Shown here: positions 1-64,000 of the stretch, piece by piece | Position numbering within the stretch: position 1 is the first letter of the stretch | Layout: every line of letters begins with the position of its first letter | Origin: Acanthochlamys bracteata | Taxonomy: Eukaryota; Streptophyta; Magnoliopsida; Pandanales; Velloziaceae | Direction: 5' to 3' | Length of the DNA: 64,000 bases | Assembly (NCBI GenBank): GCA_019914995.1 | Contig: CM034137.1 | Span: 6,847,155 to 6,911,154, forward strand | Notes under the pieces: generated by a model | What the model was told of the DNA's origin: nothing | The model's database searches: none | Seen by the model: only the letters and a program-made list of their open reading frames with translations | Translations under genes and position numbers: made by a program

Positions 1-442
1 GGTGCTAACGGACTCTTGTATGATAGAAAATTTTCTTTAAGGCTAAAAAGTTAGTTTTATAAAATACTAACTTGGCTGGCAATGCTCTACGTAACGAGTG
101 CTGGACTGTTAAGGATCAAGATATTTGTAAAATAAATGTAGAAGAATGAGAATGTTAAGATGGATATGTGGGCAAATTAAAATGAATGAAATACGAAATG
201 AGAATATACGCCAACAAACAGCCGTTGCGTCTATCGAGGATGTTATGGGAAGGTAGGCTTAGGTGGTTCGAGCATGCTTACGCAGACCTAAAGACGCTGC
301 AGTGTATAGGAGTGATGCGATTCCTTTTGAACACTTTAGAAGAAAAAGAGGTATAACAAAATTAACTTGGCATAGGGTGGTGGCGAAGGATTTGGAGGAA
401 TTAAACTTTTGCTAGATCTGGTTTATAATTGAACGGAATGAA
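1..442 (+). mobile_element. Degenerate 3' end of a LINE retrotransposon
   Basis: Broken frames on the + strand give the C-terminal tail typical of plant LINE (RTE/L1-like) reverse-transcriptase proteins: MRMLRWICGQ from about 146, RLRWFEHA near 250, and a T-W-x-x-V-x-K-D-L-x-x-L-N block near 370-410. Stops and frame changes lie between these blocks, so it is a dead relic. Its 5' part lies outside the window. Confidence 0.7.
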
Positions 443-2477
443 AAAAAAAACAAATTCACATAGCGGACCCCTTGCAAGGCTTAGTTTGTCGTTTTGTTGT
501 AAGAAGGTTTTGCATTGTATTACAGCAAAAATGTCATCTTTCTAAGGATTGTTTTTATTTACTTTTATATGGCCATAACTGCAGGAGTTTCTATCCTTTT
601 GTACTAAATAAGAATGAAGTTGTTGCTTAATCCCTTTAAATAAGCGTTTTGTTTTTAAGTATTGATATGGTCTATAACATGAGCAATATTCTTAGCTTTT
701 GGTGTTATAACAGAATCCTACCAGAACACTGGGGCAGCATCTAGCTATATTTTGTCTTTGAAAGTTTAGAAGTGTCTAATTTTCTAAGTAGCAGTGTTAG
801 GTAGTGCTGTCATTCTTAACTATTCTGTCTATTCGGTGATCTTTTAATTCTCGTTGTCTGATATTTCTCCAACAAGAAAGACATTTATTCAAAGTTGAGT
901 TAACAAAGTTCTCTACTGCCTGTTTATCTCAAAAAAGTTCTCTACTCGTTGCTTAATATCAATATTGATACTTCATTGCATGTTAGTTGCTGTATAATGT
1001 GGTGTTACTTCATTAGTAGATGAGCACGATCGTCCAAAAGTATATCATAAGATGGGATCTTGAATTCTTTGATTTATTAGATTAACTTTTTGACATTGCT
1101 AAGAGAAGGCTCAAATGTGTGAATGGATGGATTTTTGTGCAATGCATCAATCCTACTATAAGTGTTTTAGTTGCTGTTACAACCATTGATTGGAAAGTTT
1201 ATGTTCTCTATCGTTCTAGTACTTTGGTTTTGCCATTATCTGCGTGTTTCACAATTATCTCGGCGAGCTTTTGATACGTGTTGAAGGAAGAGTTCATTCT
1301 CATGTAATGTTGGCAGATTCTATCTGTTGACCTGCATGTCTGTGTCTGTGTATGGCATTACACAAGATGCGCCCTTTCAATGGTTATTAGTTATAGTAAA
1401 AGGATCTTTGCTCACCTCTGATTGAAAATATTTGCAGAGATGGTGGCTCTGGGTTTTGAAACTGTTGCAATACCCCTCCGAAATCTTCACATTGGTGCTG
1501 CTGCGAACTAGGTACTTTCAAAGTATGTTTTGAAGAGATTCAGATATAAAAGGAGAGCTTTGTAGAATATGTTTGTTTGTAGTGTACACCTCTGAAATTA
1601 TCTTTATCCTTCTGTAAATTAATATATCCTTGTCTCTGAAATTATCATTATCCTTCTGTAAATTGATATATCCTAAGAATTTCAATAAGGAAATTGAGAT
1701 CATGCTACATGTCATGTGCATCCTGCTCGTGAGGTCCCTATCACCAGTGAAGCTTGAATCTGCTTCAGTTGTATATTTGATCATGTATAGTGTACTTTGT
1801 CAATAACATTGCCCTTGCTGTAGTGAAACTTCACTTATGATAGGGTTAGCATTACAGTATTGGAAATGCTCTCTGATTTTAGTAGTTGTCTTTGATATTT
1901 CTGAAGAATGATGGTAGTGTTATTTTCTCTTCTTATGTTGCATGTTATTCATCCCCTGATTCTATTGTAGTCTACCACTTAGATGTAACTATGAGCTTCA
2001 ATTGAAACCATTTTCGAAGTATGGTCTTCTTATATGAAGCGTATGGTTATTGCACTTTGTGTTCACAATGCATATAGTTATCACCATGTATTGGGGGTAG
2101 CTTGTAGACATGTGTTCTTACATCTCTAAATGCATCATTTCATAAGCCACAGGTGAAAACTCCATATTTCACCTATGCCTTCTGAAATGGTGCACCTAGA
2201 TATCTAAGCCATAGGGTGAGTGGTAAATAATATCCCCCCTCACCCTTTCTCTCGTCTCTCATTTCAGGTGATTTACCTCTGTAGTATATTATTCATGTCA
2301 TGTACAGATGAAAGGTGAATTTTATAGATAGTTGGCACAAGTAGTTGAACTTGTACAAGGCAGGGACACCTAGCAGGACACTCATTCTCTCCTTCCCTCA
2401 GTCTTTGTTAGTACCAGTCATCCTATATTGATTCCTTTGAAAACATTGCGGTAAGGGGAAAGGAAAAAGGAAAGAAC
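443..2477. other. Non-coding stretch with no supported gene
   Basis: No long open frame is present and base use is T-rich on this strand, like introns or UTR. A possible splice acceptor (tatttgcag) at about 1429-1437 precedes short open stretches in two frames that end near 1510-1534, which could be the last exon of a gene starting outside the window, but neither frame resembles a family I recognise. The stretch also holds the tandem repeat at 1590-1675 and, at its end, the presumed promoter of the broken nsLTP2 gene at 2478. Confidence 0.4.
1590..1675. repeat. Two-copy tandem repeat, 44-bp period
   Basis: A unit beginning ctctgaaattatc and ending aatatatcc occurs twice in direct order with a 44-base period and only a few mismatches. 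It looks like a local duplication in non-coding DNA. Confidence 0.85.
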
Positions 2478-2567
2478 ATGAAGGTCTCATTCGTCTTCAT
2501 ATTGGCATTGGTCTCTCTTCTACCAGTCTTTCTGCACAGTCCAAATTTGGCTGCAGCGGTTACATAC

Positions 2568-3036
2568 TGTTGGGCCTCCAAGTTAGGCTAGGTTCGAATT
2601 AGTAGCGTGTAGAGCTTGGTTGGCTCGAGTGAAAGACGGATTAGTTTGGTAGGCTAGGATCGGAATAGTAGTGTAGGGATCTGAAATGGTGCTTAAATGA
2701 AAAACGGGCTAGCTAGTTTGGAGGTGGGCTAGCAACTTGCCTTAGAAATTAGCATCTCTCATTTATAAGTACATATCTATTTCAGTATCCGACTAATGTG
2801 GGACTATTAAGGGGCGCGGGCTGTGAAGTCCATTAAGCTAGAGTCCACTTGGCACAATCCAAAGAGAGTTGCTGGACCACCTCCAAATTAGCTAGCCCAT
2901 TTTTTATTTGGCCACCATTTCAGACCTCAACGCTACTAATCCGGTGCTAGCCCACTAAATTAGTCCGTTTTTTATTCGGGCTCACCAAATCCTACGCGCT
3001 ACTAATCTGAGCCTGGCCTAATTTGGAGGCTCAACA
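2568..3036. mobile_element. 469-bp foldback element with CATAC target duplication
   Basis: The two halves are imperfect reverse complements over most of their length: the left end TGTTGGGCCTCCAAGTTAGG matches the reverse complement of the right end, and the similarity runs about 190 bases inward to blocks such as gggctagctag. CATAC flanks it on both sides (2563-2567 and 3037-3041). The ends are TG...CA with a 5-bp duplication, as in LTR insertions, but the long terminal inversion is that of a foldback DNA element. No coding capacity. Confidence 0.85.
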
Positions 3037-3072
3037 CATACAACCTAATAGCACCGTGGCCATGCGTGGGAG

Positions 3073-3429
3073 TATAGGTGCAAAAATGGGCGGGCCGGGC
3101 TGGCCCGTCCGGTCCGGTTTCATTTCTCACGACCCGGTCCGACCCATTTATCCGATTTTTATTTTAAATTTATATAAAAAATATAAATTAAAAATTATTT
3201 TTAAGATAAAATTAAAAAATAAATATTTTTTATTTTTAAAATTTATTTTTTTAGTAATATAAAAATTTATTTTATTGAAATTTGATCTAGTTAATGGTTA
3301 ATTTTGACCAGGTCAACGGTCCATATTGACCGGTCAATATGAACAGTAATCGGACGGGCGGGCCGACATAATCGACCCATCCTGCCCGTAGAACGGGCCA
3401 TGTCGGCCCGACCCATTTTTACACCTGTA
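3073..3429. mobile_element. hAT-type miniature element, 8-bp target duplication
   Basis: The left end tataggtgcaaaaatgggcg is matched by the reverse complement of the right end (tacaggtgtaaaaatgggtc). CGTGGGAG is duplicated exactly at 3065-3072 and 3430-3437; an 8-bp duplication and TA-GGTG-like ends are hAT features. The ends are GC-rich (gggcgggcc motifs) and the centre is very AT-rich. It has no transposase. It sits inside the nsLTP2 pseudogene and proves a second, separate insertion. Confidence 0.9.
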
Positions 3430-3594
3430 CGTGGGAGCCATGCCGCTGCGCCTACTCCAGCATACTACTCGAACTTAAGGAGCAGAAGCTTTGCTTTTGC
3501 GAGTAAATGAGGAACCCCACTCTAAGGGATACATTCAATCTGGCAGTGAAAGAAGGTTGCTAAAGCTTGCCAAGTTCACGTACCTAGCTGCTAG

Positions 3595-5474
3595 GTTACT
3601 TCAATTCTTTAGCTTTACAAAGCAACCTAGTATGATGTTGGAGTGGAATTGAATTATGTCATTCATTTCTTTTATCCATGATAAGCTAGAAACTATAAGA
3701 ATGACAGCTTCTGATAGTATACTACAATAAAAGTAAACGCTACGGTTTTTATCTTGCTATACACTTTCGTGCACATAATGTATGAAGATGTATTACGATA
3801 TGAAGGACCAGAATTTTAAGGATATGAAAGGTACGCTGATCTTCCAAATTCTAAATACTTCCCCAAGTAACATTGGTTAAAAGTGCATGTTTCAATTACA
3901 TTGAACTCACTTTTTTCTATTAGATTTAGAATTCAAGATTATTTTACGTGTTTGAGTTTTCATTTCAAACTTTACCTCAAAATCTCAACTCAGAATTCTA
4001 AAACTCACTCCGAATTTCACTTTTTAGAAACTCACTTTCAATTGAAATAGGCTTTAGAGTTTTCTTGCATCATCAACTGTTATACAATTGGTAAGCCCCA
4101 ACTTGTCACATAATGTTAAACTGATCCTATAATTATGAAACGAAGAAAACATTTTCATATCCTAGGAACACGGGTTTATGATTCACAATTTGAATTAGCT
4201 CAATCAGGGGGCAAGGCAAATGTGAACTCAAAGACCAAATCCAAACGCACAAATAAATGTGAAAGCTCTCGCGCAAACAGACAGGACACGAATGCAGGCG
4301 CACAAAGTTTTCCTACATAAATGTAGGTAGGAGAAATGTCCACATCAATTATAGAAGATTTTTTCTGTACTGCGCTATCAATCCTTTTAACATGTTAGCT
4401 GCCATTGTTTTATAGTAGGAGATATTTGGAAATGATTTTGAATAGAATTTTTTTTTGAAATAACATTTTTTTGAAAAATAAACTTTTTATTTTTTAATTC
4501 AAAGAAAAAAAATTTAAAATTTTTTTTACTTTCTAAAATAAAAAATTATTAAAAAAATTTGTAAGTAATGCCAACAGTAAGGTGTTCACTAGGAATCAAC
4601 GTCAATCCCTTTCACAATTTGAGGATGATGTTTCAAATTATATGGACATCTTCGTACCAAAGTCCCTTTATTCCAAGCTTCCATTGAACAAAATTTCCCA
4701 CTTTCGAAAATCTTGTGACACCTGGACATATATTTTAGGCATAGTACTTCATTTGGAATCTACCACAGTCATACTTGAAAGCTCTATATGCTTACATAGT
4801 TAAGTTATTTAGCATGGTTCTAGGTAACCATCCTCAATGAATAATCGTTACATACGATCTAAGGCCATATTTGGCATGGCTTGTTTTGGACATGTTTTGA
4901 ACTTTTAAGCCAAAAAAAGCTACATACAGTACCTTAAAGTTTTTTAAAAAATTAAAAAATATAGATAAATTGTATGTCGTAGAATATTTATATGTAAATT
5001 TTATTTTCAAAAAAGTCATAAAAGTTTTTCCAAAAAAGCTCATTTTTTTAAAAACAAATTAGTTTTTTGTATTTGATAATTCTCTAATTTCTTTTAAACA
5101 AAAAGAAATGTGCTTGCACTTTTTTTACGAGAATCTAGCATTGTTATTTTTTTCTTCTCAGCTGAAGTTGATCTTTATCTCATCTTACTTGTAATTTGAA
5201 ATACAAGGACTAACTATTTAGAGATTACCATAATGTCTTTTTAATATTGTCTTATGCATATATTTCTTGCATAATCTCCACTTTCATATCTGATAAACAC
5301 GAAAATTTTGTTCTTTATCGAATACTGATTTACAAAAGTATACAATTGCGCAGGTTCAGATTTTGAATAAATTATTAGAAAGTAATATTAAATTAGCAAG
5401 TAAAAAGAAATATTTATCATATACTTTCCGTCAAAATCTTATTGCAATAATAATAACTTTAGCCACTCATTCCT
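3595..5474. other. Intergenic DNA with degenerate inverted-repeat elements
   Basis: No gene is supported. Around 3875-4055 lies a decayed element with the cgtgtttcaa...ttgaaat ends seen in the Tourist-like family elsewhere in this window. At about 4850-5060 there is an AT-rich segment of another recurrent family (containing aatatagataaattgtatg). The rest, including 5060-5474, is AT-rich upstream DNA of the nsLTP2 gene at 5536. Confidence 0.5.
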
Positions 5475-5482
5475 CTATATAT
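5475..5482 (+). promoter_or_regulatory. TATA box of the nsLTP2 gene at 5536
   Basis: TATATATA lies about 54-61 bases upstream of the ATG, the spacing expected for a plant TATA box with a short 5' leader. Confidence 0.65.
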
Positions 5483-5535
5483 ACAACATGTAAACCAATA
5501 CCATTCTCAGCTATAGCTACTACAGCAATACAACA

Positions 5536-5823
5536 ATGAAGCTCCCACAACTCTTCTTCCTTACCTTCCTCTTCATGGCAGCAGTCTGCGCACCGGCGGT
5601 GATAGTAGAAGCTGTGACTTGCAACCCAATGGAGCTCAGCCCTTGCGCAGCACCAATCTTAGGGTCGACGAGGCCAAGCAGCGCCTGCTGCGGGAAGCTC
5701 AGAGAACAGAGGCCTTGCCTGTGCCAGTACATCAGGAATCCAGCACTTGGAGGATACGTCAACTCCCCCGGAGCCCGTTATGTCGCAAGCGTCTGCAGAG
5801 TGCCTTACCCAAGATGCCCCTGA
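5536..5823 (+). CDS. Type-2 non-specific lipid transfer protein (95 aa)
   Basis: Small secreted lipid-binding protein of the plant nsLTP2 family, which carries lipids in the apoplast and is linked to cutin or suberin deposition and defence. Residues 1-26 form a hydrophobic signal peptide ending VIVEA. The mature part has the full eight-cysteine motif with family spacing: C-x7-C-x13-CC-x8-C-x-C-x23-C-x6-C, including CLC in the middle. Four disulfides are expected. It is a single exon, as usual for this family. The ATG is preceded by caaca and a TATA box about 55 bases upstream. Overlapping open frames on both strands here are shadows of this gene. It is the second of three tandem copies (2478 broken, 8931 intact), all on the + strand, so local tandem duplication is the likely origin. 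Confidence 0.95.
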   Translation: MKLPQLFFLTFLFMAAVCAPAVIVEAVTCNPMELSPCAAPILGSTRPSSACCGKLREQRPCLCQYIRNPALGGYVNSPGARYVASVCRVPYPRCP

Positions 5824-8800
5824 GGAAGAACGTTAACTGAAATGAATAATCAAGCTTCACGAAGGATACATATCTATGTATATGATGAATAAGCTAGTTG
5901 TTCGTTAAGTCTGTAACTTACTACTGCTTATTATGCTATATATTTTCATGTATTTCAAAGAATAAGGGAGTGGTTATTCGAAATAAACTCACTTTTTTGA
6001 AGGTGAGTTTAAAAATAAAATTAAAAATATTTAATAAAAAATAAAGTTTTATATTAATTTTGTAATAGAAGTGAATTTTAAACTTAAAATTTTTTTAAAA
6101 TAAATTTTTGATAAAAGGCTTATTTTTTAAATGATTTATTTATTTTATTTTAAGAATAAATTTGAAAAAATATAAATTAGTCGGTTGATAAATAGTCCAT
6201 AAGGGTATGAATAGATTCATACGCAAAAAAACAAGAGTAAGAGAATATTTAGAAAAAATAATAAAAAAAAGATAGATAATAGTTAATTTATCTTATGATA
6301 TTTGAATATATATATGGTAAGAGTAATAAATTTTTTATGTTTGAGTAGATGGGTAAATAAATAAATAATAAAATAATTTTTTTATAAAAACTCAAATGCT
6401 TTTTTTATTTATATTAATATTACTTTTATTAATATAATTTTAACTAATTTACTAATATAATTTTAATAAACTTTATTAATATAACTTTAATATTAATTTT
6501 TATATTAATCTAAAATTATATCAATTATTAAATATAAAAAATAATCATATAATTTATTATTTTCTACTAATTAAAATTAATTAAAATTAAGTAAATATAA
6601 AATTTTAAGTTATTATAATAAAAAATAATATGTCTTAATTAAAAAATATAAAATAAAAAATAAAAATTAAATTATAAGTAAATATTAAATTATAAGTAAT
6701 ATTAAAAAATATTAATAATAAAAGAACAAAAAAAAAGCAAATTTGATAGATTCATATTTAATTATATAATAGTGAGAAGGAATACGAAAGTTTTTCATCC
6801 TTCTCTTTAACGAAGAGTTGTTAAATATAAATAGAGATAAAAAATATGTTAACTTCATCATTCCTCTCTATTCATACTCATAATCCAAACGAACTCTAAA
6901 TAATTGCAGCAGTGCTGAAAATGGAGGGATTTTCATTTTTTTCATAAAGGTGCATTTGGCTAAACTTTTTTTAGCTTTTGAAACAAAAAATTATTTTATA
7001 TTTTTTAATAAATTTTTTTATAATATTTTACAAAATTTATTTAAAAATTTAAAAATATGAATCTACATCATAAAATTTTATTTTTATTTATTATTATTTT
7101 TATAAGATAAAAAATAAAACTCATTTTTAAAATAAGACAAAAAATCTTTAATTTAAAAAAAAATTATTTTCATAAGGATTCCCAAACCATACGTACTCAT
7201 TAGTTATGGTTTTAAAGAAATTATATATTATGTAGTAGTTTTTTCTTTGTTTTTGTTTCAAGCTTGGATCTTTTGATAACTCCAAAAACTTGAGGTCAAA
7301 ATTTGAACAGAAATTTTCAAATAATCAAAAGCAATTTTGTAGAGGGCGCCAAAAAGATTGTTTCAATATAAAGCGGTTTATAAATAAATGACACATAAAA
7401 CAAAGTAACAATGACTTCACTTAAAAATGAATAACGATAAATGGCTTATTTGAAGCTCATCTAAACCCCTAAAATATTGTTTCGAGTTTATTTGAATTTA
7501 AATCATATTTAGCATGGCTTATTGCTTAAAAATATAGATAAAATTGTACGAGATTATAAAATAATTATATATATATTAACTTTTAAGATACTATAGACAA
7601 CTATTTAAAAATTAAAAATTAAAAAAAACACTTAATAGCCAAAACCAGACGTAAAAAGCTGATGGCGTAGCTATATACGTGTAACGGTACAAGCAGCTAT
7701 TAATTAGGTAGTTTCAGCTTTTGGAAGTGCTTCCAGAGGTGCTTTTGGAAGCAAACCTTGTCCTTCTATGACATTTAACATCATTGGTGACCTAACAAGC
7801 TTTCCAAGTGGAAGCAGCAGCACACCTGGTTTCACTTGCATATTACAAAGTTTGTTTACAAAACTGATCAAAAGCTACATCATAAGCTGATCTTGATATA
7901 AGGTAATTAGAAACAATGCACGAGTTTAATATAGCATGAAGAGTATATTTGACAGTAATTATCAAATTTTAATTTCAACATTTTGTTTCATAATAAATTT
8001 CTACAATATTTTAGAAATATTTTAAAATTTTAGAAAATATAGATAAACTGTAGTTATAAAATCTTTTTATATGTATAATTTTATTATATTTTTAAGACAA
8101 AAAAAGTTAAAATTAATTTTTAAACACTCGCACGCGTCTGAAGAAGTGAAGTAATTCATGAAGAATTTCACTAAGAGCTTGATTGCAGCAAAGTGAGCTC
8201 TTTAAAATATGAGTACAGTTTTGTATCTAATTGTATTTAAATTGAATCTAAAAGTAATTTTTTGTATTTGATTGTATTTAAAAGTGAGTCTAAAAATAAA
8301 ATTTTTAATCCGAAAAAAGTCAGCTCGGAGAGAACTAAAATAAGAGGTGACATTTTTTAAAAAATGAAATGGCATAGTTTTTTACCAATGTAGATCTTTG
8401 AAAAAAATTTTAAGAGTGTTCCAACTTAGGTACCAGAATTTGAACACATGTAGCATTATCTTACGTAGCAGATAAGTATCACAAGACTAAGGTCATATTC
8501 GGAGAGCTTTTTTTCTATAATTTTTTATTTTATATTTTTTAATAAAATTTTTAATATTTTATAAAATTTTTTAAAATATTTAAAAATATAAAAAATTTTA
8601 CATCATAAAATTTTTTTATTAATTATTTCTATTATTATTTTAAATAAAAATAGTAAAACTTATTTTAAAATATTTTTATTTTTAAAAAAATTCTTTTTCA
8701 ATATGTACTTACAAACGTGCCCGAAAGAACTACAACTAATGTCAGTTGGAGCTAAACAGATTTCTTCAATCTCAAAGCAAATCTTACATGAGCCTCATGG

Positions 8801-8834
8801 AAGCACTCTCATAAAGGCTGCACCTACCTTTATC
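5824..8834. other. AT-rich intergenic DNA with miniature-element relics
   Basis: No gene is supported over 3 kb. Several segments are AT-rich inverted-repeat relics of families repeated in the window: about 5975-6135 (gagtttaaaaataaaatt type), 6945-7195 (starts ggtgcatttggct, ends cccaaaccatacg), 7500-7650, 7950-8120, and 8490-8735 (ggtcatattcgg...caaacgtgcccg). At about 7695-7840 is a slightly GC-richer stretch with a repeated gcttttggaag motif, possibly old upstream DNA of the gene at 8931. Confidence 0.5.
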
Positions 8835-8842
8835 TATAAATA
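8835..8842 (+). promoter_or_regulatory. TATA box of the nsLTP2 gene at 8931
   Basis: TATAAATA, a near-consensus plant TATA box, lies about 90 bases before the ATG. Confidence 0.7.
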
Positions 8843-8930
8843 GATACATTTACTTTGCAAGTCATTCAACACTGCAAGAAAAATCCTAAACTGTGCAATT
8901 TAACAGCATTGCTTCTTCACTTCTTCAAAC

Positions 8931-9215
8931 ATGAAGCCGTTTTCAATCTTCGCATTCACGCTTCTGATCTCCATTGTTCTGTTCGTCAATACTGGGGATG
9001 TTGCTGCAGTGGTATGTGATCCGAAAGAGCTGAGCCCATGCATGCCAGCCCTCTCGAGCTCTGAAATGCCATCCGGCGCCTGCTGCTCTAAACTTAGTGA
9101 GCAGCGGCCGTGCTTCTGCGGGTACATGAACGACCCTACTATCAAGGGATACGTTTACTCCAACAATGGCAAGAAGGTTTCCGCTGCATGCGGAGTGTCT
9201 CTGCCTAGCTGCTGA
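8931..9215 (+). CDS. Type-2 non-specific lipid transfer protein (94 aa)
   Basis: Third nsLTP2 locus of the tandem set and an intact single-exon gene. Residues 1-26 are a signal peptide (MKPFSIFAFTLLISIVLF, then NTGDVAA). The mature chain starts VVC and shows the complete motif C-x7-C-x13-CC-x8-C-x-C-x23-C-x6-C, with CFC as the C-x-C pair and SC at the C-terminus. A secreted, disulfide-stabilised lipid carrier in the cell wall is expected from the family. It is clearly related to the copy at 5536 (shared ELSPC, ACC-KL-EQRPC, GYV) but well diverged, so the duplication is not recent. The end of the broken copy at 2478 (P-S-C stop) is closer to this gene than to the other. Confidence 0.95.
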   Translation: MKPFSIFAFTLLISIVLFVNTGDVAAVVCDPKELSPCMPALSSSEMPSGACCSKLSEQRPCFCGYMNDPTIKGYVYSNNGKKVSAACGVSLPSC

Positions 9216-9999
9216 GCTTGTAACAGAGCCTCCTACTCCTTCGTTTTACAAGTGCTTGTGTTGTACAAGTGATCTTTGTTATGTAGGTGCAGGAGTGGTA
9301 GAATGTAGAAATATGTAAGTTGGAATGAAATAATAGTGAAGAAAGCATGGTATATCTATGCATGATGAATAAACAACTTTTTTTCCTTCATTGATCCTGC
9401 ATAGACTGCACTCTGTTATAAGCTATGTGCAATCGTGAACTAAAGCTTTAATCCCAGACATATTGGTCTGACATAATTTTTGAAAAATAACTTATACTTT
9501 TTTATTTAAAATATAATTATAATAAAATATTACAACATAAAATATTTTATACTTTCTTAAATTTTTTAAAATTTTGTATAATATCATAACAATTTATTAA
9601 AAAACATAATATAAAAAGTTAAAATTAAAAAAAAAATGAAAAGCACTCTCGAACATTTCCTAAGAACACTGTTAAAAGAACGCCTACGGTGCTATTACTA
9701 AAATCAACACAATGATTCCTTATACAAGTACATCCGCAGGAGACCAGTCAATTACATAAAGCTTCCTTATTTCACCTGTGCATAGAACTGCTTGTAGGGA
9801 TCTAGAGCAAGTTCAAAAAAAGTCAGGAAAATAGTCACGAGTATTCCATGCAATAGTGCTCAGAATTTAGCTTTGAGTTCTTGATTAAAGTTATTAACTT
9901 GCATTGATTAACCTCTAGGTGAAATGCAAAACATTTTTCACATATTTTTGATTATGAGATGTATACAGAACTTTGAGCTTAATGCCAAAACTGGTTTTC
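9216..9999. other. Intergenic: two 3' flanks facing each other
   Basis: This holds the 3' UTR of the nsLTP2 gene (several aataaa-like sites between 9320 and 9375) and, from the other side, that of the - strand WDR89-type gene. An AT-rich miniature-element relic lies at about 9470-9660 (starts tctgacataatttttg, ends actctcgaacatttcc). Confidence 0.5.
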
Positions 10000-12900
10000 T
10001 CAGTAATAAGGGTGATGTTTGTTCTGCCTACGATCTCTAAGGCTTCTCATAACCAACGCGTTCGAAATCCATGAGTGATTAGCTTCTGATGTTCCATCTG
10101 ATAACCAGCAGCATAAGCGGCCGTCTTCACCACCACTCCATCCAAAGATGTCCTTACTTCCAGCACATCCACCAAGAGTTCTTGAAGAGGGTAACACTGT
10201 GCGAACAACTCCTGCATGGCCACCTTCAAGTGTAGCTTCTGGTGAACCTATTCTTCCCCCATGTTGCTGATCTACAGGGAAATAACCCAATGTCCCTAAA
10301 CCAGTTCCACCGATTACCCATAGCCGATCATCCGTTCGAGAATAGTAACAGTCAACAAAATAATCAATCTGCTAGGAAAGCATATCAAAGTTCTGGTCTT
10401 TAAAATATACAACTGACAGGACTATGCATGATCAACAGCCTAGCATATTTCATTAGTGAGTCTTAAAACTCTTTGAAGAAAAAAATTCTATACATGATTT
10501 AGAAATATTTCAAGAAAAAAATTTAAAGCAATTGTGCAAGAGGAAAAGATAAACTAAACCAAGGCATACTGTTCATTTATCAACGCTAGTTCAATTCTGG
10601 AACAAGTCTAACATTCAATCAACTAAATGCGCACGCATATACGCACATGCACGCACCAAAAAAAATGCGGATGGGCATCTAACAAAACAAGACGTCAACA
10701 GTATGCTGGTGCAAAGAAGAATTGAATAGTACGATTACCTGATCCAGATTCCATCTACCTGAAGCCAATGAACGAGCATCATCAAAATTAACTTCCCTTC
10801 TACCATCTTGCCAGTCCCATATACTGCACAGATGGAATGTTAATGTATAAGTCATAGATACCTCAAATCAAATAGAGCATTAGATGTAAGATTGACAGTG
10901 TTGTTTCTTAATTCACACAACATGATGACCAATAGCTCATATTCCAAGATCATGCTTAGATTAGAGTAATTCTATGGAAAAGGATGACCAAATTTGATCC
11001 TTACAAAGACTGACTTCAACAAGTGCAAAACACTTCTATCTACTTCTCGATCTACCTGATCAAGGACAAGTCCGAAAGTCTTTGGAGATGGTTCCAAGAA
11101 TCATGAATCAGTTGTTCAAGGAATACTCGTACAAAAAGCATTTGAAGAGTATTACTCTCAATATACAAACTTACGACATTTGAGCAATGAAGTTGCTCAG
11201 ATAATAGCAAGCCTTACCTACACCAAATTGAAGACTGAATATGTAGTACCAGAATGCATAAAAGAGAACCATTTCAGCACTCTACGGTGTTCAGTGCGAG
11301 GCAGTAGACTTGACACTCATATGGAATGCAACTGGTCTATATACTCATCAACATCAACATTTGCCAAAAATATGAAAGGACCACATTCTAGCTCAGGCCA
11401 TTTTGACAATGAGAACTTTGCATTACTCTACAATAGTTTTCAGTTTGTACTCACAGTTTGATGAGACATAGGATGAGTTCATGAGATAAATGAAAGGCGT
11501 ACTGGGAATAGCTAAGGAAACAAACATCTCCAATTGTAAATTTAAAGCATTGCTGCTGACAGTTAAATGCGCAAAGGAGGTACAACACCTCATCCTTTAA
11601 AACCAATTCTGGTCAGCCAATAATAAATCAAGTAGGTTAAATATTGTTTTTATCAAATTCAGAGTATTAGAAGAGTTGAAATGTTTTCTGGTCATCATAA
11701 GAACTATGATGCCAGCCACCTTTTAAAGGACTATATCCACAATATAGAACATCAAGGGAAAGCATATGAGAAAAGAGGATGCCTTTGTTAATTGCAGTCT
11801 ATAAGGAAAACAACAGATAATATGTACAGTAGACATTAGTGTTTGACCTTAATGTCTCAATGTTGGTCAAGCACCAAAGCTTTTGGCTCGATTCTCCAAA
11901 AAACCCAACTTTTGCAACTGATGTTTCCACATTCATCACCTATATTAACAACCATAAAAACTAATAAAATCAAGGCATGCTTTTTAATCACCATGCATGG
12001 ATAACAGCACATGCTCCAGCAATAATTTGCTTCAGATAAAAGGGCAGAACATAGACTACATTTTACATAAGAAAATTACTAGCCTAATTGCGAAATATGT
12101 CTCAGAAATTTACATCAAATGAAACAGCACAGAGAATATGCTCACATGATTAAAGAAAAACACAGCAGCTACTTATATTTTAATTGCCAGGTTTACTCAG
12201 ATCATTCTTGTTGCTCAAAACTCCATGGATTTTAAAATTTTATGAGCAAAAATCATATCCAATAAACATATTGCTAACATATTACCCTTTTCATTCTCCA
12301 TGTACTTATAGAGCATGCATATTTTGTGTACAAAATAAAAGCAGGCCTTACTGATTCCAAATTATTATCATCGTCAATGTCTCCATCAGTGCTGATAAGA
12401 CACAATAACCCATCGACAGAAGCTGAAATGAGTTTGCTTTGCTGATCAGGAACAAAATGTACCTAAAGGAAATTTTGTGGGTAGAATTACATCACAATGA
12501 AGTTAATGCCAGTGCAAAATATATCCATTACACTATTTTGATGCAAGCAGATGATGACACTTACAATTTGCAATTTGTTGTGGTCAAATTAAAGCCTAAA
12601 GCTTACAATTAAATTGTTCTTAGATTACTAACAGCTTTCAAGATTCACTTTACTTAGAAAATTTAAGGTGATTCAAACAGCTAATGATTAGTTGCAATCT
12701 AAATCTCAGAGAAGGCTTGCAGAAATTCTAGCTAGGAAATGGCTTTAATACTTCATGTTGCTGATTATGTTTTCTTTCAGACATTTATTGCATTCCCGTT
12801 ATTGCATCAGAAAGAGTAAGTCCACTTCCAAACAAATGTTCCTTTTCTCCTTGAAAGATTGCTTGCAAGGATTGTACAAGGCAGTTTTCGATTAAAACCA

Positions 12901-15900
12901 TATCTTTCAAACAATAAGAAGTTTCCTTACAAAAACAACCTTGTACCTTTATTTTCAAATGACACTAATTGCTTTATACTTGTAATTAGATTGCCACTTA
13001 ACATTGAACATATGTTTCCTATGAGAAGTGAGATAAAACCTATGGGATGTTGTTAGCAAGAAGTAATGCCAGTATCTGGACAAGAAAGCATATGCAGAGC
13101 AACTAAGAAGGCATGGAGGGCATGAGAACCATAGAGAATATGGGGTTAACAACAATCTAGTTTTTGGATAGCAGTGAGTGCTGGCAACTTCTAAATTCTA
13201 GCTTTTAGTTTCTCTTTAATAGGATATCAAATTCATTTCTTCACAATTTCTGCCTACTTTTCTTGCTCTTGACGTGTTCTACATAATCTACGCTAATGTG
13301 TAGCAAATTGTTAACAAACCTGAGTAACATCATCCATGTGAGACTCCTCCAAGCATGCCACTGGCCTCTGATATCTCCAATCCCAGAATAGTATCTAGAA
13401 GCAATTCAAGATCAATATTCAGATTAACTTGAATGCATAGCAACACTTACAAGCCACCATTCATGACACAATGAGTTGCAATAATTACTAAATCATAATT
13501 TACATATCCACTAATAAAAAATTGTTTAATGTGATTGAAGTTCAGAGCAGAACGTATGTATCATGTCCAAGACCATTGCAATAAGAATAAGTAAAATAAC
13601 AAAAAAAAGTATACAAAAGGAAATTTTAAACAAAATGGAAAGCAGACGTAACTAAGGTTGTCGAAATTGAAATTTTAAATTTATGATATCTCAAAAGAAC
13701 ATAGAACTTGAAAATCAGTATGAAAAACCAAACAGCATAAAAAACACTATCAAAATTACTGGAATAACTTCAAAGGTCATAAGAAGGATTGGAAGTATTT
13801 AATGATCATGTAAGACAACAATAGACGCCCACATAAGTAACACTGCCCTAAGATAAAAGGTAAGTATGTTAGTGACAAAGAAAATCACCAGTGGAATGCA
13901 CGTTCTTACCTGCGCACTACTACCTGCTGCTAGAAGATTTCCATTTGACCCGCCTATAGCAAAACTATAGATTTCTTGCGAAGAATCGGCTCTTATTTTA
14001 GAAACCTAAGTTCAATATTTCATACAAACATAATCAATCACTGGAATAACAAGTAGAAGAAAGAAGCTGAAAGCACAAGCTTCTCCATTCTAAGTACATA
14101 TTTGACTCAGAAGCATGCCCCCAAATGTTAAAGTTTTCTAATCCATAATTAACTGTTTATAGAAGAATCAACTTATACTAGAATCACAAATCAATCTCTC
14201 ATCTGGTTAACAAGCAAATCTCAAATTTGAAACCAGTTCTCAAACTTAATAAACCATTCAACAAATAAAACAACCAATAAACCAAAATAAGAACAAAATT
14301 CAAACCTCCTTCAACGTCCTGGTATCCCAAGCCCGAACGGTTCCATCTGCAGAGCAGGAGCAAAGCACAGCAGGAGACTGTGATGCCGTGCTGCAGTAAG
14401 AGATCTCGTGAATAGTCTCAGAATGGCCCAAACACTCGCCAAGGTACTGGCCAGTTCCAGGTGAGTAGAGCTTGATAGTGTTCGACGAAAGCGACACCGC
14501 CATAGTTGAGATCTCCCGGCTTTCTTTCCCATAACCAAAATAATTCAGAATAAAATATTCATCTTCAGTTGTTGGAAACAAATCAAATACCATTAGATGA
14601 GAGTGTTCAAGAGCCCAATTAGATAGAAATTCTATAAGAGTCTAACTTGTTAAGAATTCTTACAAGAACCTAACACTATAAATCTCCTAATATCAAAAAT
14701 ATTTCAATATGGTAGTGACTCTATCCATATCTACATGTATGTCTTATATTCACTCAATCAATCAATTTGTGTATATATCATATTAGAAAACAATTTGATT
14801 TCTTCATTCTTTTTAAATCTATTTGTTATCTTGACCGACTTCTCCACAACTTGTGGTCCTTTCATCTTCACTTAAGATGGTACTAGAGCAGGTTTACCTG
14901 TATCACTTATGTGGAGCTTTGGTCCTTATAAGAACTTGGCCACTCCACTCAGTGCCACATGGTTTTGAGAAGGATACTTTTTCTAATATGATATCAGACT
15001 CCTTATCTTAATGACTCTTAATTAACTTACATTTTCTCCTTCGTTTCTTTCTTTCAAAACTTTATTTTCCTTAGTTTATTCTTATACTTGATTTGAACTT
15101 GACTTTACTGCAACTACATAGTAATACGGGTTATTCTTACACCGTATTTTGGACTTCACTTTTATGACGTTGTGCTAATAATTATGATTTTCTTATCCGT
15201 AAATCATATTTGGTTTTCATGTCGTTGTTTAGTAATTCCGTGTGGGTGTTAATGTAAGGGTGCGTTTGGGAGAGCTTATAAACATTTATCAACTTTTCAA
15301 CTTAACATTTTCTAATAAATCTTATACAAAAGTTTATAGAATTTATTTAAAAATTTAAAAAGTATAACAATATTTTACGTCGTAAGATCTAATTATTGCT
15401 TATTTTATTATTATTTTTTAGATCAAAATAGAGCTTATTTTTTTAAATAAGATAAAAATATCCTCCACTTTAGAAAAACTCCTTTCTATAAGTACTACTA
15501 AACACCCCCTATGTTTAATCCCACATTAACTATTCGAACTGATAAGGCCCAAATTCTAATTATTCGGCTCTAATTCAGGTCGCTGTTGCTAGTGGTTACT
15601 GCCGCTATTACTCTTCCACTGCTTCTCTAATCGCCACATGCGATCTTATCTCCAATCACCACCGTCGCAATTTTGTCTCCGATCGCCACAACACGATCCT
15701 ATATCTGATCACCACAGGCGCGCTTATCTTTATAATTGCTTTCATCAACCGCAACATTGCACACTATCTATCGCCAATCAGAGTTTCATGTTAGAAAATT
15801 ATGAAAGTTATTCATTTATTCAGTTTGACAAGTCAGCACAACTAGCTTACATCTTTAGAAGGTTTTGGAAAATGATATCCTTTACACCAAGTTGCAAGTT

Positions 15901-16501
15901 GAGAGGTCATAATATTCAATATTCACTCTCCAACTTGAGGGGAGTGTTAGAAATAAGTGATACACTATCATATGAGAGTGTATAAGAGTCAAACTAGTCA
16001 GATATTATAAAGAGACCAATTAGTTAAGAATTCTTCTAAGAGTCCAATAATATATACATTTTCTAATATTAAGAAAGTATTTCAAGAAAGTAGTTACTCT
16101 ATATCTATGTACACATGTATGTTTTATGTATATTCACTCACTCAAGCAATCAACAATATACTTTTTCCATTTTCTTTTTACTCTATTGTGATTGTAAATC
16201 CAGACCAACTTCTCCGTAGAGGCGGTCCGTCGCCGGCGGCGCTTTCCGTTTTGTTTAAGACCACTTGACTCAAAAACTTCAAAATCAAACTGAAATCGAG
16301 AATCAATTACCTAGAAACGATTTGGAAAATCAATTACCTAGAAACGATTTGGAAAACGTAATCGTCGCCGAAGTTGGTCTGGATCGTGTTCTTGAGACCG
16401 AGACGCTTCGGCCTAGGTGAAACTGAAGAAGGAGACCTGCTGCTGCTGCTGCTGTTGTTGGTTTCACTCGTTTCAATTTCCATCTCCGTATCGATCTCCA
16501 T
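10000..16501 (-). CDS. WDR89: WDR89-type WD40-repeat protein, eight exons (about 401 aa)
   Basis: Exons on the - strand, read from GT/AG sites and frame: 16501-16338, 14519-14306, 14005-13910, 13394-13320, 12462-12352, 11939-11848, 10823-10739, 10368-10000; together 1206 bases, in frame with a TGA stop. The N-terminus is acidic and serine-rich, followed by RLGLKNTIQTNFG and DYVFQIV, then WD40 blades: SNTIKLYSPGTGQ, GHSETIHEISY, CSCSADGTVRAWDTRT, LFWDWR, SASVDGLLCLIST, KLWCLTNIETL, IWDWQDGRREVNF, GHAGVVRTVLP, GWSGGEDGRLCCW. Order and wording match plant proteins annotated as WDR89 homologues from memory of the family; a beta-propeller scaffold is expected and the exact role is not known to me. 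Intron 1 (1.8 kb) contains an LTR element. The exon 1 donor is duplicated (see the repeat at 16301-16354). The exon 1/exon 2 junction (S-S-R-E) is the least certain. Confidence 0.88.
14570..16225 (+). mobile_element. Non-autonomous copia-type LTR element in WDR89 intron 1
   Basis: Two related direct repeats, about 14570-14875 (starts TGTTGGAAACAAATC) and about 15945-16225 (starts TGTTAGAAATAAGTG), share blocks such as gagagtgt-aagag, taagaattctt and tattcactca. Just after the left repeat comes tggtactagagc, close to the tRNA-Met primer site tggtatcagagc. Just before the right repeat comes caacttgaggggag, the classic copia polypurine tract. The roughly 1-kb interior has no gag or pol that I can find. 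It is old, and no target duplication is visible. It lies antisense to the host gene inside intron 1. Confidence 0.75.
15256..15510. mobile_element. Miniature inverted-repeat element nested in the LTR element
   Basis: The left end aagggtgcgtttgg mirrors the right end actaaacaccccct in reverse complement, and ATGT flanks both sides (15252-15255, 15511-15514). The interior is AT-rich without coding. The same family recurs near 34712 and 48891. Confidence 0.65.
16301..16354 (-). repeat. 27-bp tandem duplication copying the exon 1 splice donor
   Basis: aatcaattacctagaaacga plus 7 more bases occurs twice back to back. In gene orientation each copy carries TCTAG|GTAATTG, so WDR89 exon 1 has two identical donors 27 bases apart. 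Using the first (exon end 16338) keeps the frame open. Using the second adds 27 bases that begin by creating an in-frame TAA. Confidence 0.85.
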
Positions 16502-17458
16502 ATTTCTGAAGCTTCAAAGCTTCTGAAAGAGAAAAGTAAATGGTAACGGATTGATTTGTTCAGCAGAGAAAGGTTTTACCATGGTTTTAGCTTTGGGAAA
16601 TTTGCATAATCGTCCTTACAGTATTCACGGATGTTTAGGAGTATATAAGTTTTTTAAAATGAAATGTATTTAAAAAATTTTCTTTTCTGGACTAAAAAAA
16701 TAAATAATAACAATATATATATATATAAAGATTATACCATATATAATTTTTCTGTATTTTTTAAATTTTAAAAATTATAAAATATTGTAGAAGGTTATTA
16801 AAAATATGAATTATTATTTAGAAATGAAAATCATTTCAAACTCTTAACCAAACGACACTATTAGGCCTTTGGAGCTGTTCTCAAAACATGGCAACCTATT
16901 TCTAAAAAGATAGAGAGTTGTCTCCATTTCTATATTTGCAACATTATTCATCTAATATTCATAATTATGATATATTTTAATTACTTGAAAGTGAGTTTTA
17001 TTATAGTGAGTTTTGTGACAAAAAATTTTGATAAAAAATAGAGTTTGATGAAATTAGAGATCGGAATGATAACTGAAATACATGAAATAGATTATAGAAT
17101 AGAGTTTTGACAAAATTTAAGTTCGATCTAAAAGTGAAAGTTGAGTTAAGAATATTAAAAAAATATATTAAGTGGATGAAATCAAAATATAAGGAGAAGA
17201 TGTGGAGTTTGGCGATATTATAACGCATTCTTTCGCGGCTGTTTAATGATGAAAATATACTTCTTTTCTTTAAATTTTAAGTTCAAGCTATTTTATATAA
17301 TTTAATTATCACGTCAAATTTTCTTTTGCTTTGATATAGCACTTGTTTTATCAAACTTTTTTCTAAACTCTATTTTACATGGTTTAATTGTTAGACATTA
17401 TAAAACTACTATGTAAATTAGTGATTAATTAGAATGTAACAAATTAAATATGCATTCA
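16502..17458. other. Upstream DNA of the WDR89-type gene
   Basis: No gene is supported. It begins with the 5' leader and promoter of the - strand gene. An AT-rich miniature-element relic lies at about 16635-16865, containing a (TA)n run near 16713, and more AT-rich sequence leads up to the copia relic. Confidence 0.45.
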
Positions 17459-20400
17459 TGTTGGAATACTAAAGGTTATGAAAGATAAAATATTACCCAA
17501 AAAATTGGAAGGTTAAAGAATTTAAAATATCTAATGAAAGATGGAAAGCCAAAAAAACTCAATTAATGGGAAGATTGAATGACAACGGTTTAAAATTTTA
17601 AGAGCCTTCTTGGACACACTACATATATGGATAAGAAATATTTGCTTGAAACATTAATCATAACATTCACAACATCAAGTGTGAGAAATAAAGCAAACCA
17701 TTCTAGTGAGAGTTTCTACTTAAATGGTAACACAAAAGTTTGTAATTGTTTTGAGTTAGTAATTTTCTTAAAATTAGTTTGTTTTTTCGTGAGATTTTTT
17801 TTTATTTTTTTCCACGTAAATCTCTTGTCTTTTTGTTTATTTTGTTCTTATCTTAATTATCTTATTGCTTACGTAAAATCCATGAGTGTGTTTTATATTT
17901 TCGCTACGTCTATCGACATCTGAACACACTCGCTATTTTTAACAAGTGATATCAGAGTCATTGGTTTCTTGCGATATCGAGCAAGTACGAGGTTGAGAAA
18001 TTCAACGGATGCAACTACACATTGTGAAGAGCAAGACTGTTGGCGGTTCTTGTAAAGGAGAACTATTGGGAGCATTAGAGAATCGGCCAAGTGATCTTTT
18101 GGAGGAAAGATGGCAGAAGATAGAGCGAAATATTTTGGCACACATTCATCTTACTTTGGTCGATAATATCTTACTGAGTGTACTAAAAAAAAAGACCGCA
18201 AATGAGATATGAGAGAAGCTGGAAAAGACTTATGCTAAAAAGTCACCGCAACATACCATTTTTTTAATGAGAAAGATGTATTCTCTATGCATGTTGGACT
18301 CAGCTTTTGCTGCAAGGCACTTAGGTTCATTAGAGGCTTTGTTTTCTCAATTGACAATATTGAGAAAGAAGATAGAGACTAATGAACGTGCCTTGATCCT
18401 TTTACAAAGCCTTTCCGATGCCTATGACAAGGTAGTGATCAACTTCACTAGTACGACTGATATAGATTCTCTTACTTATGATGAGATAGCAGCTGTTCTT
18501 GAGGAAGAAGGTTACCGTAAACGCAAACAAGAGATTATACTTAGTGGACACCAAGCTGAAGCCTTATTGATTGCACAAGATAGTTTGGATAAGAAACGGA
18601 AGTTCAATAATAGCTCTAAACAGAAGAAGAACAAGCGACAGGTGAAGTGTTATATCTGTGGAAAGCTTGGGTATTTCAAAAGGAAATACAAGACCATAAC
18701 AAATAAGATTAGAGATACGGATCCCTTTTAGTCCCTTGTTTGTGTGGAGTACAACTCTGATGATGGTGAGGCTCTAGCCGGAGATACGGTGGTTGTGTCC
18801 GAAATCTCGATCTTAGACTCGGGAGCATCTTAGCACTTGACTTCTAAAAGAGATTTGTTTCATCACTATAAAGTTATTTCTGCAAGTGCCGTGCGGATGG
18901 AAAATAGACAAATCCTTAAAGTTGATGAAGTCGGTTCCGTCAAGCTTAGAGCAAATGATAAAAGTGTATGCATCATCAGTAAAGTACTTCATGTACTTGG
19001 TCTTATAAAAAATTTGTTATTTTTAGGATAACTAGATAACTTACACTGTAAGACTCGTGCTAGAAGCGAAATTATATAGGTCATTAAAGATGGGCAGAAG
19101 ATCTTTGAAGCTGAAACGATCGACGCAAACATATATAAGGTGCGTGGGATGACACTGACGCAGGGAGAAACTTGTGTTGCATCGAGCAACATTAAGAATA
19201 TCACGTGAATGTGGCATCTAAAATTTGGGCACATCTCGGAACGTGGTTTAAAGATCCTCAGTGATCAGAAGTTCCTGTTAGGATTATCCGACGTAAAGTT
19301 ACCATTTTGCGAGGAATGTGTCACCGATAAGCAGCACCGGATAAAACTTGGGAGATCAGGTTTTAGGGCCAAATATAAACTCGACTTGGTTCACTTGGAT
19401 GTGTGAGAGTCACCACATCTATCTCTTGGTAGCTCTAAATATTTGGTTTTATTTATTGATAACTTTTTCAGGAGAATTGAGTGTTTCTAATCCGAAGAAA
19501 GTCGGAGGTCCTTGAGGTGTTCAAGTTTATCAAAGTCCGGATAGAACTTGATTCCAGCAGAAAAATCAAGTGCCTTAAATCGGACAACGGTGGAGAATAC
19601 AATAGTACAGAGTTCGTTACTTTCTTGGCACAAGAAGAGATCAAAGATAGTTAGCGGTGGCTTACACGTCTTAGCAAAATGGAGTAGTAGAGCGTTTCAA
19701 TCGAACACTAGCTGAGCAGGTACATGCTATGCTATAAGGGACTGGTCTGCCATATAGCTTTTGTGCAGAAGCAGTCAAGACTGTTTGCTATATGTTGAAT
19801 CGTATTTCTTCTACTGTCATTGATTTAAAAATTCCAATAGAATTGTAAACTTGTGCCACTGTTGATTATTCTTATCTTTATATTTTGATTGTCCGATGTA
19901 TGTGATGTATAATGCTTAGGAAAGAACCAAGCTAGATCCGAAGTCCAGGAGGTGCCTACTCGTGGGGTATGCTGAAGATATTTTGGGATATTATTTATGG
20001 GATTCCACTGCCCATAAGGTTATCTTCAGTAGGAATATCATATTTGTGGAGGACCAATTATGAAGAGTGACTGATGGTGATGATGTAAGAAAGAAGAAGG
20101 TATTACTCTCAGCGGTGACCACATTGGTACAGGAGGAGAATATTAGAAAAAACGATCATAATTTGGAGTTTGAATTAGCTGATGAGTACATAGAAGATGA
20201 TGGAGTTTCCAGGCCTACTTCTTTTAGGCGTTCAACTCATAAGAGAAAGACACCTGAAAAATATAAGGACTATTTTATGAAGTTAACTCAATCTACATAT
20301 TGCTTTCACAAAAAAAGGAGAACCATGTTCTCTCAAATAAGCACTGGAGAGTCCAGATGCATTTTTGTAGATATAAGCTATATAGAAAGAGTTTGAGACG

Positions 20401-20575
20401 CTTCATAAAAATAGGACATGAGAGCTGATCCCTCTGTTCCAAAATTGTAAGGCTATTAGGAACAAATAGATTTACAAGATCAACCGAAATAGCAATAATC
20501 AAGTAGAACGGTATTGTGCTCGACTGGTGGTGAAATGCTATACAAAGAAAGAGATTGACTTTGATGGAATCTTCT
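17459..20575 (+). mobile_element. Truncated, decayed Ty1/copia element
   Basis: A probable 5' LTR starts TGTTGGAATACT near 17459 and ends just before the primer site tgatatcagagtc at 17947. Gag follows in broken frames (VEKFNGCNYT near 17990; a 154-aa open part at 18267-18731 with a degenerate zinc knuckle C-x2-C-x4-F-x4-K, near CYICGKLGYF). Then come protease (ILDSGAS, followed by a stop, near 18810), the pre-integrase block (MWHLKFGHISERGLK at 19209), and integrase remnants (VLFIDNFFRR near 19447). A 109-aa open piece at 20067-20396 is the integrase/RT linker, and RT begins RLVVKCYTKKE near 20520 and stops. RT, RNase H and the 3' LTR are missing. Many stops show it is inactive. Confidence 0.85.
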
Positions 20576-22420
20576 ATCTAATAATACGTTTAATAATTAT
20601 TCGTTTGATTTTATAGTTGTGTACATCATCGGATCTCTATTTTGAATAGTTCGATTGTGAAGACGGCGTTCTTACACGATGAGCACGAAGAAAAAATATA
20701 TATTAAATTATTAATAATATTTATAAAACTTTGAATTTATTTTTTTCAATGCCACTTAATTTGAAAAAAATTTTAAATTCGCACGTCCTATCAGACAGGC
20801 TAAATAGAATGGCTCCAAAATATAGAATCAACTCAACTTCGTATTTTGTTTCATTTAATATCTCTCGTGGTCCGCTATTTGTCAGATGAATCGCCCGCTT
20901 TATTCAGGACTTTAATAGTATACTTTAGATCATCACAAATAATTTGTTTCACTTTAAACAGATAATTTATTTTATTCAAAAGTAATTATTCGTTTTATTT
21001 GAGCAAGTAGTTTATTTTATTTTGAAGCAGCTTTAGTTAGAATAATAACTCTCTTCGAATCAAATAGCTCGATTAATTTTAGAACAGGCGCCTCACTCCA
21101 CTTAAAAAACTGAAGACTGTTATCTGCGCTTTCTAAGTTATCTACGCTGGCGTTCACATGCTTCTAGAAAATTCTTAACCGATACAGGGAGTTCTGCTCT
21201 GTCAAGGCGAAGACATCGATCCATTGCATTGCATAGAAAACAAGGCAGATTTATCAGAGCTGTCTTCTGAAGAGCTCAACGAAATCCTCCGGCACAGAGT
21301 GTGCAGCAGGAGAAGAATGAAGAAAGGGAGACGGCAGCAAGGACATTGACGGGGAAGACGTCTGTGGGGTAGCTCTCCGCGTTGCTCTACAATCTTAAGT
21401 GGCAGATTGTCTGATATCCTACAAAAAAAACACTTGCAAGTAACACTTTGAAGTTCTTTTGTTCCAGTAAAAGTTGTATTGTTCTTTTTCTTGTTCTCTT
21501 GGCAACAGTAAGTTGTTTTACTCAACAGCAGTTTGTTATATTCTGCCATAGATCAGTAATTGATTATTGATCTGTTCATAGTTTGTGGTCAGTATGTGAA
21601 CGAATATATATTGGTTCCACAGGATTGAGCACAGATCATCAGAAGAGGTTTGCTATATGACCATTCTGATCAAGAACTACATCAGGATTGATATGTACCG
21701 ATTTGAAAATTCAACGTTTTTTACTGTCGGTCAATATTATAGAAATGTCTGAAAATGTTAAAGAAATAAAATTATTTTAAAATAAAAAATATTTTAAGAA
21801 TATATAGAATTTTATTTTATTTTACTAAAAGTAATAAAAGTAATAAAGTATCGAAAAGCCGAAGAAAGGAGGCACGAACGAAAATCCGAAACAAGACTTT
21901 TCTGAAACATTGCAATCATGTTAAGCGGAAACATTTGCTGTACTACAAAAACCTGTGGATTTGTTTATGGAAGCACGGAATAAGTTGCAACCCGTACACT
22001 TGAATCATACATAAATCTACAAAAGTATCGAGCATTAAGAACCTGTCATGCTGAGCATGAAAGACCGCCTTGTTGGGACATACAAAAAAACTAATGTCCC
22101 CTGCAGTTCTATGCACAAGGCCATGAACAGAATTTCATCATACCACAAGGTTTCTCAGATGCTCCCCATTCATAGCCACCCAGCTATCGCATGTTATCCA
22201 TTTCTTCATTTTTCATCATTTCTGCTCGCCGTAAATCGTGACCCTCTACATACATCAGTTCTAGTTCTACCAAGATGTTGACCAGTACACAGCTTTTTCC
22301 ATTCCCGAAATTCTTTCCATAACAAGGAAATATACTGGGAACTGAAGCGCGCAATAACTTTCTATCTAGAACAAGTCATTGGGCTCCCGAGTAATAAACA
22401 GAGACAAACACCTGATAAAA
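20576..22420. other. Intergenic DNA with one coding-like patch
   Basis: Around 20700-21090 the sequence resembles the miniature LTR element at 53303 (gaaaaaaattttaaattcg, then a cagac-like primer site and tttatttta-rich text), probably a decayed relative. At about 21188-21343 there is a better-composed patch (see separate entry). 21550-22420 shows no gene; its right end is 3' UTR of the DUF789 gene. Confidence 0.4.
21188..21343 (+). pseudogene. Unidentified coding-like fragment (about 50 aa)
   Basis: One + strand frame reads LLCQGEDIDPLHCIENKADL, then SELSSEELNEILRHRVCSRR and MKKGRRQQGH, and ends at a stop. Composition (charged, GC-richer than its surroundings) is that of a coding exon, but I do not recognise the family and no start or neighbouring exon is evident. 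It may be an exon of an unannotated gene or a captured gene scrap. Confidence 0.35.
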
Positions 22421-25400
22421 CTATGTACAATATGCACCATTTGATGTGAAGAATTGGTAGTCAGGATGATCAACCCGAGAAAGCTGCATCCAGTTATGGG
22501 CAGCTTGCTGCAAGGAATGTGCTTGAAGATCATATCCTCCATTAGGCATCCATACTGACCCTTTCAGCTTATAAGATGCAAGACCAAATGTAGGAAGTGA
22601 GATAACTGGTACTCCATCTACTCCTTGAGGATATGTTACTGTGGGGCCCGGAAAATTTCCAGCGGCTGCACAATGAATTGACTGATCATACTCAAAGAAT
22701 GGATTCTTTAATACAACCTAGAACTTAAAGGAGAACAGTCGAATAACAATGGCATGCCACAAAATAGCGTATATTAAGCATGAAATAGACCAAAACTGAA
22801 CAAACTAAGGGTTAGACAAAATTATGACCAAACAAACTTATGCCTAATATCCATATCTCAATCATACTTCAAGTCCTACCTAAATTTTAGTTCCACAACT
22901 GACTTAGAGCTGTAAAGGAGATGCTGCCCCCTCTTTCAATTTCTCCACACTCTCATATGATAAATATAACTAGTCCAACATGTTTTAAGGGTTGCAAGTA
23001 GAAGCAACTCCAGTAAGAAATAAAACTAGCCCAACATATTTGAAGGGTTCCAACTCGATGCAAGCTCATTGTGAAGAGTTCGTCTTTTTTCCCTCGTCTT
23101 TTTTGGGTTAATATGGATTATGAAGGATCATGGTTCAGAGTTATTAAACTTAAAATGCAATAAAAAGCTTTTAAGGTCTCATGATGAGGTAGGAAGTCAA
23201 GCTATAACCCTAATCCAGGTCAACCTTTTTAGTTCAATCTAAACTTCAACGTTTTTCATAAAAGATAACAGCATAACCAAGAAACAGATTATACAAATCC
23301 AGCTTCCAGAGCTGGAAAAATATATCTGACTAATATTAGCATTGGAGAGTCACATTACCTCTAAAAGCAGTTGAAAGGGAATGGAAGGTGAGAAAGCATG
23401 CATCCAAATCCTTCAAAGTTCGGCCAGTCGGGATCCTGTATATTGGGTACCTACAAATATTCCCAAGTTCAGTGAGAAAATTTACTTCTCAGAAAAGCTT
23501 TTGATGGTCAATTCTCAGATGTCAGATATACCATGCAACAGAAATCCAACTTGCTGGTGATAAATCACAACTTTTAAGGGTCCGCAGTACAGGAAACATT
23601 CGTGCAAGATCCAACACCTGAATGGAAAAAGAACCATTAACAATGCAATCAACAGACAAAATAACACTGTGATTCAGAAAATATGAGAAGAAACCCACCT
23701 TATCAGCCAAAGGTTCACGACAGTATGGAGGATTTCGCTCAAAGTACTGGAAAAGCAGGCAACCTTGAGAGTTTCCAGTATCACTGTCATCACTGGAGAA
23801 TCCTTCTTGCATACTATCATCCATCTCTCTCAAGGATAGTCTGTCCACCTCAAGCATGGAGGCATCATAACATCGATTGTTCTCTGTGTGGTTCAATATC
23901 CTATCAGTTTCACCGTCACTACCTTCACTGCTGGAATCCTTGGAATCAATACAACTCTCTTCACCAGCACGCCTAAAGAATGAGTAAAATCAGGTATCAA
24001 GATACCAGAAGCATGAATAAATTCAATTTTACTTCTACGTATCTAAATAATGAGGCCATGCAGCTTACCAATCACTCTTCCTTCATGAATAAATACAAGT
24101 TTAATCTATATACTATATTAAAGTTGGGGAAGCGCATGGGCGGAATTTTTGGAACATCACTTACCCTTAAGCTGTTAGAGATTCCAGTATTTCTTTATAA
24201 GTAGTAAATAAAATTCAACAGAAATCTCTGTGTAATCTATGTCACTAAAGTTCGGTAAGAGCTTGGGTTGGAATTGTAAAACACACTTATACCACTAATT
24301 TGTTACAGCATCTAGTATTCTATTTTGACAAATCAATAATTTTATCCTAATATTATTGAAATTTCTAAAATAAAAGTATTAAAAATATGGGTTGGAATAA
24401 TTTTATCCTAATTTCAAGTTACAAATTTAACTAATATTAACCAGTAGCTCTAAAGAACCAAGACTAGATCAATCATGTCAGATTATATCCTAGGGTGAAA
24501 GGAGGTTCTTACTTCCTATTAGAGTCAATAGCATCATCGAATTGCATAAACCAATAACATAAACTTACTAAATGAGTAAAAACTTTCATCGCAAAGTACC
24601 TAGAACTGAACGACTGTCTAGTAGGGTCCCCATACAACTGAATGCCAGATAAATAGGGTACATAATACTGCACAACGCAATCACTTTCATCGAGAACAAG
24701 CGGCACACCAGCACCATAAGCACTCCACTCCTTGAATGACTCCCACAAATCCATCAAAGTGAAATAGGGCTCTGATGTTCTCCATCCTCTGATCCTTGTC
24801 TGCCAATCAAAAAAGCTAGATTTAGGATCAAAAGAACTCCTTAGTTCCAACAAAAAACAGGTCCAAGAAAGTGTTTTTGAAATAGCAAGCTCTGGAAAAC
24901 AGTTATGCCAAACTAAATGGTACTACATTTATGCTTCACAATGACTTTTCATGAACTCAAAATGAGTGAGAATATAATCACAACGATCTACGATTTTGAA
25001 GATCTTCTTAAAACTGTAAAACAAAGCATCCATTTAAAAGATGTACGGCAAAAGAAAGCATTCCCCTTAAAAGACCGCAGAATAAGAACATTATAGAGGT
25101 CATAGGTTTCTTATGAAAGATCATAGGTTTTCCAGTGATATTCTGCCATTAAATTACATTCTAATTTATCGCACATAATCCAAGCATGCCATAGCCAAAT
25201 TTCAAACGTAGAAGAGTGTGCTAAATTTTATCAATAGAAAAGAACGTCCATCAATCTATGCATTTACTAGCAGAAATTTAAATATTTAAATAAAAAAGAA
25301 TCAACTTAAGCATTTGGTAACTGAAAAAAGAGAGAGACAGAGAGACGCAAAAGAAGAAAAACTCTAGCACCCAAACCAAAAAAAGAAAATATTCGTATAC

Positions 25401-25729
25401 ATCGATTTTCTTAGAAATTATTAAAAAAACAAATCGAATTCCTTTAAATTGATTCAACAAAGAAATAATAGAAAAACCTTGGATATGTACTGAGCGGGTA
25501 CAGAAGGTGTGGTGAACTCCAAGAACCGGTTCAAATTACTCGGTCTAGTATCATCTCCACTAACGGGCCCGGTTTCATCATCACTGGACCAGACCGTTTT
25601 CTCATCCTTAACACCACCACCACCACCGCTGCTGCTACTCCACGGCCTTCGTTGCCTTGCGTTAGCAGTATCATAGAATCTGCATTCCCCACTATGGTCC
25701 CGCCGGAACTGCAACTCGGCCCCCAACAT
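22421..25729 (-). CDS. DUF789-family protein, six exons (about 400 aa)
   Basis: Exons on the - strand: 25729-25478, 24799-24600, 23972-23699, 23617-23532, 23450-23359, 22717-22421. The protein starts [20 protein letters not shown], has a glycine/serine-rich stretch, then the DUF789 core: [66 protein letters not shown], an acidic serine-rich insert, [55 protein letters not shown], and [18 protein letters not shown] near the end. The family is plant-wide and of unknown biochemical role. Exons 1-5 join in frame, but the junction of exon 5 (ends one base into a codon) with exon 6 (open in the [11 protein letters not shown] frame) is off by one base, so a missed micro-exon, another acceptor or an indel is likely there. 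Stop TAG at 22421-22423. Confidence 0.85.
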
Positions 25730-28700
25730 CTCTCTACTGACCCCGTTAATCCGTTCAACAATCCGATTGGTCTAAACAAATCTGGGCGTTGATTTCACAA
25801 TCCAACGGCAGAGATCGCCGGCGATGAGAAGGAGAAGATTGATATGGATTTCTGCTGCAATGCGAGAGCAGACGAAGAAGAAGAAGAAGAATATATAAAG
25901 AAAGAGAACGAGAATAGCAATATGGCGAGAGATGGAGAAGGAGAAATATAATAGTTTAATTAATAATTTTCGAAATAGGGCACTGTAAATTTGAATTACA
26001 TACTATGCTATTCATATTCATATTCTTCACCATTAGCTTTCAATTTTCAGAAGATGCTTGGCGTTTCTAAAAGCATTTGTTCTAAAATATCTGAAAGAAT
26101 ATATAATGGAGTAATTTGCATTGCTTTTCTAAATTTTCAATTTTTTAAATTTTAAGTTCAAAACTTAAATTAAAATATAATAATTTTAATTATAAAATAA
26201 TCTTTTTATAAAAATTTTTAGAACTGAACAAATTTAGTTTTTAACAACATTTTCTGAAAATATTTTTTGGTAAGAAATATAGATTTTGGCTTCTAGAATA
26301 TAACACGTCTGTTTGATAAATATCGAATTCTAGTTTCATGATTCTGCTAGACGCTAAAAATACTAATACATTTTACTATTCATTTTTAGCTTTTAGTTTG
26401 AGAAAAAATAATAGAATCGTGTTTTGAAGAACGTTTATTTAATTGGAAAGTATGTATGTTTGAAAGAATTTATAAAAAAAGTTTTTGAAACGAAAATTAT
26501 TTAAACTTTTTAAATAAATTGATTTTATTAATAAAAATACTATTTTGGAACTACTAGGGACCTGTTAATGCTAAATGTATTTATTCAAATTAAAAACTAT
26601 TAAACTAAGTTCTAATTGTTCTGTTTTGAAATTCATCTGTTTCCTCTATTCTATTATGGTTCGATTTTGGACTTCTTTGACTGACCAACCAAACTGGTGT
26701 TTCCTGTTCTCTTAATCTTATCTTGCCACGTGTAAACTCAACAAGATAACAGATATACGTGGAATGGCAAAGAAGTGGAAGGAAATCTCGAGATGTTGAT
26801 CCAACGGTTGAGATACATTCATGGTGGTCTCCAAAATATTTAATTCATTATTGATATGATGATGATAAGATTATTATAACAGTAGTGGTACGAGTGGGTC
26901 GGTTACATTATATTCGACGAGACGCGGCTTCAAGCACGTTGTAGTCAGTAGGTTGTGTTGCAATATTATCCCTCTAATATTGATTTAAGCAAAAGTAGGC
27001 TATACCCTTCTTTTTTTTTTTGCATAAGTACAAGATTCGCAAATAGATAAACTTCACACGTTGTTTACCAAAACTTTCGCCAATATGGGAACAATTATGA
27101 ATTTATGACTTGTTTAGAATTTAACTTTCAAACATTCACAAATAGTTTTTAATTTTTCCATAAATATTTCCAAAATACGTTACATTATTTATAATTTTTG
27201 AAGTTAAAAAATAAACTTACTTACTAAAATGTTCATAAAAATATTTTTAGGGCTTGTTTTTGGCAATCAAGAGCCTGCCCATTGAGCAAGTATTTCTCAA
27301 ATGGGAATGCATTAAGGTGTCTTCCACGTAGTTTAGCTTTGCAAAATAATGAAGTTTGAAAAAATATTTGAAATAAATAAATAGATATTAAATTAAATTT
27401 ATATAAATTGAATTTGATACAAAATATAAGTAAAAATTAAATTAATAATTAAAAAAAATATAAAATAATAGAATTTAAATTTTTTTATAAAAAAAGTAAA
27501 TTTTAATATATTTGAAACAGACAATTGAAACGATCTGTAAGAAGTCAATTGATATGCATTAAGTTCTTTTTCTCTCTGAAGTGCCAGCAAACGAACATGT
27601 CGTTGTAGTCGGTGATTAATTTTGTAAAGAGAGGCTTGTACGAACCAGATTCACATAATTAGACCTACCCAAATTTATATTTGTTCCAAACCATTAACTA
27701 GAATTTAAAGTTCATTTATTTATTAACAAAAGTTGGTGCCACGTAAAATGGCATGGCTTCAACGTGTCATCTATCTACTTCGACTTGATTTCTCCAGTAA
27801 CGTTTACGAAGAACAGCGAAAATAATAATAACTAATCAGAAGACTGCCATACTGTGTAGTGCTTCTGGTAAGATCAGCACCGTTGGATGGACAGGATATG
27901 CACGTGGCGCAGAATGTTAGTAGATTCATGAACTTATACGTATGGGTGGCGTGGAGAAGATGGTTTTTCCGGTGTGACATTCTGCACCGGCCCCTTCACT
28001 TCGAGCTCACTCGAACTTCAAACTAAGGCGTGTTCCAATCGTCCGCGGTTCCATTTTTTTTTCTAAATTTTTTGTTTTGTACTGTTTATATTTTTTAATT
28101 ATATAAAAAATTTAAAATTTTTTATATATGAAATTTTGATTTTAATTTTTTATTTATATATTTTTTAATATAATTATATATTTTAATTTTTAATATATTT
28201 TTAAAATTTATTGAAAAAAATACTAAATTTTATTTTCAAATTTTATTTTTAAAAAAATTATATTTTATATTTCTTATTTTTACGAAATTTAATTCTTAAT
28301 ATTTAAAATACTATTTCTAAAAACATATTTATTTTGAATAATTTTTTATTAAAATAATAATAAATAAAAATATTTAATAAAAAATTTGTAAATTTGTTTT
28401 TATTAAAATTAAATTAAATATTAAATTAAAAAATAAAAATTTTATAAATAATTTTAAAATTTATAAATTATATTAGAAATAAATTTTAAAAAATGAATTC
28501 GATAAGTTAATAAATAAATCTTTAGAAATATTTCAAAATACTTAAATAAAAACTTTTTCTAAAAATAATTTTGAAATTCTATTAATTTATTAATTTAAAA
28601 ATGATATAGAATAATATATATGTAATCATACTAATTTATTATTCTGTTAATTTTAAAAATTTTATTAGAAAAATTTATAAATTAAAATAATAATAGAAAA

Positions 28701-29685
28701 TATTTAACTATACAATCGTGATGATCTTCTAGTTGGACCCACAAGCGAAAATCGGATTCATGTGGTTTGCGTTCGACACGACCGGATGCGGTTGCTTGCC
28801 GAGAAGAGTTTCGTGTGGCGATGTGGGGATTCATGTGATTCTTTTCCGCTTGAAAGGCTGGACTCTGACACGCTGGTACGGCGTGGATCAGATATAGGAT
28901 GTCTTTTATTTCGTAACTTTATTATTTTAGTAAAACTTTATTTTAAAGAATTTTTAATAAAATAATTAATTATTTAAATAAAAAATATATAAATAAATTC
29001 ATCTTTAAATATATAACTCGCGATAACTCGTCTTATAATTATTCAATTATTGACCAAACTTACGGCAACAAACATATTTTTAATATCTGTTTTTATTCAA
29101 AATTATTTTTTATTAAAATAAATATTAAGTTATTATATATTTTATTAATAATATTTATGAAAAAATTATTATTTTAAACATTATTTGTGGAAGTAACTTA
29201 ATGTAAAAGAACATATGCAGTAATAGGAAGCTATTTTGAAGTGCCGAAAAGTTAAGTAACTTTTCAAAAACAAGAAGGAAAAATACTGTTATTCACTTGT
29301 GTGTTATTAAATTAATGAAAGAGTCAGTATATTTTATTTCACAAATTCATAAAAACAGTTATTTAAATGCGTGTTTTCCAACAACTTAAATTTATTTTTT
29401 ATAAATTCATTTTCAATATAAAAATATATATAAATTAAAATAAAATATTATATTAATATAATATTTTATTTTTTATTATATAAATATTATATTAATATAT
29501 AATTATATTTTTTATTAAATATTTTTAATTTTTAATTTAATTTTTTTAAGTGAGTTTTAAAAAACTCATTTTTTTACTTTTTGACTATCAAAGTAAACAC
29601 TTTCTAAATATATTATGTCTTATCAATGTTTTATAAACTAAACGTTTTCGAAAAAAGGCTAATAATTTTAAGTACTTCCAAAAGT
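25730..29685. other. AT-rich intergenic DNA, no gene seen
   Basis: The left end is the 5' leader and promoter of the DUF789 gene, with a (GAA)n run near 25874-25891. 25950-26560 and 27010-27300 contain AT-rich miniature-element relics. 28030-28720 and 28890-29610 are extremely AT-rich, with long poly(A)/poly(T)-like tracts. Islands of balanced composition near 26640-26960, 27720-28020 and 28720-28890 show no open coding pattern that I trust. Confidence 0.45.
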
Positions 29686-32600
29686 CTAGGAATATATTAG
29701 CGCCTCAATTGTGGAATGCGCAGGAGAGGATATACATGGTTTTGGTGGCATCTCCAAGTCGCTGATGCTTCCGCTTAACATTTCCACTACTCTACTGATT
29801 GAAGGTCGATTTGCAGGCATAGTCTGTACGCACCACAAGCCTACAATTATCATCTTTCTTGCAATTTCTTTCGTTTCGTTTGTCAATCCCCAGTTTTCCA
29901 AAGCTCCATCTTCATCAAAATGTTCATAAATCCAATGCGGAAAATATGCTTCACTGCTGTTTTGTACAGCTGTTTCGGCATTCCTGCGTCCACCAACCAT
30001 TTCTAACAACATCATACCGTAGCTATAGACATCAGACTTACTCGAAACATTGCCAAAACTCCTGGAGAAAACTTCAGGAGCAATATAACCGATGGTTCCT
30101 CGAGCATTTGTCATGGACAGAAAACTATCTTTGTGGGAGCTCAACTTTGCCAACCCAAAATCAGATATTTTGGGGCAGAAATCCTCGTCAAGCAGTATGT
30201 TATGAGGTTTTATATCGAAATGAACTATGCGAGTGTTGGATCCACGGTGTAAATATTCAAGCCCTCGTGCAACCCCAATTGCAATGTCATACAGCGTCGT
30301 GCAACCAAGTCGAGTTGATGTTTTCTTATTGTATATGTGCTTCTCTAATGAGCCATTTGGCATGAAGCCATAGATGAGAGCTCTGTTGGAACCCTCCATG
30401 CAAAAACCAATTAGAGTAACTATGTTAACATGAGAAGTTCTTCCAATGATTGAGACCTCATTGATAAAATCTTCACCATTGCCTTTGGAATTGCTTAATA
30501 CTTTAACGGCTACTTGACGGCCGTCAAGTAGTTCTCCTTTGTATACGCTGCCATAACCCCCATTACCAAGTTTATCAGTAAAGGATTTAGTCATTTTCTT
30601 GACATCTGAATATCTATATCTTCTGGGAGTGAAAGATTCATATGTTTTCAGGAAGTCCTCTATTGCCAGTGTGTTACTTTCCTTTGTCCTGAAGCACATC
30701 AAGTTGCATGGCTTGCCCTGATTGCGTCTGATTAGAACGACAAGAACACAGATTGCAAGAAATCCTCCAGCCAAACCTGTCACTACACCTAGCATCAACA
30801 ATTAATTATAAGTAGTTAGTAATATGTATCGGTCATTGTTATCTCAGCAAACATTTTTTGACAATTAAAGTTGAACTTAGTAATACGCTTATAACGACTA
30901 GCATCATATCATAGTATTCATGTCCAATCTTCATATTCATGAAGTCTAATAATATTTTTTTGGGTAGTGTAAAGTGTAATAGTTTCAATGGTGTTTCTAG
31001 CTACAAATTGCTATTTCTATATCTTTAAAACAAGATGATCGTAGAAAGATCAGTTGATAATGCTAGCAATAGCAGTGTGATACTGAAATTTTCTTAACTA
31101 GACACAATATAGGATACGAATGGAACTCATGCAAGCATTTTACATGACGTAAGAAGTTATAGAATATGCCTTTATTTGCTAAATCAGTGGTGCAATGTCT
31201 CTGAGTTCCATACAAATGCAAACAAGCTAAAGATCAAAATGGGATTAGTTGAATTTCCAAGCTAAAAACAGTTTTCATTCTTTTGAAGTGGAATACTATA
31301 GCTTTAAAGCGAGTAGCAAATTTGCATTCTAAGCAGCTTAAGGTTTGTATGTGTTCTAATAGGTTAAGTTGACTGTTAACTTAGCATACACTTGACTAAT
31401 TTTTGTGACTTCTATGTTTTAACATGATTGTCGATAAAGTGAGAGGCAAGAACAAAGTAAGAATGTTCTGTAAGTATAGCAGGTAAGGATTTCACTGCAA
31501 TTGTCTTAATTATGTTAGTCCTTAAATAATTCCAATTGGTGGCCAGACAGGGTATAGAACAAAGTTACCAGATGTCTATTTATATGTAGCATGCCTAAGA
31601 CTACCACTCTCAAATAGTCATTTCTTCTTGAACTTGGCTACTCAAAACTGGAACTTCAAGCTTAAAATGGGAATTGATCTGTTGAGTTTCCAAATTGTCT
31701 AATCTATGTTATAGAAACTATGTGCTCTTAAACTAAAGATAGACACCGACGATCTTTTCTTAAGTCGATAACAAGCATATTTACTAACTGGTTTTTATAA
31801 GTCGGTAAAATTCAGTTAGTAATGGTTCAGTTTGTAGTAGTGCACCAAAAATGTGTCCTTTTGTTGAGGTGAAAGTATTAAGTGTCACGGTATGCTTCGT
31901 ACAACTGTTGCAGAATTTCAAAGTAAGACAATAATCCAAGTTCTGAATATCAATAAAGCAGACGTACCTATAATGATTCCTAATACACTCCTTTTGGCTT
32001 CTGCAAAAATTAAAGAAATAAATAAGTAAAACAGCAGAACAAAGGGGTACTGGAACTTGGTATTCTGTATACTTACCAAATTGTTTCCATATAATACATG
32101 TATTTATCGATTAGTTACACAGCATCATGAATAACACCTATTTTGAAATCTTATGTTTGAGTTGAGACAAAGATACGCGAGGACATATATCCAAATTGTG
32201 ATTTATGCATGGATAATCTTAACTTACTTACCAGCATTTATTATACTTGAATTAAGCATGACACAAGAGTGAAAAAAATGAAAAGAACAATGCTAGGAGA
32301 GCTCAGATATGCAAAATTAAGTGATTTCTTTGCTCACAAGGAAGAAATAGAACCTTAGGTCTTGTTTGATCCATGAGATAGTACAAATGAGATAAGAATT
32401 ATTCAATTTCAGAACATGTATTCTAAATTTGGTATTGCTTTACATACGTGCATGATAAACTAATCCTAGACTTAAAAGTTTCCCACTATCGTGGGATTAG
32501 TTAGTCCCAACTAAGAATAGTATTAGATTACTATTATTTTCAACATTTTTATTCTTTTTCTTGGCATAAAATCCATTTTAAACTAATAAGAAAAAAAGTG

Positions 32601-33402
32601 GAAGAATAAAAATAAGTTTAGAATACTTTTAAAGAAAGTACAGAGTTTAAAGAAAACTAAGAGATGATGAAATCCGTAGGGATTCGATTGATACCCGGAT
32701 GACATACAGAGTTCCAAGGACGGCCATTGATAGTGCAGTTATTCCCTATAGCTTGGCAGTCGAAGCATTGTGGTTCAAGTTCAAGTTCGTGCGAGAACCC
32801 CACGGATAACAGGGAAAGGTTACTGTTGCTGTCGTTATACGAAAGCTTCAACTGAAACATTGGCGGACTTTCAGCTAAACAGCTTTTCGGAATTTCTGCA
32901 GCTTCTCTTTCACCTAATTTTGATGTATAGTAGAAATTGTAATCCTTACAAGGAGCAGCGTCACCGTATTGGAGCATGAATTCACGGCTGAAATGGTACT
33001 TGATAATTTCGCAATCAAAGTCCTGAAGCAGTATTTGGCTTATATGAGTAAGATTGACAAGAGGTGAAGGTTCAGAAAAGAGCAAGAGAAAGCTGCAGGT
33101 TGTACCCAACAAAGTACCGCTGAGCTGTTGACTAAAACGGAGTTATCAGAGTAGGAAATGTTCTTCAAACCGAACCAGTCACCTTGGCTCTTGAATTGGA
33201 TTTCCGGAATCGTTCCATTACAACGGATCAAGTGAGCTTTCAGACAATTTCCCATGCTCACGGATGTATAGAATGGTGGCGTGACTGTATGTCTGAAATT
33301 TCCACAGGTGAATTGGGAGGGAGAGCAGCAAGAAACAAATTCGAGAAAGAACACGGATAGAACGAAGAAGATGGTAGAACAACAAGGCAGAGAGTTAGCC
33401 AT
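29686..33402 (-). CDS. LRK10-like (LRK10L-2 type) receptor kinase A, frameshifted ectodomain
   Basis: Three exons on the - strand: ectodomain 33402-32695, small transmembrane-start exon 32000-31968 (EAKRSVLGIII), and TM/kinase exon 30788-29686. All junctions are phase 1 and in frame. The ectodomain has a signal peptide (MANSLPCCSTIFFVLSVFFL) and GUB_WAK_bind/WAK_assoc-like cysteine pattern (FTCGN, LIRCNG, CFDCQAIGNNC, VCHPG). The kinase exon gives a TM helix (GLAGGFLAICVLVVLI), then LGNGGYGSVYKG, VAVK (catalytic lysine), HFDIKPHNILLD (catalytic Asp; F replaces R, a non-RD kinase), DFGLAK, GTIGYIAPE and NRPSISRVVEML. Every key catalytic residue is present. A cell-surface receptor sensing wall or pathogen signals is the family expectation. 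Oddity: near 33125 the ectodomain frame shifts by one base (DNSVLVNSS continues out of frame as QLSGTLLGTTCSFL), so as read here it is a pseudogene or contains a sequence error. It is the only kinase in the cluster. Confidence 0.88.
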
Positions 33403-34180
33403 ATGAACGAATGATTGAGTGGAGTTTTGAAGTTACTTATAAAATAGAATTTTTAAAAAATAAAAAATATTTTTATTTTTTTTAAAAAATAAATTATATT
33501 TTTTTATTTTAAAAAAAATAATAAAAATATATAATAAAAAAATTTTATTTCGTAAATTTTTTTTATATTTTTTAAAATTTTAAATTAATTTTTATATATT
33601 TATAAAATATATAAAAATATAAAATAGATAAAAATTAAAAAAGTTAATAAATAATTTTTAAAACGAAAAATCAAACAGTTCCTGAATATTCGAGAAAACT
33701 TGTATCGAAACTCTACAATCAAACTACCAACAAAAAGCACCTAGAACTCAAGTATTGCTTCTTTTGATAGACTCAAGTCAACTGCGAGAAATCTCTTCTG
33801 AAACTCCTTTGGCTAAATACACGAAAAAGAAATATTGCGGACGACATTTTGAACTTGAAGGAGAACAAAAATCCAAACGAAAACATTGCTTTTTTCTTTC
33901 ATTAAAAACAAGAGACGAAAAGACCTGAGAACTTTCCTGGTTTGCAGCAAAGAAACTGGAACCAAAGTCCAGAGCAATCAGCAAAGAAATGAGGGGAAAA
34001 AGTTATTGCGATAACGATGTTAACTTTGGACAAAGGTAAGAAAAAGTAGGTTTAATATTTCCTTAAGAAGAATTTAGTGTTACTTCTAAGAATAGTAGAC
34101 ATTAGATAATGAAGATAGCTAGTCAAAGTCCACTCGCTTTGTCTCTAGCGGGCTCAAGTTTCTAATGCCACGTTGCTGTA
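33340..34180 (-). repeat. Copy 1 of a duplicated receptor 5' region (gene A start and upstream)
   Basis: The signal-peptide codons and upstream DNA of gene A recur at about 38895-39790 in the same orientation: shared blocks include gaaactctacaatcaaacta, agactcaagtcaactgcgag and caaagtccaaagcaatcag-like text. An AT-rich element (about 33430-33680) is present only here, and a MITE at 39270 only in the other copy. Confidence 0.8.
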
Positions 34181-34295
34181 TAACAATGTCGTTACAGTTC
34201 AACAGTTTCGAAGTCCCAAGTCTTCTTCTGTACTTGCGAAAGAACTCTTTGGAGCAGCTCGACCAATGTTGTACCAATTAGTTATTCATATATAA

Positions 34296-34578
34296 GTCCG
34301 TGTTTCAAATACTCGTAACTGATTTATATAAAAGTAAAAAATAAAAAGTGGAGTTTTTTGAAAAATAAATTGAAAGTAGAGTTTAATTTTTATATTTTAA
34401 TTGATTGTTGAAATGGGTTGGAAGTAAATTGAAAAAATATATATAATAAAATTTGAGTTCCACTTATATAGAACTGAAAATTTGAATTTTCAGTTTTATT
34501 TACAATTGAAATAAAAAAGTGAGTGAAATTCCAATTCTGGTGGGAAAAAGTAGAGTTTTTTACACTTGAAACACGCCC
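34296..34578. mobile_element. Tourist-like MITE, TAA target duplication
   Basis: The left end gtccgtgtttcaaatac and right end cttgaaacacgccc are inverted, and TAA flanks both sides (34293-34295, 34579-34581), as for PIF/Harbinger-derived elements. Same family as those at 58957 and 59256. Non-coding. Confidence 0.75.
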
Positions 34579-34711
34579 TAAGTGAAAAGTTAACTTCGTC
34601 TCTTTTTTCTCCTGTTTAAGTCTACTCGCTTTGTTCTCTAGCACCAAGTTCTTATATTAAATGTCACTATTTAAGTTAGAAATTATTGAACGATTTAATT
34701 TATAATTTAAA

Positions 34712-34975
34712 TAGGCGTTTGGTTGAGCGTTTTTCTAACGTTTTTTTATATTTTTAATTTTTTATTTTTTTTTATATTTTATAAATATTTAAAAAAATTA
34801 TTTAAAAATTAAAAAGTGTAAAAAATTCTACGTAATAAAATTTTTTTATTATATATTTTTATTATTTTATTAGAAGTAAAAAAATACAGCTTATTTTTAA
34901 AAAAAATTAAAAATATCTTCTATTTTAGAAAATTTTTATTTTCATAAGTAATTCCAAATAGAGATACAACAAGCT
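34712..34975. mobile_element. AT-rich miniature inverted-repeat element
   Basis: It runs from taggcgtttggttgagc to aagtaattccaaatag; same layout as the elements at 15256 and 48891. It sits at the truncated end of pseudogene B, where similarity to gene C stops. Confidence 0.5.
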
Positions 34976-34989
34976 CTATTTCAGAAAAG

Positions 34990-37467
34990 CTCGAACAACT
35001 CTCTCACGAAGCACTAGCGCCACAACTAACTCTTCATAGACATGCAACAAGCTTCGTTGGCCCGGCCCCATACCCGCAAAAAGATCGGTCAAGACAACGT
35101 AAGAGTATGATGTGAATAAGAGAACAAGGTGAGAAAATAGAAGACGAATAAGGAAGGACCAGTTAGAAGAAGGCAGGAGAAAAGATGAACTTACACATTA
35201 TGAAGAAACAAATCCCATATGTCCTATTGCTAGGGCATAACTCTTTATTTATAACTAGAGAGTTTCATTCTAATTGAAACTTTTCTACAATATAAACTTT
35301 TCTAGAAGAAGTTCAATAGAAAAATAAACTTAATTTTTTAAGAGTACATAATCGACTAAATTTCTCAAATGCCAAAATAGTGCACCTTCCACACCCCACG
35401 TTTTGCGCCCAAATCACCATTTGAATGATGACCCAGAATAATAGTTGGCGCCAAGGGCACCATTCAAATGGTGTCCTTGCCGCCATTAGCTGCACTTGAA
35501 CCTAACCATAATCCGCATGTAGAGGCAAGAACTCATGTCTTCCAATCCTCCAGGCATGCACCCGGGACACGTCTGGCACCTCGTCGCGAGCTTCCGGTTC
35601 CTACGAGATCGTTTGGCGACATTTGTCACCATAGGTACCTTTTCTGTTTTGGTACACACTGATTTCAGCTTTTTCTGTCTTCCCATTCTCTTCCTGTCAG
35701 TAGTAAAACTCTTCAAGTTTATTGCACGATCATCCTTCTCAAACTACTTATCGTATCATTCTCTTTCCACTACTTACCGCATCATTCTCTTTCCCTCCGA
35801 AAACGAACTCGTCCTCAAGTCATGTCGCTTAAAATGCAATGTTCTCTTAAAAGGACTGATCCGGCTAGATTTTTGAAAATGTAGGAGGTATAAAGCGAGC
35901 GTCCTTTAGTTGGAAAATATAAAAAATGAGGTGAATGCGCGATCCTTAAGATATGTCAAGACGGTAAGCAACTGGACCAAAGCGGGTGATGATGTGAAAG
36001 GGACCAAAATATCAGTAACACAATTTAAAATTTTTTCCTAGCAGTCACAAATTGTTGACGATATGGCTGAAGCTTTAGAAAGACCATATTGTTAACTGAA
36101 ATTTTCAACTCTCGACGGTGAGCATCAGCTTTTTGTTTCATCCTAACTTAGATACGTTGAAGATGAAACTTCAACTCTTTCAAAATTGCATCACGTTCTC
36201 TCAACTAGTGCCCCAACTCATCTGAACAAAACAGCCGAGAGGCAAAAAAAATTAGTGGAGGTGGGGGTTGCCTATAGACTACTTTGAATTAGCTGGTGTT
36301 AGTCCCGAGTGTGTACTTGTGTTGTAAAAAAATCTTGCCCAATGATGCTCTCTTGCAAAGCAATGAAAGTAAGTCTCAAGACCTCTATTGATAACTTCCG
36401 ACTATCCATCTGATTAAGGATCATATGCCCAACTGAGATGTAGTACAGGGCCTTGTAGCTTATTGAACTCCTACCAAATAGAAATCAGAAATATGGGATC
36501 CCTATCGGATACAATGGAGTTAGAAGCACCATATAGACTGACTATTTCTTTGGCAAATACAGTTGCAACCTGAGAAGCTGTGAAGGGATATTTTAAAGGT
36601 ATAAAATGAGCAAATTTGGAGAGACAGTACACCACAACTAAGATAATATCTCGACCTACCGATGAGGGTAGTCCCTCTATGAAGTCCATAGAGATATCTA
36701 TCCAGATTCTATCAGGAATTGGTAATGGCTGAAGTAATCCCACGGGCTTAAGTGATAAGGACTTTGCTTTAGCACAGGTGATGCATTCTTTGATGTAGCG
36801 TAGAACATCCATAGAAAGTCCCGGCCAATAAAATTGTTCGCTAATCCTTTTGTATGTCCTGAATTATCCACCGTGCCCTTCAATAGCTGAGTTGTGTGCC
36901 TCAAATAAACTTTGATGCCGCAAGGCATTATCCTTTGGAATCCAAAGTTGTCCATTATGACCAAGAAAACTATGTACTATGGACAACTCTACGTACTCAA
37001 GCAGTAAACCTTAGCTATTTTTCAGAACAATTGGTACTCTTTGCTGCAGTTGAGCAAGAAGTTGATGTTCATAACTGCAAATGTGTAGGAGAACATTGAT
37101 GGATAATCATCGCCTCGGCAGTTTAACGCAATCTTTGTCGTGATTGTTTAACATTTCAGCAACGACGAGGGAGAGTGTGCTAGTGGTATAAGATATCTTT
37201 AACAGTGTAATTGATTCCAGCGATGATATGGTTAGAGAACTGTTGTTAGTGCAGGTGAGATATAAGTATGGGCTGCCATAGTAGGTCTGTGAGTTGTTTA
37301 TCATAGTTGAAAGCCAGAACGGGTAGTTGACTTCAATTCCTGCATCGCGATAGGTAACCGGCGAAGCACAGCGTGGAGAAGCCATTTATGTTCTTGAAAA
37401 TGAAGGTTATGATCATGATAATCAAGAAGAGTGTTCTACTACTATTGCTTAGGAAGAGAGTTGTCAT
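34990..37467 (-). pseudogene. Ectodomain pseudogene B, split by a gypsy fragment
   Basis: Inverted homologue of the intact exon C at 54870. In - orientation it starts at 37467 with MTTLFLSNSSRTLFLI, runs through a frameshift near 37385 into SPVTYRDAGIEVNYPFWLST and SPYLYLTCTNNSSLTI, and shows further changes (a lost Cys in TYYGSPY, another frameshift). At about 36990 it is interrupted by retroelement sequence and resumes at about 35107 with the counterpart of C's FAGTEPGQQSL / ELVVAPVLRERVV region, ending near 34990. The third quarter of the exon and the donor site are lost. It lies 620 bases downstream of D, as C lies downstream of D'. Confidence 0.85.
35113..36975 (-). mobile_element. Ty3/gypsy fragment with integrase, inserted in pseudogene B
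   Basis: On the - strand broken frames give an integrase zinc-binding region (FYWPGLSMDVLRYIKECITC), then the catalytic core (RIWIDISMDFIEGLP, VYCLSKFAHFIPLKYPFTA, IVSDRDPIF), a broken QSDGQSEV-type block near 36420, and a chromo/GAG-linker-like tail near 35870-36200. Everything 5' of integrase (LTR, gag, protease, RT) is absent. The left 700 bases (35113-35870) are presumably 3' untranslated and LTR sequence. Stops and frameshifts show it is dead. Confidence 0.8.
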
Positions 37468-38086
37468 GGAGTTTAAATTTTAATGTGGTCGAAGATTTTG
37501 AGTAGAAGTTGAAATGAGCAACAAGAACAAGATGAGAGATTTGGAGTGTTTTGATGAATTTAATTTGGTTGGAGGGTTGGTCTCTATATTGGTCGTAGTT
37601 AGTCTATTTCTTCTTCTAAATCGTTGGATTGCACATTATGAATGGTTAAATATTTGGATTGCATAGATCATTATTTTTCATAAAAAGATCATGATAAAAA
37701 ATTTTATTACTGTAATATGAAAATTTAGTTTACCTAAGATTTCATCAAGTTAATGAGAAAAAGCAGTACATGAACCTACGAATGTTCCTAGGAATCCAAT
37801 TTAGAAACTATATCGACTTGTAGAAACAAAGCATCATCCAGAAGGATATTAACTGATTTCTAAGTCTAGTTTTAATTAATTCTTTAATCAAATATTATAC
37901 TAGTTAAATATGATTGATTATATAAATAATTCTATGTACAAAATATTTATGTCATGAAAATTTTATAATGCTAATTGTCAATTTAGAGTATAGAATCCTA
38001 ATTAACCTCTCATAATCAAGCAATAAGACTTCTGTTCAAATAGAGACAAGAATAAGAAATTGAAAATGTCAAAATAACATACGTAC

Positions 38087-38861
38087 CAACATGGCAATGC
38101 TGAGACTGCGGTCCATCGACGCAGTAGCAGACGAAGTTATTAGCCTCACTGAATCCACACCGTCCGCCGGAGTTTTCACACGGCGAGCACATCTCGCCGC
38201 CTTTAACTTTGGCCCAGCTCAGTTCAAATCCTTTCTGAACAATTTCTCCATAAAACTCACTAACGTTCATCGCCGGAACCAAAGACTGTTGCAGCACCGG
38301 AATCTTAACTACATCTGCACATATATCGCTCCAGTTGTGCTCCATAGGGATTGCGTGTTCTATATAAGCGTACGACGTATTACCGCCGGAGTTTAAGCAC
38401 TTGATGCTACCGCGTTGCGGCCCACCAGTGCAGTTTAAGAACACGGTGAGGTTTGCATCGGACGGCGTGTACTGTAGCAGCAGGTGTGCGGCGAGTGTTA
38501 TGTTTCTGAGATTTTTCGGACATGTCTCGTTTGGATAGAGGGCGACATCGTTTAGTTTCAGATTAACGGTTTTATCCTGATTGTCAATGCTCGTGACTGC
38601 AAATTCTTCTCCGGCGAGTTGGATAACAGGGGTGTTGTTAATGCACTGGAGTTTTAAGTCGGAGTAGCCGCAGAAAGAGGGAGTGGAAGTTTCTGCGTCG
38701 ACGGAAATCCAAAACGGGTATGCTACCGTGAAGTTGTTCCCGCAGTTAAACGAATGGCAGCCGGGGACTTCAGTGGAGTTTATAACGATTCCGGTGATAG
38801 ATATCAGAGGGAGTAGGGAGATGTAGAAGATGAAGAGAAGTAGGTAATAGTAATCTTGCAT
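38087..38861 (-). CDS. LRK10-like ectodomain exon D (no kinase attached)
   Basis: Intact ectodomain exon of an LRK10L-2-type receptor: signal peptide (MQDYYYLLLFIFYISLLPLI), then the GUB_WAK_bind-like domain (CHSFNCGNNFTVAYPFWISV, SFCGYSDLKLQCIN), many N-x-S/T glycosylation sites, and the C-terminal WAK_assoc block (GFELSWAKVKGGEMCSPCEN, SGGRCGF, FVCYCVDG). The coding frame continues past 38087 to a stop at 38016, but the last trustworthy base is at the donor GTTG|GTACGT. The donor falls after the first base of a codon, exactly as in gene A. No TM or kinase exon occurs before pseudogene B 620 bases downstream. It may be read as a secreted protein of about 280 aa, be spliced to a distant kinase, or be dead. 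The 258 inner residues are almost identical to D' at 52065. Confidence 0.8.
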
Positions 38862-38894
38862 GGTGATGATGAATCAAATAATCTTAGTTTGGTG

Positions 38895-39790
38895 GATTCT
38901 GAGAGACTCGAGAAACAAAATCGAGAAAGAACAAGGATAGAACGAAGATGGTAGAACAACAAGGCAGAGAGTTAGCTATATAAATGAACGAATATTCAAG
39001 AACTTATATCGAAACTCTACAATCAAACTACCAACAAAAAAGCACCTAGAACACGAAGCTCAAAGAATTGCTTTTTTTGATAGACTCAAGTCAACTGCGA
39101 GAAATCTTTTAAAAGAACAAAACGAGTGATTTTACCGTTCTTCTGTAACCCCTTCGACTGTAATACACGAAGCAGACGTACTGCGACATTTTCAACGTGA
39201 AAGAGAATATTAAAGCTATAATAATTGCTTGCTGAGCACGTTGTGGTTAGGTCTGAGCAGTGGGACTAAGGGTGTGTTTATCAACACCCCAAAGTGAATT
39301 TTTTTGAAACTCAATTCTAACATAAAATATATATAAAAATTTAAATAAAATTATTTTATTAATAATTTTTTTTAAAATTATTTTTAATACTTACTATAAA
39401 TATTTTATTAATAATTTTATTTTTTATTAAATATTTTTTATTTTTTATTTAATTTTTTAATTTGGATGAAGTGAGTTTCAAAAAAACTCACTTTACCCAC
39501 AAGATAAACACGCCCTAATGGAATTTCTTTCTTTCGTAAAAAACAAGATACCTGAAAACTTTCCTTTTTTGCAGCTAAGAAACTGAAAGCAAAGTCCAAA
39601 GCAATCAGCAAAGAGTTCCTCAACAAAGAAAACAAGGGGAAAAAAGATACTGCGGTAATGATTTCAACTTTGAACGAAGGGTAAGAATAGTAGTTTATTA
39701 TTTCCTTCGGAAGAAACTAGTGTTACTTAAAAAAAGAGTAGTAGGTAATGAACGTAGCTATCAGTCAAAGTCTACTAGCTTTCGTCTCTA
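38895..39790 (-). repeat. Copy 2 of the receptor 5' region, fused upstream of D
   Basis: About 35-45 bases upstream of D's ATG the sequence switches to a copy of gene A's first exon start and upstream DNA (gctaactctctgccttgttg in - orientation, with A's ATG changed to ATA). D therefore carries an A-derived upstream region, while D' does not. A 246-bp MITE interrupts this copy. Confidence 0.8.
39270..39515. mobile_element. Tourist-like MITE, TAA target duplication
   Basis: Ends gggtgtgtttatc and gataaacacgccc are near-perfect inverted repeats, and TAA is duplicated at 39267-39269 and 39516-39518. The interior is AT-rich and non-coding. The family recurs at 48543, 50426 and 58175. Confidence 0.85.
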
Positions 39791-40088
39791 GAGAGTTTTA
39801 AGGGTTCTAACATCAAAATATGTCAAATTTTAAGAAATTGAGTGCCATACTTTAATCTCCGGAAGGTAAAAAATGTCAAGGTCTGCAGTTTTTGCAGAAT
39901 GCAAAACCAATATTGAAAACCATATAATTTTCAAAGAAAGAACACTCGGAACACCATACAAATTACCGGTGCCTGTTGAGAGAACTCCTGCCTGTTCTTA
40001 TCGATGAAACAGGTGTGGATAAGATTACATGTCATCAGTGTAACCAGCAAATCAAAATGGAGGGTTCTCAGGATTCTCATGAAACTGC

Positions 40089-40305
40089 TGATAAAAATAT
40101 TTGATTCATTTCTATATTTAGAATGCTTACTTTAAAAAATTTTATTTAAAAAGATTAGATTTTATTTTATTCTAAAAATATTTGATTTGGATTGATTTTT
40201 AGAAAGATTAGATTTTATGAATATTTAACTTTTGAAAATTTTGAGTGTATATATATGTGCTCATATCAATAAAGAAAAATAAGTTATTGAATATAATTCT
40301 CTACA
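40089..40305 (+). repeat. 5' LTR of the copia element
   Basis: 217 bases, TGATAAAAATATT to TCTCTACA, followed directly by the tRNA-Met-type primer site at 40306. Confidence 0.93.
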
Positions 40306-43300
40306 TGGTATCAAAATCACTATTGCTCTAACGAGCTCTATCTCTTCTCAAATCTTTTTTTTTTTTTCTAACTCAGTAATTTCAAATACTGTCGATGGCC
40401 ACTATCTCTACATCATCTAGTAATTCTTTTATTATTACTCAAGACTTCAATTAATAATTGATTGCCATCAATATTGTCGCTCAAGCTCCATTGAAACTCA
40501 ATGATACAAAATATTTTTCCTGAAAGTTTCAATTCAACACTTTTCTTATTGGTTTTGATCTCATTGGCTTCATTGATGGATCTAAATCGTGTCCACCACC
40601 CACTATTACTACAGATAGTTCAGTAATTATCAATTCAGCTTATATTTACCGGAAACGTTAAGATCAGTTGATCCTCAATACATTCATTTGATCTATCTCT
40701 CCAAACATTATTCCATTCATTGCCGGTGCCATTACCTCCAGTGATGCTTGGCATATTCTTGCCAATACTTATGCCAAGCCAACACACGGTCACCGTCTAC
40801 AAATTCGAAGTCATCTAAAAAATCTTCAAAAGGGTTCTCAAAGTGTTACTGAATTATGAAGAATTAAAGGGTATGCCGATGAACTTGCACTACTTGCTAC
40901 CCCTATGGATGCCGAAGACATACTTGAAAAAGTTCTAGATGGTCTTGGCGTTGAATTTCATAATCTTGTTGTTGCTCTCCAAGCTCGCGAGACCCCAATC
41001 TCACTTGAGGAACTACATGAAAAACTCCTCACTTTTGAAGCCACTCATCGCAATGTAATATCAAAGGCTTAACCAACACTAGCGACTGCTAATCCAGCAC
41101 ACAGAAATTCAAGGCCTCGTTCCTCTTTCAACTCTGATCATACAGGCACTTTTCGTCCCACTATATCTTCCAACACCAGCTCCTCCATGCCAACATCTAA
41201 TAGTGATCGCCTTTTACCAATACCATATCTTGGTCGTTGTCAAATATGTGACATTCAAGGACACTCAGCTAAGCGGTGCCCATCCTTTCGTCTAGTACCG
41301 ATCAATCAAGTGCCAACCAACCAAGTGTCAATCAATCGCGAATCCGGAACAAATCTTACCTCATGGCAGCCACGAGCTAACTTTGCAGCTAATACCGGCG
41401 CAGAAACTCCTTCTTGGCTACTTGATAGTGGTGCCTCCCATCACGTTACAAGCGATCTCAACAATCTCTCACTTCACTCTCCCTACAATAGTTCCGACGA
41501 CATTATAATTGAAGATAGCACGGGTTTACCAATCACTCACATTGGCTCCACTTTTCTACCTTCCTCAACTCATAATTTTACACGCAATAATGTTCTTTGT
41601 GTGCCAAGCATGAAAAAAAATTTAATCTCTATTTCTCAATTTTGCCTCACCAATAATGTTTCCGTTGAATTCTTACCACATTCTTTTCTTGTGAAGGACC
41701 TTCGTATGGGGGCACAACTTCTTCAAGAGCGAACTAAAGGTTGCGTTTATGAGTGGCCAATCACACCAATCCAATCTTCACCATTACTTACTCTATCCAG
41801 TGCCAAAATCTCTTCATCCGAATGGCATCATAGACTAGGGCATCCATCTTTTAAATCTTCAAACATATCATGTCTAATGGTCAGTTACAACTATCTACTC
41901 CTTTATCTACAACAATTATTTATAACGATTGTCATTTCAATAAAAGTTACAAATTACCATTTTCTAAATTCACTTTTACTTCTTCTAAACCTCTTGAAAT
42001 CATTTTCTCTGATGTTTGGACTTCACCTATTATATCTCATGATGGTTTCAAATAATATGTTATTTTCGTCGATCACTTCACCAAATATATATGGTTCTAC
42101 CTACTCAAAATAAAATCTAATATGCATGACATCTTTATTCGCTTCAAAGCTCTTGTAGAAAATTATTTTTCCCATAAAATCATTAATCTTTATACCGACA
42201 ATGGTGAAAATATCAAAGTTTTGAAATTTTTCTCTCTACAAATTGTATTTCTCATCTCACCACTCCCCTACATACTCCAGAACATAATGGATACTTTGAA
42301 CGACGACACCATCACATTTTTGAAACTGGTCTCTTTCTTCTTTCTCATGCATCTCTCCCACTCACAAAATGGTCTTTTGCCATCCATCTCATTAATCTAT
42401 TCCAAACTTCAATTCACTTCTCCATTTGAAAAAATATTTTGCCATCCACCTAACTATTCCAAACTTCGAGTATTTGATTGTTTATACTATCCTTGACTTC
42501 GTTTTTATTCACCTCACAAACTTACCCCTCGATCCAAACCATGTATTTTTCTCGGCTATTCTCTTACACAAAGTACATATCTATGTCTTGACAATTATAC
42601 TTCCAAAATTTATGTGTCTCGTCACGTTGAATTTGTTGAATCTTTTTTTTCTTTTTTCTCTCTTCAATGTAATCTTTTCCGTCATGAATCCACTACTGTT
42701 GACACATGGGTTCCGTACTCTCCTCCTATTTTCACCATTTCAATTTCTACTCCATTCTCAGTGCCACTCATAACACCATCTAACGTATCACCACCCCCGC
42801 ACGAAGAAGACCCTCTAATAATCCAACTTTACCATCTACATTACTTGTGCCCCATTCTACCAATCATACTAAGTCTTTCAGTGAACCCCATACTTCAACC
42901 AACAATAACCATCCCATGCAAACTAGATCCAAGAACAACATCCACAAGCCCATTCAAAAACTCAACTTAACAGCTCAACTATCCGCCTCTGATGACTTAG
43001 AACCAACAAATACGATCCAAACCCTCAAAGATCCTAAATGGCATCGGGCCATATCCGAAGAGTTTAATGCACTTGTTCGAAAATCACTTGAGAACTTGTT
43101 CCATCTAACTCCTCACAAAATATTGTGGGATGTAAGTGGATTTTTCGCATTAAACGACTATCTGATGGTTCTATTGATAGGTACAAAGCACGTGTGGTTG
43201 CTAAGGGATTTCATCAACGACCCGGAGTGGACTATAATGACACATTTAGTCCATTTATCAAACCAACAACTGTTCGTCTTGTTCTAAGTCTTACCATTAG

Positions 43301-44541
43301 TAAAGGGTGGTCACTTCGCCAGCTTGATGTTAATAATGCATTTCTTCAAGAACACCTATCTGAAGACGTCTACATAGCTCAACCATCCGGATTCATTGAT
43401 CAAGATTTTTTCACTCATGTTTGCAAACTTCGCAAAGTTATTTATGGTCTCAAACAAGCACCACGAGCTTGGTATCACGAGCTCAAAATATTTTTACTTG
43501 ACTCTGCCTTCATCAACTCTCATGCGGACAACTCACTCTTTATTCTTAACACAGGTAGACATCTCATTTACTTACTTATCTATGTTGATGATCTGATCAT
43601 TACAGGAGACAGTCAGAATATGGTAAAACGATTTGTGGAGCTTCTAGCCCAACGATTCTCATTAAAAGATCTTGGACCATTGTCATTCTTCCTTGGTGTT
43701 AAAGTTATTCCACACAATCATGGCCTTTTTCTCTCTCAACGACGGTACATTACCGATCTCCTTGTCCGAACTAAAATGGTCGATGCCAATCCCGTCATGA
43801 CTCCCTTTATCCACCAGTTCAATATTGACACTTCATACCGACACAGTTTTGTCTGACCCAACAGAATTTCGGACGTTAGTTGGGAGCCTTTAATATCTGT
43901 CTGTCACACGACCGGATATTGCATTTATAGTGAACAAGCTCTCTCAATTCATACATCGGCCAACAACTAAGTATTGGACAGTCGTCAAACGCCTCATTCG
44001 CTATCTATCTGGTACATTGAATTACGGATTATCTTATATCGTGATTCACCTTTATTTTGCATGCATTCTCGAATGCTGACTGGGCTGATAACAAAGATGA
44101 CTCTACCTCCACTAGTGTCTATGTGGTGTACTTAGGCCGCAATCTAATCTCCTAGAGTTCAAAGAAACAACAGACTGTTGCTCGTTCCTCTACGGAAGCT
44201 GAATATCGTTCTGTTACCTCTACTGCTGCAGAACTCAGTCGGATTTGCTCTCTTCTATCTGAGCTTGGTGTTCAACTTCCAACCACTCTTGTCATATATT
44301 GTGATAATATTGGTGCTACACATTTGTGCTCCAATCCAGTTTTTCATTTTAGGATGAAATATGTTGCTGTTGACTTTCACTTCATTAGGGACAAAGTTCA
44401 AAATGGTGCTTTGCGCGTTACTCATATTTCATCACAAGATCAATTGGCTGACGCACTCACTAAACCACTTTTTCGGATGCGCTTTCTTCTTCTTCGGTCC
44501 AAGATTGAAATCTCCGATCGGAGCTTCATCTTGCGAGGGTA

Positions 44542-44758
44542 TGATAAGAATATTTCATTCCTTCCTATATTTAGAGTGCTTAATTTAGAAAGATTTTATT
44601 TAAAAAAATTAGATTTTATTTTATTTTAGAAATATTTAATTTGGATTGATTTTAGAAAGATTAGATTTTATGAATATTTAACTTTTGAAAACTTTGAGTG
44701 TATATATATGTGCTTATATCAATAAAGAAAAACAAGTCATTGAGTACAATTCTCTACA
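44542..44758 (+). repeat. 3' LTR of the copia element
   Basis: 217 bases, TGATAAGAATATT to TCTCTACA, followed by the ACTGC duplicate. Confidence 0.93.
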
Positions 44759-44789
44759 ACTGCAACCCCATAGGAACAAAACATGATTT

Positions 44790-45200
44790 AGAGGGTGGCA
44801 GCAATTGGAAATATCTGTGAACTCTCTGCTTTCTGATATATACTGAGTATGCCTTGTAGTTGCAGCTGTAAACTGAATGATGTTAACTCACTGAAGGTAT
44901 CCCGAGAGAATTGTAGTTATGGTGGTTGCAGTTGAAGAAGGAACGGCAAGAAAGAGGATGATTAAAGTGAACGATAGCTGGGTTAGTGAAATTATATAGA
45001 AAGCTGCAGTTTGATCAAATCAAGAGTTTGCAGTGGAAGGTCTTGCAGTATGAGAATATGTTTAGGATATACAATTTTTATGATTGCATATGCACAGTCT
45101 GACTCGTTGAACTGAATCATTGGAAATTTGTTAGAACAAATATCTTGAAGACATCTTTGAGGGCTCACAGAAAGCAATTGAAATTTGAGGGGTCACAACA
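44790..45200 (-). pseudogene. Degenerate receptor-ectodomain remnant 1
   Basis: On the - strand a short frame reads RCLQDICSNKFPMIQFNESD, then AYAIIKIVYPKHILILQDLP, followed by stops. The I-x-x-I-x-Y-x-x-x-I-x-x-x-D layout with flanking cysteine resembles the middle of GUB_WAK_bind domains in Lr10-like kinases. It is a near copy of remnant 2 at 46190 and lies between E and D in the left arm. Family assignment rests on pattern and context only. Confidence 0.4.
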
Positions 45201-46189
45201 TGCAGGTAATGGCAAAGGAGACTCGCATGCTACAAGAAAACTGAAACAATGATAGATAAAGAATTAACAAAGAGAAGAAGGTGAACATGAGATTCGAACA
45301 AGCTACTGAGATACAATGTTCTACAGAAGAAAGCCAAAGTACTTATAGCTCTGGAAAAGAATGCAGAGTGAATTTTGAAAGTTGCCACTTTTTACACCCC
45401 TTGCTGAAAACTTCCTCGAATTTTGTCAGGCTTGTCAAAGTGCATCAAAGGGAGAGAGTTTCCAATGCGACATTAATGAAAACAACAATTTATTCAAGAA
45501 TCAGAAACATAAACTAGAAATCAAGAACTGCCGCACATGAAAGCAGAGGCGAAGAAGTAACAAGTCAAGCAAATTAACTGGAGTCCCCAGAAATATGCAA
45601 AGGAGGAGTAACTTAACGAGCTTTAATAGAACATTGACTTAAACCTCCATTAGTTGGCCTAGTAACTTTCGCAAGAACAAATTTCTTGCATGCACTAAAT
45701 TTATGAACATATTAGTCAAAGAATCATTTGTTGAGTGCAACTTAAGCCAAGTGAGATTAATTGAAGTTGATGAATATTCTGCTATAAAAAAAATACAAAA
45801 AAATGATACTCTGATCATCAATGTCAGTATAGAATTCAAGGAAACTCCTTAATTCCTGCACAGGAAATTGGGCATGTACGTTTACCTCAACCATTGTGTT
45901 GATATAAACCTTTTGCTGTATCAATACGGTTGAAAACAGATTTATGCACAACGGTTCTAACAACAAAGATGTCAAAATCTTAAGAAACTGAGTGCACATT
46001 TTTTCTTTCCACAAGGGCTTAAGGCCAAAGTCTCTTTCGCACATAAATTTAGACCTTTTGAACTCTCTTTCACAATTCCCTCAAATGAAGAAGACGTTCT
46101 TTGCAGAGAATGACAAATTAGCATGAGTAACGTTGTAGAACTAAAAGGGCAAGGATGATAGAACACTAGGAAAGTTCAATCCATAAAAT

Positions 46190-46890
46190 TAGGGGTACGT
46201 AATATATCCTGCTCGTTTCTGTGGGTGAAACAGTTGGGGCAATGTGCATGTTATAAGAGAAACCAGCAGAGAGTATGAGAGGTTCTCAGATTTCCACCAA
46301 ACTGCAGCTTCCAATTTGAACAAGACAGGATAATGCAAGAGACAGGGAACAGCAATATCGGTGAGCCTTCTCTTAACATACAAATAGATACTGTAATCGC
46401 GGCCATAAACTGAATGGTATAACTTAATGAAGGGGTCATGAAAGAAGTTATAGATACTTGGTTGCAGTTGAAGGAACCATAATGAAGAGACGGCTAACGT
46501 AAACAACTGGTTGGTTAGTGAAGTTATAGAGGAATCTGCAATTTAATCAATGAAGTGATTGCAGGGTACAAGATCTTGAAGTACAATAATGTTTTCAAGA
46601 TAGTTGATTTTTATGACTGCATATGCATGACGCTGATTGTTGAGCTGAATTACTGGCAAACCATTAGAGCAATTAGTCTTGTTGATACCTTTGAGGGATT
46701 GGTTGTAGGAAGAGCAGGAATTTTAAGGCCACCATATGATGCAGGAGAATTGCAGGAAATGTAAGGAAGCTGAAAAAGCCCTAGAGGGAAAAGGAAGAAA
46801 CAGAAGGCGACAAACATGAGATTCGAACAAGTTGCTGCGCTTTGATGTTCTACAGAACAAAGAGATAGCACTTATAGCTCTTGTTCATGG
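46190..46890 (-). pseudogene. Degenerate receptor-ectodomain remnant 2
   Basis: In - orientation broken frames give a hydrophobic leader (FVAFCFFLFPLGLFQLPYIS), GINKTNCSNGLPVIQLNN, then AYAVIKINYLENIIVLQDL and YNFTNQPVVYVSRLFI. The order matches remnant 1, so the two form a tandem pair about 1.5 kb apart. Several stops and shifts make it inactive. The ectodomain identity is inferred from pattern and from its place in the cluster. Confidence 0.42.
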
Positions 46891-47722
46891 ATAACCTTTA
46901 GAGACTCAACTATTAACTTGGACAAAGACATGGGTATAACTTTGGGAAAAGAAAAAAGGGGTGAATTATCAAATCAGTTGCCAATTATCAGGTATAACTT
47001 TTTCTACAACTTTTTCATCTTTTTCCTGTTCTTCTAGCTTTATAGTCTCCATGAAAACTGGCAGTATGAAGAATAATATATACAAACGAGTGAAGAACAG
47101 AACTCTGGAGGAAAAGTAGAATCAAAAGGCAACACAGGAAAAGATGAGTGAAACAATTAGTTTGATCTACCTATCAGCAAGGCAATGAAAAACTTGAGAG
47201 TTGATCATATGCATTGATGGAAGGCGTTTTGACAACACAATATAAATTGAAAAATGAATACTGTAGAAGTAGTCTTCCAAGAACAATGAGTTCGCCAACA
47301 AATCAATACAAACTACGAGTTGTGATAAGTGATGTAGAAAGTTTACTTATATTATGATCATTGGGGAAGTGCTAAATCCGTTAAATTGCAGGAGTCACTG
47401 CTCAGCATAGTTCTCAACGTCCCACGGGATGCTCAATAAGACACCAAGAGATGTTCATGGAACATAATTTCTTATGTCCCACCGTGTGTGCTATTGTCGA
47501 GCATTCTGCTTAAACTATGGAAGTGCTTAGTGTCATTTGATGACGAGCCTAATTCTTTTTACATTTCGGCGTGCTTCTACAGAGAGTCCGGCCTAAACTA
47601 TAGGACGCTAATCGCATTTCATTTTACAAAAACATTTTATTTCAGGATTTTGCAAATACGATTCTACTAAGAACTGGACCAATTATCTCGGTATAGTGAT
47701 CTATAGAATGGTACTAACATAC

Positions 47723-48476
47723 CTGGAGAACAAGTTCCAGTCACCATTCCATAGGAGCAATAGCAAAGCTGATGATTGGAAGATACCGGACTGTATCCAC
47801 AAATGCCTCCAGAAAGCGTGCAGTTGCTACACCACCCTTTTCCAGCTTGCCATTTCAACGAAAACCCCTCGTGCATGGCACCAACCAAATTTCCGTTCTC
47901 CAACTCTTGCTCTGCAACCATATCCATCATAACTAATGAAGTAGAACTACAGTTCTCCGGCGCATCAGTAGCACTATTTTCAATCTTATAGTAAGAATTC
48001 CCACACTCTGTAATCTGATAGACGGATTTGCTCGAGCTCGGTTTAGTGCAGTTGAAATACACTGTCAGATTAAAATCACGCCCCGAGAAATCATACAAGG
48101 AAGAATCTATGTTGATATTCCTGTGTAGGACATTACAGAACTTATCATCATCAACATCTCGATCAAGTAAACTGATGATATGATTCATGTAGTCGATACC
48201 GAGAACTTTGTACACGCTGCCGGGGGAGATTTGAATCGTGAGGGTTGAAGTTTTGTTATCGCAGTGAAGGTAGTACTTCGGATGGCCGCAGTAAGCCGGG
48301 CAGTCTTCTATTCGGAAGGGGTAACCGATAACAACACTGGAGTTGCCGCAGACATGCGACTTCGGTCGGCATGCCTCGTACAGCGAAGACTCGTCGTTGC
48401 CGAAGACGACAATGATTGGCATACTTGAGAGCGTGATCAGCAGAAGAAGGAAGAGATTGAAGTCCGAATGTTTCAT
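47723..48476 (-). CDS. LRK10-like ectodomain exon E (no kinase attached)
   Basis: Intact exon of an LRK10L-2-type receptor: signal peptide (MKHSDFNLFLLLLITLSSMP), GUB_WAK_bind-like domain (CRPKSHVCGNSSVVIGYPFR, YCGHPKYYLHCDNK), a spacer with N-glycosylation sites, and the WAK_assoc-like end (GFSLKWQAGKGWCSNCTLSG, GICGY, LCYCSYG, CSPG). It ends at the donor CCAG|GTATGT, after the first base of a codon as in gene A; the reading frame itself would run on to a stop at 47667. No TM or kinase exon is found in the 9 kb before the next ectodomain exon (D). A MITE sits at about -66 to -277 from the ATG. E' at 63348 is its inverted homologue. Confidence 0.8.
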
Positions 48477-48542
48477 TTATGGAGAAGGAAAAAAATGAGC
48501 AAAAGAAGAAAGTGGTAGATCATGAAGTTGTATACGTAATTA

Positions 48543-48753
48543 CGGTTTGTTTACTTTGAATCAAACTCATTGTTTTTAAATAATTTTTTTTAAATTAAAA
48601 TTATTTAATAAAAAATAAAATTTTATATTAATTTTATATTTAAAATAATTTTTAAATTAAATTTAAAAATTTATAAAAAGAATTATTTAAAATTTTTATT
48701 TTATGTTAAAATAAGTTTAAAAAATAAAATTTAAATAATAGATAAACACGACG
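48543..48753. mobile_element. Tourist-like MITE in the promoter of E
   Basis: Ends cggtttgtttac and gataaacacgacg, with TTA duplicated at 48540-48542 and 48754-48756. AT-rich and non-coding. It is absent upstream of the homologue E'. Confidence 0.75.
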
Positions 48754-48890
48754 TTAATGCTATTAGAACTAATTTGTGGTAGTTAATGGTTAAAGAGTTT
48801 GGAGATCGATTGACTCTTCAATATTGGAAGTATGCTTTTGCAAGAACACGGCGGTGGTCTGGATCTGGAAATTTGATTGGATCGTACTAC

Positions 48891-49138
48891 GGGTGCGTTT
48901 GTTTTTACTTTTTTTCAAAAAAGATTTTAATATTAATTTTATATTTTTTAATTATATTTTATAAATATTTAAAAAATTTATTTAAAAATTTAAAAAGTAA
49001 AAAAAATTCTATATAATAAATTTTTTTATTGTATAATTTTATTATTTTTTTAAAAATAAAAAAAATAAAACTTATTTTAAAAAATAATATTTTTTATTTT
49101 TAAAAAACTTTATTTTATAAGTAATTTCTAACCGCACC
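48891..49138. mobile_element. AT-rich miniature inverted-repeat element
   Basis: The start gggtgcgtttg is mirrored by the end aaccgcacc, around an AT-rich non-coding centre. Same family as at 15256. Confidence 0.6.
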
Positions 49139-50425
49139 GTAAAGCTTGTGAGACGTTCGGAAGTGTTTCGGATAAGAAATTTTGTTAGAAAATAAATTTG
49201 ATAAAAAAAGTAAGGAGCTTGTGAGTGACGTTCCAAAAATGAATATAATTTTGTTAATTTAAAAAATATATATATATAAATTATACAATATGTAATTTAT
49301 CTATATTTTATACATTCTAAAATAATTTTAAAAAATATTATATAAATTTATTAAAAATATAAGAGTTTTTAGAAATGAAAATAATGCAACGAGCACAACC
49401 AAACATTTCCTTGGCCACAAATTGTATAATTAAATATATATTTGGCATTGATTATTTAAATGTTTTCCATTTTATATTAATTTTTTTTCAAATAAATTTT
49501 ATAATACTGTAAAAACTTTTTAGAATTTTACAAAATATAAATAAATTATTTATTATTAAATTTTTATATATATATTTTTATTATAGTTTTGAAGTTTAAA
49601 AAATGATTAACTTTTTTTTGAACAACTCTTTTCTAATTTGATTATTGATTATTTTATTTGGTGGATTTGTTTGTTATATATGTTTTGAATATGTTTGTCT
49701 TGATCTTACCAGAATTGGTGTTGCTTTGATCAGCATCATTGAATTGGTTGGAACTTTTACTAATATAGTATCATTAAACGTTACAATTTTACAAATATTT
49801 CTAATTATAATTATCAATATTACAATTTTGTGTCATCAAATAATCATTATCTTCGAATGAATTTTAAATTAAAATAAAAAAGAATACTTTTTTATTTTCT
49901 TTATGAACAGAATTTAGCAAAAAATATAAGAAATATAAAAGTAGGAATTCTTCTCATAATTGGAGAAATATATACCATGCATCTTATTTTTTGGACAACA
50001 TAAGCACAAAATTGAATTTGATTACGGTGTATTTTTTTAGATAGAAAGTGAATTATTAAAAATAATTTATTATAAATAGTATTATTAAAAATAATTTAAT
50101 CTTTTTATTTTATTTAGAAAAAATAAGTTAGCAGTGACATTCTGTATGTTTTTGGGTAATGAAAAATAAATTAGAAATAATTTTTTAGTAAAAAAAGTGA
50201 CTTTAATAATAAAAAAACACACTCTAAATCTAAAGTTGAATTGCATATCCTGAAGTTGAACCTTGTTTGTGATTGATTATTATTAGATTTGAGATAATAA
50301 AACGGGTTTAACTTTAGTTTAAATAGATTCAACTATAGATAAGCAAGTTTGAAAAGTTTTGAAATGCATCGTAAGTAAATTTGGTAGCAAAATAAGATCT
50401 CTTTCGAAAATAATGTAGACACATT
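49139..50425. other. AT-rich spacer between the two receptor arms
   Basis: No gene is supported. It holds further AT-rich element relics (about 49150-49410 and 49440-49630) and a (TA)n run near 49268. The strand of receptor exons switches from - to + across 48.5-52 kb. Confidence 0.45.
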
Positions 50426-50676
50426 GGGCGTGTTTATCTCGACAAAAATTTAGATGAAATAAGTTTTTTGAAAGTCAATTTAAAAAATTAAATTAAAAAA
50501 TTAAAAATATTTAATAAAAAATAAAATTATATATTAATGTAATATTTATAGTAAGTTTTAAAAATAAATTTTTAAAAAAATTTATTAATAAAAAATTTTA
50601 TTTTAATTTTTATATGTATTTTATATTTAAAGTGAGTTTAAAAAAAAAAGAATTTGGGGTGTTAGTAAACACGCCC
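50426..50676. mobile_element. Tourist-like MITE
   Basis: Ends gggcgtgtttatc and gtaaacacgccc are inverted, with an AT-rich centre. No clear target duplication is visible (att / aga). Confidence 0.65.
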
Positions 50677-50763
50677 AGAATGGCTCAAATTAATGCAAGG
50701 CCAAATTAAAAGCAAATGAAATCCAAATCTTTTATCTCACTATAAGGAAAAACTCCTATAAAA

Positions 50764-51323
50764 TAGGGGTGGCAAAAATCGATCCGATCCGAAAATCCGA
50801 CCCGAAATCGACGGGTTCGGATCAAGCCTTAGACGGGTTTGGATCGATTTCGGGTCGCTCCAAAAATGACCCGAAAAATTTAAACACAGGTTCGGATCGA
50901 ATTCGGATCGATCCGAAAATGGCCCGTTTAACCCGTTTAACTATTTATATAATATATATTACTTAATAATTATTAAAAAAACAAAAAATTTGAATTTAAT
51001 TGTATATATATTTTTTAAATTTATCTTAATTTTAACTACTTTTTATTTAATTTATAAATTTGTCAAAATTAATATTTTTTCTTTTTAAATATATCATAAT
51101 TAATAATTTTGATATATTATTATTAAAAATTAATAATTTTTATTTAATAATTTAATTATTAAATGGGTCGATCCGAGTTTGATTTGGTTATAAATAGGTT
51201 GGGTTAGGGTTGACAATTTTGATCCATATAAATAAATGGGTCGGATTAGGGTTGAATATTTTTTACCCAATTATTATATAGATCGACCCGAAACCGACCC
51301 ATGAATCCATATTACCACCCCTA
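50764..51323. mobile_element. hAT-type non-autonomous element, 560 bp
   Basis: Ends TAGGGGTGGCAAAA and ttaccacccctA are inverted. An 8-bp duplication, ctataaaa / ctataaag, flanks it (one mismatch). Subterminal repeats of gatccgatccga and gacccg type are GC-rich, the centre AT-rich. This is typical of hAT miniature elements; no transposase. Confidence 0.85.
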
Positions 51324-51900
51324 CTATAAAGACCATAATAATTGGTCGGTATTAGAAAAAATAGATCGCTATTACTATTTATGATTCAAAAAAATACGAT
51401 TGCAAATATGGTTGTTGCAGGATCGTTGTCGGAACCTATAGCGACCAAGAAGCAAACTAGTCATTATTACATCGACCAAAAAATGATGGCCATAGTTGCT
51501 CTAAGGGTTTATATTTGAAATTGCTTTCAAAAAAATATTATATAAAAATAAATTATATTTTTATTAATAAAAAGAATTAATAACAAAATTATATGATATA
51601 TAATTTTTTGTATTTTTTAAATTAAAAAAATGTTATATTATATTATAAAAAATTTATTAAAATTTATAAAAAAATTAAAATGAAACGAAGTTTATAAACA
51701 ATGTTAAATATTTTCTAAAGTTAACTAAGACCACCACCGGTGTTGGTCATAGATTGACTATGGCAGCAAGTAGTAGTCGAGTTGGTCGCGTTCCAAAACC
51801 AACCGCTACCAAAACATTGCTTTAGTTGCTACTACCTGTACAATAGCAACTAAATCATAGTCTCGTCGCTATTACGGCGAACAGCCAATAACTTATTATG
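51324..51900. repeat. Left member of an inverted repeat pair around D'
   Basis: It starts with ctataaagaccataataattggtcg and contains atcgaccaaaaaatg near 51472. A partner in opposite orientation lies at about 53880-54075. Both carry agcgacca / tcgctat motifs typical of non-autonomous DNA transposon ends. An AT-rich stretch divides it. Confidence 0.45.
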
Positions 51901-52064
51901 CCTTCTAGAGATCAATTTAGTTGAACAATGAAATCAGTAAGTTTCTAGAAATTAATTTTGATACTTATAAAGGCTAACAATAAGAAGCCGTTCTACAAAC
52001 TACGGTTTTTAAAGCTTTTCTTAAAAAATCTACCAAAATTAAGATTATTTGATTCATCATCACC

Positions 52065-52839
52065 ATGCAAGACTACTATTACCTACTTCTCTTCATCTTC
52101 TACATCTCCCTACTCCCTCTGATATCTATCACCGGAATCGTTATAAACTCCACTGAAGTCCCCGGCTGCCATTCGTTTAACTGCGGGAACAACTTCACGG
52201 TAGCATACCCGTTTTGGATTTCCGTCGACGCAGAAACTTCCACTCCCTCTTTCTGCGGCTACTCCGACTTAAAACTCCAGTGCATTAACAACACCCCTGT
52301 TATCCAACTCGCCGGAGAAGAATTTGCAGTCACGAGCATTGACAATCAGGATAAAACCGTTAATCTGAAACTAAACGATGTCGCCCTCTATCCAAACGAG
52401 ACATGTCCGAAAAATCTCAGAAACATAACACTCGCCGCACACCTGCTGCTACAGTACACGCCGTCCGTTGCAAACCTCACCGTGTTCTTAAACTGCACTG
52501 GTGGGCCGCAACGCGGTAGCATCAAGTGCTTAAACTCCGGCGGTAATACGTCGTACGCTTATATAGAACACGCAATCCCTATGGAGCACAACTGGAGCGA
52601 TATATGTGCAGATGTAGTTAAGATTCCGGTGCTGCAACAGTCTTTGGTTCCGGCGATGAACGTTAGTGAGTTTTATGGAGAAATTGTTCAGAAAGGATTT
52701 GAACTGAGCTGGGCCAAAGTTAAAGGCGGCGAGATGTGCTCGCCGTGTGAAAACTCCGGCGGACGGTGTGGATTCAGTGAGGCTAATAACTTCGTCTGCT
52801 ACTGCGTCGATGGACCGCAGTCTCAGCATTGCCATGTTG
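52065..52839 (+). CDS. LRK10-like ectodomain exon D' (inverted twin of D)
   Basis: Same architecture as D: signal peptide, GUB_WAK_bind-like domain and WAK_assoc-like C-terminal cysteines, donor GTTG|GTACGT at 52839/52840 after the first base of a codon; an unspliced reading stops at 52895. The amino-acid sequence up to the donor differs from D at a single residue that I can find (PSVANL here, PSDANL in D), and the DNA is identical over long runs at synonymous sites. About 45 bases upstream and 60 bases downstream of the exon the two copies diverge strongly. No kinase exon occurs before C at 54870. First ectodomain exon of the right arm. Confidence 0.8.
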
Positions 52840-53302
52840 GTACGTATGTTATTTTGACATTTTCAATTTCTTATTCTTGTCTCTATTTGAAATGAAATCT
52901 TATTGCTTGATTAAATAATTAATTAAACTAGTAAATATTAGATTAAAGAATTAATAAAACTTGACTTATTAGCAAGCAGTTAATATCCTTCTAGATGATG
53001 TTTTGTTTCTACAAGTCATCAATATAGTTTCTAAGTTGGATTCCTAGGAAACGTTCGTGAGTTTATGTACTTCTTTGTGCACGCGTTTTCTTTTGTCATC
53101 ATTTTGAATTTTCGGTGAAAATTAAATCTAACTTGATGAAATTTTAGATAAAGTAGTTTACTTTTCATATTACAGTAAATAATAAAGTTTTTTATCATGA
53201 ATTATTCAATTTATTAAAAATTTGATCCACGAAACTTTATTTTGTTTTCCACACAAATTCAAATGAAGACCCATGCTCAAAGCCTCAAAAGATTAATGAG
53301 TT

Positions 53303-53785
53303 GGTTAAAGAAAATTAAAGAAAATTTTAGTCTCACATTACTTATCAATAATCTTGAAATAATATTTATAAAAATTTAGCTCGTTCATTTTTTTTATTAC
53401 CAATTAATTTTTAAAAAAATTTTAAAGTCATTATATTGTATCAGAACGGATTGGACCAGATCGGCTCAAGATATAGACTAAATTTAACTTTATTATCCAT
53501 ATTTATTGAAGATCTTTATGGTCCGTTTTATTTTAGGTCAAAGTTAGCCAGCTTTACTTCAGAACATATAGTCTGTTCCATTTAAAGAATAATTGTCTGC
53601 TATATTATAGGACAAATAGTTAATGTTATTTTAACTGTTCTTTGAAAGAACATTCTATTAGAGGGCAGGTGTTAAAAAAAAACTTAGTCTTACATTATTT
53701 ATCAATGATCTTGAGATGATTTTTATAAAAATTTGGGCTCACTCTTCATTATTAATTAGTTTTGAAAAAATTTTTAAATTCGTCA
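53303..53785 (+). mobile_element. Miniature LTR (TRIM-like) element between D' and C
   Basis: Two direct repeats of about 120 bases, 53303-53430 and 53670-53785, share tagtc-tacatta-ttatcaat-atctt and end in tcatta/tcaca. After the first comes tgtatcagaac, close to the tRNA-Met primer site; before the second comes gagggcagg, a purine tract. The interior is only about 240 bases, as in TRIM elements. Absent from the matching place in the left arm. No target duplication found. Confidence 0.6.
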
Positions 53786-53879
53786 CATATGCAAACTCGT
53801 TTAAACATTACAATTCATAATGTGCAATGCAAGGACAAAGACGACGACCACCCTAAAAGTTACCTGCAGATTCTTGACA

Positions 53880-54075
53880 TTGAGTTTTGAATGAGAACCG
53901 ACTATAGTTGTACGAGTTTCGGCGAACAAACTTTAGCTACCAACATTTTTTGGTCGATTATGATGATCAATATATGTTCAAAAATTATAAGTTGATCTTA
54001 TAACTAACAACGACCACTATAGCTAGCGATAGTCGCTATTGACCTTTTATAGAGACCAAACATTGTATTGGTTGA
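53880..54075. repeat. Right member of an inverted repeat pair around D'
   Basis: Its reverse complement starts ggtctctataaaaggtcaat and contains atcgaccaaaaaatg, as in the repeat at 51324. Together they bracket D' and the TRIM-like element. Homology to the left arm resumes beyond about 54720, so this block is an insertion relative to the D-B interval. Confidence 0.45.
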
Positions 54076-54869
54076 ATGGTAGCTAAGGGTGTATATCAAT
54101 TGATAGAAACTCATATTTTTTGGCCAAAAATTAGGATTAAGAAATCTTAAGCTTAACAATAAAATTATTAATTGTCCATCATCACAAATATAAAAATTTT
54201 AATTCACCACCTTGTCAAATTATTTAACTAATTCTGCAATAATTATAAAGATACTGAATCACTAAATTAATTAGAGTCTAGAAACAAAAAAAAACTTTCT
54301 TCAAGATTATTATTACTAAAAAATGCGAAGTTTAATTTTTGTAAGAATTCTTTTTTATTTTCTAAATTTATTAAAGGAGTTTGATTTGAAAATATCCTAG
54401 ACATTTTTAAACTAGTTTTAGGAAGATATCTATAACCTCTCCTAACCAATCTCTCAACCAGCTGACTTTCCCATGTTTTTTTAAGAACCGTACAAAACTA
54501 TTCCTCTAATTAATTTGACAGTATTTATAATACATTTTCATTTCAAATAGTTTTATATTTTAATAATTTTTTTATATATGTAAAACATTAAAAATTTTTA
54601 AATATAGATAAATTATGTATATTACAATTTTATATATATAAATTTTATATTTAAAAAAATATTTTCTAAAAAGTTTTAGAATAAACTTTATCTTTTAAAA
54701 ATATGAACCTCCTAATGTTCTAAACATCTACCTCTTCTCTCACCAACCACACCGAACTCCAACAAACCCAAAATAAATTCATCAAACACAACAAATTATC
54801 TCATCTTCTTCTTCTTCTTCCCAATTTCAACTTCTACACAAAATCTTCGACCACATTAATTTAAATTCC

Positions 54870-55758
54870 ATGACAACTCTCTTCATGAACAATAGTAGCA
54901 GTAGAACTACCTCACTCTTCTTGATTTTCATGATCACAACCTTCATTTTCAAGAACATCAATGGCTTCCCCGGCTGTCCTTCTCCGGTTACCTGTGGCGA
55001 CACAGGAATCGAAATCAACTACCCATTCTGGCTTTCAACTACTACAAACAACTCACAGACCTACTGCGGCAGCCCTTACTTAAATCTCACCTGCACCGGC
55101 AACAGTTCTCTAACCATATCCATCGCCGGAACCAATTACTCTGTCAAAGCTATCGATTATAACACTAATATACTCTCCGTCGTCGACGCTGAAATGTTAA
55201 GCAATCGCGACAGAGGTTGCGTTAAACCGCCGAGGAACAACTTAACGTTCAGGGGCGATGATTATCCGTCGATGTTCTCCTACACTGCTGCAGTTACCAA
55301 CATCAACTTCTTGCTCAACTGCAGCACAGACCACCCATTGTTCTGGGAAACAGCTAAGATTTACTGCTTGAGCACGGAGAGCAGTTACTCTTACGTCGTC
55401 ATGGCCGATCCGTTCGCGGGTACGGAGCCGGGCCAACAGAGCTTGTCGGATGTCTGTGAAGAGTTAGTTGTGGCGCCGGTGCTGCGTGAGAGAGTTGTTC
55501 AAGAATTCAAAGTTTTGAATGAGACGTACGGTGGATTGTTGCGTGAAGGGTTTGAATTACGGTGGGGAGATTATAAGGCAGTAGGCGACGGATCATGCCG
55601 GGAATGCGTAAACTCCGGCGGACTGTGCGGGGGTAAGAAGACCGGCGCCGGCGTTGAAGAATGGGAGTTTGCTTGCTTCTGTGCTGACGGATTGCACGGT
55701 CGAGATTGTGGCAATGGTAGTGATCAACAACAAACCATCCGAAGCAGCACTAGTCCTG
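54870..55758 (+). CDS. LRK10-like ectodomain exon C (no kinase attached)
   Basis: Intact ectodomain exon: signal peptide at residues 1-33 (TSLFLIFMITTFIFKNI), GUB_WAK_bind-like domain (GCPSPVTCGDTGIEINYPFW, YCGSPYLNLTCTGN), N-glycosylation sites, and a WAK_assoc-like C-terminal block (GFELRWGDYKAVGDGSCREC, SGGLCGG, FACFCADGLHGRDCG). The donor CCTG|GTATGT at 55758/55759 follows the first base of a codon, matching gene A; read through, the frame stops at 55778. It is the intact counterpart of pseudogene B. The 5.4 kb before F contain no TM or kinase exon that I can recognise. Confidence 0.8.
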
Positions 55759-56348
55759 GTATGTATCATGTTAATTAATGGTGCAATTGAATTTTTTAGG
55801 AATGTCATTGGTGCATAATTAGGCAATATCCTCTCATAAAATATGATTTGCTTCATAACTGAGAGTTTAATAAATAATTAAGTTATATAATTATAAAAAT
55901 TTATATTTTTTAGGAAAGTCATTGGTGCATAATAATGTTTCTCCGTCCAACTTAACATTAGGACCCCAAATGTTGAATTATAATAGGTTTAAAACACTTT
56001 AGTATTTAAACCATAATTGGCAGAGCCGTACCGGACAGTAAACTGATTGATCTGTAGTTAGCAGACCCGTACCGTCCGGATTGATTAGAAACTATTGAAC
56101 CAAACGGTAAACTGATTCGGATCTACAAACAGACTGTCTGCACAATCGACTCGATTCGATTCGGTTTGACTCAAGCGACCTGTCCGTCCAATTTAATCGA
56201 GATGTTAAAAAAAAAATTACTAAAAATTAATCATTGAAATTACTAAATAGGCAAGTTTTGATCGATCAAATCTATTCATTGAAATTTACTAATTAAAAGA
56301 AAAGTTATGTAATAATGTTTGTAGATTAATTGATTTACTTTTAACGTT

Positions 56349-56590
56349 GTGGCATCGGGAACGATGCCAAATCCGAAATGGATCGAGGCAAGTGGAGAGA
56401 CGAATCTCAACGTTCCATTCACAGTTCTATATGATTTTTTGATCAGTATCATGAGAGATGTTGGGAGAGGTTGCGATATTGATTATGAGGTAGCCATGTT
56501 TAAATGATCGTATCACCAGAGAAGAGATGGATATCGCAAGCAGTGCGAAACTTTTGAACTTTGGGCCTTTGGCGTTCAATTCAAGCCAAA
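56349..56590 (+). pseudogene. LEA_2-family (LEA14-like) gene fragment
   Basis: One frame reads MPNPKWIEASGETNLNVPFT, then VLYDFLISIMRDVGRGCDID and YEVAMF before a stop. The order P-x-W-I-E-x-S-G-E-T-x-L-x-V-P...Y-D-F-x-I-S-x-M-R-D-V-G-R...D-I-D-Y-E is that of LEA_2 (LEA14-like) proteins. It has no N-terminal part and continues only as broken frames to about 56590. A captured or decayed scrap, not a functional gene. Confidence 0.6.
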
Positions 56591-58174
56591 CAATAACGGA
56601 TTTGTTCAGTTCCAGTTCATCGTGCCGGTACTCACCATGCCTGCTTTGGTCCACGACTTCAAGATCAAAACTGCCGAGAGGATCTGTTAGTAATGGAGTT
56701 AGGAATTGTCAAAATAAGCTATAACGAGGTACTTTCTATTGATGAAAGAGTTGGTTGCAAATTTCAGCGATGTGTCGCGATGAAGAAGTTAGGAGTATTC
56801 ATAGAGAAGTGGAGAAGATTTGATGAAAAAACAAAGAGTATCGTGAAGCGGAGGAGAGCTTCAAGGAGAATCCATATGAATTCTTGTCAGTAATTTCTGT
56901 TGGCAAGTCGACACACAATATAATTGTTTGTTCCGGACGGTCAGACCGCGATCCGTCGACTCGAAAAGAGTTCAGCATCAATGCGTGGATCGGTTTTGCC
57001 AACTTTGCTTTAAGCATTGTTTGGATAATAGATAAATATAATGAATTAATATATATTAATTTTTTATTATAATAATTTATAATTTTTGTAATTATTTGAT
57101 TTTAGATGAGAGAAATTAATAAAACTATATAATCAATTTTTTTCATTTAAAACTTATTTAATTTTATTTAATTATATCAAACATTAATAAAAATAATTTA
57201 ATATAAAATATTAATCTAAAGTTATATTAATAAATTAATTTATATTATATTAATCAAATTAGTTCAATGTTATATTAATAAATTAGATTAATACAAATAA
57301 AAATAGCATTTGAATTTTTTATAAAGTTTTTTCTATTATCTATTTACTTATTTATCTTTCTAAATATAATTAATTTGATATTACTATATATCTAAATATA
57401 ATAAAATTAAATAATTATTATTTTTTTATAGGTTCTTTTATATTTTTTATTTATTTTTATATTTTTATTTGTTAACTATGTATCTAAACATACCGTTAAA
57501 CTTTAGTAACTTAATGACACAACACTTGTGTCATACTTGGTTAGCTTGTTTGGGAGCTTTTTCTGCATTTTCAGTTTTAAAAATACTATGGACAGAGTCA
57601 TAGAAAATATTCAACAATTTAAAAAAGAAGAATAAATTGTACGTATATGTATAAATTTCTCTCTTTAGAAACTTATTGAAAAAATTTCTAAAAATCTTAT
57701 TTTTAAGAAAACTTCACTTTTTACGCTATTCCAAATATGGCCTTAAGTTTATATTTGATAGGTCTATAAAAATTAAATTGTAGATTAAATTCTTGCGGAA
57801 CTTGAAAAATAAATTTAGTTTAGTATGAATGTTTTGTATTAATTTTAATTTTTTATTATTCTATATGAACAAAACGTTTTATAGTATTTGTAATTACATA
57901 TTATTTCTAGTTCTTGTAAATAATTAAAAAATTATAATTTGAAAGTAAAGAGATCCAAAATCCTATTCTTTTTTAAATAGGATTTTTTTTTAAAGCTGTA
58001 CTAACTAAGTTCTAGTGTAGTTAGTTAAGTAGGAAATATAAATTATGGTTCAATTTATGGACAAAATTGGTATCAGTTCCAACCTCTTTTTTTTTTTTTT
58101 TCTTTTTTTTTTTTGTCAGAACTGAAAACAGGTGTTCTTTCCATGTCTGCTAATAACATGAACTGCCAAATGTA
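56591..58174. other. Non-coding DNA after the LEA_2 scrap
   Basis: 56591-57000 is of better composition and may be more of the same insertion (56700-56890 has an open stretch rich in K/R that I cannot assign). 57000-57480 is very AT-rich. 57545-57745 is an AT-rich element relic. A poly(T) tract lies at about 58085-58116. Confidence 0.4.
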
Positions 58175-58406
58175 GGGCCTGTTTATTTTAAAGTAAATTC
58201 ATTTTTTAAAAATAAGTTTAAAAATAAAATTAAAAATATTTAATAAAAAATAAATATTTATATTTATTTTATATTATAAGTATAAAATCTGACATTAAAA
58301 TTTAAAAATAAATTTTTGATAAAAATATTTTATTTAAATTAATTAATTTATTTTGTATTTAAAATATATTTTAAAAATGAGTTTGAAGAGTTCGATAAAC
58401 GAGCTC
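58175..58406. mobile_element. Tourist-like MITE, possible GTA target duplication
   Basis: Ends gggcctgtttatt and gataaacgagctc are inverted; GTA occurs on both sides (58172-58174, 58407-58409). AT-rich centre. Confidence 0.55.
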
Positions 58407-58956
58407 GTATTGACTTTTCAACTCCTAGTACTTTAATTTTTTTATTATAATTTTTTATTTTATATTTTTAAAACTCTTCCATAATATTTTAAATTAAAAA
58501 AATTTTAAAATAACAAAATAATTCTATCGTAAAATTTTATTATTATTTAATTTTAATATTTTTCTATCAAAAGAATTAAGCTTGTTTTTAAAAACATTGA
58601 AAATAATTTTCTATTCAAAAAAACTTTTTCTAAGAGCATTTTTCAAGCATCTAAAGTCTTTTTCTTAAATGTCTTTAACAAAGGTAATGAACTAGAAAAT
58701 GGCAACAACTTGGGCATATCATATAGTTATAAAAGTTTTGATAAGTACAAATAGTAAACAAACGAAAATTTGCAAGTCTTGGTCAATCAATCAATTACGG
58801 GTAGGAAGTTGGTCTATTTGGTAGTAGTTGGGGAATGAGATATTTAGACATATTTGATTAATATGGAATTTCTTCTATCAAGAAGTTATTTTCGGATAGT
58901 TTCTAAAGTTTAAACCTCATTTTTCTGGAAGTCATTTTCAGAAAATTTTAACGTAA
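58407..58956. other. Intergenic DNA, no gene seen
   Basis: It contains an AT-rich relic at about 58425-58650 and featureless sequence after it. Confidence 0.4.
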
Positions 58957-59248
58957 GTGCGTATTTCAAATGTCCGTAATTGAATTGTGAAGTAAAAATT
59001 AGAAAATAGAATTTCTTAAAAAATAAAGTAGAAGTAGAGTTTAGTATCTGTGTTTTAATAGATTTTGAAAATATGTTGAAGATTAAAAAATATAGTTGTA
59101 TTGAAAAGTGTGCAAATAAAAAAGTTGGAATTAGAATTAAGTATGTGAAGGTAGAGTTCTAAATTTCTTATGTAATTGAAATATATGAAGTGCTTGAAAC
59201 TCAAAACTGACGAAAGAAAGTGGAGTTACGAACGTTTGAAACATGCAC
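58957..59248. mobile_element. Tourist-like MITE, first of a back-to-back pair
   Basis: Ends gtgcgtatttcaaatgtccg and cgtttgaaacatgcac, with TAA on both sides (58954-58956, 59249-59251). Confidence 0.75.
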
Positions 59249-59255
59249 TAACTAA

Positions 59256-59549
59256 AGACGTGTTTCAATCGCCCGTAACTTCACTTTTTCCCGCCAAATT
59301 TTGAGTCTCAAATAATTTATTGTTTCAATTACACAAGGAACTCAGAATTTCACTTCCACGTACAGAACTTTAGTTCCAACTTTTTTATTTACATACTTTT
59401 AATACAACTATATTTTTCAATTTTCAACACACTTTCAAAATCTATTGAAACACAAATACTGAACTCCACTTTCACTTTATTTTTCAAAAAATTTTACTTC
59501 CTATTTTTTACTTTCACAAAATTCAGTTACGGATATTTAAAACACGCCC
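59256..59549. mobile_element. Tourist-like MITE, second of a back-to-back pair
   Basis: Ends agacgtgtttcaatcgcccg and gatatttaaaacacgccc, with TAA at 59253-59255 and 59550-59552. It lies in opposite orientation to the neighbour at 58957, with only the two TAA copies and one base between them. Confidence 0.75.
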
Positions 59550-59552
59550 TAA

Positions 59553-61183
59553 ATGAGTGTCACTCGAATAAAACACCTTAGAAGGAAAACTAACAATGCC
59601 AGCTTATAAAATAAATTTTTTTAAATTAAAAATATTATTATTTTAGTTTTATTATTAGTTTAAAAAATAATAAAAATAAATAATTAAAAAAATTATTATA
59701 TAGAATTTTTTTATATTTTTTACAATTTTAAATAAATTTTTTTAAAATATGTAATAAATATATTTAAAAATATGAATAAAAAATTAAAAAATTATTTTAG
59801 AATAGTGTTTGCCAAACATCCCCTCCCTTAAATTGAGAGTAAGTATGAATAAAAAGATAAAAAAATCAATTGCTCTTTATTAATTTTTTGTATAAATTAA
59901 CAAAAATAAGGGAAGGTAATCATTCTTTTATTACTTTATTATGTAAATTATGAAGTAAAAGTAGTAGTAGGTGCGCTGAGGTTTTCAAAATTACCCTCTC
60001 CAAAATCAATAGTTAAATTAGTAATTAAATCAATAATTTTTTAACCAATATTGATAATTAAATTGATAAGTATAATTAGAATGATGGTTTATATATTTAT
60101 TAACCTAATTTCTAGATTCGATTTACATGTTAACAATTTTATTTATATATTTATTTACCTATTCAGATTTTTTTAATAAATTCATCTTACTTTTGCTTAA
60201 TTTTTTAGTTTAGCTTATATATTACTTTCCTTAATTTATTATATTTTACTTAATTATTATATTTGATTAATTTTTATTTAATTTTATATCTTTTATAGAA
60301 TTAATTTTTTTGTCTGGCATATATAGTACCTAACAATATTCACCTGCTACTATTAAAGTTAATTTTATAATTTTTATTTTAATAAATTTTAATTATTAAA
60401 AAATTAATTTAACTTTGAATCGATTTAATAAATAAATAAATTAATATAGATATTTTTATCTACATAAATATATAAATAAAATTAAAGTTGAATGATTTCA
60501 TGGAAAGAATTGATGGGAAGGGATCCATTAATCCATATTGTCAACTTAACTTCTACTGAACGTTTTGAAACTCCTGCCTCTTGGAATAACCTGTAACTGG
60601 TTGAAAATAAGCAACTTACTGATTGCCACTTAGCAATGGCAAAAGATAATTCTATGGAGTCTCCACTCCAGATGGGATGCGGATGACTAGGTTAAACCAA
60701 GCACTCTTTCAAATGACAAAAATCCAAGAAAAACTCATCTACCTCAGTTTAGGGCGTATTTTAATCGCATAAAAATAAGTTTATTAAAATAAGTTTCATA
60801 AAAATAAAATTAAATAAAAAAAATTCAATCTGATAATTGAAATATATAAAACAAATTTTAAATTAGAGTTTTGGTGAAAATAAAATTTGGTGTAAAAATA
60901 AAATAAAATTTAGACTATCAATTGAAACTCGCAAAGAAATAAAAATTTAAATTTTGGAAGAAAAAAATAGAATTTGGTAGCATTTAAAACATGCCAACGG
61001 TGTTTTGTGATCTCTCACCAATAACATCCTCTTCCTAGTTTCTAGTACATCTCCATAAACAATCAACAACTGAGAACAGAAAGAGCGTTGCAACCTTCAC
61101 CAAACTCTTTTATTTCTTCTCTAATTACTCCACACTAATCTTTTCTCTGTAGCAACCATTTCTCATATCTTCATCTTTCCTCT
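59553..61183. other. AT-rich DNA upstream of F
   Basis: It contains AT-rich relics at about 59590-59820 and 59990-60500, and a Tourist-like relic at about 60755-61000 (ttagggcgtattttaatcgc ... atttaaaacatgcc) without a clear duplication. The last 180 bases, pyrimidine-rich and of balanced composition, are the probable promoter and leader of F. Confidence 0.45.
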
Positions 61184-61934
61184 ATGAGCACCATCACCTT
61201 CCTCTTTCTCTTCATATCCTTCTCTGCAACTAACATTCACACTAGTACTACTTCACCAACATGTACACCGATCAACTGCGGCGCAGTCGAAATCCATTAC
61301 CCTTTCTGGACAGCGAACACTTCGACCCAAAACTGCGGTGGGTACCCTTCCATGGAAATACACTGCTCTGACAAAACTCCATTCCTTCGCCTTCCCTTCG
61401 GCAACTATATGATAACTTCCATCGACTACAACAGGCGAACACTCTCCATTACTGACACCGATACCGATACTTGCTCTCTGCCAATTCGCAATATCACTAT
61501 GGATTCTAACTCTCCTTTGCGGTTCACTGATAAGACTACGAACATAACGTTCCTGCTTCACTGCAGCTTACCAAAACTAGCTATACCGCTGTTGTGCGGT
61601 GCCGCAGAACAACGGTTGGTGTCTTACGTTGTGCTTGGAGAACCACCATTGTTGCAACTTGGGTTGTTTTGTGATTGGGGAGATGGGTGTCAGAAAGTGG
61701 TAGTGGCGCCGGTATTGAGTTCTGCTGTAGGAGAGATAATTGCGGGGGAAGCAGAGAGGGCGGTAGCGGAAGGGTTTCAACTTGGTTGGGAAGATGGCGG
61801 TGCCGATGAACGGTGCCGGAGTTGTGAGAGCAGTGCGGGTGAGTGTTTGTTTAAGGAGAAGGACGAGTTTGTTTGCTTACGAGACAGAGTTGGTAGTGCG
61901 GGGAATGCAGTAGAGGTCAGTCAACGTCAACCCG
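61184..61934 (+). CDS. LRK10-like ectodomain exon F (no kinase attached)
   Basis: Intact exon: signal peptide (MSTITFLFLFISFSATNIHT), GUB_WAK_bind-like domain (CTPINCGAVEIHYPFW, NCGGYPSMEIHCSDKTPFLR), N-glycosylation sites (NIT), then a C-terminal block (GFQLGWEDGGADERCRSCES, SAGECLF, FVCL). The usual final Cys pair is weaker here: the expected F-x-C-x-C reads FVCLRDR. Donor CCCG|GTACGT at 61934/61935, again after the first base of a codon; unspliced, the frame runs to a stop at 62050. No kinase before E' 1.4 kb on. No counterpart in the left arm is seen, unless the degenerate remnants are its relatives. Confidence 0.78.
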
Positions 61935-63347
61935 GTACGTCTTTGATTGTTTCTTTCCTAACTGAATTTTACCGTGCGTTTTTAAACTATTTATCATTAC
62001 AAATTTTATCCCATCTCTATGTTCACCTAAAAAGAGAGACAGGATTTTAAAATGCTCATAATTAAAATAATAGAAGACTTTAAATCATGTTTGGCATAAT
62101 TTATTAAAAAATTATAGATTTTCTAAATTCAAAAAATTTGATAGTGCTTAAAAATTCTTTTAAAGAACTTAATACATTTAAAATATATATATAATTTATA
62201 ATTCTTACAAGTACAATTTTTAAAAATTTTAAAATTTTTTCAAAAGTTTACTTTTTGAGAATTTCAAACATGCTTTAAAATCGCAAATTTTGTAAAACTT
62301 TTACAATATTATATAATTTTGAAGACGTTTGAAAGTGATTAAAATAAAATTTATTTTAAAATATAATTTTTTTGAAGTTTTTAAAATATAAGTATTAATT
62401 TTTTACTAATAAAAATTAATATATAAAATTTATATGATATATGATTTATTTGTATTTTTTAAAATTTTTAAAATTTTAAAAAATACTATAGATAAAATGT
62501 AAGAATTTTCTTGTGTCCCTTTTATGTTAGATTTTAATTTTTGTAGATTTTGTAGACATGCTTAGGAAACTTTGACTAGATTCAACGAAATCAAGAAACA
62601 TTGACCCTATCGATTTAGTATACTTTATACGTACTTTATATTCTTTTCATTTTCAATTTAAAAAATATTTTATAATATTTTCAAAACAAATTTCAAATTC
62701 TAAAATTCTAAAAAGTTATACGTCATAAGATTGTTATATATATAATTTTATAATTTTTTAAATTAAAAGTAAACTTATTTGTAAAAATATTTAGCAAAAT
62801 TCTTTTTACTACAATTTTTAAGCAATCTCAAACTACTCCTTCACTACTTATAACTTCAGTTGGATTACTGCATTACTTGTAACTTCAGTTAGATAGCCAT
62901 GCATTTGTAACGTGTTATAGTTCCATCATTGAATGAAGTTTAACATTCGAAGAACCTTATCAAACTTTTCATTCATAAAATAAAATCTTCACTCTCAATT
63001 TTTCATCTTCCTTTTGGAAAACTGTTACTGCGGCTGCATAGATGAACTGTCAAAGATGTTTTAATTAACTGAAATCCTTAATTACATTATAAATATTCCA
63101 GAAATACATGCATTGACCTCACTAAAGAAAAAAAAAGGTTTTAAACTCCACATAAAAAGTTTCCATTATCACCCACCAATCCCTGTCTCTCTGCTGACTT
63201 TCTGAATTGTTTTTTTTTCAAAAAGAAAATTTGCAGACAACTTTGAATACGAAATCAATCAATTCTTCATCCTAAAGAATTTAAACAAATATACAACTTC
63301 ATGATCAACCACTTGCTTCTTCTGTTCATTTGTTTTCTTCTCAACAA
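61935..63347. other. Spacer between F and E'
   Basis: No kinase or TM exon is seen. AT-rich relics lie at about 62080-62275, 62280-62520 and 62640-62830. The last 60 bases are homologous to the leader of E (acaacttcatgatc and following). Confidence 0.5.
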
Positions 63348-64000
63348 ATGAAACATTCCAACTTCAATCCTTTCCTTCTTCTTCTTCTGCTAAGCACCCT
63401 CTCATGTATTCCAATCATTGTCGTCTTCGGCAACGACGAGTCTTCGCGGTACGAGGCATGCCGACCGAAGTCGCATGTCTGCGGCAACTCCAGTGTTGTT
63501 GTCGGTTACCCCTTCCGAATAGAAGACTGGCCGGATTACTGCGGCCATCCGAAGTACTACCTTCACTGCGATAACAAAACTTCAACCCTCACGATTCAAA
63601 TCTCCCCCGGCAGCGTGTACAAAGTTCTCGGTATCGACTACATGAATCATATCATCAGTTTACTTGATCGAGATGTTGATGATGATAAGTTCTGTAATGT
63701 CCTACACAGGAATATCAACATAGATTCTTCCTTGTATGATTTCTCGGGGCGTGATTTTATTCTGACAGTGTATTTCAACTGCACTAAACCGAGCTCGAGC
63801 AAATCCGTCTATCAGATTACAAAGTGTGGGAATTCTTACTATAAGATCGGAAATAGTGCTACTGATGCGCCGGAGAACTGTAGTTCTACTTCATTAGTTA
63901 TGATGGATATGGTTGCAGAGCAAGAGTTGGAAAACGGAAATTTGGTTGGTGCCATGCACGAGGGGTTTTCATTGAAATGGCAAGCTGGAAAAGGGTGGTG
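63348..64000 (+). CDS. LRK10-like ectodomain exon E' (cut by window end)
   Basis: Open from the ATG at 63348 to the window edge, without a stop. Signal peptide MKHSNFNPFLLLLLLSTLSC, then the same domain as E (CRPKSHVCGNSSVVVGYPFR, YCGHPKYYLHCDNK, GFSLKWQAGKGW). About ten residues differ from E; one removes a cysteine present in E (IEDCPAYC in E, IEDWPDYC here), which is probably an extra, unpaired Cys in E since the family usually has only the CGHP cysteine at this place. The final cysteine block and donor lie beyond the window, so whether kinase exons follow cannot be seen. Confidence 0.8.
   Translation, partial: MKHSNFNPFLLLLLLSTLSCIPIIVVFGNDESSRYEACRPKSHVCGNSSVVVGYPFRIEDWPDYCGHPKYYLHCDNKTSTLTIQISPGSVYKVLGIDYMNHIISLLDRDVDDDKFCNVLHRNINIDSSLYDFSGRDFILTVYFNCTKPSSSKSVYQITKCGNSYYKIGNSATDAPENCSSTSLVMMDMVAEQELENGNLVGAMHEGFSLKWQAGKGW

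What the first reader, a model, noticed from the sequence alone, without database searches (positions are those of the whole stretch)
29686..64000. Receptor cluster laid out like a bank of alternative first exons
Seen: five intact or near-intact ectodomain exons plus A (E, D, A on -, D', C, F on +) end in a GT donor after the first base of a glycine codon, the same phase as A's acceptor for its TM exon. On the - strand E, D and B all point towards A's single TM and kinase exons at 29.7-32 kb; on the + strand D', C, F, E' point to DNA beyond 64 kb. Known: LRK10-like receptors have an ectodomain exon, a tiny TM-start exon and a kinase exon. Inference: several ectodomains could be spliced, by choice of promoter, onto one shared kinase per arm, like clustered protocadherins. 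The dull alternative is stranded duplicated exons, made into secreted proteins or not expressed.
Basis: partly seen in the sequence, partly recalled or inferred. Interest (0 to 1): 0.75.

Follow-up and report, generated by a model that had tools for sequence, protein, structure and literature searches.

The report
Swappable sensor exons shared by kinases
In this flowering plant a row of alternative "sensor" exons appears to feed a single receptor kinase gene, as annotated in other flowering plants, and matching copies of those exons point the opposite way at a second, different kinase, so one set of sensors may be wired to two signalling outputs.

Summary
The named donors and the 32000 acceptor are exact, but A is frameshifted and B is broken. 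The arms end in different kinases: left LRK10L2-like (HFD, non-RD), right LRK10L1-like (HRD, RD).

The dull reading is unlikely for the right arm. In eight other angiosperm genera, annotated isoforms combine very different ectodomains with one identical kinase, and the ectodomain types here group with theirs.

More surprising: at four loci here the two kinases stand head to head with matching ectodomain exons (82-99% identical), though the kinases are about 35% identical. At three loci the match is nearly confined to the exon, and the arms group by locus, so these exons are being homogenised between two receptors. Oil palm shows the same (98-99%), date palm less, Tasmannia not.

No RNA from this plant was available. 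The left arm is half decayed and less certain.

The parts
29686..30788 (-). TM + LRK10L2-like kinase exon of the left arm (HFD catalytic motif, non-RD)
31968..32000 (-). 33-nt mini-exon (phase 1 to phase 1) that would join an ectodomain to the left TM/kinase exon
32695..33402 (-). A: ectodomain exon next to the left kinase, frameshifted copy of A'; donor kept
34985..37467 (-). B: decayed copy of C, with gypsy-like sequence inside (element named from recalled motifs)
38087..38861 (-). D: intact ectodomain exon, donor TTG|GTACGT, 99% identical to D'
38913..39184 (-). A-type 5' region (89.7% like 68394-68674, A' upstream and first codons, ATG lost) now upstream of D
47723..48476 (-). E: intact ectodomain exon, donor CAG|GTATGT, pair of E'
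52065..52839 (+). D': intact ectodomain exon of the right arm
54870..55758 (+). C: intact ectodomain exon of the right arm
61184..61934 (+). F: intact ectodomain exon of the right arm
63348..64000 (+). E': intact ectodomain exon, continues to 64107 outside the window (L009 1-107); then A' (L009 4605-5328), mini-exon (5509-5535), TM exon (5631-5894), LRK10L1-like kinase exon (5971-6929), all +

Best explanation
The right arm is a variable-first-exon cluster of an LRK10L1-type receptor kinase. D', C, F, E' and A' are alternative first exons, each giving a hydrophobic leader and a GUB_WAK-like ectodomain. Transcription that starts at one of them is spliced from its phase-1 donor over the later ectodomain exons to the shared mini-exon, TM exon and RD kinase, giving five receptors with one cytoplasmic output. 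The left arm is the mirror image on an LRK10L2-type, non-RD kinase: a partly decayed bank in which D and E are intact. Matching exons of the two arms are repeatedly homogenised, most simply by gene conversion between inverted copies, so the same ectodomains are offered to two kinases. Shown: anatomy, one kinase per arm, intact frames and donors, purifying selection on E, homogenisation as a pattern. Shown only as annotation in relatives: different ectodomains on one kinase. Inferred: promoter choice and splicing here, and that the sharing matters for signalling.
For: One kinase on the right, after all five exons, same strand; all five joined frames are open through the kinase (674, 712, 666, 669 and 657 aa for D', C, F, E', A'). 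The best 120 rows of three protein searches gave 343 proteins; 26 groups share an exact 200-aa block and 11 of these hold very different ectodomains on one kinase: Elaeis (2 LRK10L1 sets, 1 LRK10L2), Phoenix (2), Asparagus, Magnolia, Tasmannia, Mercurialis, Jatropha, Cornus (LRK10L2) (details in 39, 47, 48). In one Elaeis set four full-length ectodomains share 411 identical C-terminal residues, in one Phoenix set five. Tree of 60 ectodomains: type A 100/100, E 100/99, C/D/F 98/95 and G 91/93 each hold this plant and other angiosperms. E' against its counterpart at C7: dN/dS 0.45-0.50, synonymous excess p 1e-4 to 6e-4, like A' beside the kinase (0.50); E/E' 0.28. Homogenisation: arm-to-arm dS 0.006 (D), 0.075 (E), 0 (C14), 0.11 (C13), 0.02 (C7 G), against 0.52 and 0.66 for the C13-C14 kinases and 0.61-0.64 for their ectodomains. 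The near-identity starts between 38 bp inside and 37 bp before the ATG and ends 60-303 bp after the donor at D, C13 and C14. Grouping the LRK10L2-arm exons of C13 and C14 is rejected, p 5e-9 (group chosen after the tree was seen). Oil palm LRK10L1 and LRK10L2 isoforms: ectodomains 98.3% and 99.1% identical, kinases 34.9%.
Against: No transcript from this plant was seen. Implied introns are long for a 195-Mb genome: 16.7, 13.7, 7.6 and 5.4 kb for D', C, F, E' and 15.7 and 6.1 kb for E and D. The NCBI isoform models were taken as annotated; the reads behind them were not seen. At C7 both E copies carry single-base frameshifts and the G copies look unconstrained between arms (dN/dS 1.4 on 18 changes). 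D/D' differ by only 2 coding changes, so they say nothing on constraint. A/A' dN/dS 0.84. D and E on the left lack most of their counterparts' upstream DNA. Donors are inherited, so agreement in phase is weak evidence alone. Matching of LRK10L1 and LRK10L2 ectodomains is not universal: date palm pairs are 85.8% and 55%, and the compared Tasmannia pairs 24-26%.
Confidence: 0.78

Rival explanations
1. Stranded duplicated exons: only A' (right) is used; the others are leftovers of tandem and inverted duplication, unexpressed or decaying.
For: A and B are broken, D and E lack most upstream DNA of their counterparts, C7 copies of E carry frameshifts and the C7 G copies show no constraint.
Against: D, D', C, F, E, E' are all intact with donors kept; E is under purifying selection between C12 and C7; the same ectodomain types sit on one kinase in annotated isoforms of palms and others, which leftovers would not do.
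Confidence: 0.12
2. Each ectodomain exon makes its own secreted or short membrane protein by reading into the intron; some act as decoys of the kinase-bearing receptor.
For: Reading past each donor meets a stop within about 6-40 codons.
Against: The donors are kept, and relatives are annotated as kinase fusions. It may happen as well as, not instead of, fusion.
Confidence: 0.07
3. The matched arms are recent independent inverted duplications at each locus, not gene conversion in an old pair.
For: C7 has inverted arms of 15.9 kb at 97.7%, as a fresh inverted duplication would give; E/E' match over 1.4 kb with further collinear pieces.
Against: At C13, C14 and D the shared tract is nearly confined to the exon, with unrelated upstream DNA, and head-to-head LRK10L1/LRK10L2 order is shared by four loci whose kinases diverged long ago. 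Repeated exon-sized inverted copying is hard to tell from conversion.
Confidence: 0.2
4. Assembly artefact: collapsed or doubled haplotypes create the mirrored exons.
For: Near-identical inverted copies are a known assembly hazard; the C7 E arms differ by homopolymer-length changes.
Against: The copies sit beside different kinases and different flanks, at graded identities (82-99%), and oil palm shows matched ectodomains in another assembly.
Confidence: 0.03

Closest known systems
Arabidopsis AtLRK10L1 (AT1G18390), two promoters giving transcripts L1.1 and L1.2 (Shin et al. 2015, as cited in PMC12479429; that passage and the reference entry seen, original not held)
   Same: Same receptor kinase family; alternative starts on one kinase; mini-exons (known to me here from the cited title only).
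   Different: Two starts there; five intact first exons here, and a mirrored bank on a second kinase. Whether the two Arabidopsis transcripts differ in ectodomain was not seen.
Multiple-variable-first-exon clusters of vertebrates: PCDH, UGT1, GCNT2 (abstract of PMC1885805 seen)
   Same: Tandem variable first exons feeding one constant region.
   Different: Plant receptor kinases; two opposed clusters with matched variable exons and different constant regions. That abstract says conversion does not predominate in Ugt1, Gcnt2 and Ugt2, in contrast to Pcdh.
LRK10L1/LRK10L2 genes of oil palm and date palm (NCBI models)
   Same: The same four ectodomain types on one LRK10L1 kinase; in oil palm, matched ectodomains on an LRK10L1 and an LRK10L2 kinase from contigs of equal length, presumably one chromosome.
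   Different: Only proteins seen; exon order and head-to-head placement in palms not seen; in date palm the LRK10L2 match is 85.8% at one pair and 55% at another.

Membership tests
Variable-first-exon cluster | Several homologous first exons in tandem, each with its own start codon and donor | tested here: met
   5 intact on the right, 2 on the left
Variable-first-exon cluster | One constant region downstream on the same strand, same splice phase | tested here: met
Variable-first-exon cluster | Transcripts joining different first exons to the constant region | not testable with these tools
   no RNA of this plant; met by annotation in relatives
Variable-first-exon cluster | A promoter for each first exon | tested here: inconclusive
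   E' keeps about 246 bp of upstream similarity with C7; D and E on the left do not keep theirs
LRK10L1-type receptor kinase (right arm) | Ectodomain, mini-exon, TM exon, RD kinase; best matches named LRK10L1 | tested here: met
LRK10L2-type receptor kinase (left arm) | TM plus non-RD kinase; best named matches LRK10L2 | tested here: met
LRK10L2-type receptor kinase (left arm) | Intact ectodomain directly upstream | tested here: not met
   A is frameshifted; D and E are the intact ones further up
Concerted evolution between inverted copies | Copies more alike within a locus than between loci although the arrangement is older | tested here: met

The most novel reading that the evidence does not exclude
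An old flowering-plant arrangement in which one menu of alternative ectodomain exons is kept in two mirrored copies, one feeding an RD kinase (LRK10L1) and one a non-RD kinase (LRK10L2), and gene conversion between the copies keeps the two receptors' ectodomains in step, so that each ligand reaches both kinases, perhaps as a matched receptor pair, while promoters and kinases evolve separately.
Probability: 0.5. Interest if true: 0.87.

Novelty: new variant of a known kind. Interest (0 to 1): 0.77.

Why it matters
It would give plants a clustered-protocadherin-like way to vary a receptor's sensor while keeping its kinase, seen as isoforms in public annotation of monocots, magnoliids and eudicots. 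The mirrored bank makes a testable claim about how two kinase types share ligands, could explain why some annotated proteins chain several ectodomains onto one LRK10L kinase, and offers a natural domain-swap set for finding LRK10L ligands.

Tried and rejected
Rejected: a kinase per exon (none found). Rejected: both arms share one kinase type (35% identical, different catalytic motif). Rejected: A as the intact working exon of the left kinase. Considered and not adopted: the agreement of donor phase as proof, because the exons are homologous. A bacterial-type promoter scan was run on plant DNA and tells nothing. Long annotated models were scanned for chained ectodomains: 3 of 10 show two or more GUB_WAK_bind stretches (P0016 Cocos 3, P0143 Cinnamomum 2, P0157 Nyssa 2); they fit tandem first exons chained by annotation software but were not used as proof, and P0143 also holds two kinase stretches. 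Dropped before the count of 11: the Penstemon pair (two species), the poplar group (its A-type forms are truncated) and a group with no pair long enough to compare; the remaining groups differ little in their ectodomains. One Cornus isoform (P0216) joins one exon later than the others, without the mini-exon residues. A genome-wide list of LRK10L2 kinases was not obtained.

Literature: ten searches of the open PMC library (at most 20 rows listed each) and passages or outline of six papers (PMC12479429, PMC7313013, PMC11018527, PMC2174465, PMC1885805, PMC11085297) showed nothing on mirrored LRK10L ectodomain banks. One search (LRK10L, head-to-head, receptor-like kinase) gave 0 papers; (alternative first exon, receptor-like kinase, ectodomain) gave 1, on another receptor; (LRK10L, gene conversion) gave 3, of which I looked into one. 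Subscription papers are mostly not covered.
Full report
Check of the observation. One search finds ATG-to-donor frames for E (48476-47723, -), D (38861-38087, -), D' (52065-52839, +), C (54870-55758, +) and F (61184-61934, +), all ending after the first base of a codon at GT. One search places the left mini-exon at 32000-31968 and the TM/kinase exon from 30788. Two corrections: A lacks 7 bp against A', which breaks its frame, and 9 bp more in frame, and B is a decayed copy of C with gypsy-like sequence in it (element named from recalled motifs).

What lies to the right. The window is part of a held genome of 195.5 Mb, so I fetched 80 kb more. E' ends at 64107 with the same donor as E. Then come A' (68605-69328, intact), a 27-nt mini-exon (69509-69535), a TM exon (69631-69894) and one kinase exon (69971-70929), all + (L009 coordinates are these minus 64000). 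A tblastn with both kinases at E 1e-3 over the window and these 80 kb finds no further kinase. So each arm has one kinase. They differ: 35% identical, HRD on the right and HFD on the left; their best named matches are LRK10L1 and LRK10L2 proteins. The link of non-RD kinases to immune receptors is recalled, not tested.

Do such banks work elsewhere? A search with A' plus the right kinase returned annotated isoforms. In oil palm, isoforms X1, X2, X3 and X5 share 411 identical C-terminal residues and have ectodomains that are 26-33% identical where they align; in date palm five isoforms with 22-34% do the same. The identical part begins where the mini-exon residues would start; exon borders in palms were not seen. 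The best 120 rows of each of three searches gave 343 proteins and 26 groups sharing an exact 200-residue block; 11 groups, from 8 genera, combine very different ectodomains with one kinase, 9 of LRK10L1 and 2 of LRK10L2 type (details). Not every pair within these groups is distant: one Phoenix pair is 83% and one Elaeis LRK10L2 pair 52% identical. These are annotation; the reads behind them were not seen. A passage in PMC12479429 says AtLRK10L1 has two promoters and two transcripts.

Types. A maximum-likelihood tree of 60 ectodomains gives four types: A (100/100), E (100/99), C/D/F (98/95) and G (91/93; G is known here only at the sister locus C7). Each holds this plant and other angiosperms; A, E and C/D/F reach magnoliids or eudicots, G is firm only in monocots (poplar joins it at 93/74). 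One Elaeis and one Phoenix set carry all four on one kinase. Within the fetched stretches and at E 1e-4, the C12 bank has A, E and C/D/F but no G, and the C7 bank has A, E and G but no C/D/F.

Mirror arms. Four loci here hold an LRK10L1 and an LRK10L2 kinase head to head, with ectodomain exons between them (C12, C7, C13, C14). Ectodomains of the two arms match: D/D' 99.1% over 887 bp, E/E' 93.7% over 1415 bp, A/A' 94.1% over 781 bp, B/C 82% over 618 bp, C14 99.1% over 1121 bp, C13 92.4% over 866 bp, C7 97.7% over 15.9 kb. At D, C13 and C14 the match covers the exon and little else: it starts between 38 bp inside and 37 bp before the ATG and ends 60-303 bp after the donor; only D has a further 84-87% stretch downstream. 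Synonymous divergence between arms is 0 (C14), 0.006 (D), 0.02 (C7 G), 0.075 (E) and 0.11 (C13), but 0.53 for C/B, while between C13 and C14 it is 0.52 and 0.66 for the two kinases and 0.61-0.64 for ectodomains. A tree grouping the LRK10L2-arm exons of C13 and C14 is rejected (p 5e-9; the group was named after the tree was seen). Oil palm shows the same: LRK10L1 and LRK10L2 isoforms from contigs of equal length have ectodomains 98.3% and 99.1% identical and kinases 34.9%. It is not universal: date palm pairs are 85.8% and 55%, and the Tasmannia pairs that I compared 24-26%. Head-to-head order in palm was not seen.

Constraint. E' against C7 E: dN/dS 0.45-0.50 with a significant synonymous excess, the same as A' against C7 A beside the kinase (0.50); E/E' 0.28. 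Against: A/A' 0.84, C7 G arms 1.4, and frameshifts in both C7 E copies, at different homopolymers, so possibly consensus errors.

The left arm. E and D are the only intact ectodomains found for its kinase, which is itself under constraint (dN/dS 0.19 against C7a). D now stands behind an A-type upstream segment whose own ATG is lost, and E keeps a detectable 58 bp of the upstream shared with E'. This may be promoter replacement or decay. A copia-like element of 4.7 kb sits between D and E (named from recalled motifs).

Mechanism, with status. Alternative first exons on the right: anatomy shown, use inferred from relatives. The same on the left: possible, about even. Homogenisation of matching exons: shown as pattern, gene conversion inferred. 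Purpose of sharing one sensor set between an RD and a non-RD kinase: conjecture.

Limits. Synonymous rates use the Nei-Gojobori method in my own script, with a simple binomial test. Introns implied reach 16.7 kb, long for such a genome. The plant is unnamed; its A-type ectodomains group with those of monocots (100/99). A genome-wide LRK10L2 search did not complete.

Noticed in passing
window 40089-44758: Copia-like retrotransposon frames (recalled motifs) flanked by direct repeats of about 217 bp (91% identical), lying between D and E.
   Followed up: partly
window 36470-36960: Gypsy-like integrase frame (recalled motifs) inside the broken exon B.
   Followed up: no
window 38913-39184: D on the left arm stands behind a copy of the A' upstream region and first codons whose ATG is lost: a possible promoter swap.
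   Followed up: partly
C7 locus, L017-L022: Inverted repeat with 15.9-kb arms at 97.7% holding E- and G-type ectodomain exons, with two LRK10L2-like kinases on one side (one frameshifted) and LRK10L1 on the other.
   Followed up: partly
C12 and C7 banks: Complementary content: C12 has C/D/F types and no G found, C7 has G and no C/D/F found, as if types were divided after the duplication.
   Followed up: partly
L027-L029 (C14, C13): Simple one-exon versions of the head-to-head pair, each with an almost exon-sized inverted repeat.
   Followed up: yes
window 58956-59550: Imperfect palindrome of about 600 bp (78%) between C and F.
   Followed up: no
window 5494-5823 and 8904-9215: Two small cysteine-rich secreted proteins that look like lipid-transfer-type proteins (recalled resemblance).
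   Followed up: no
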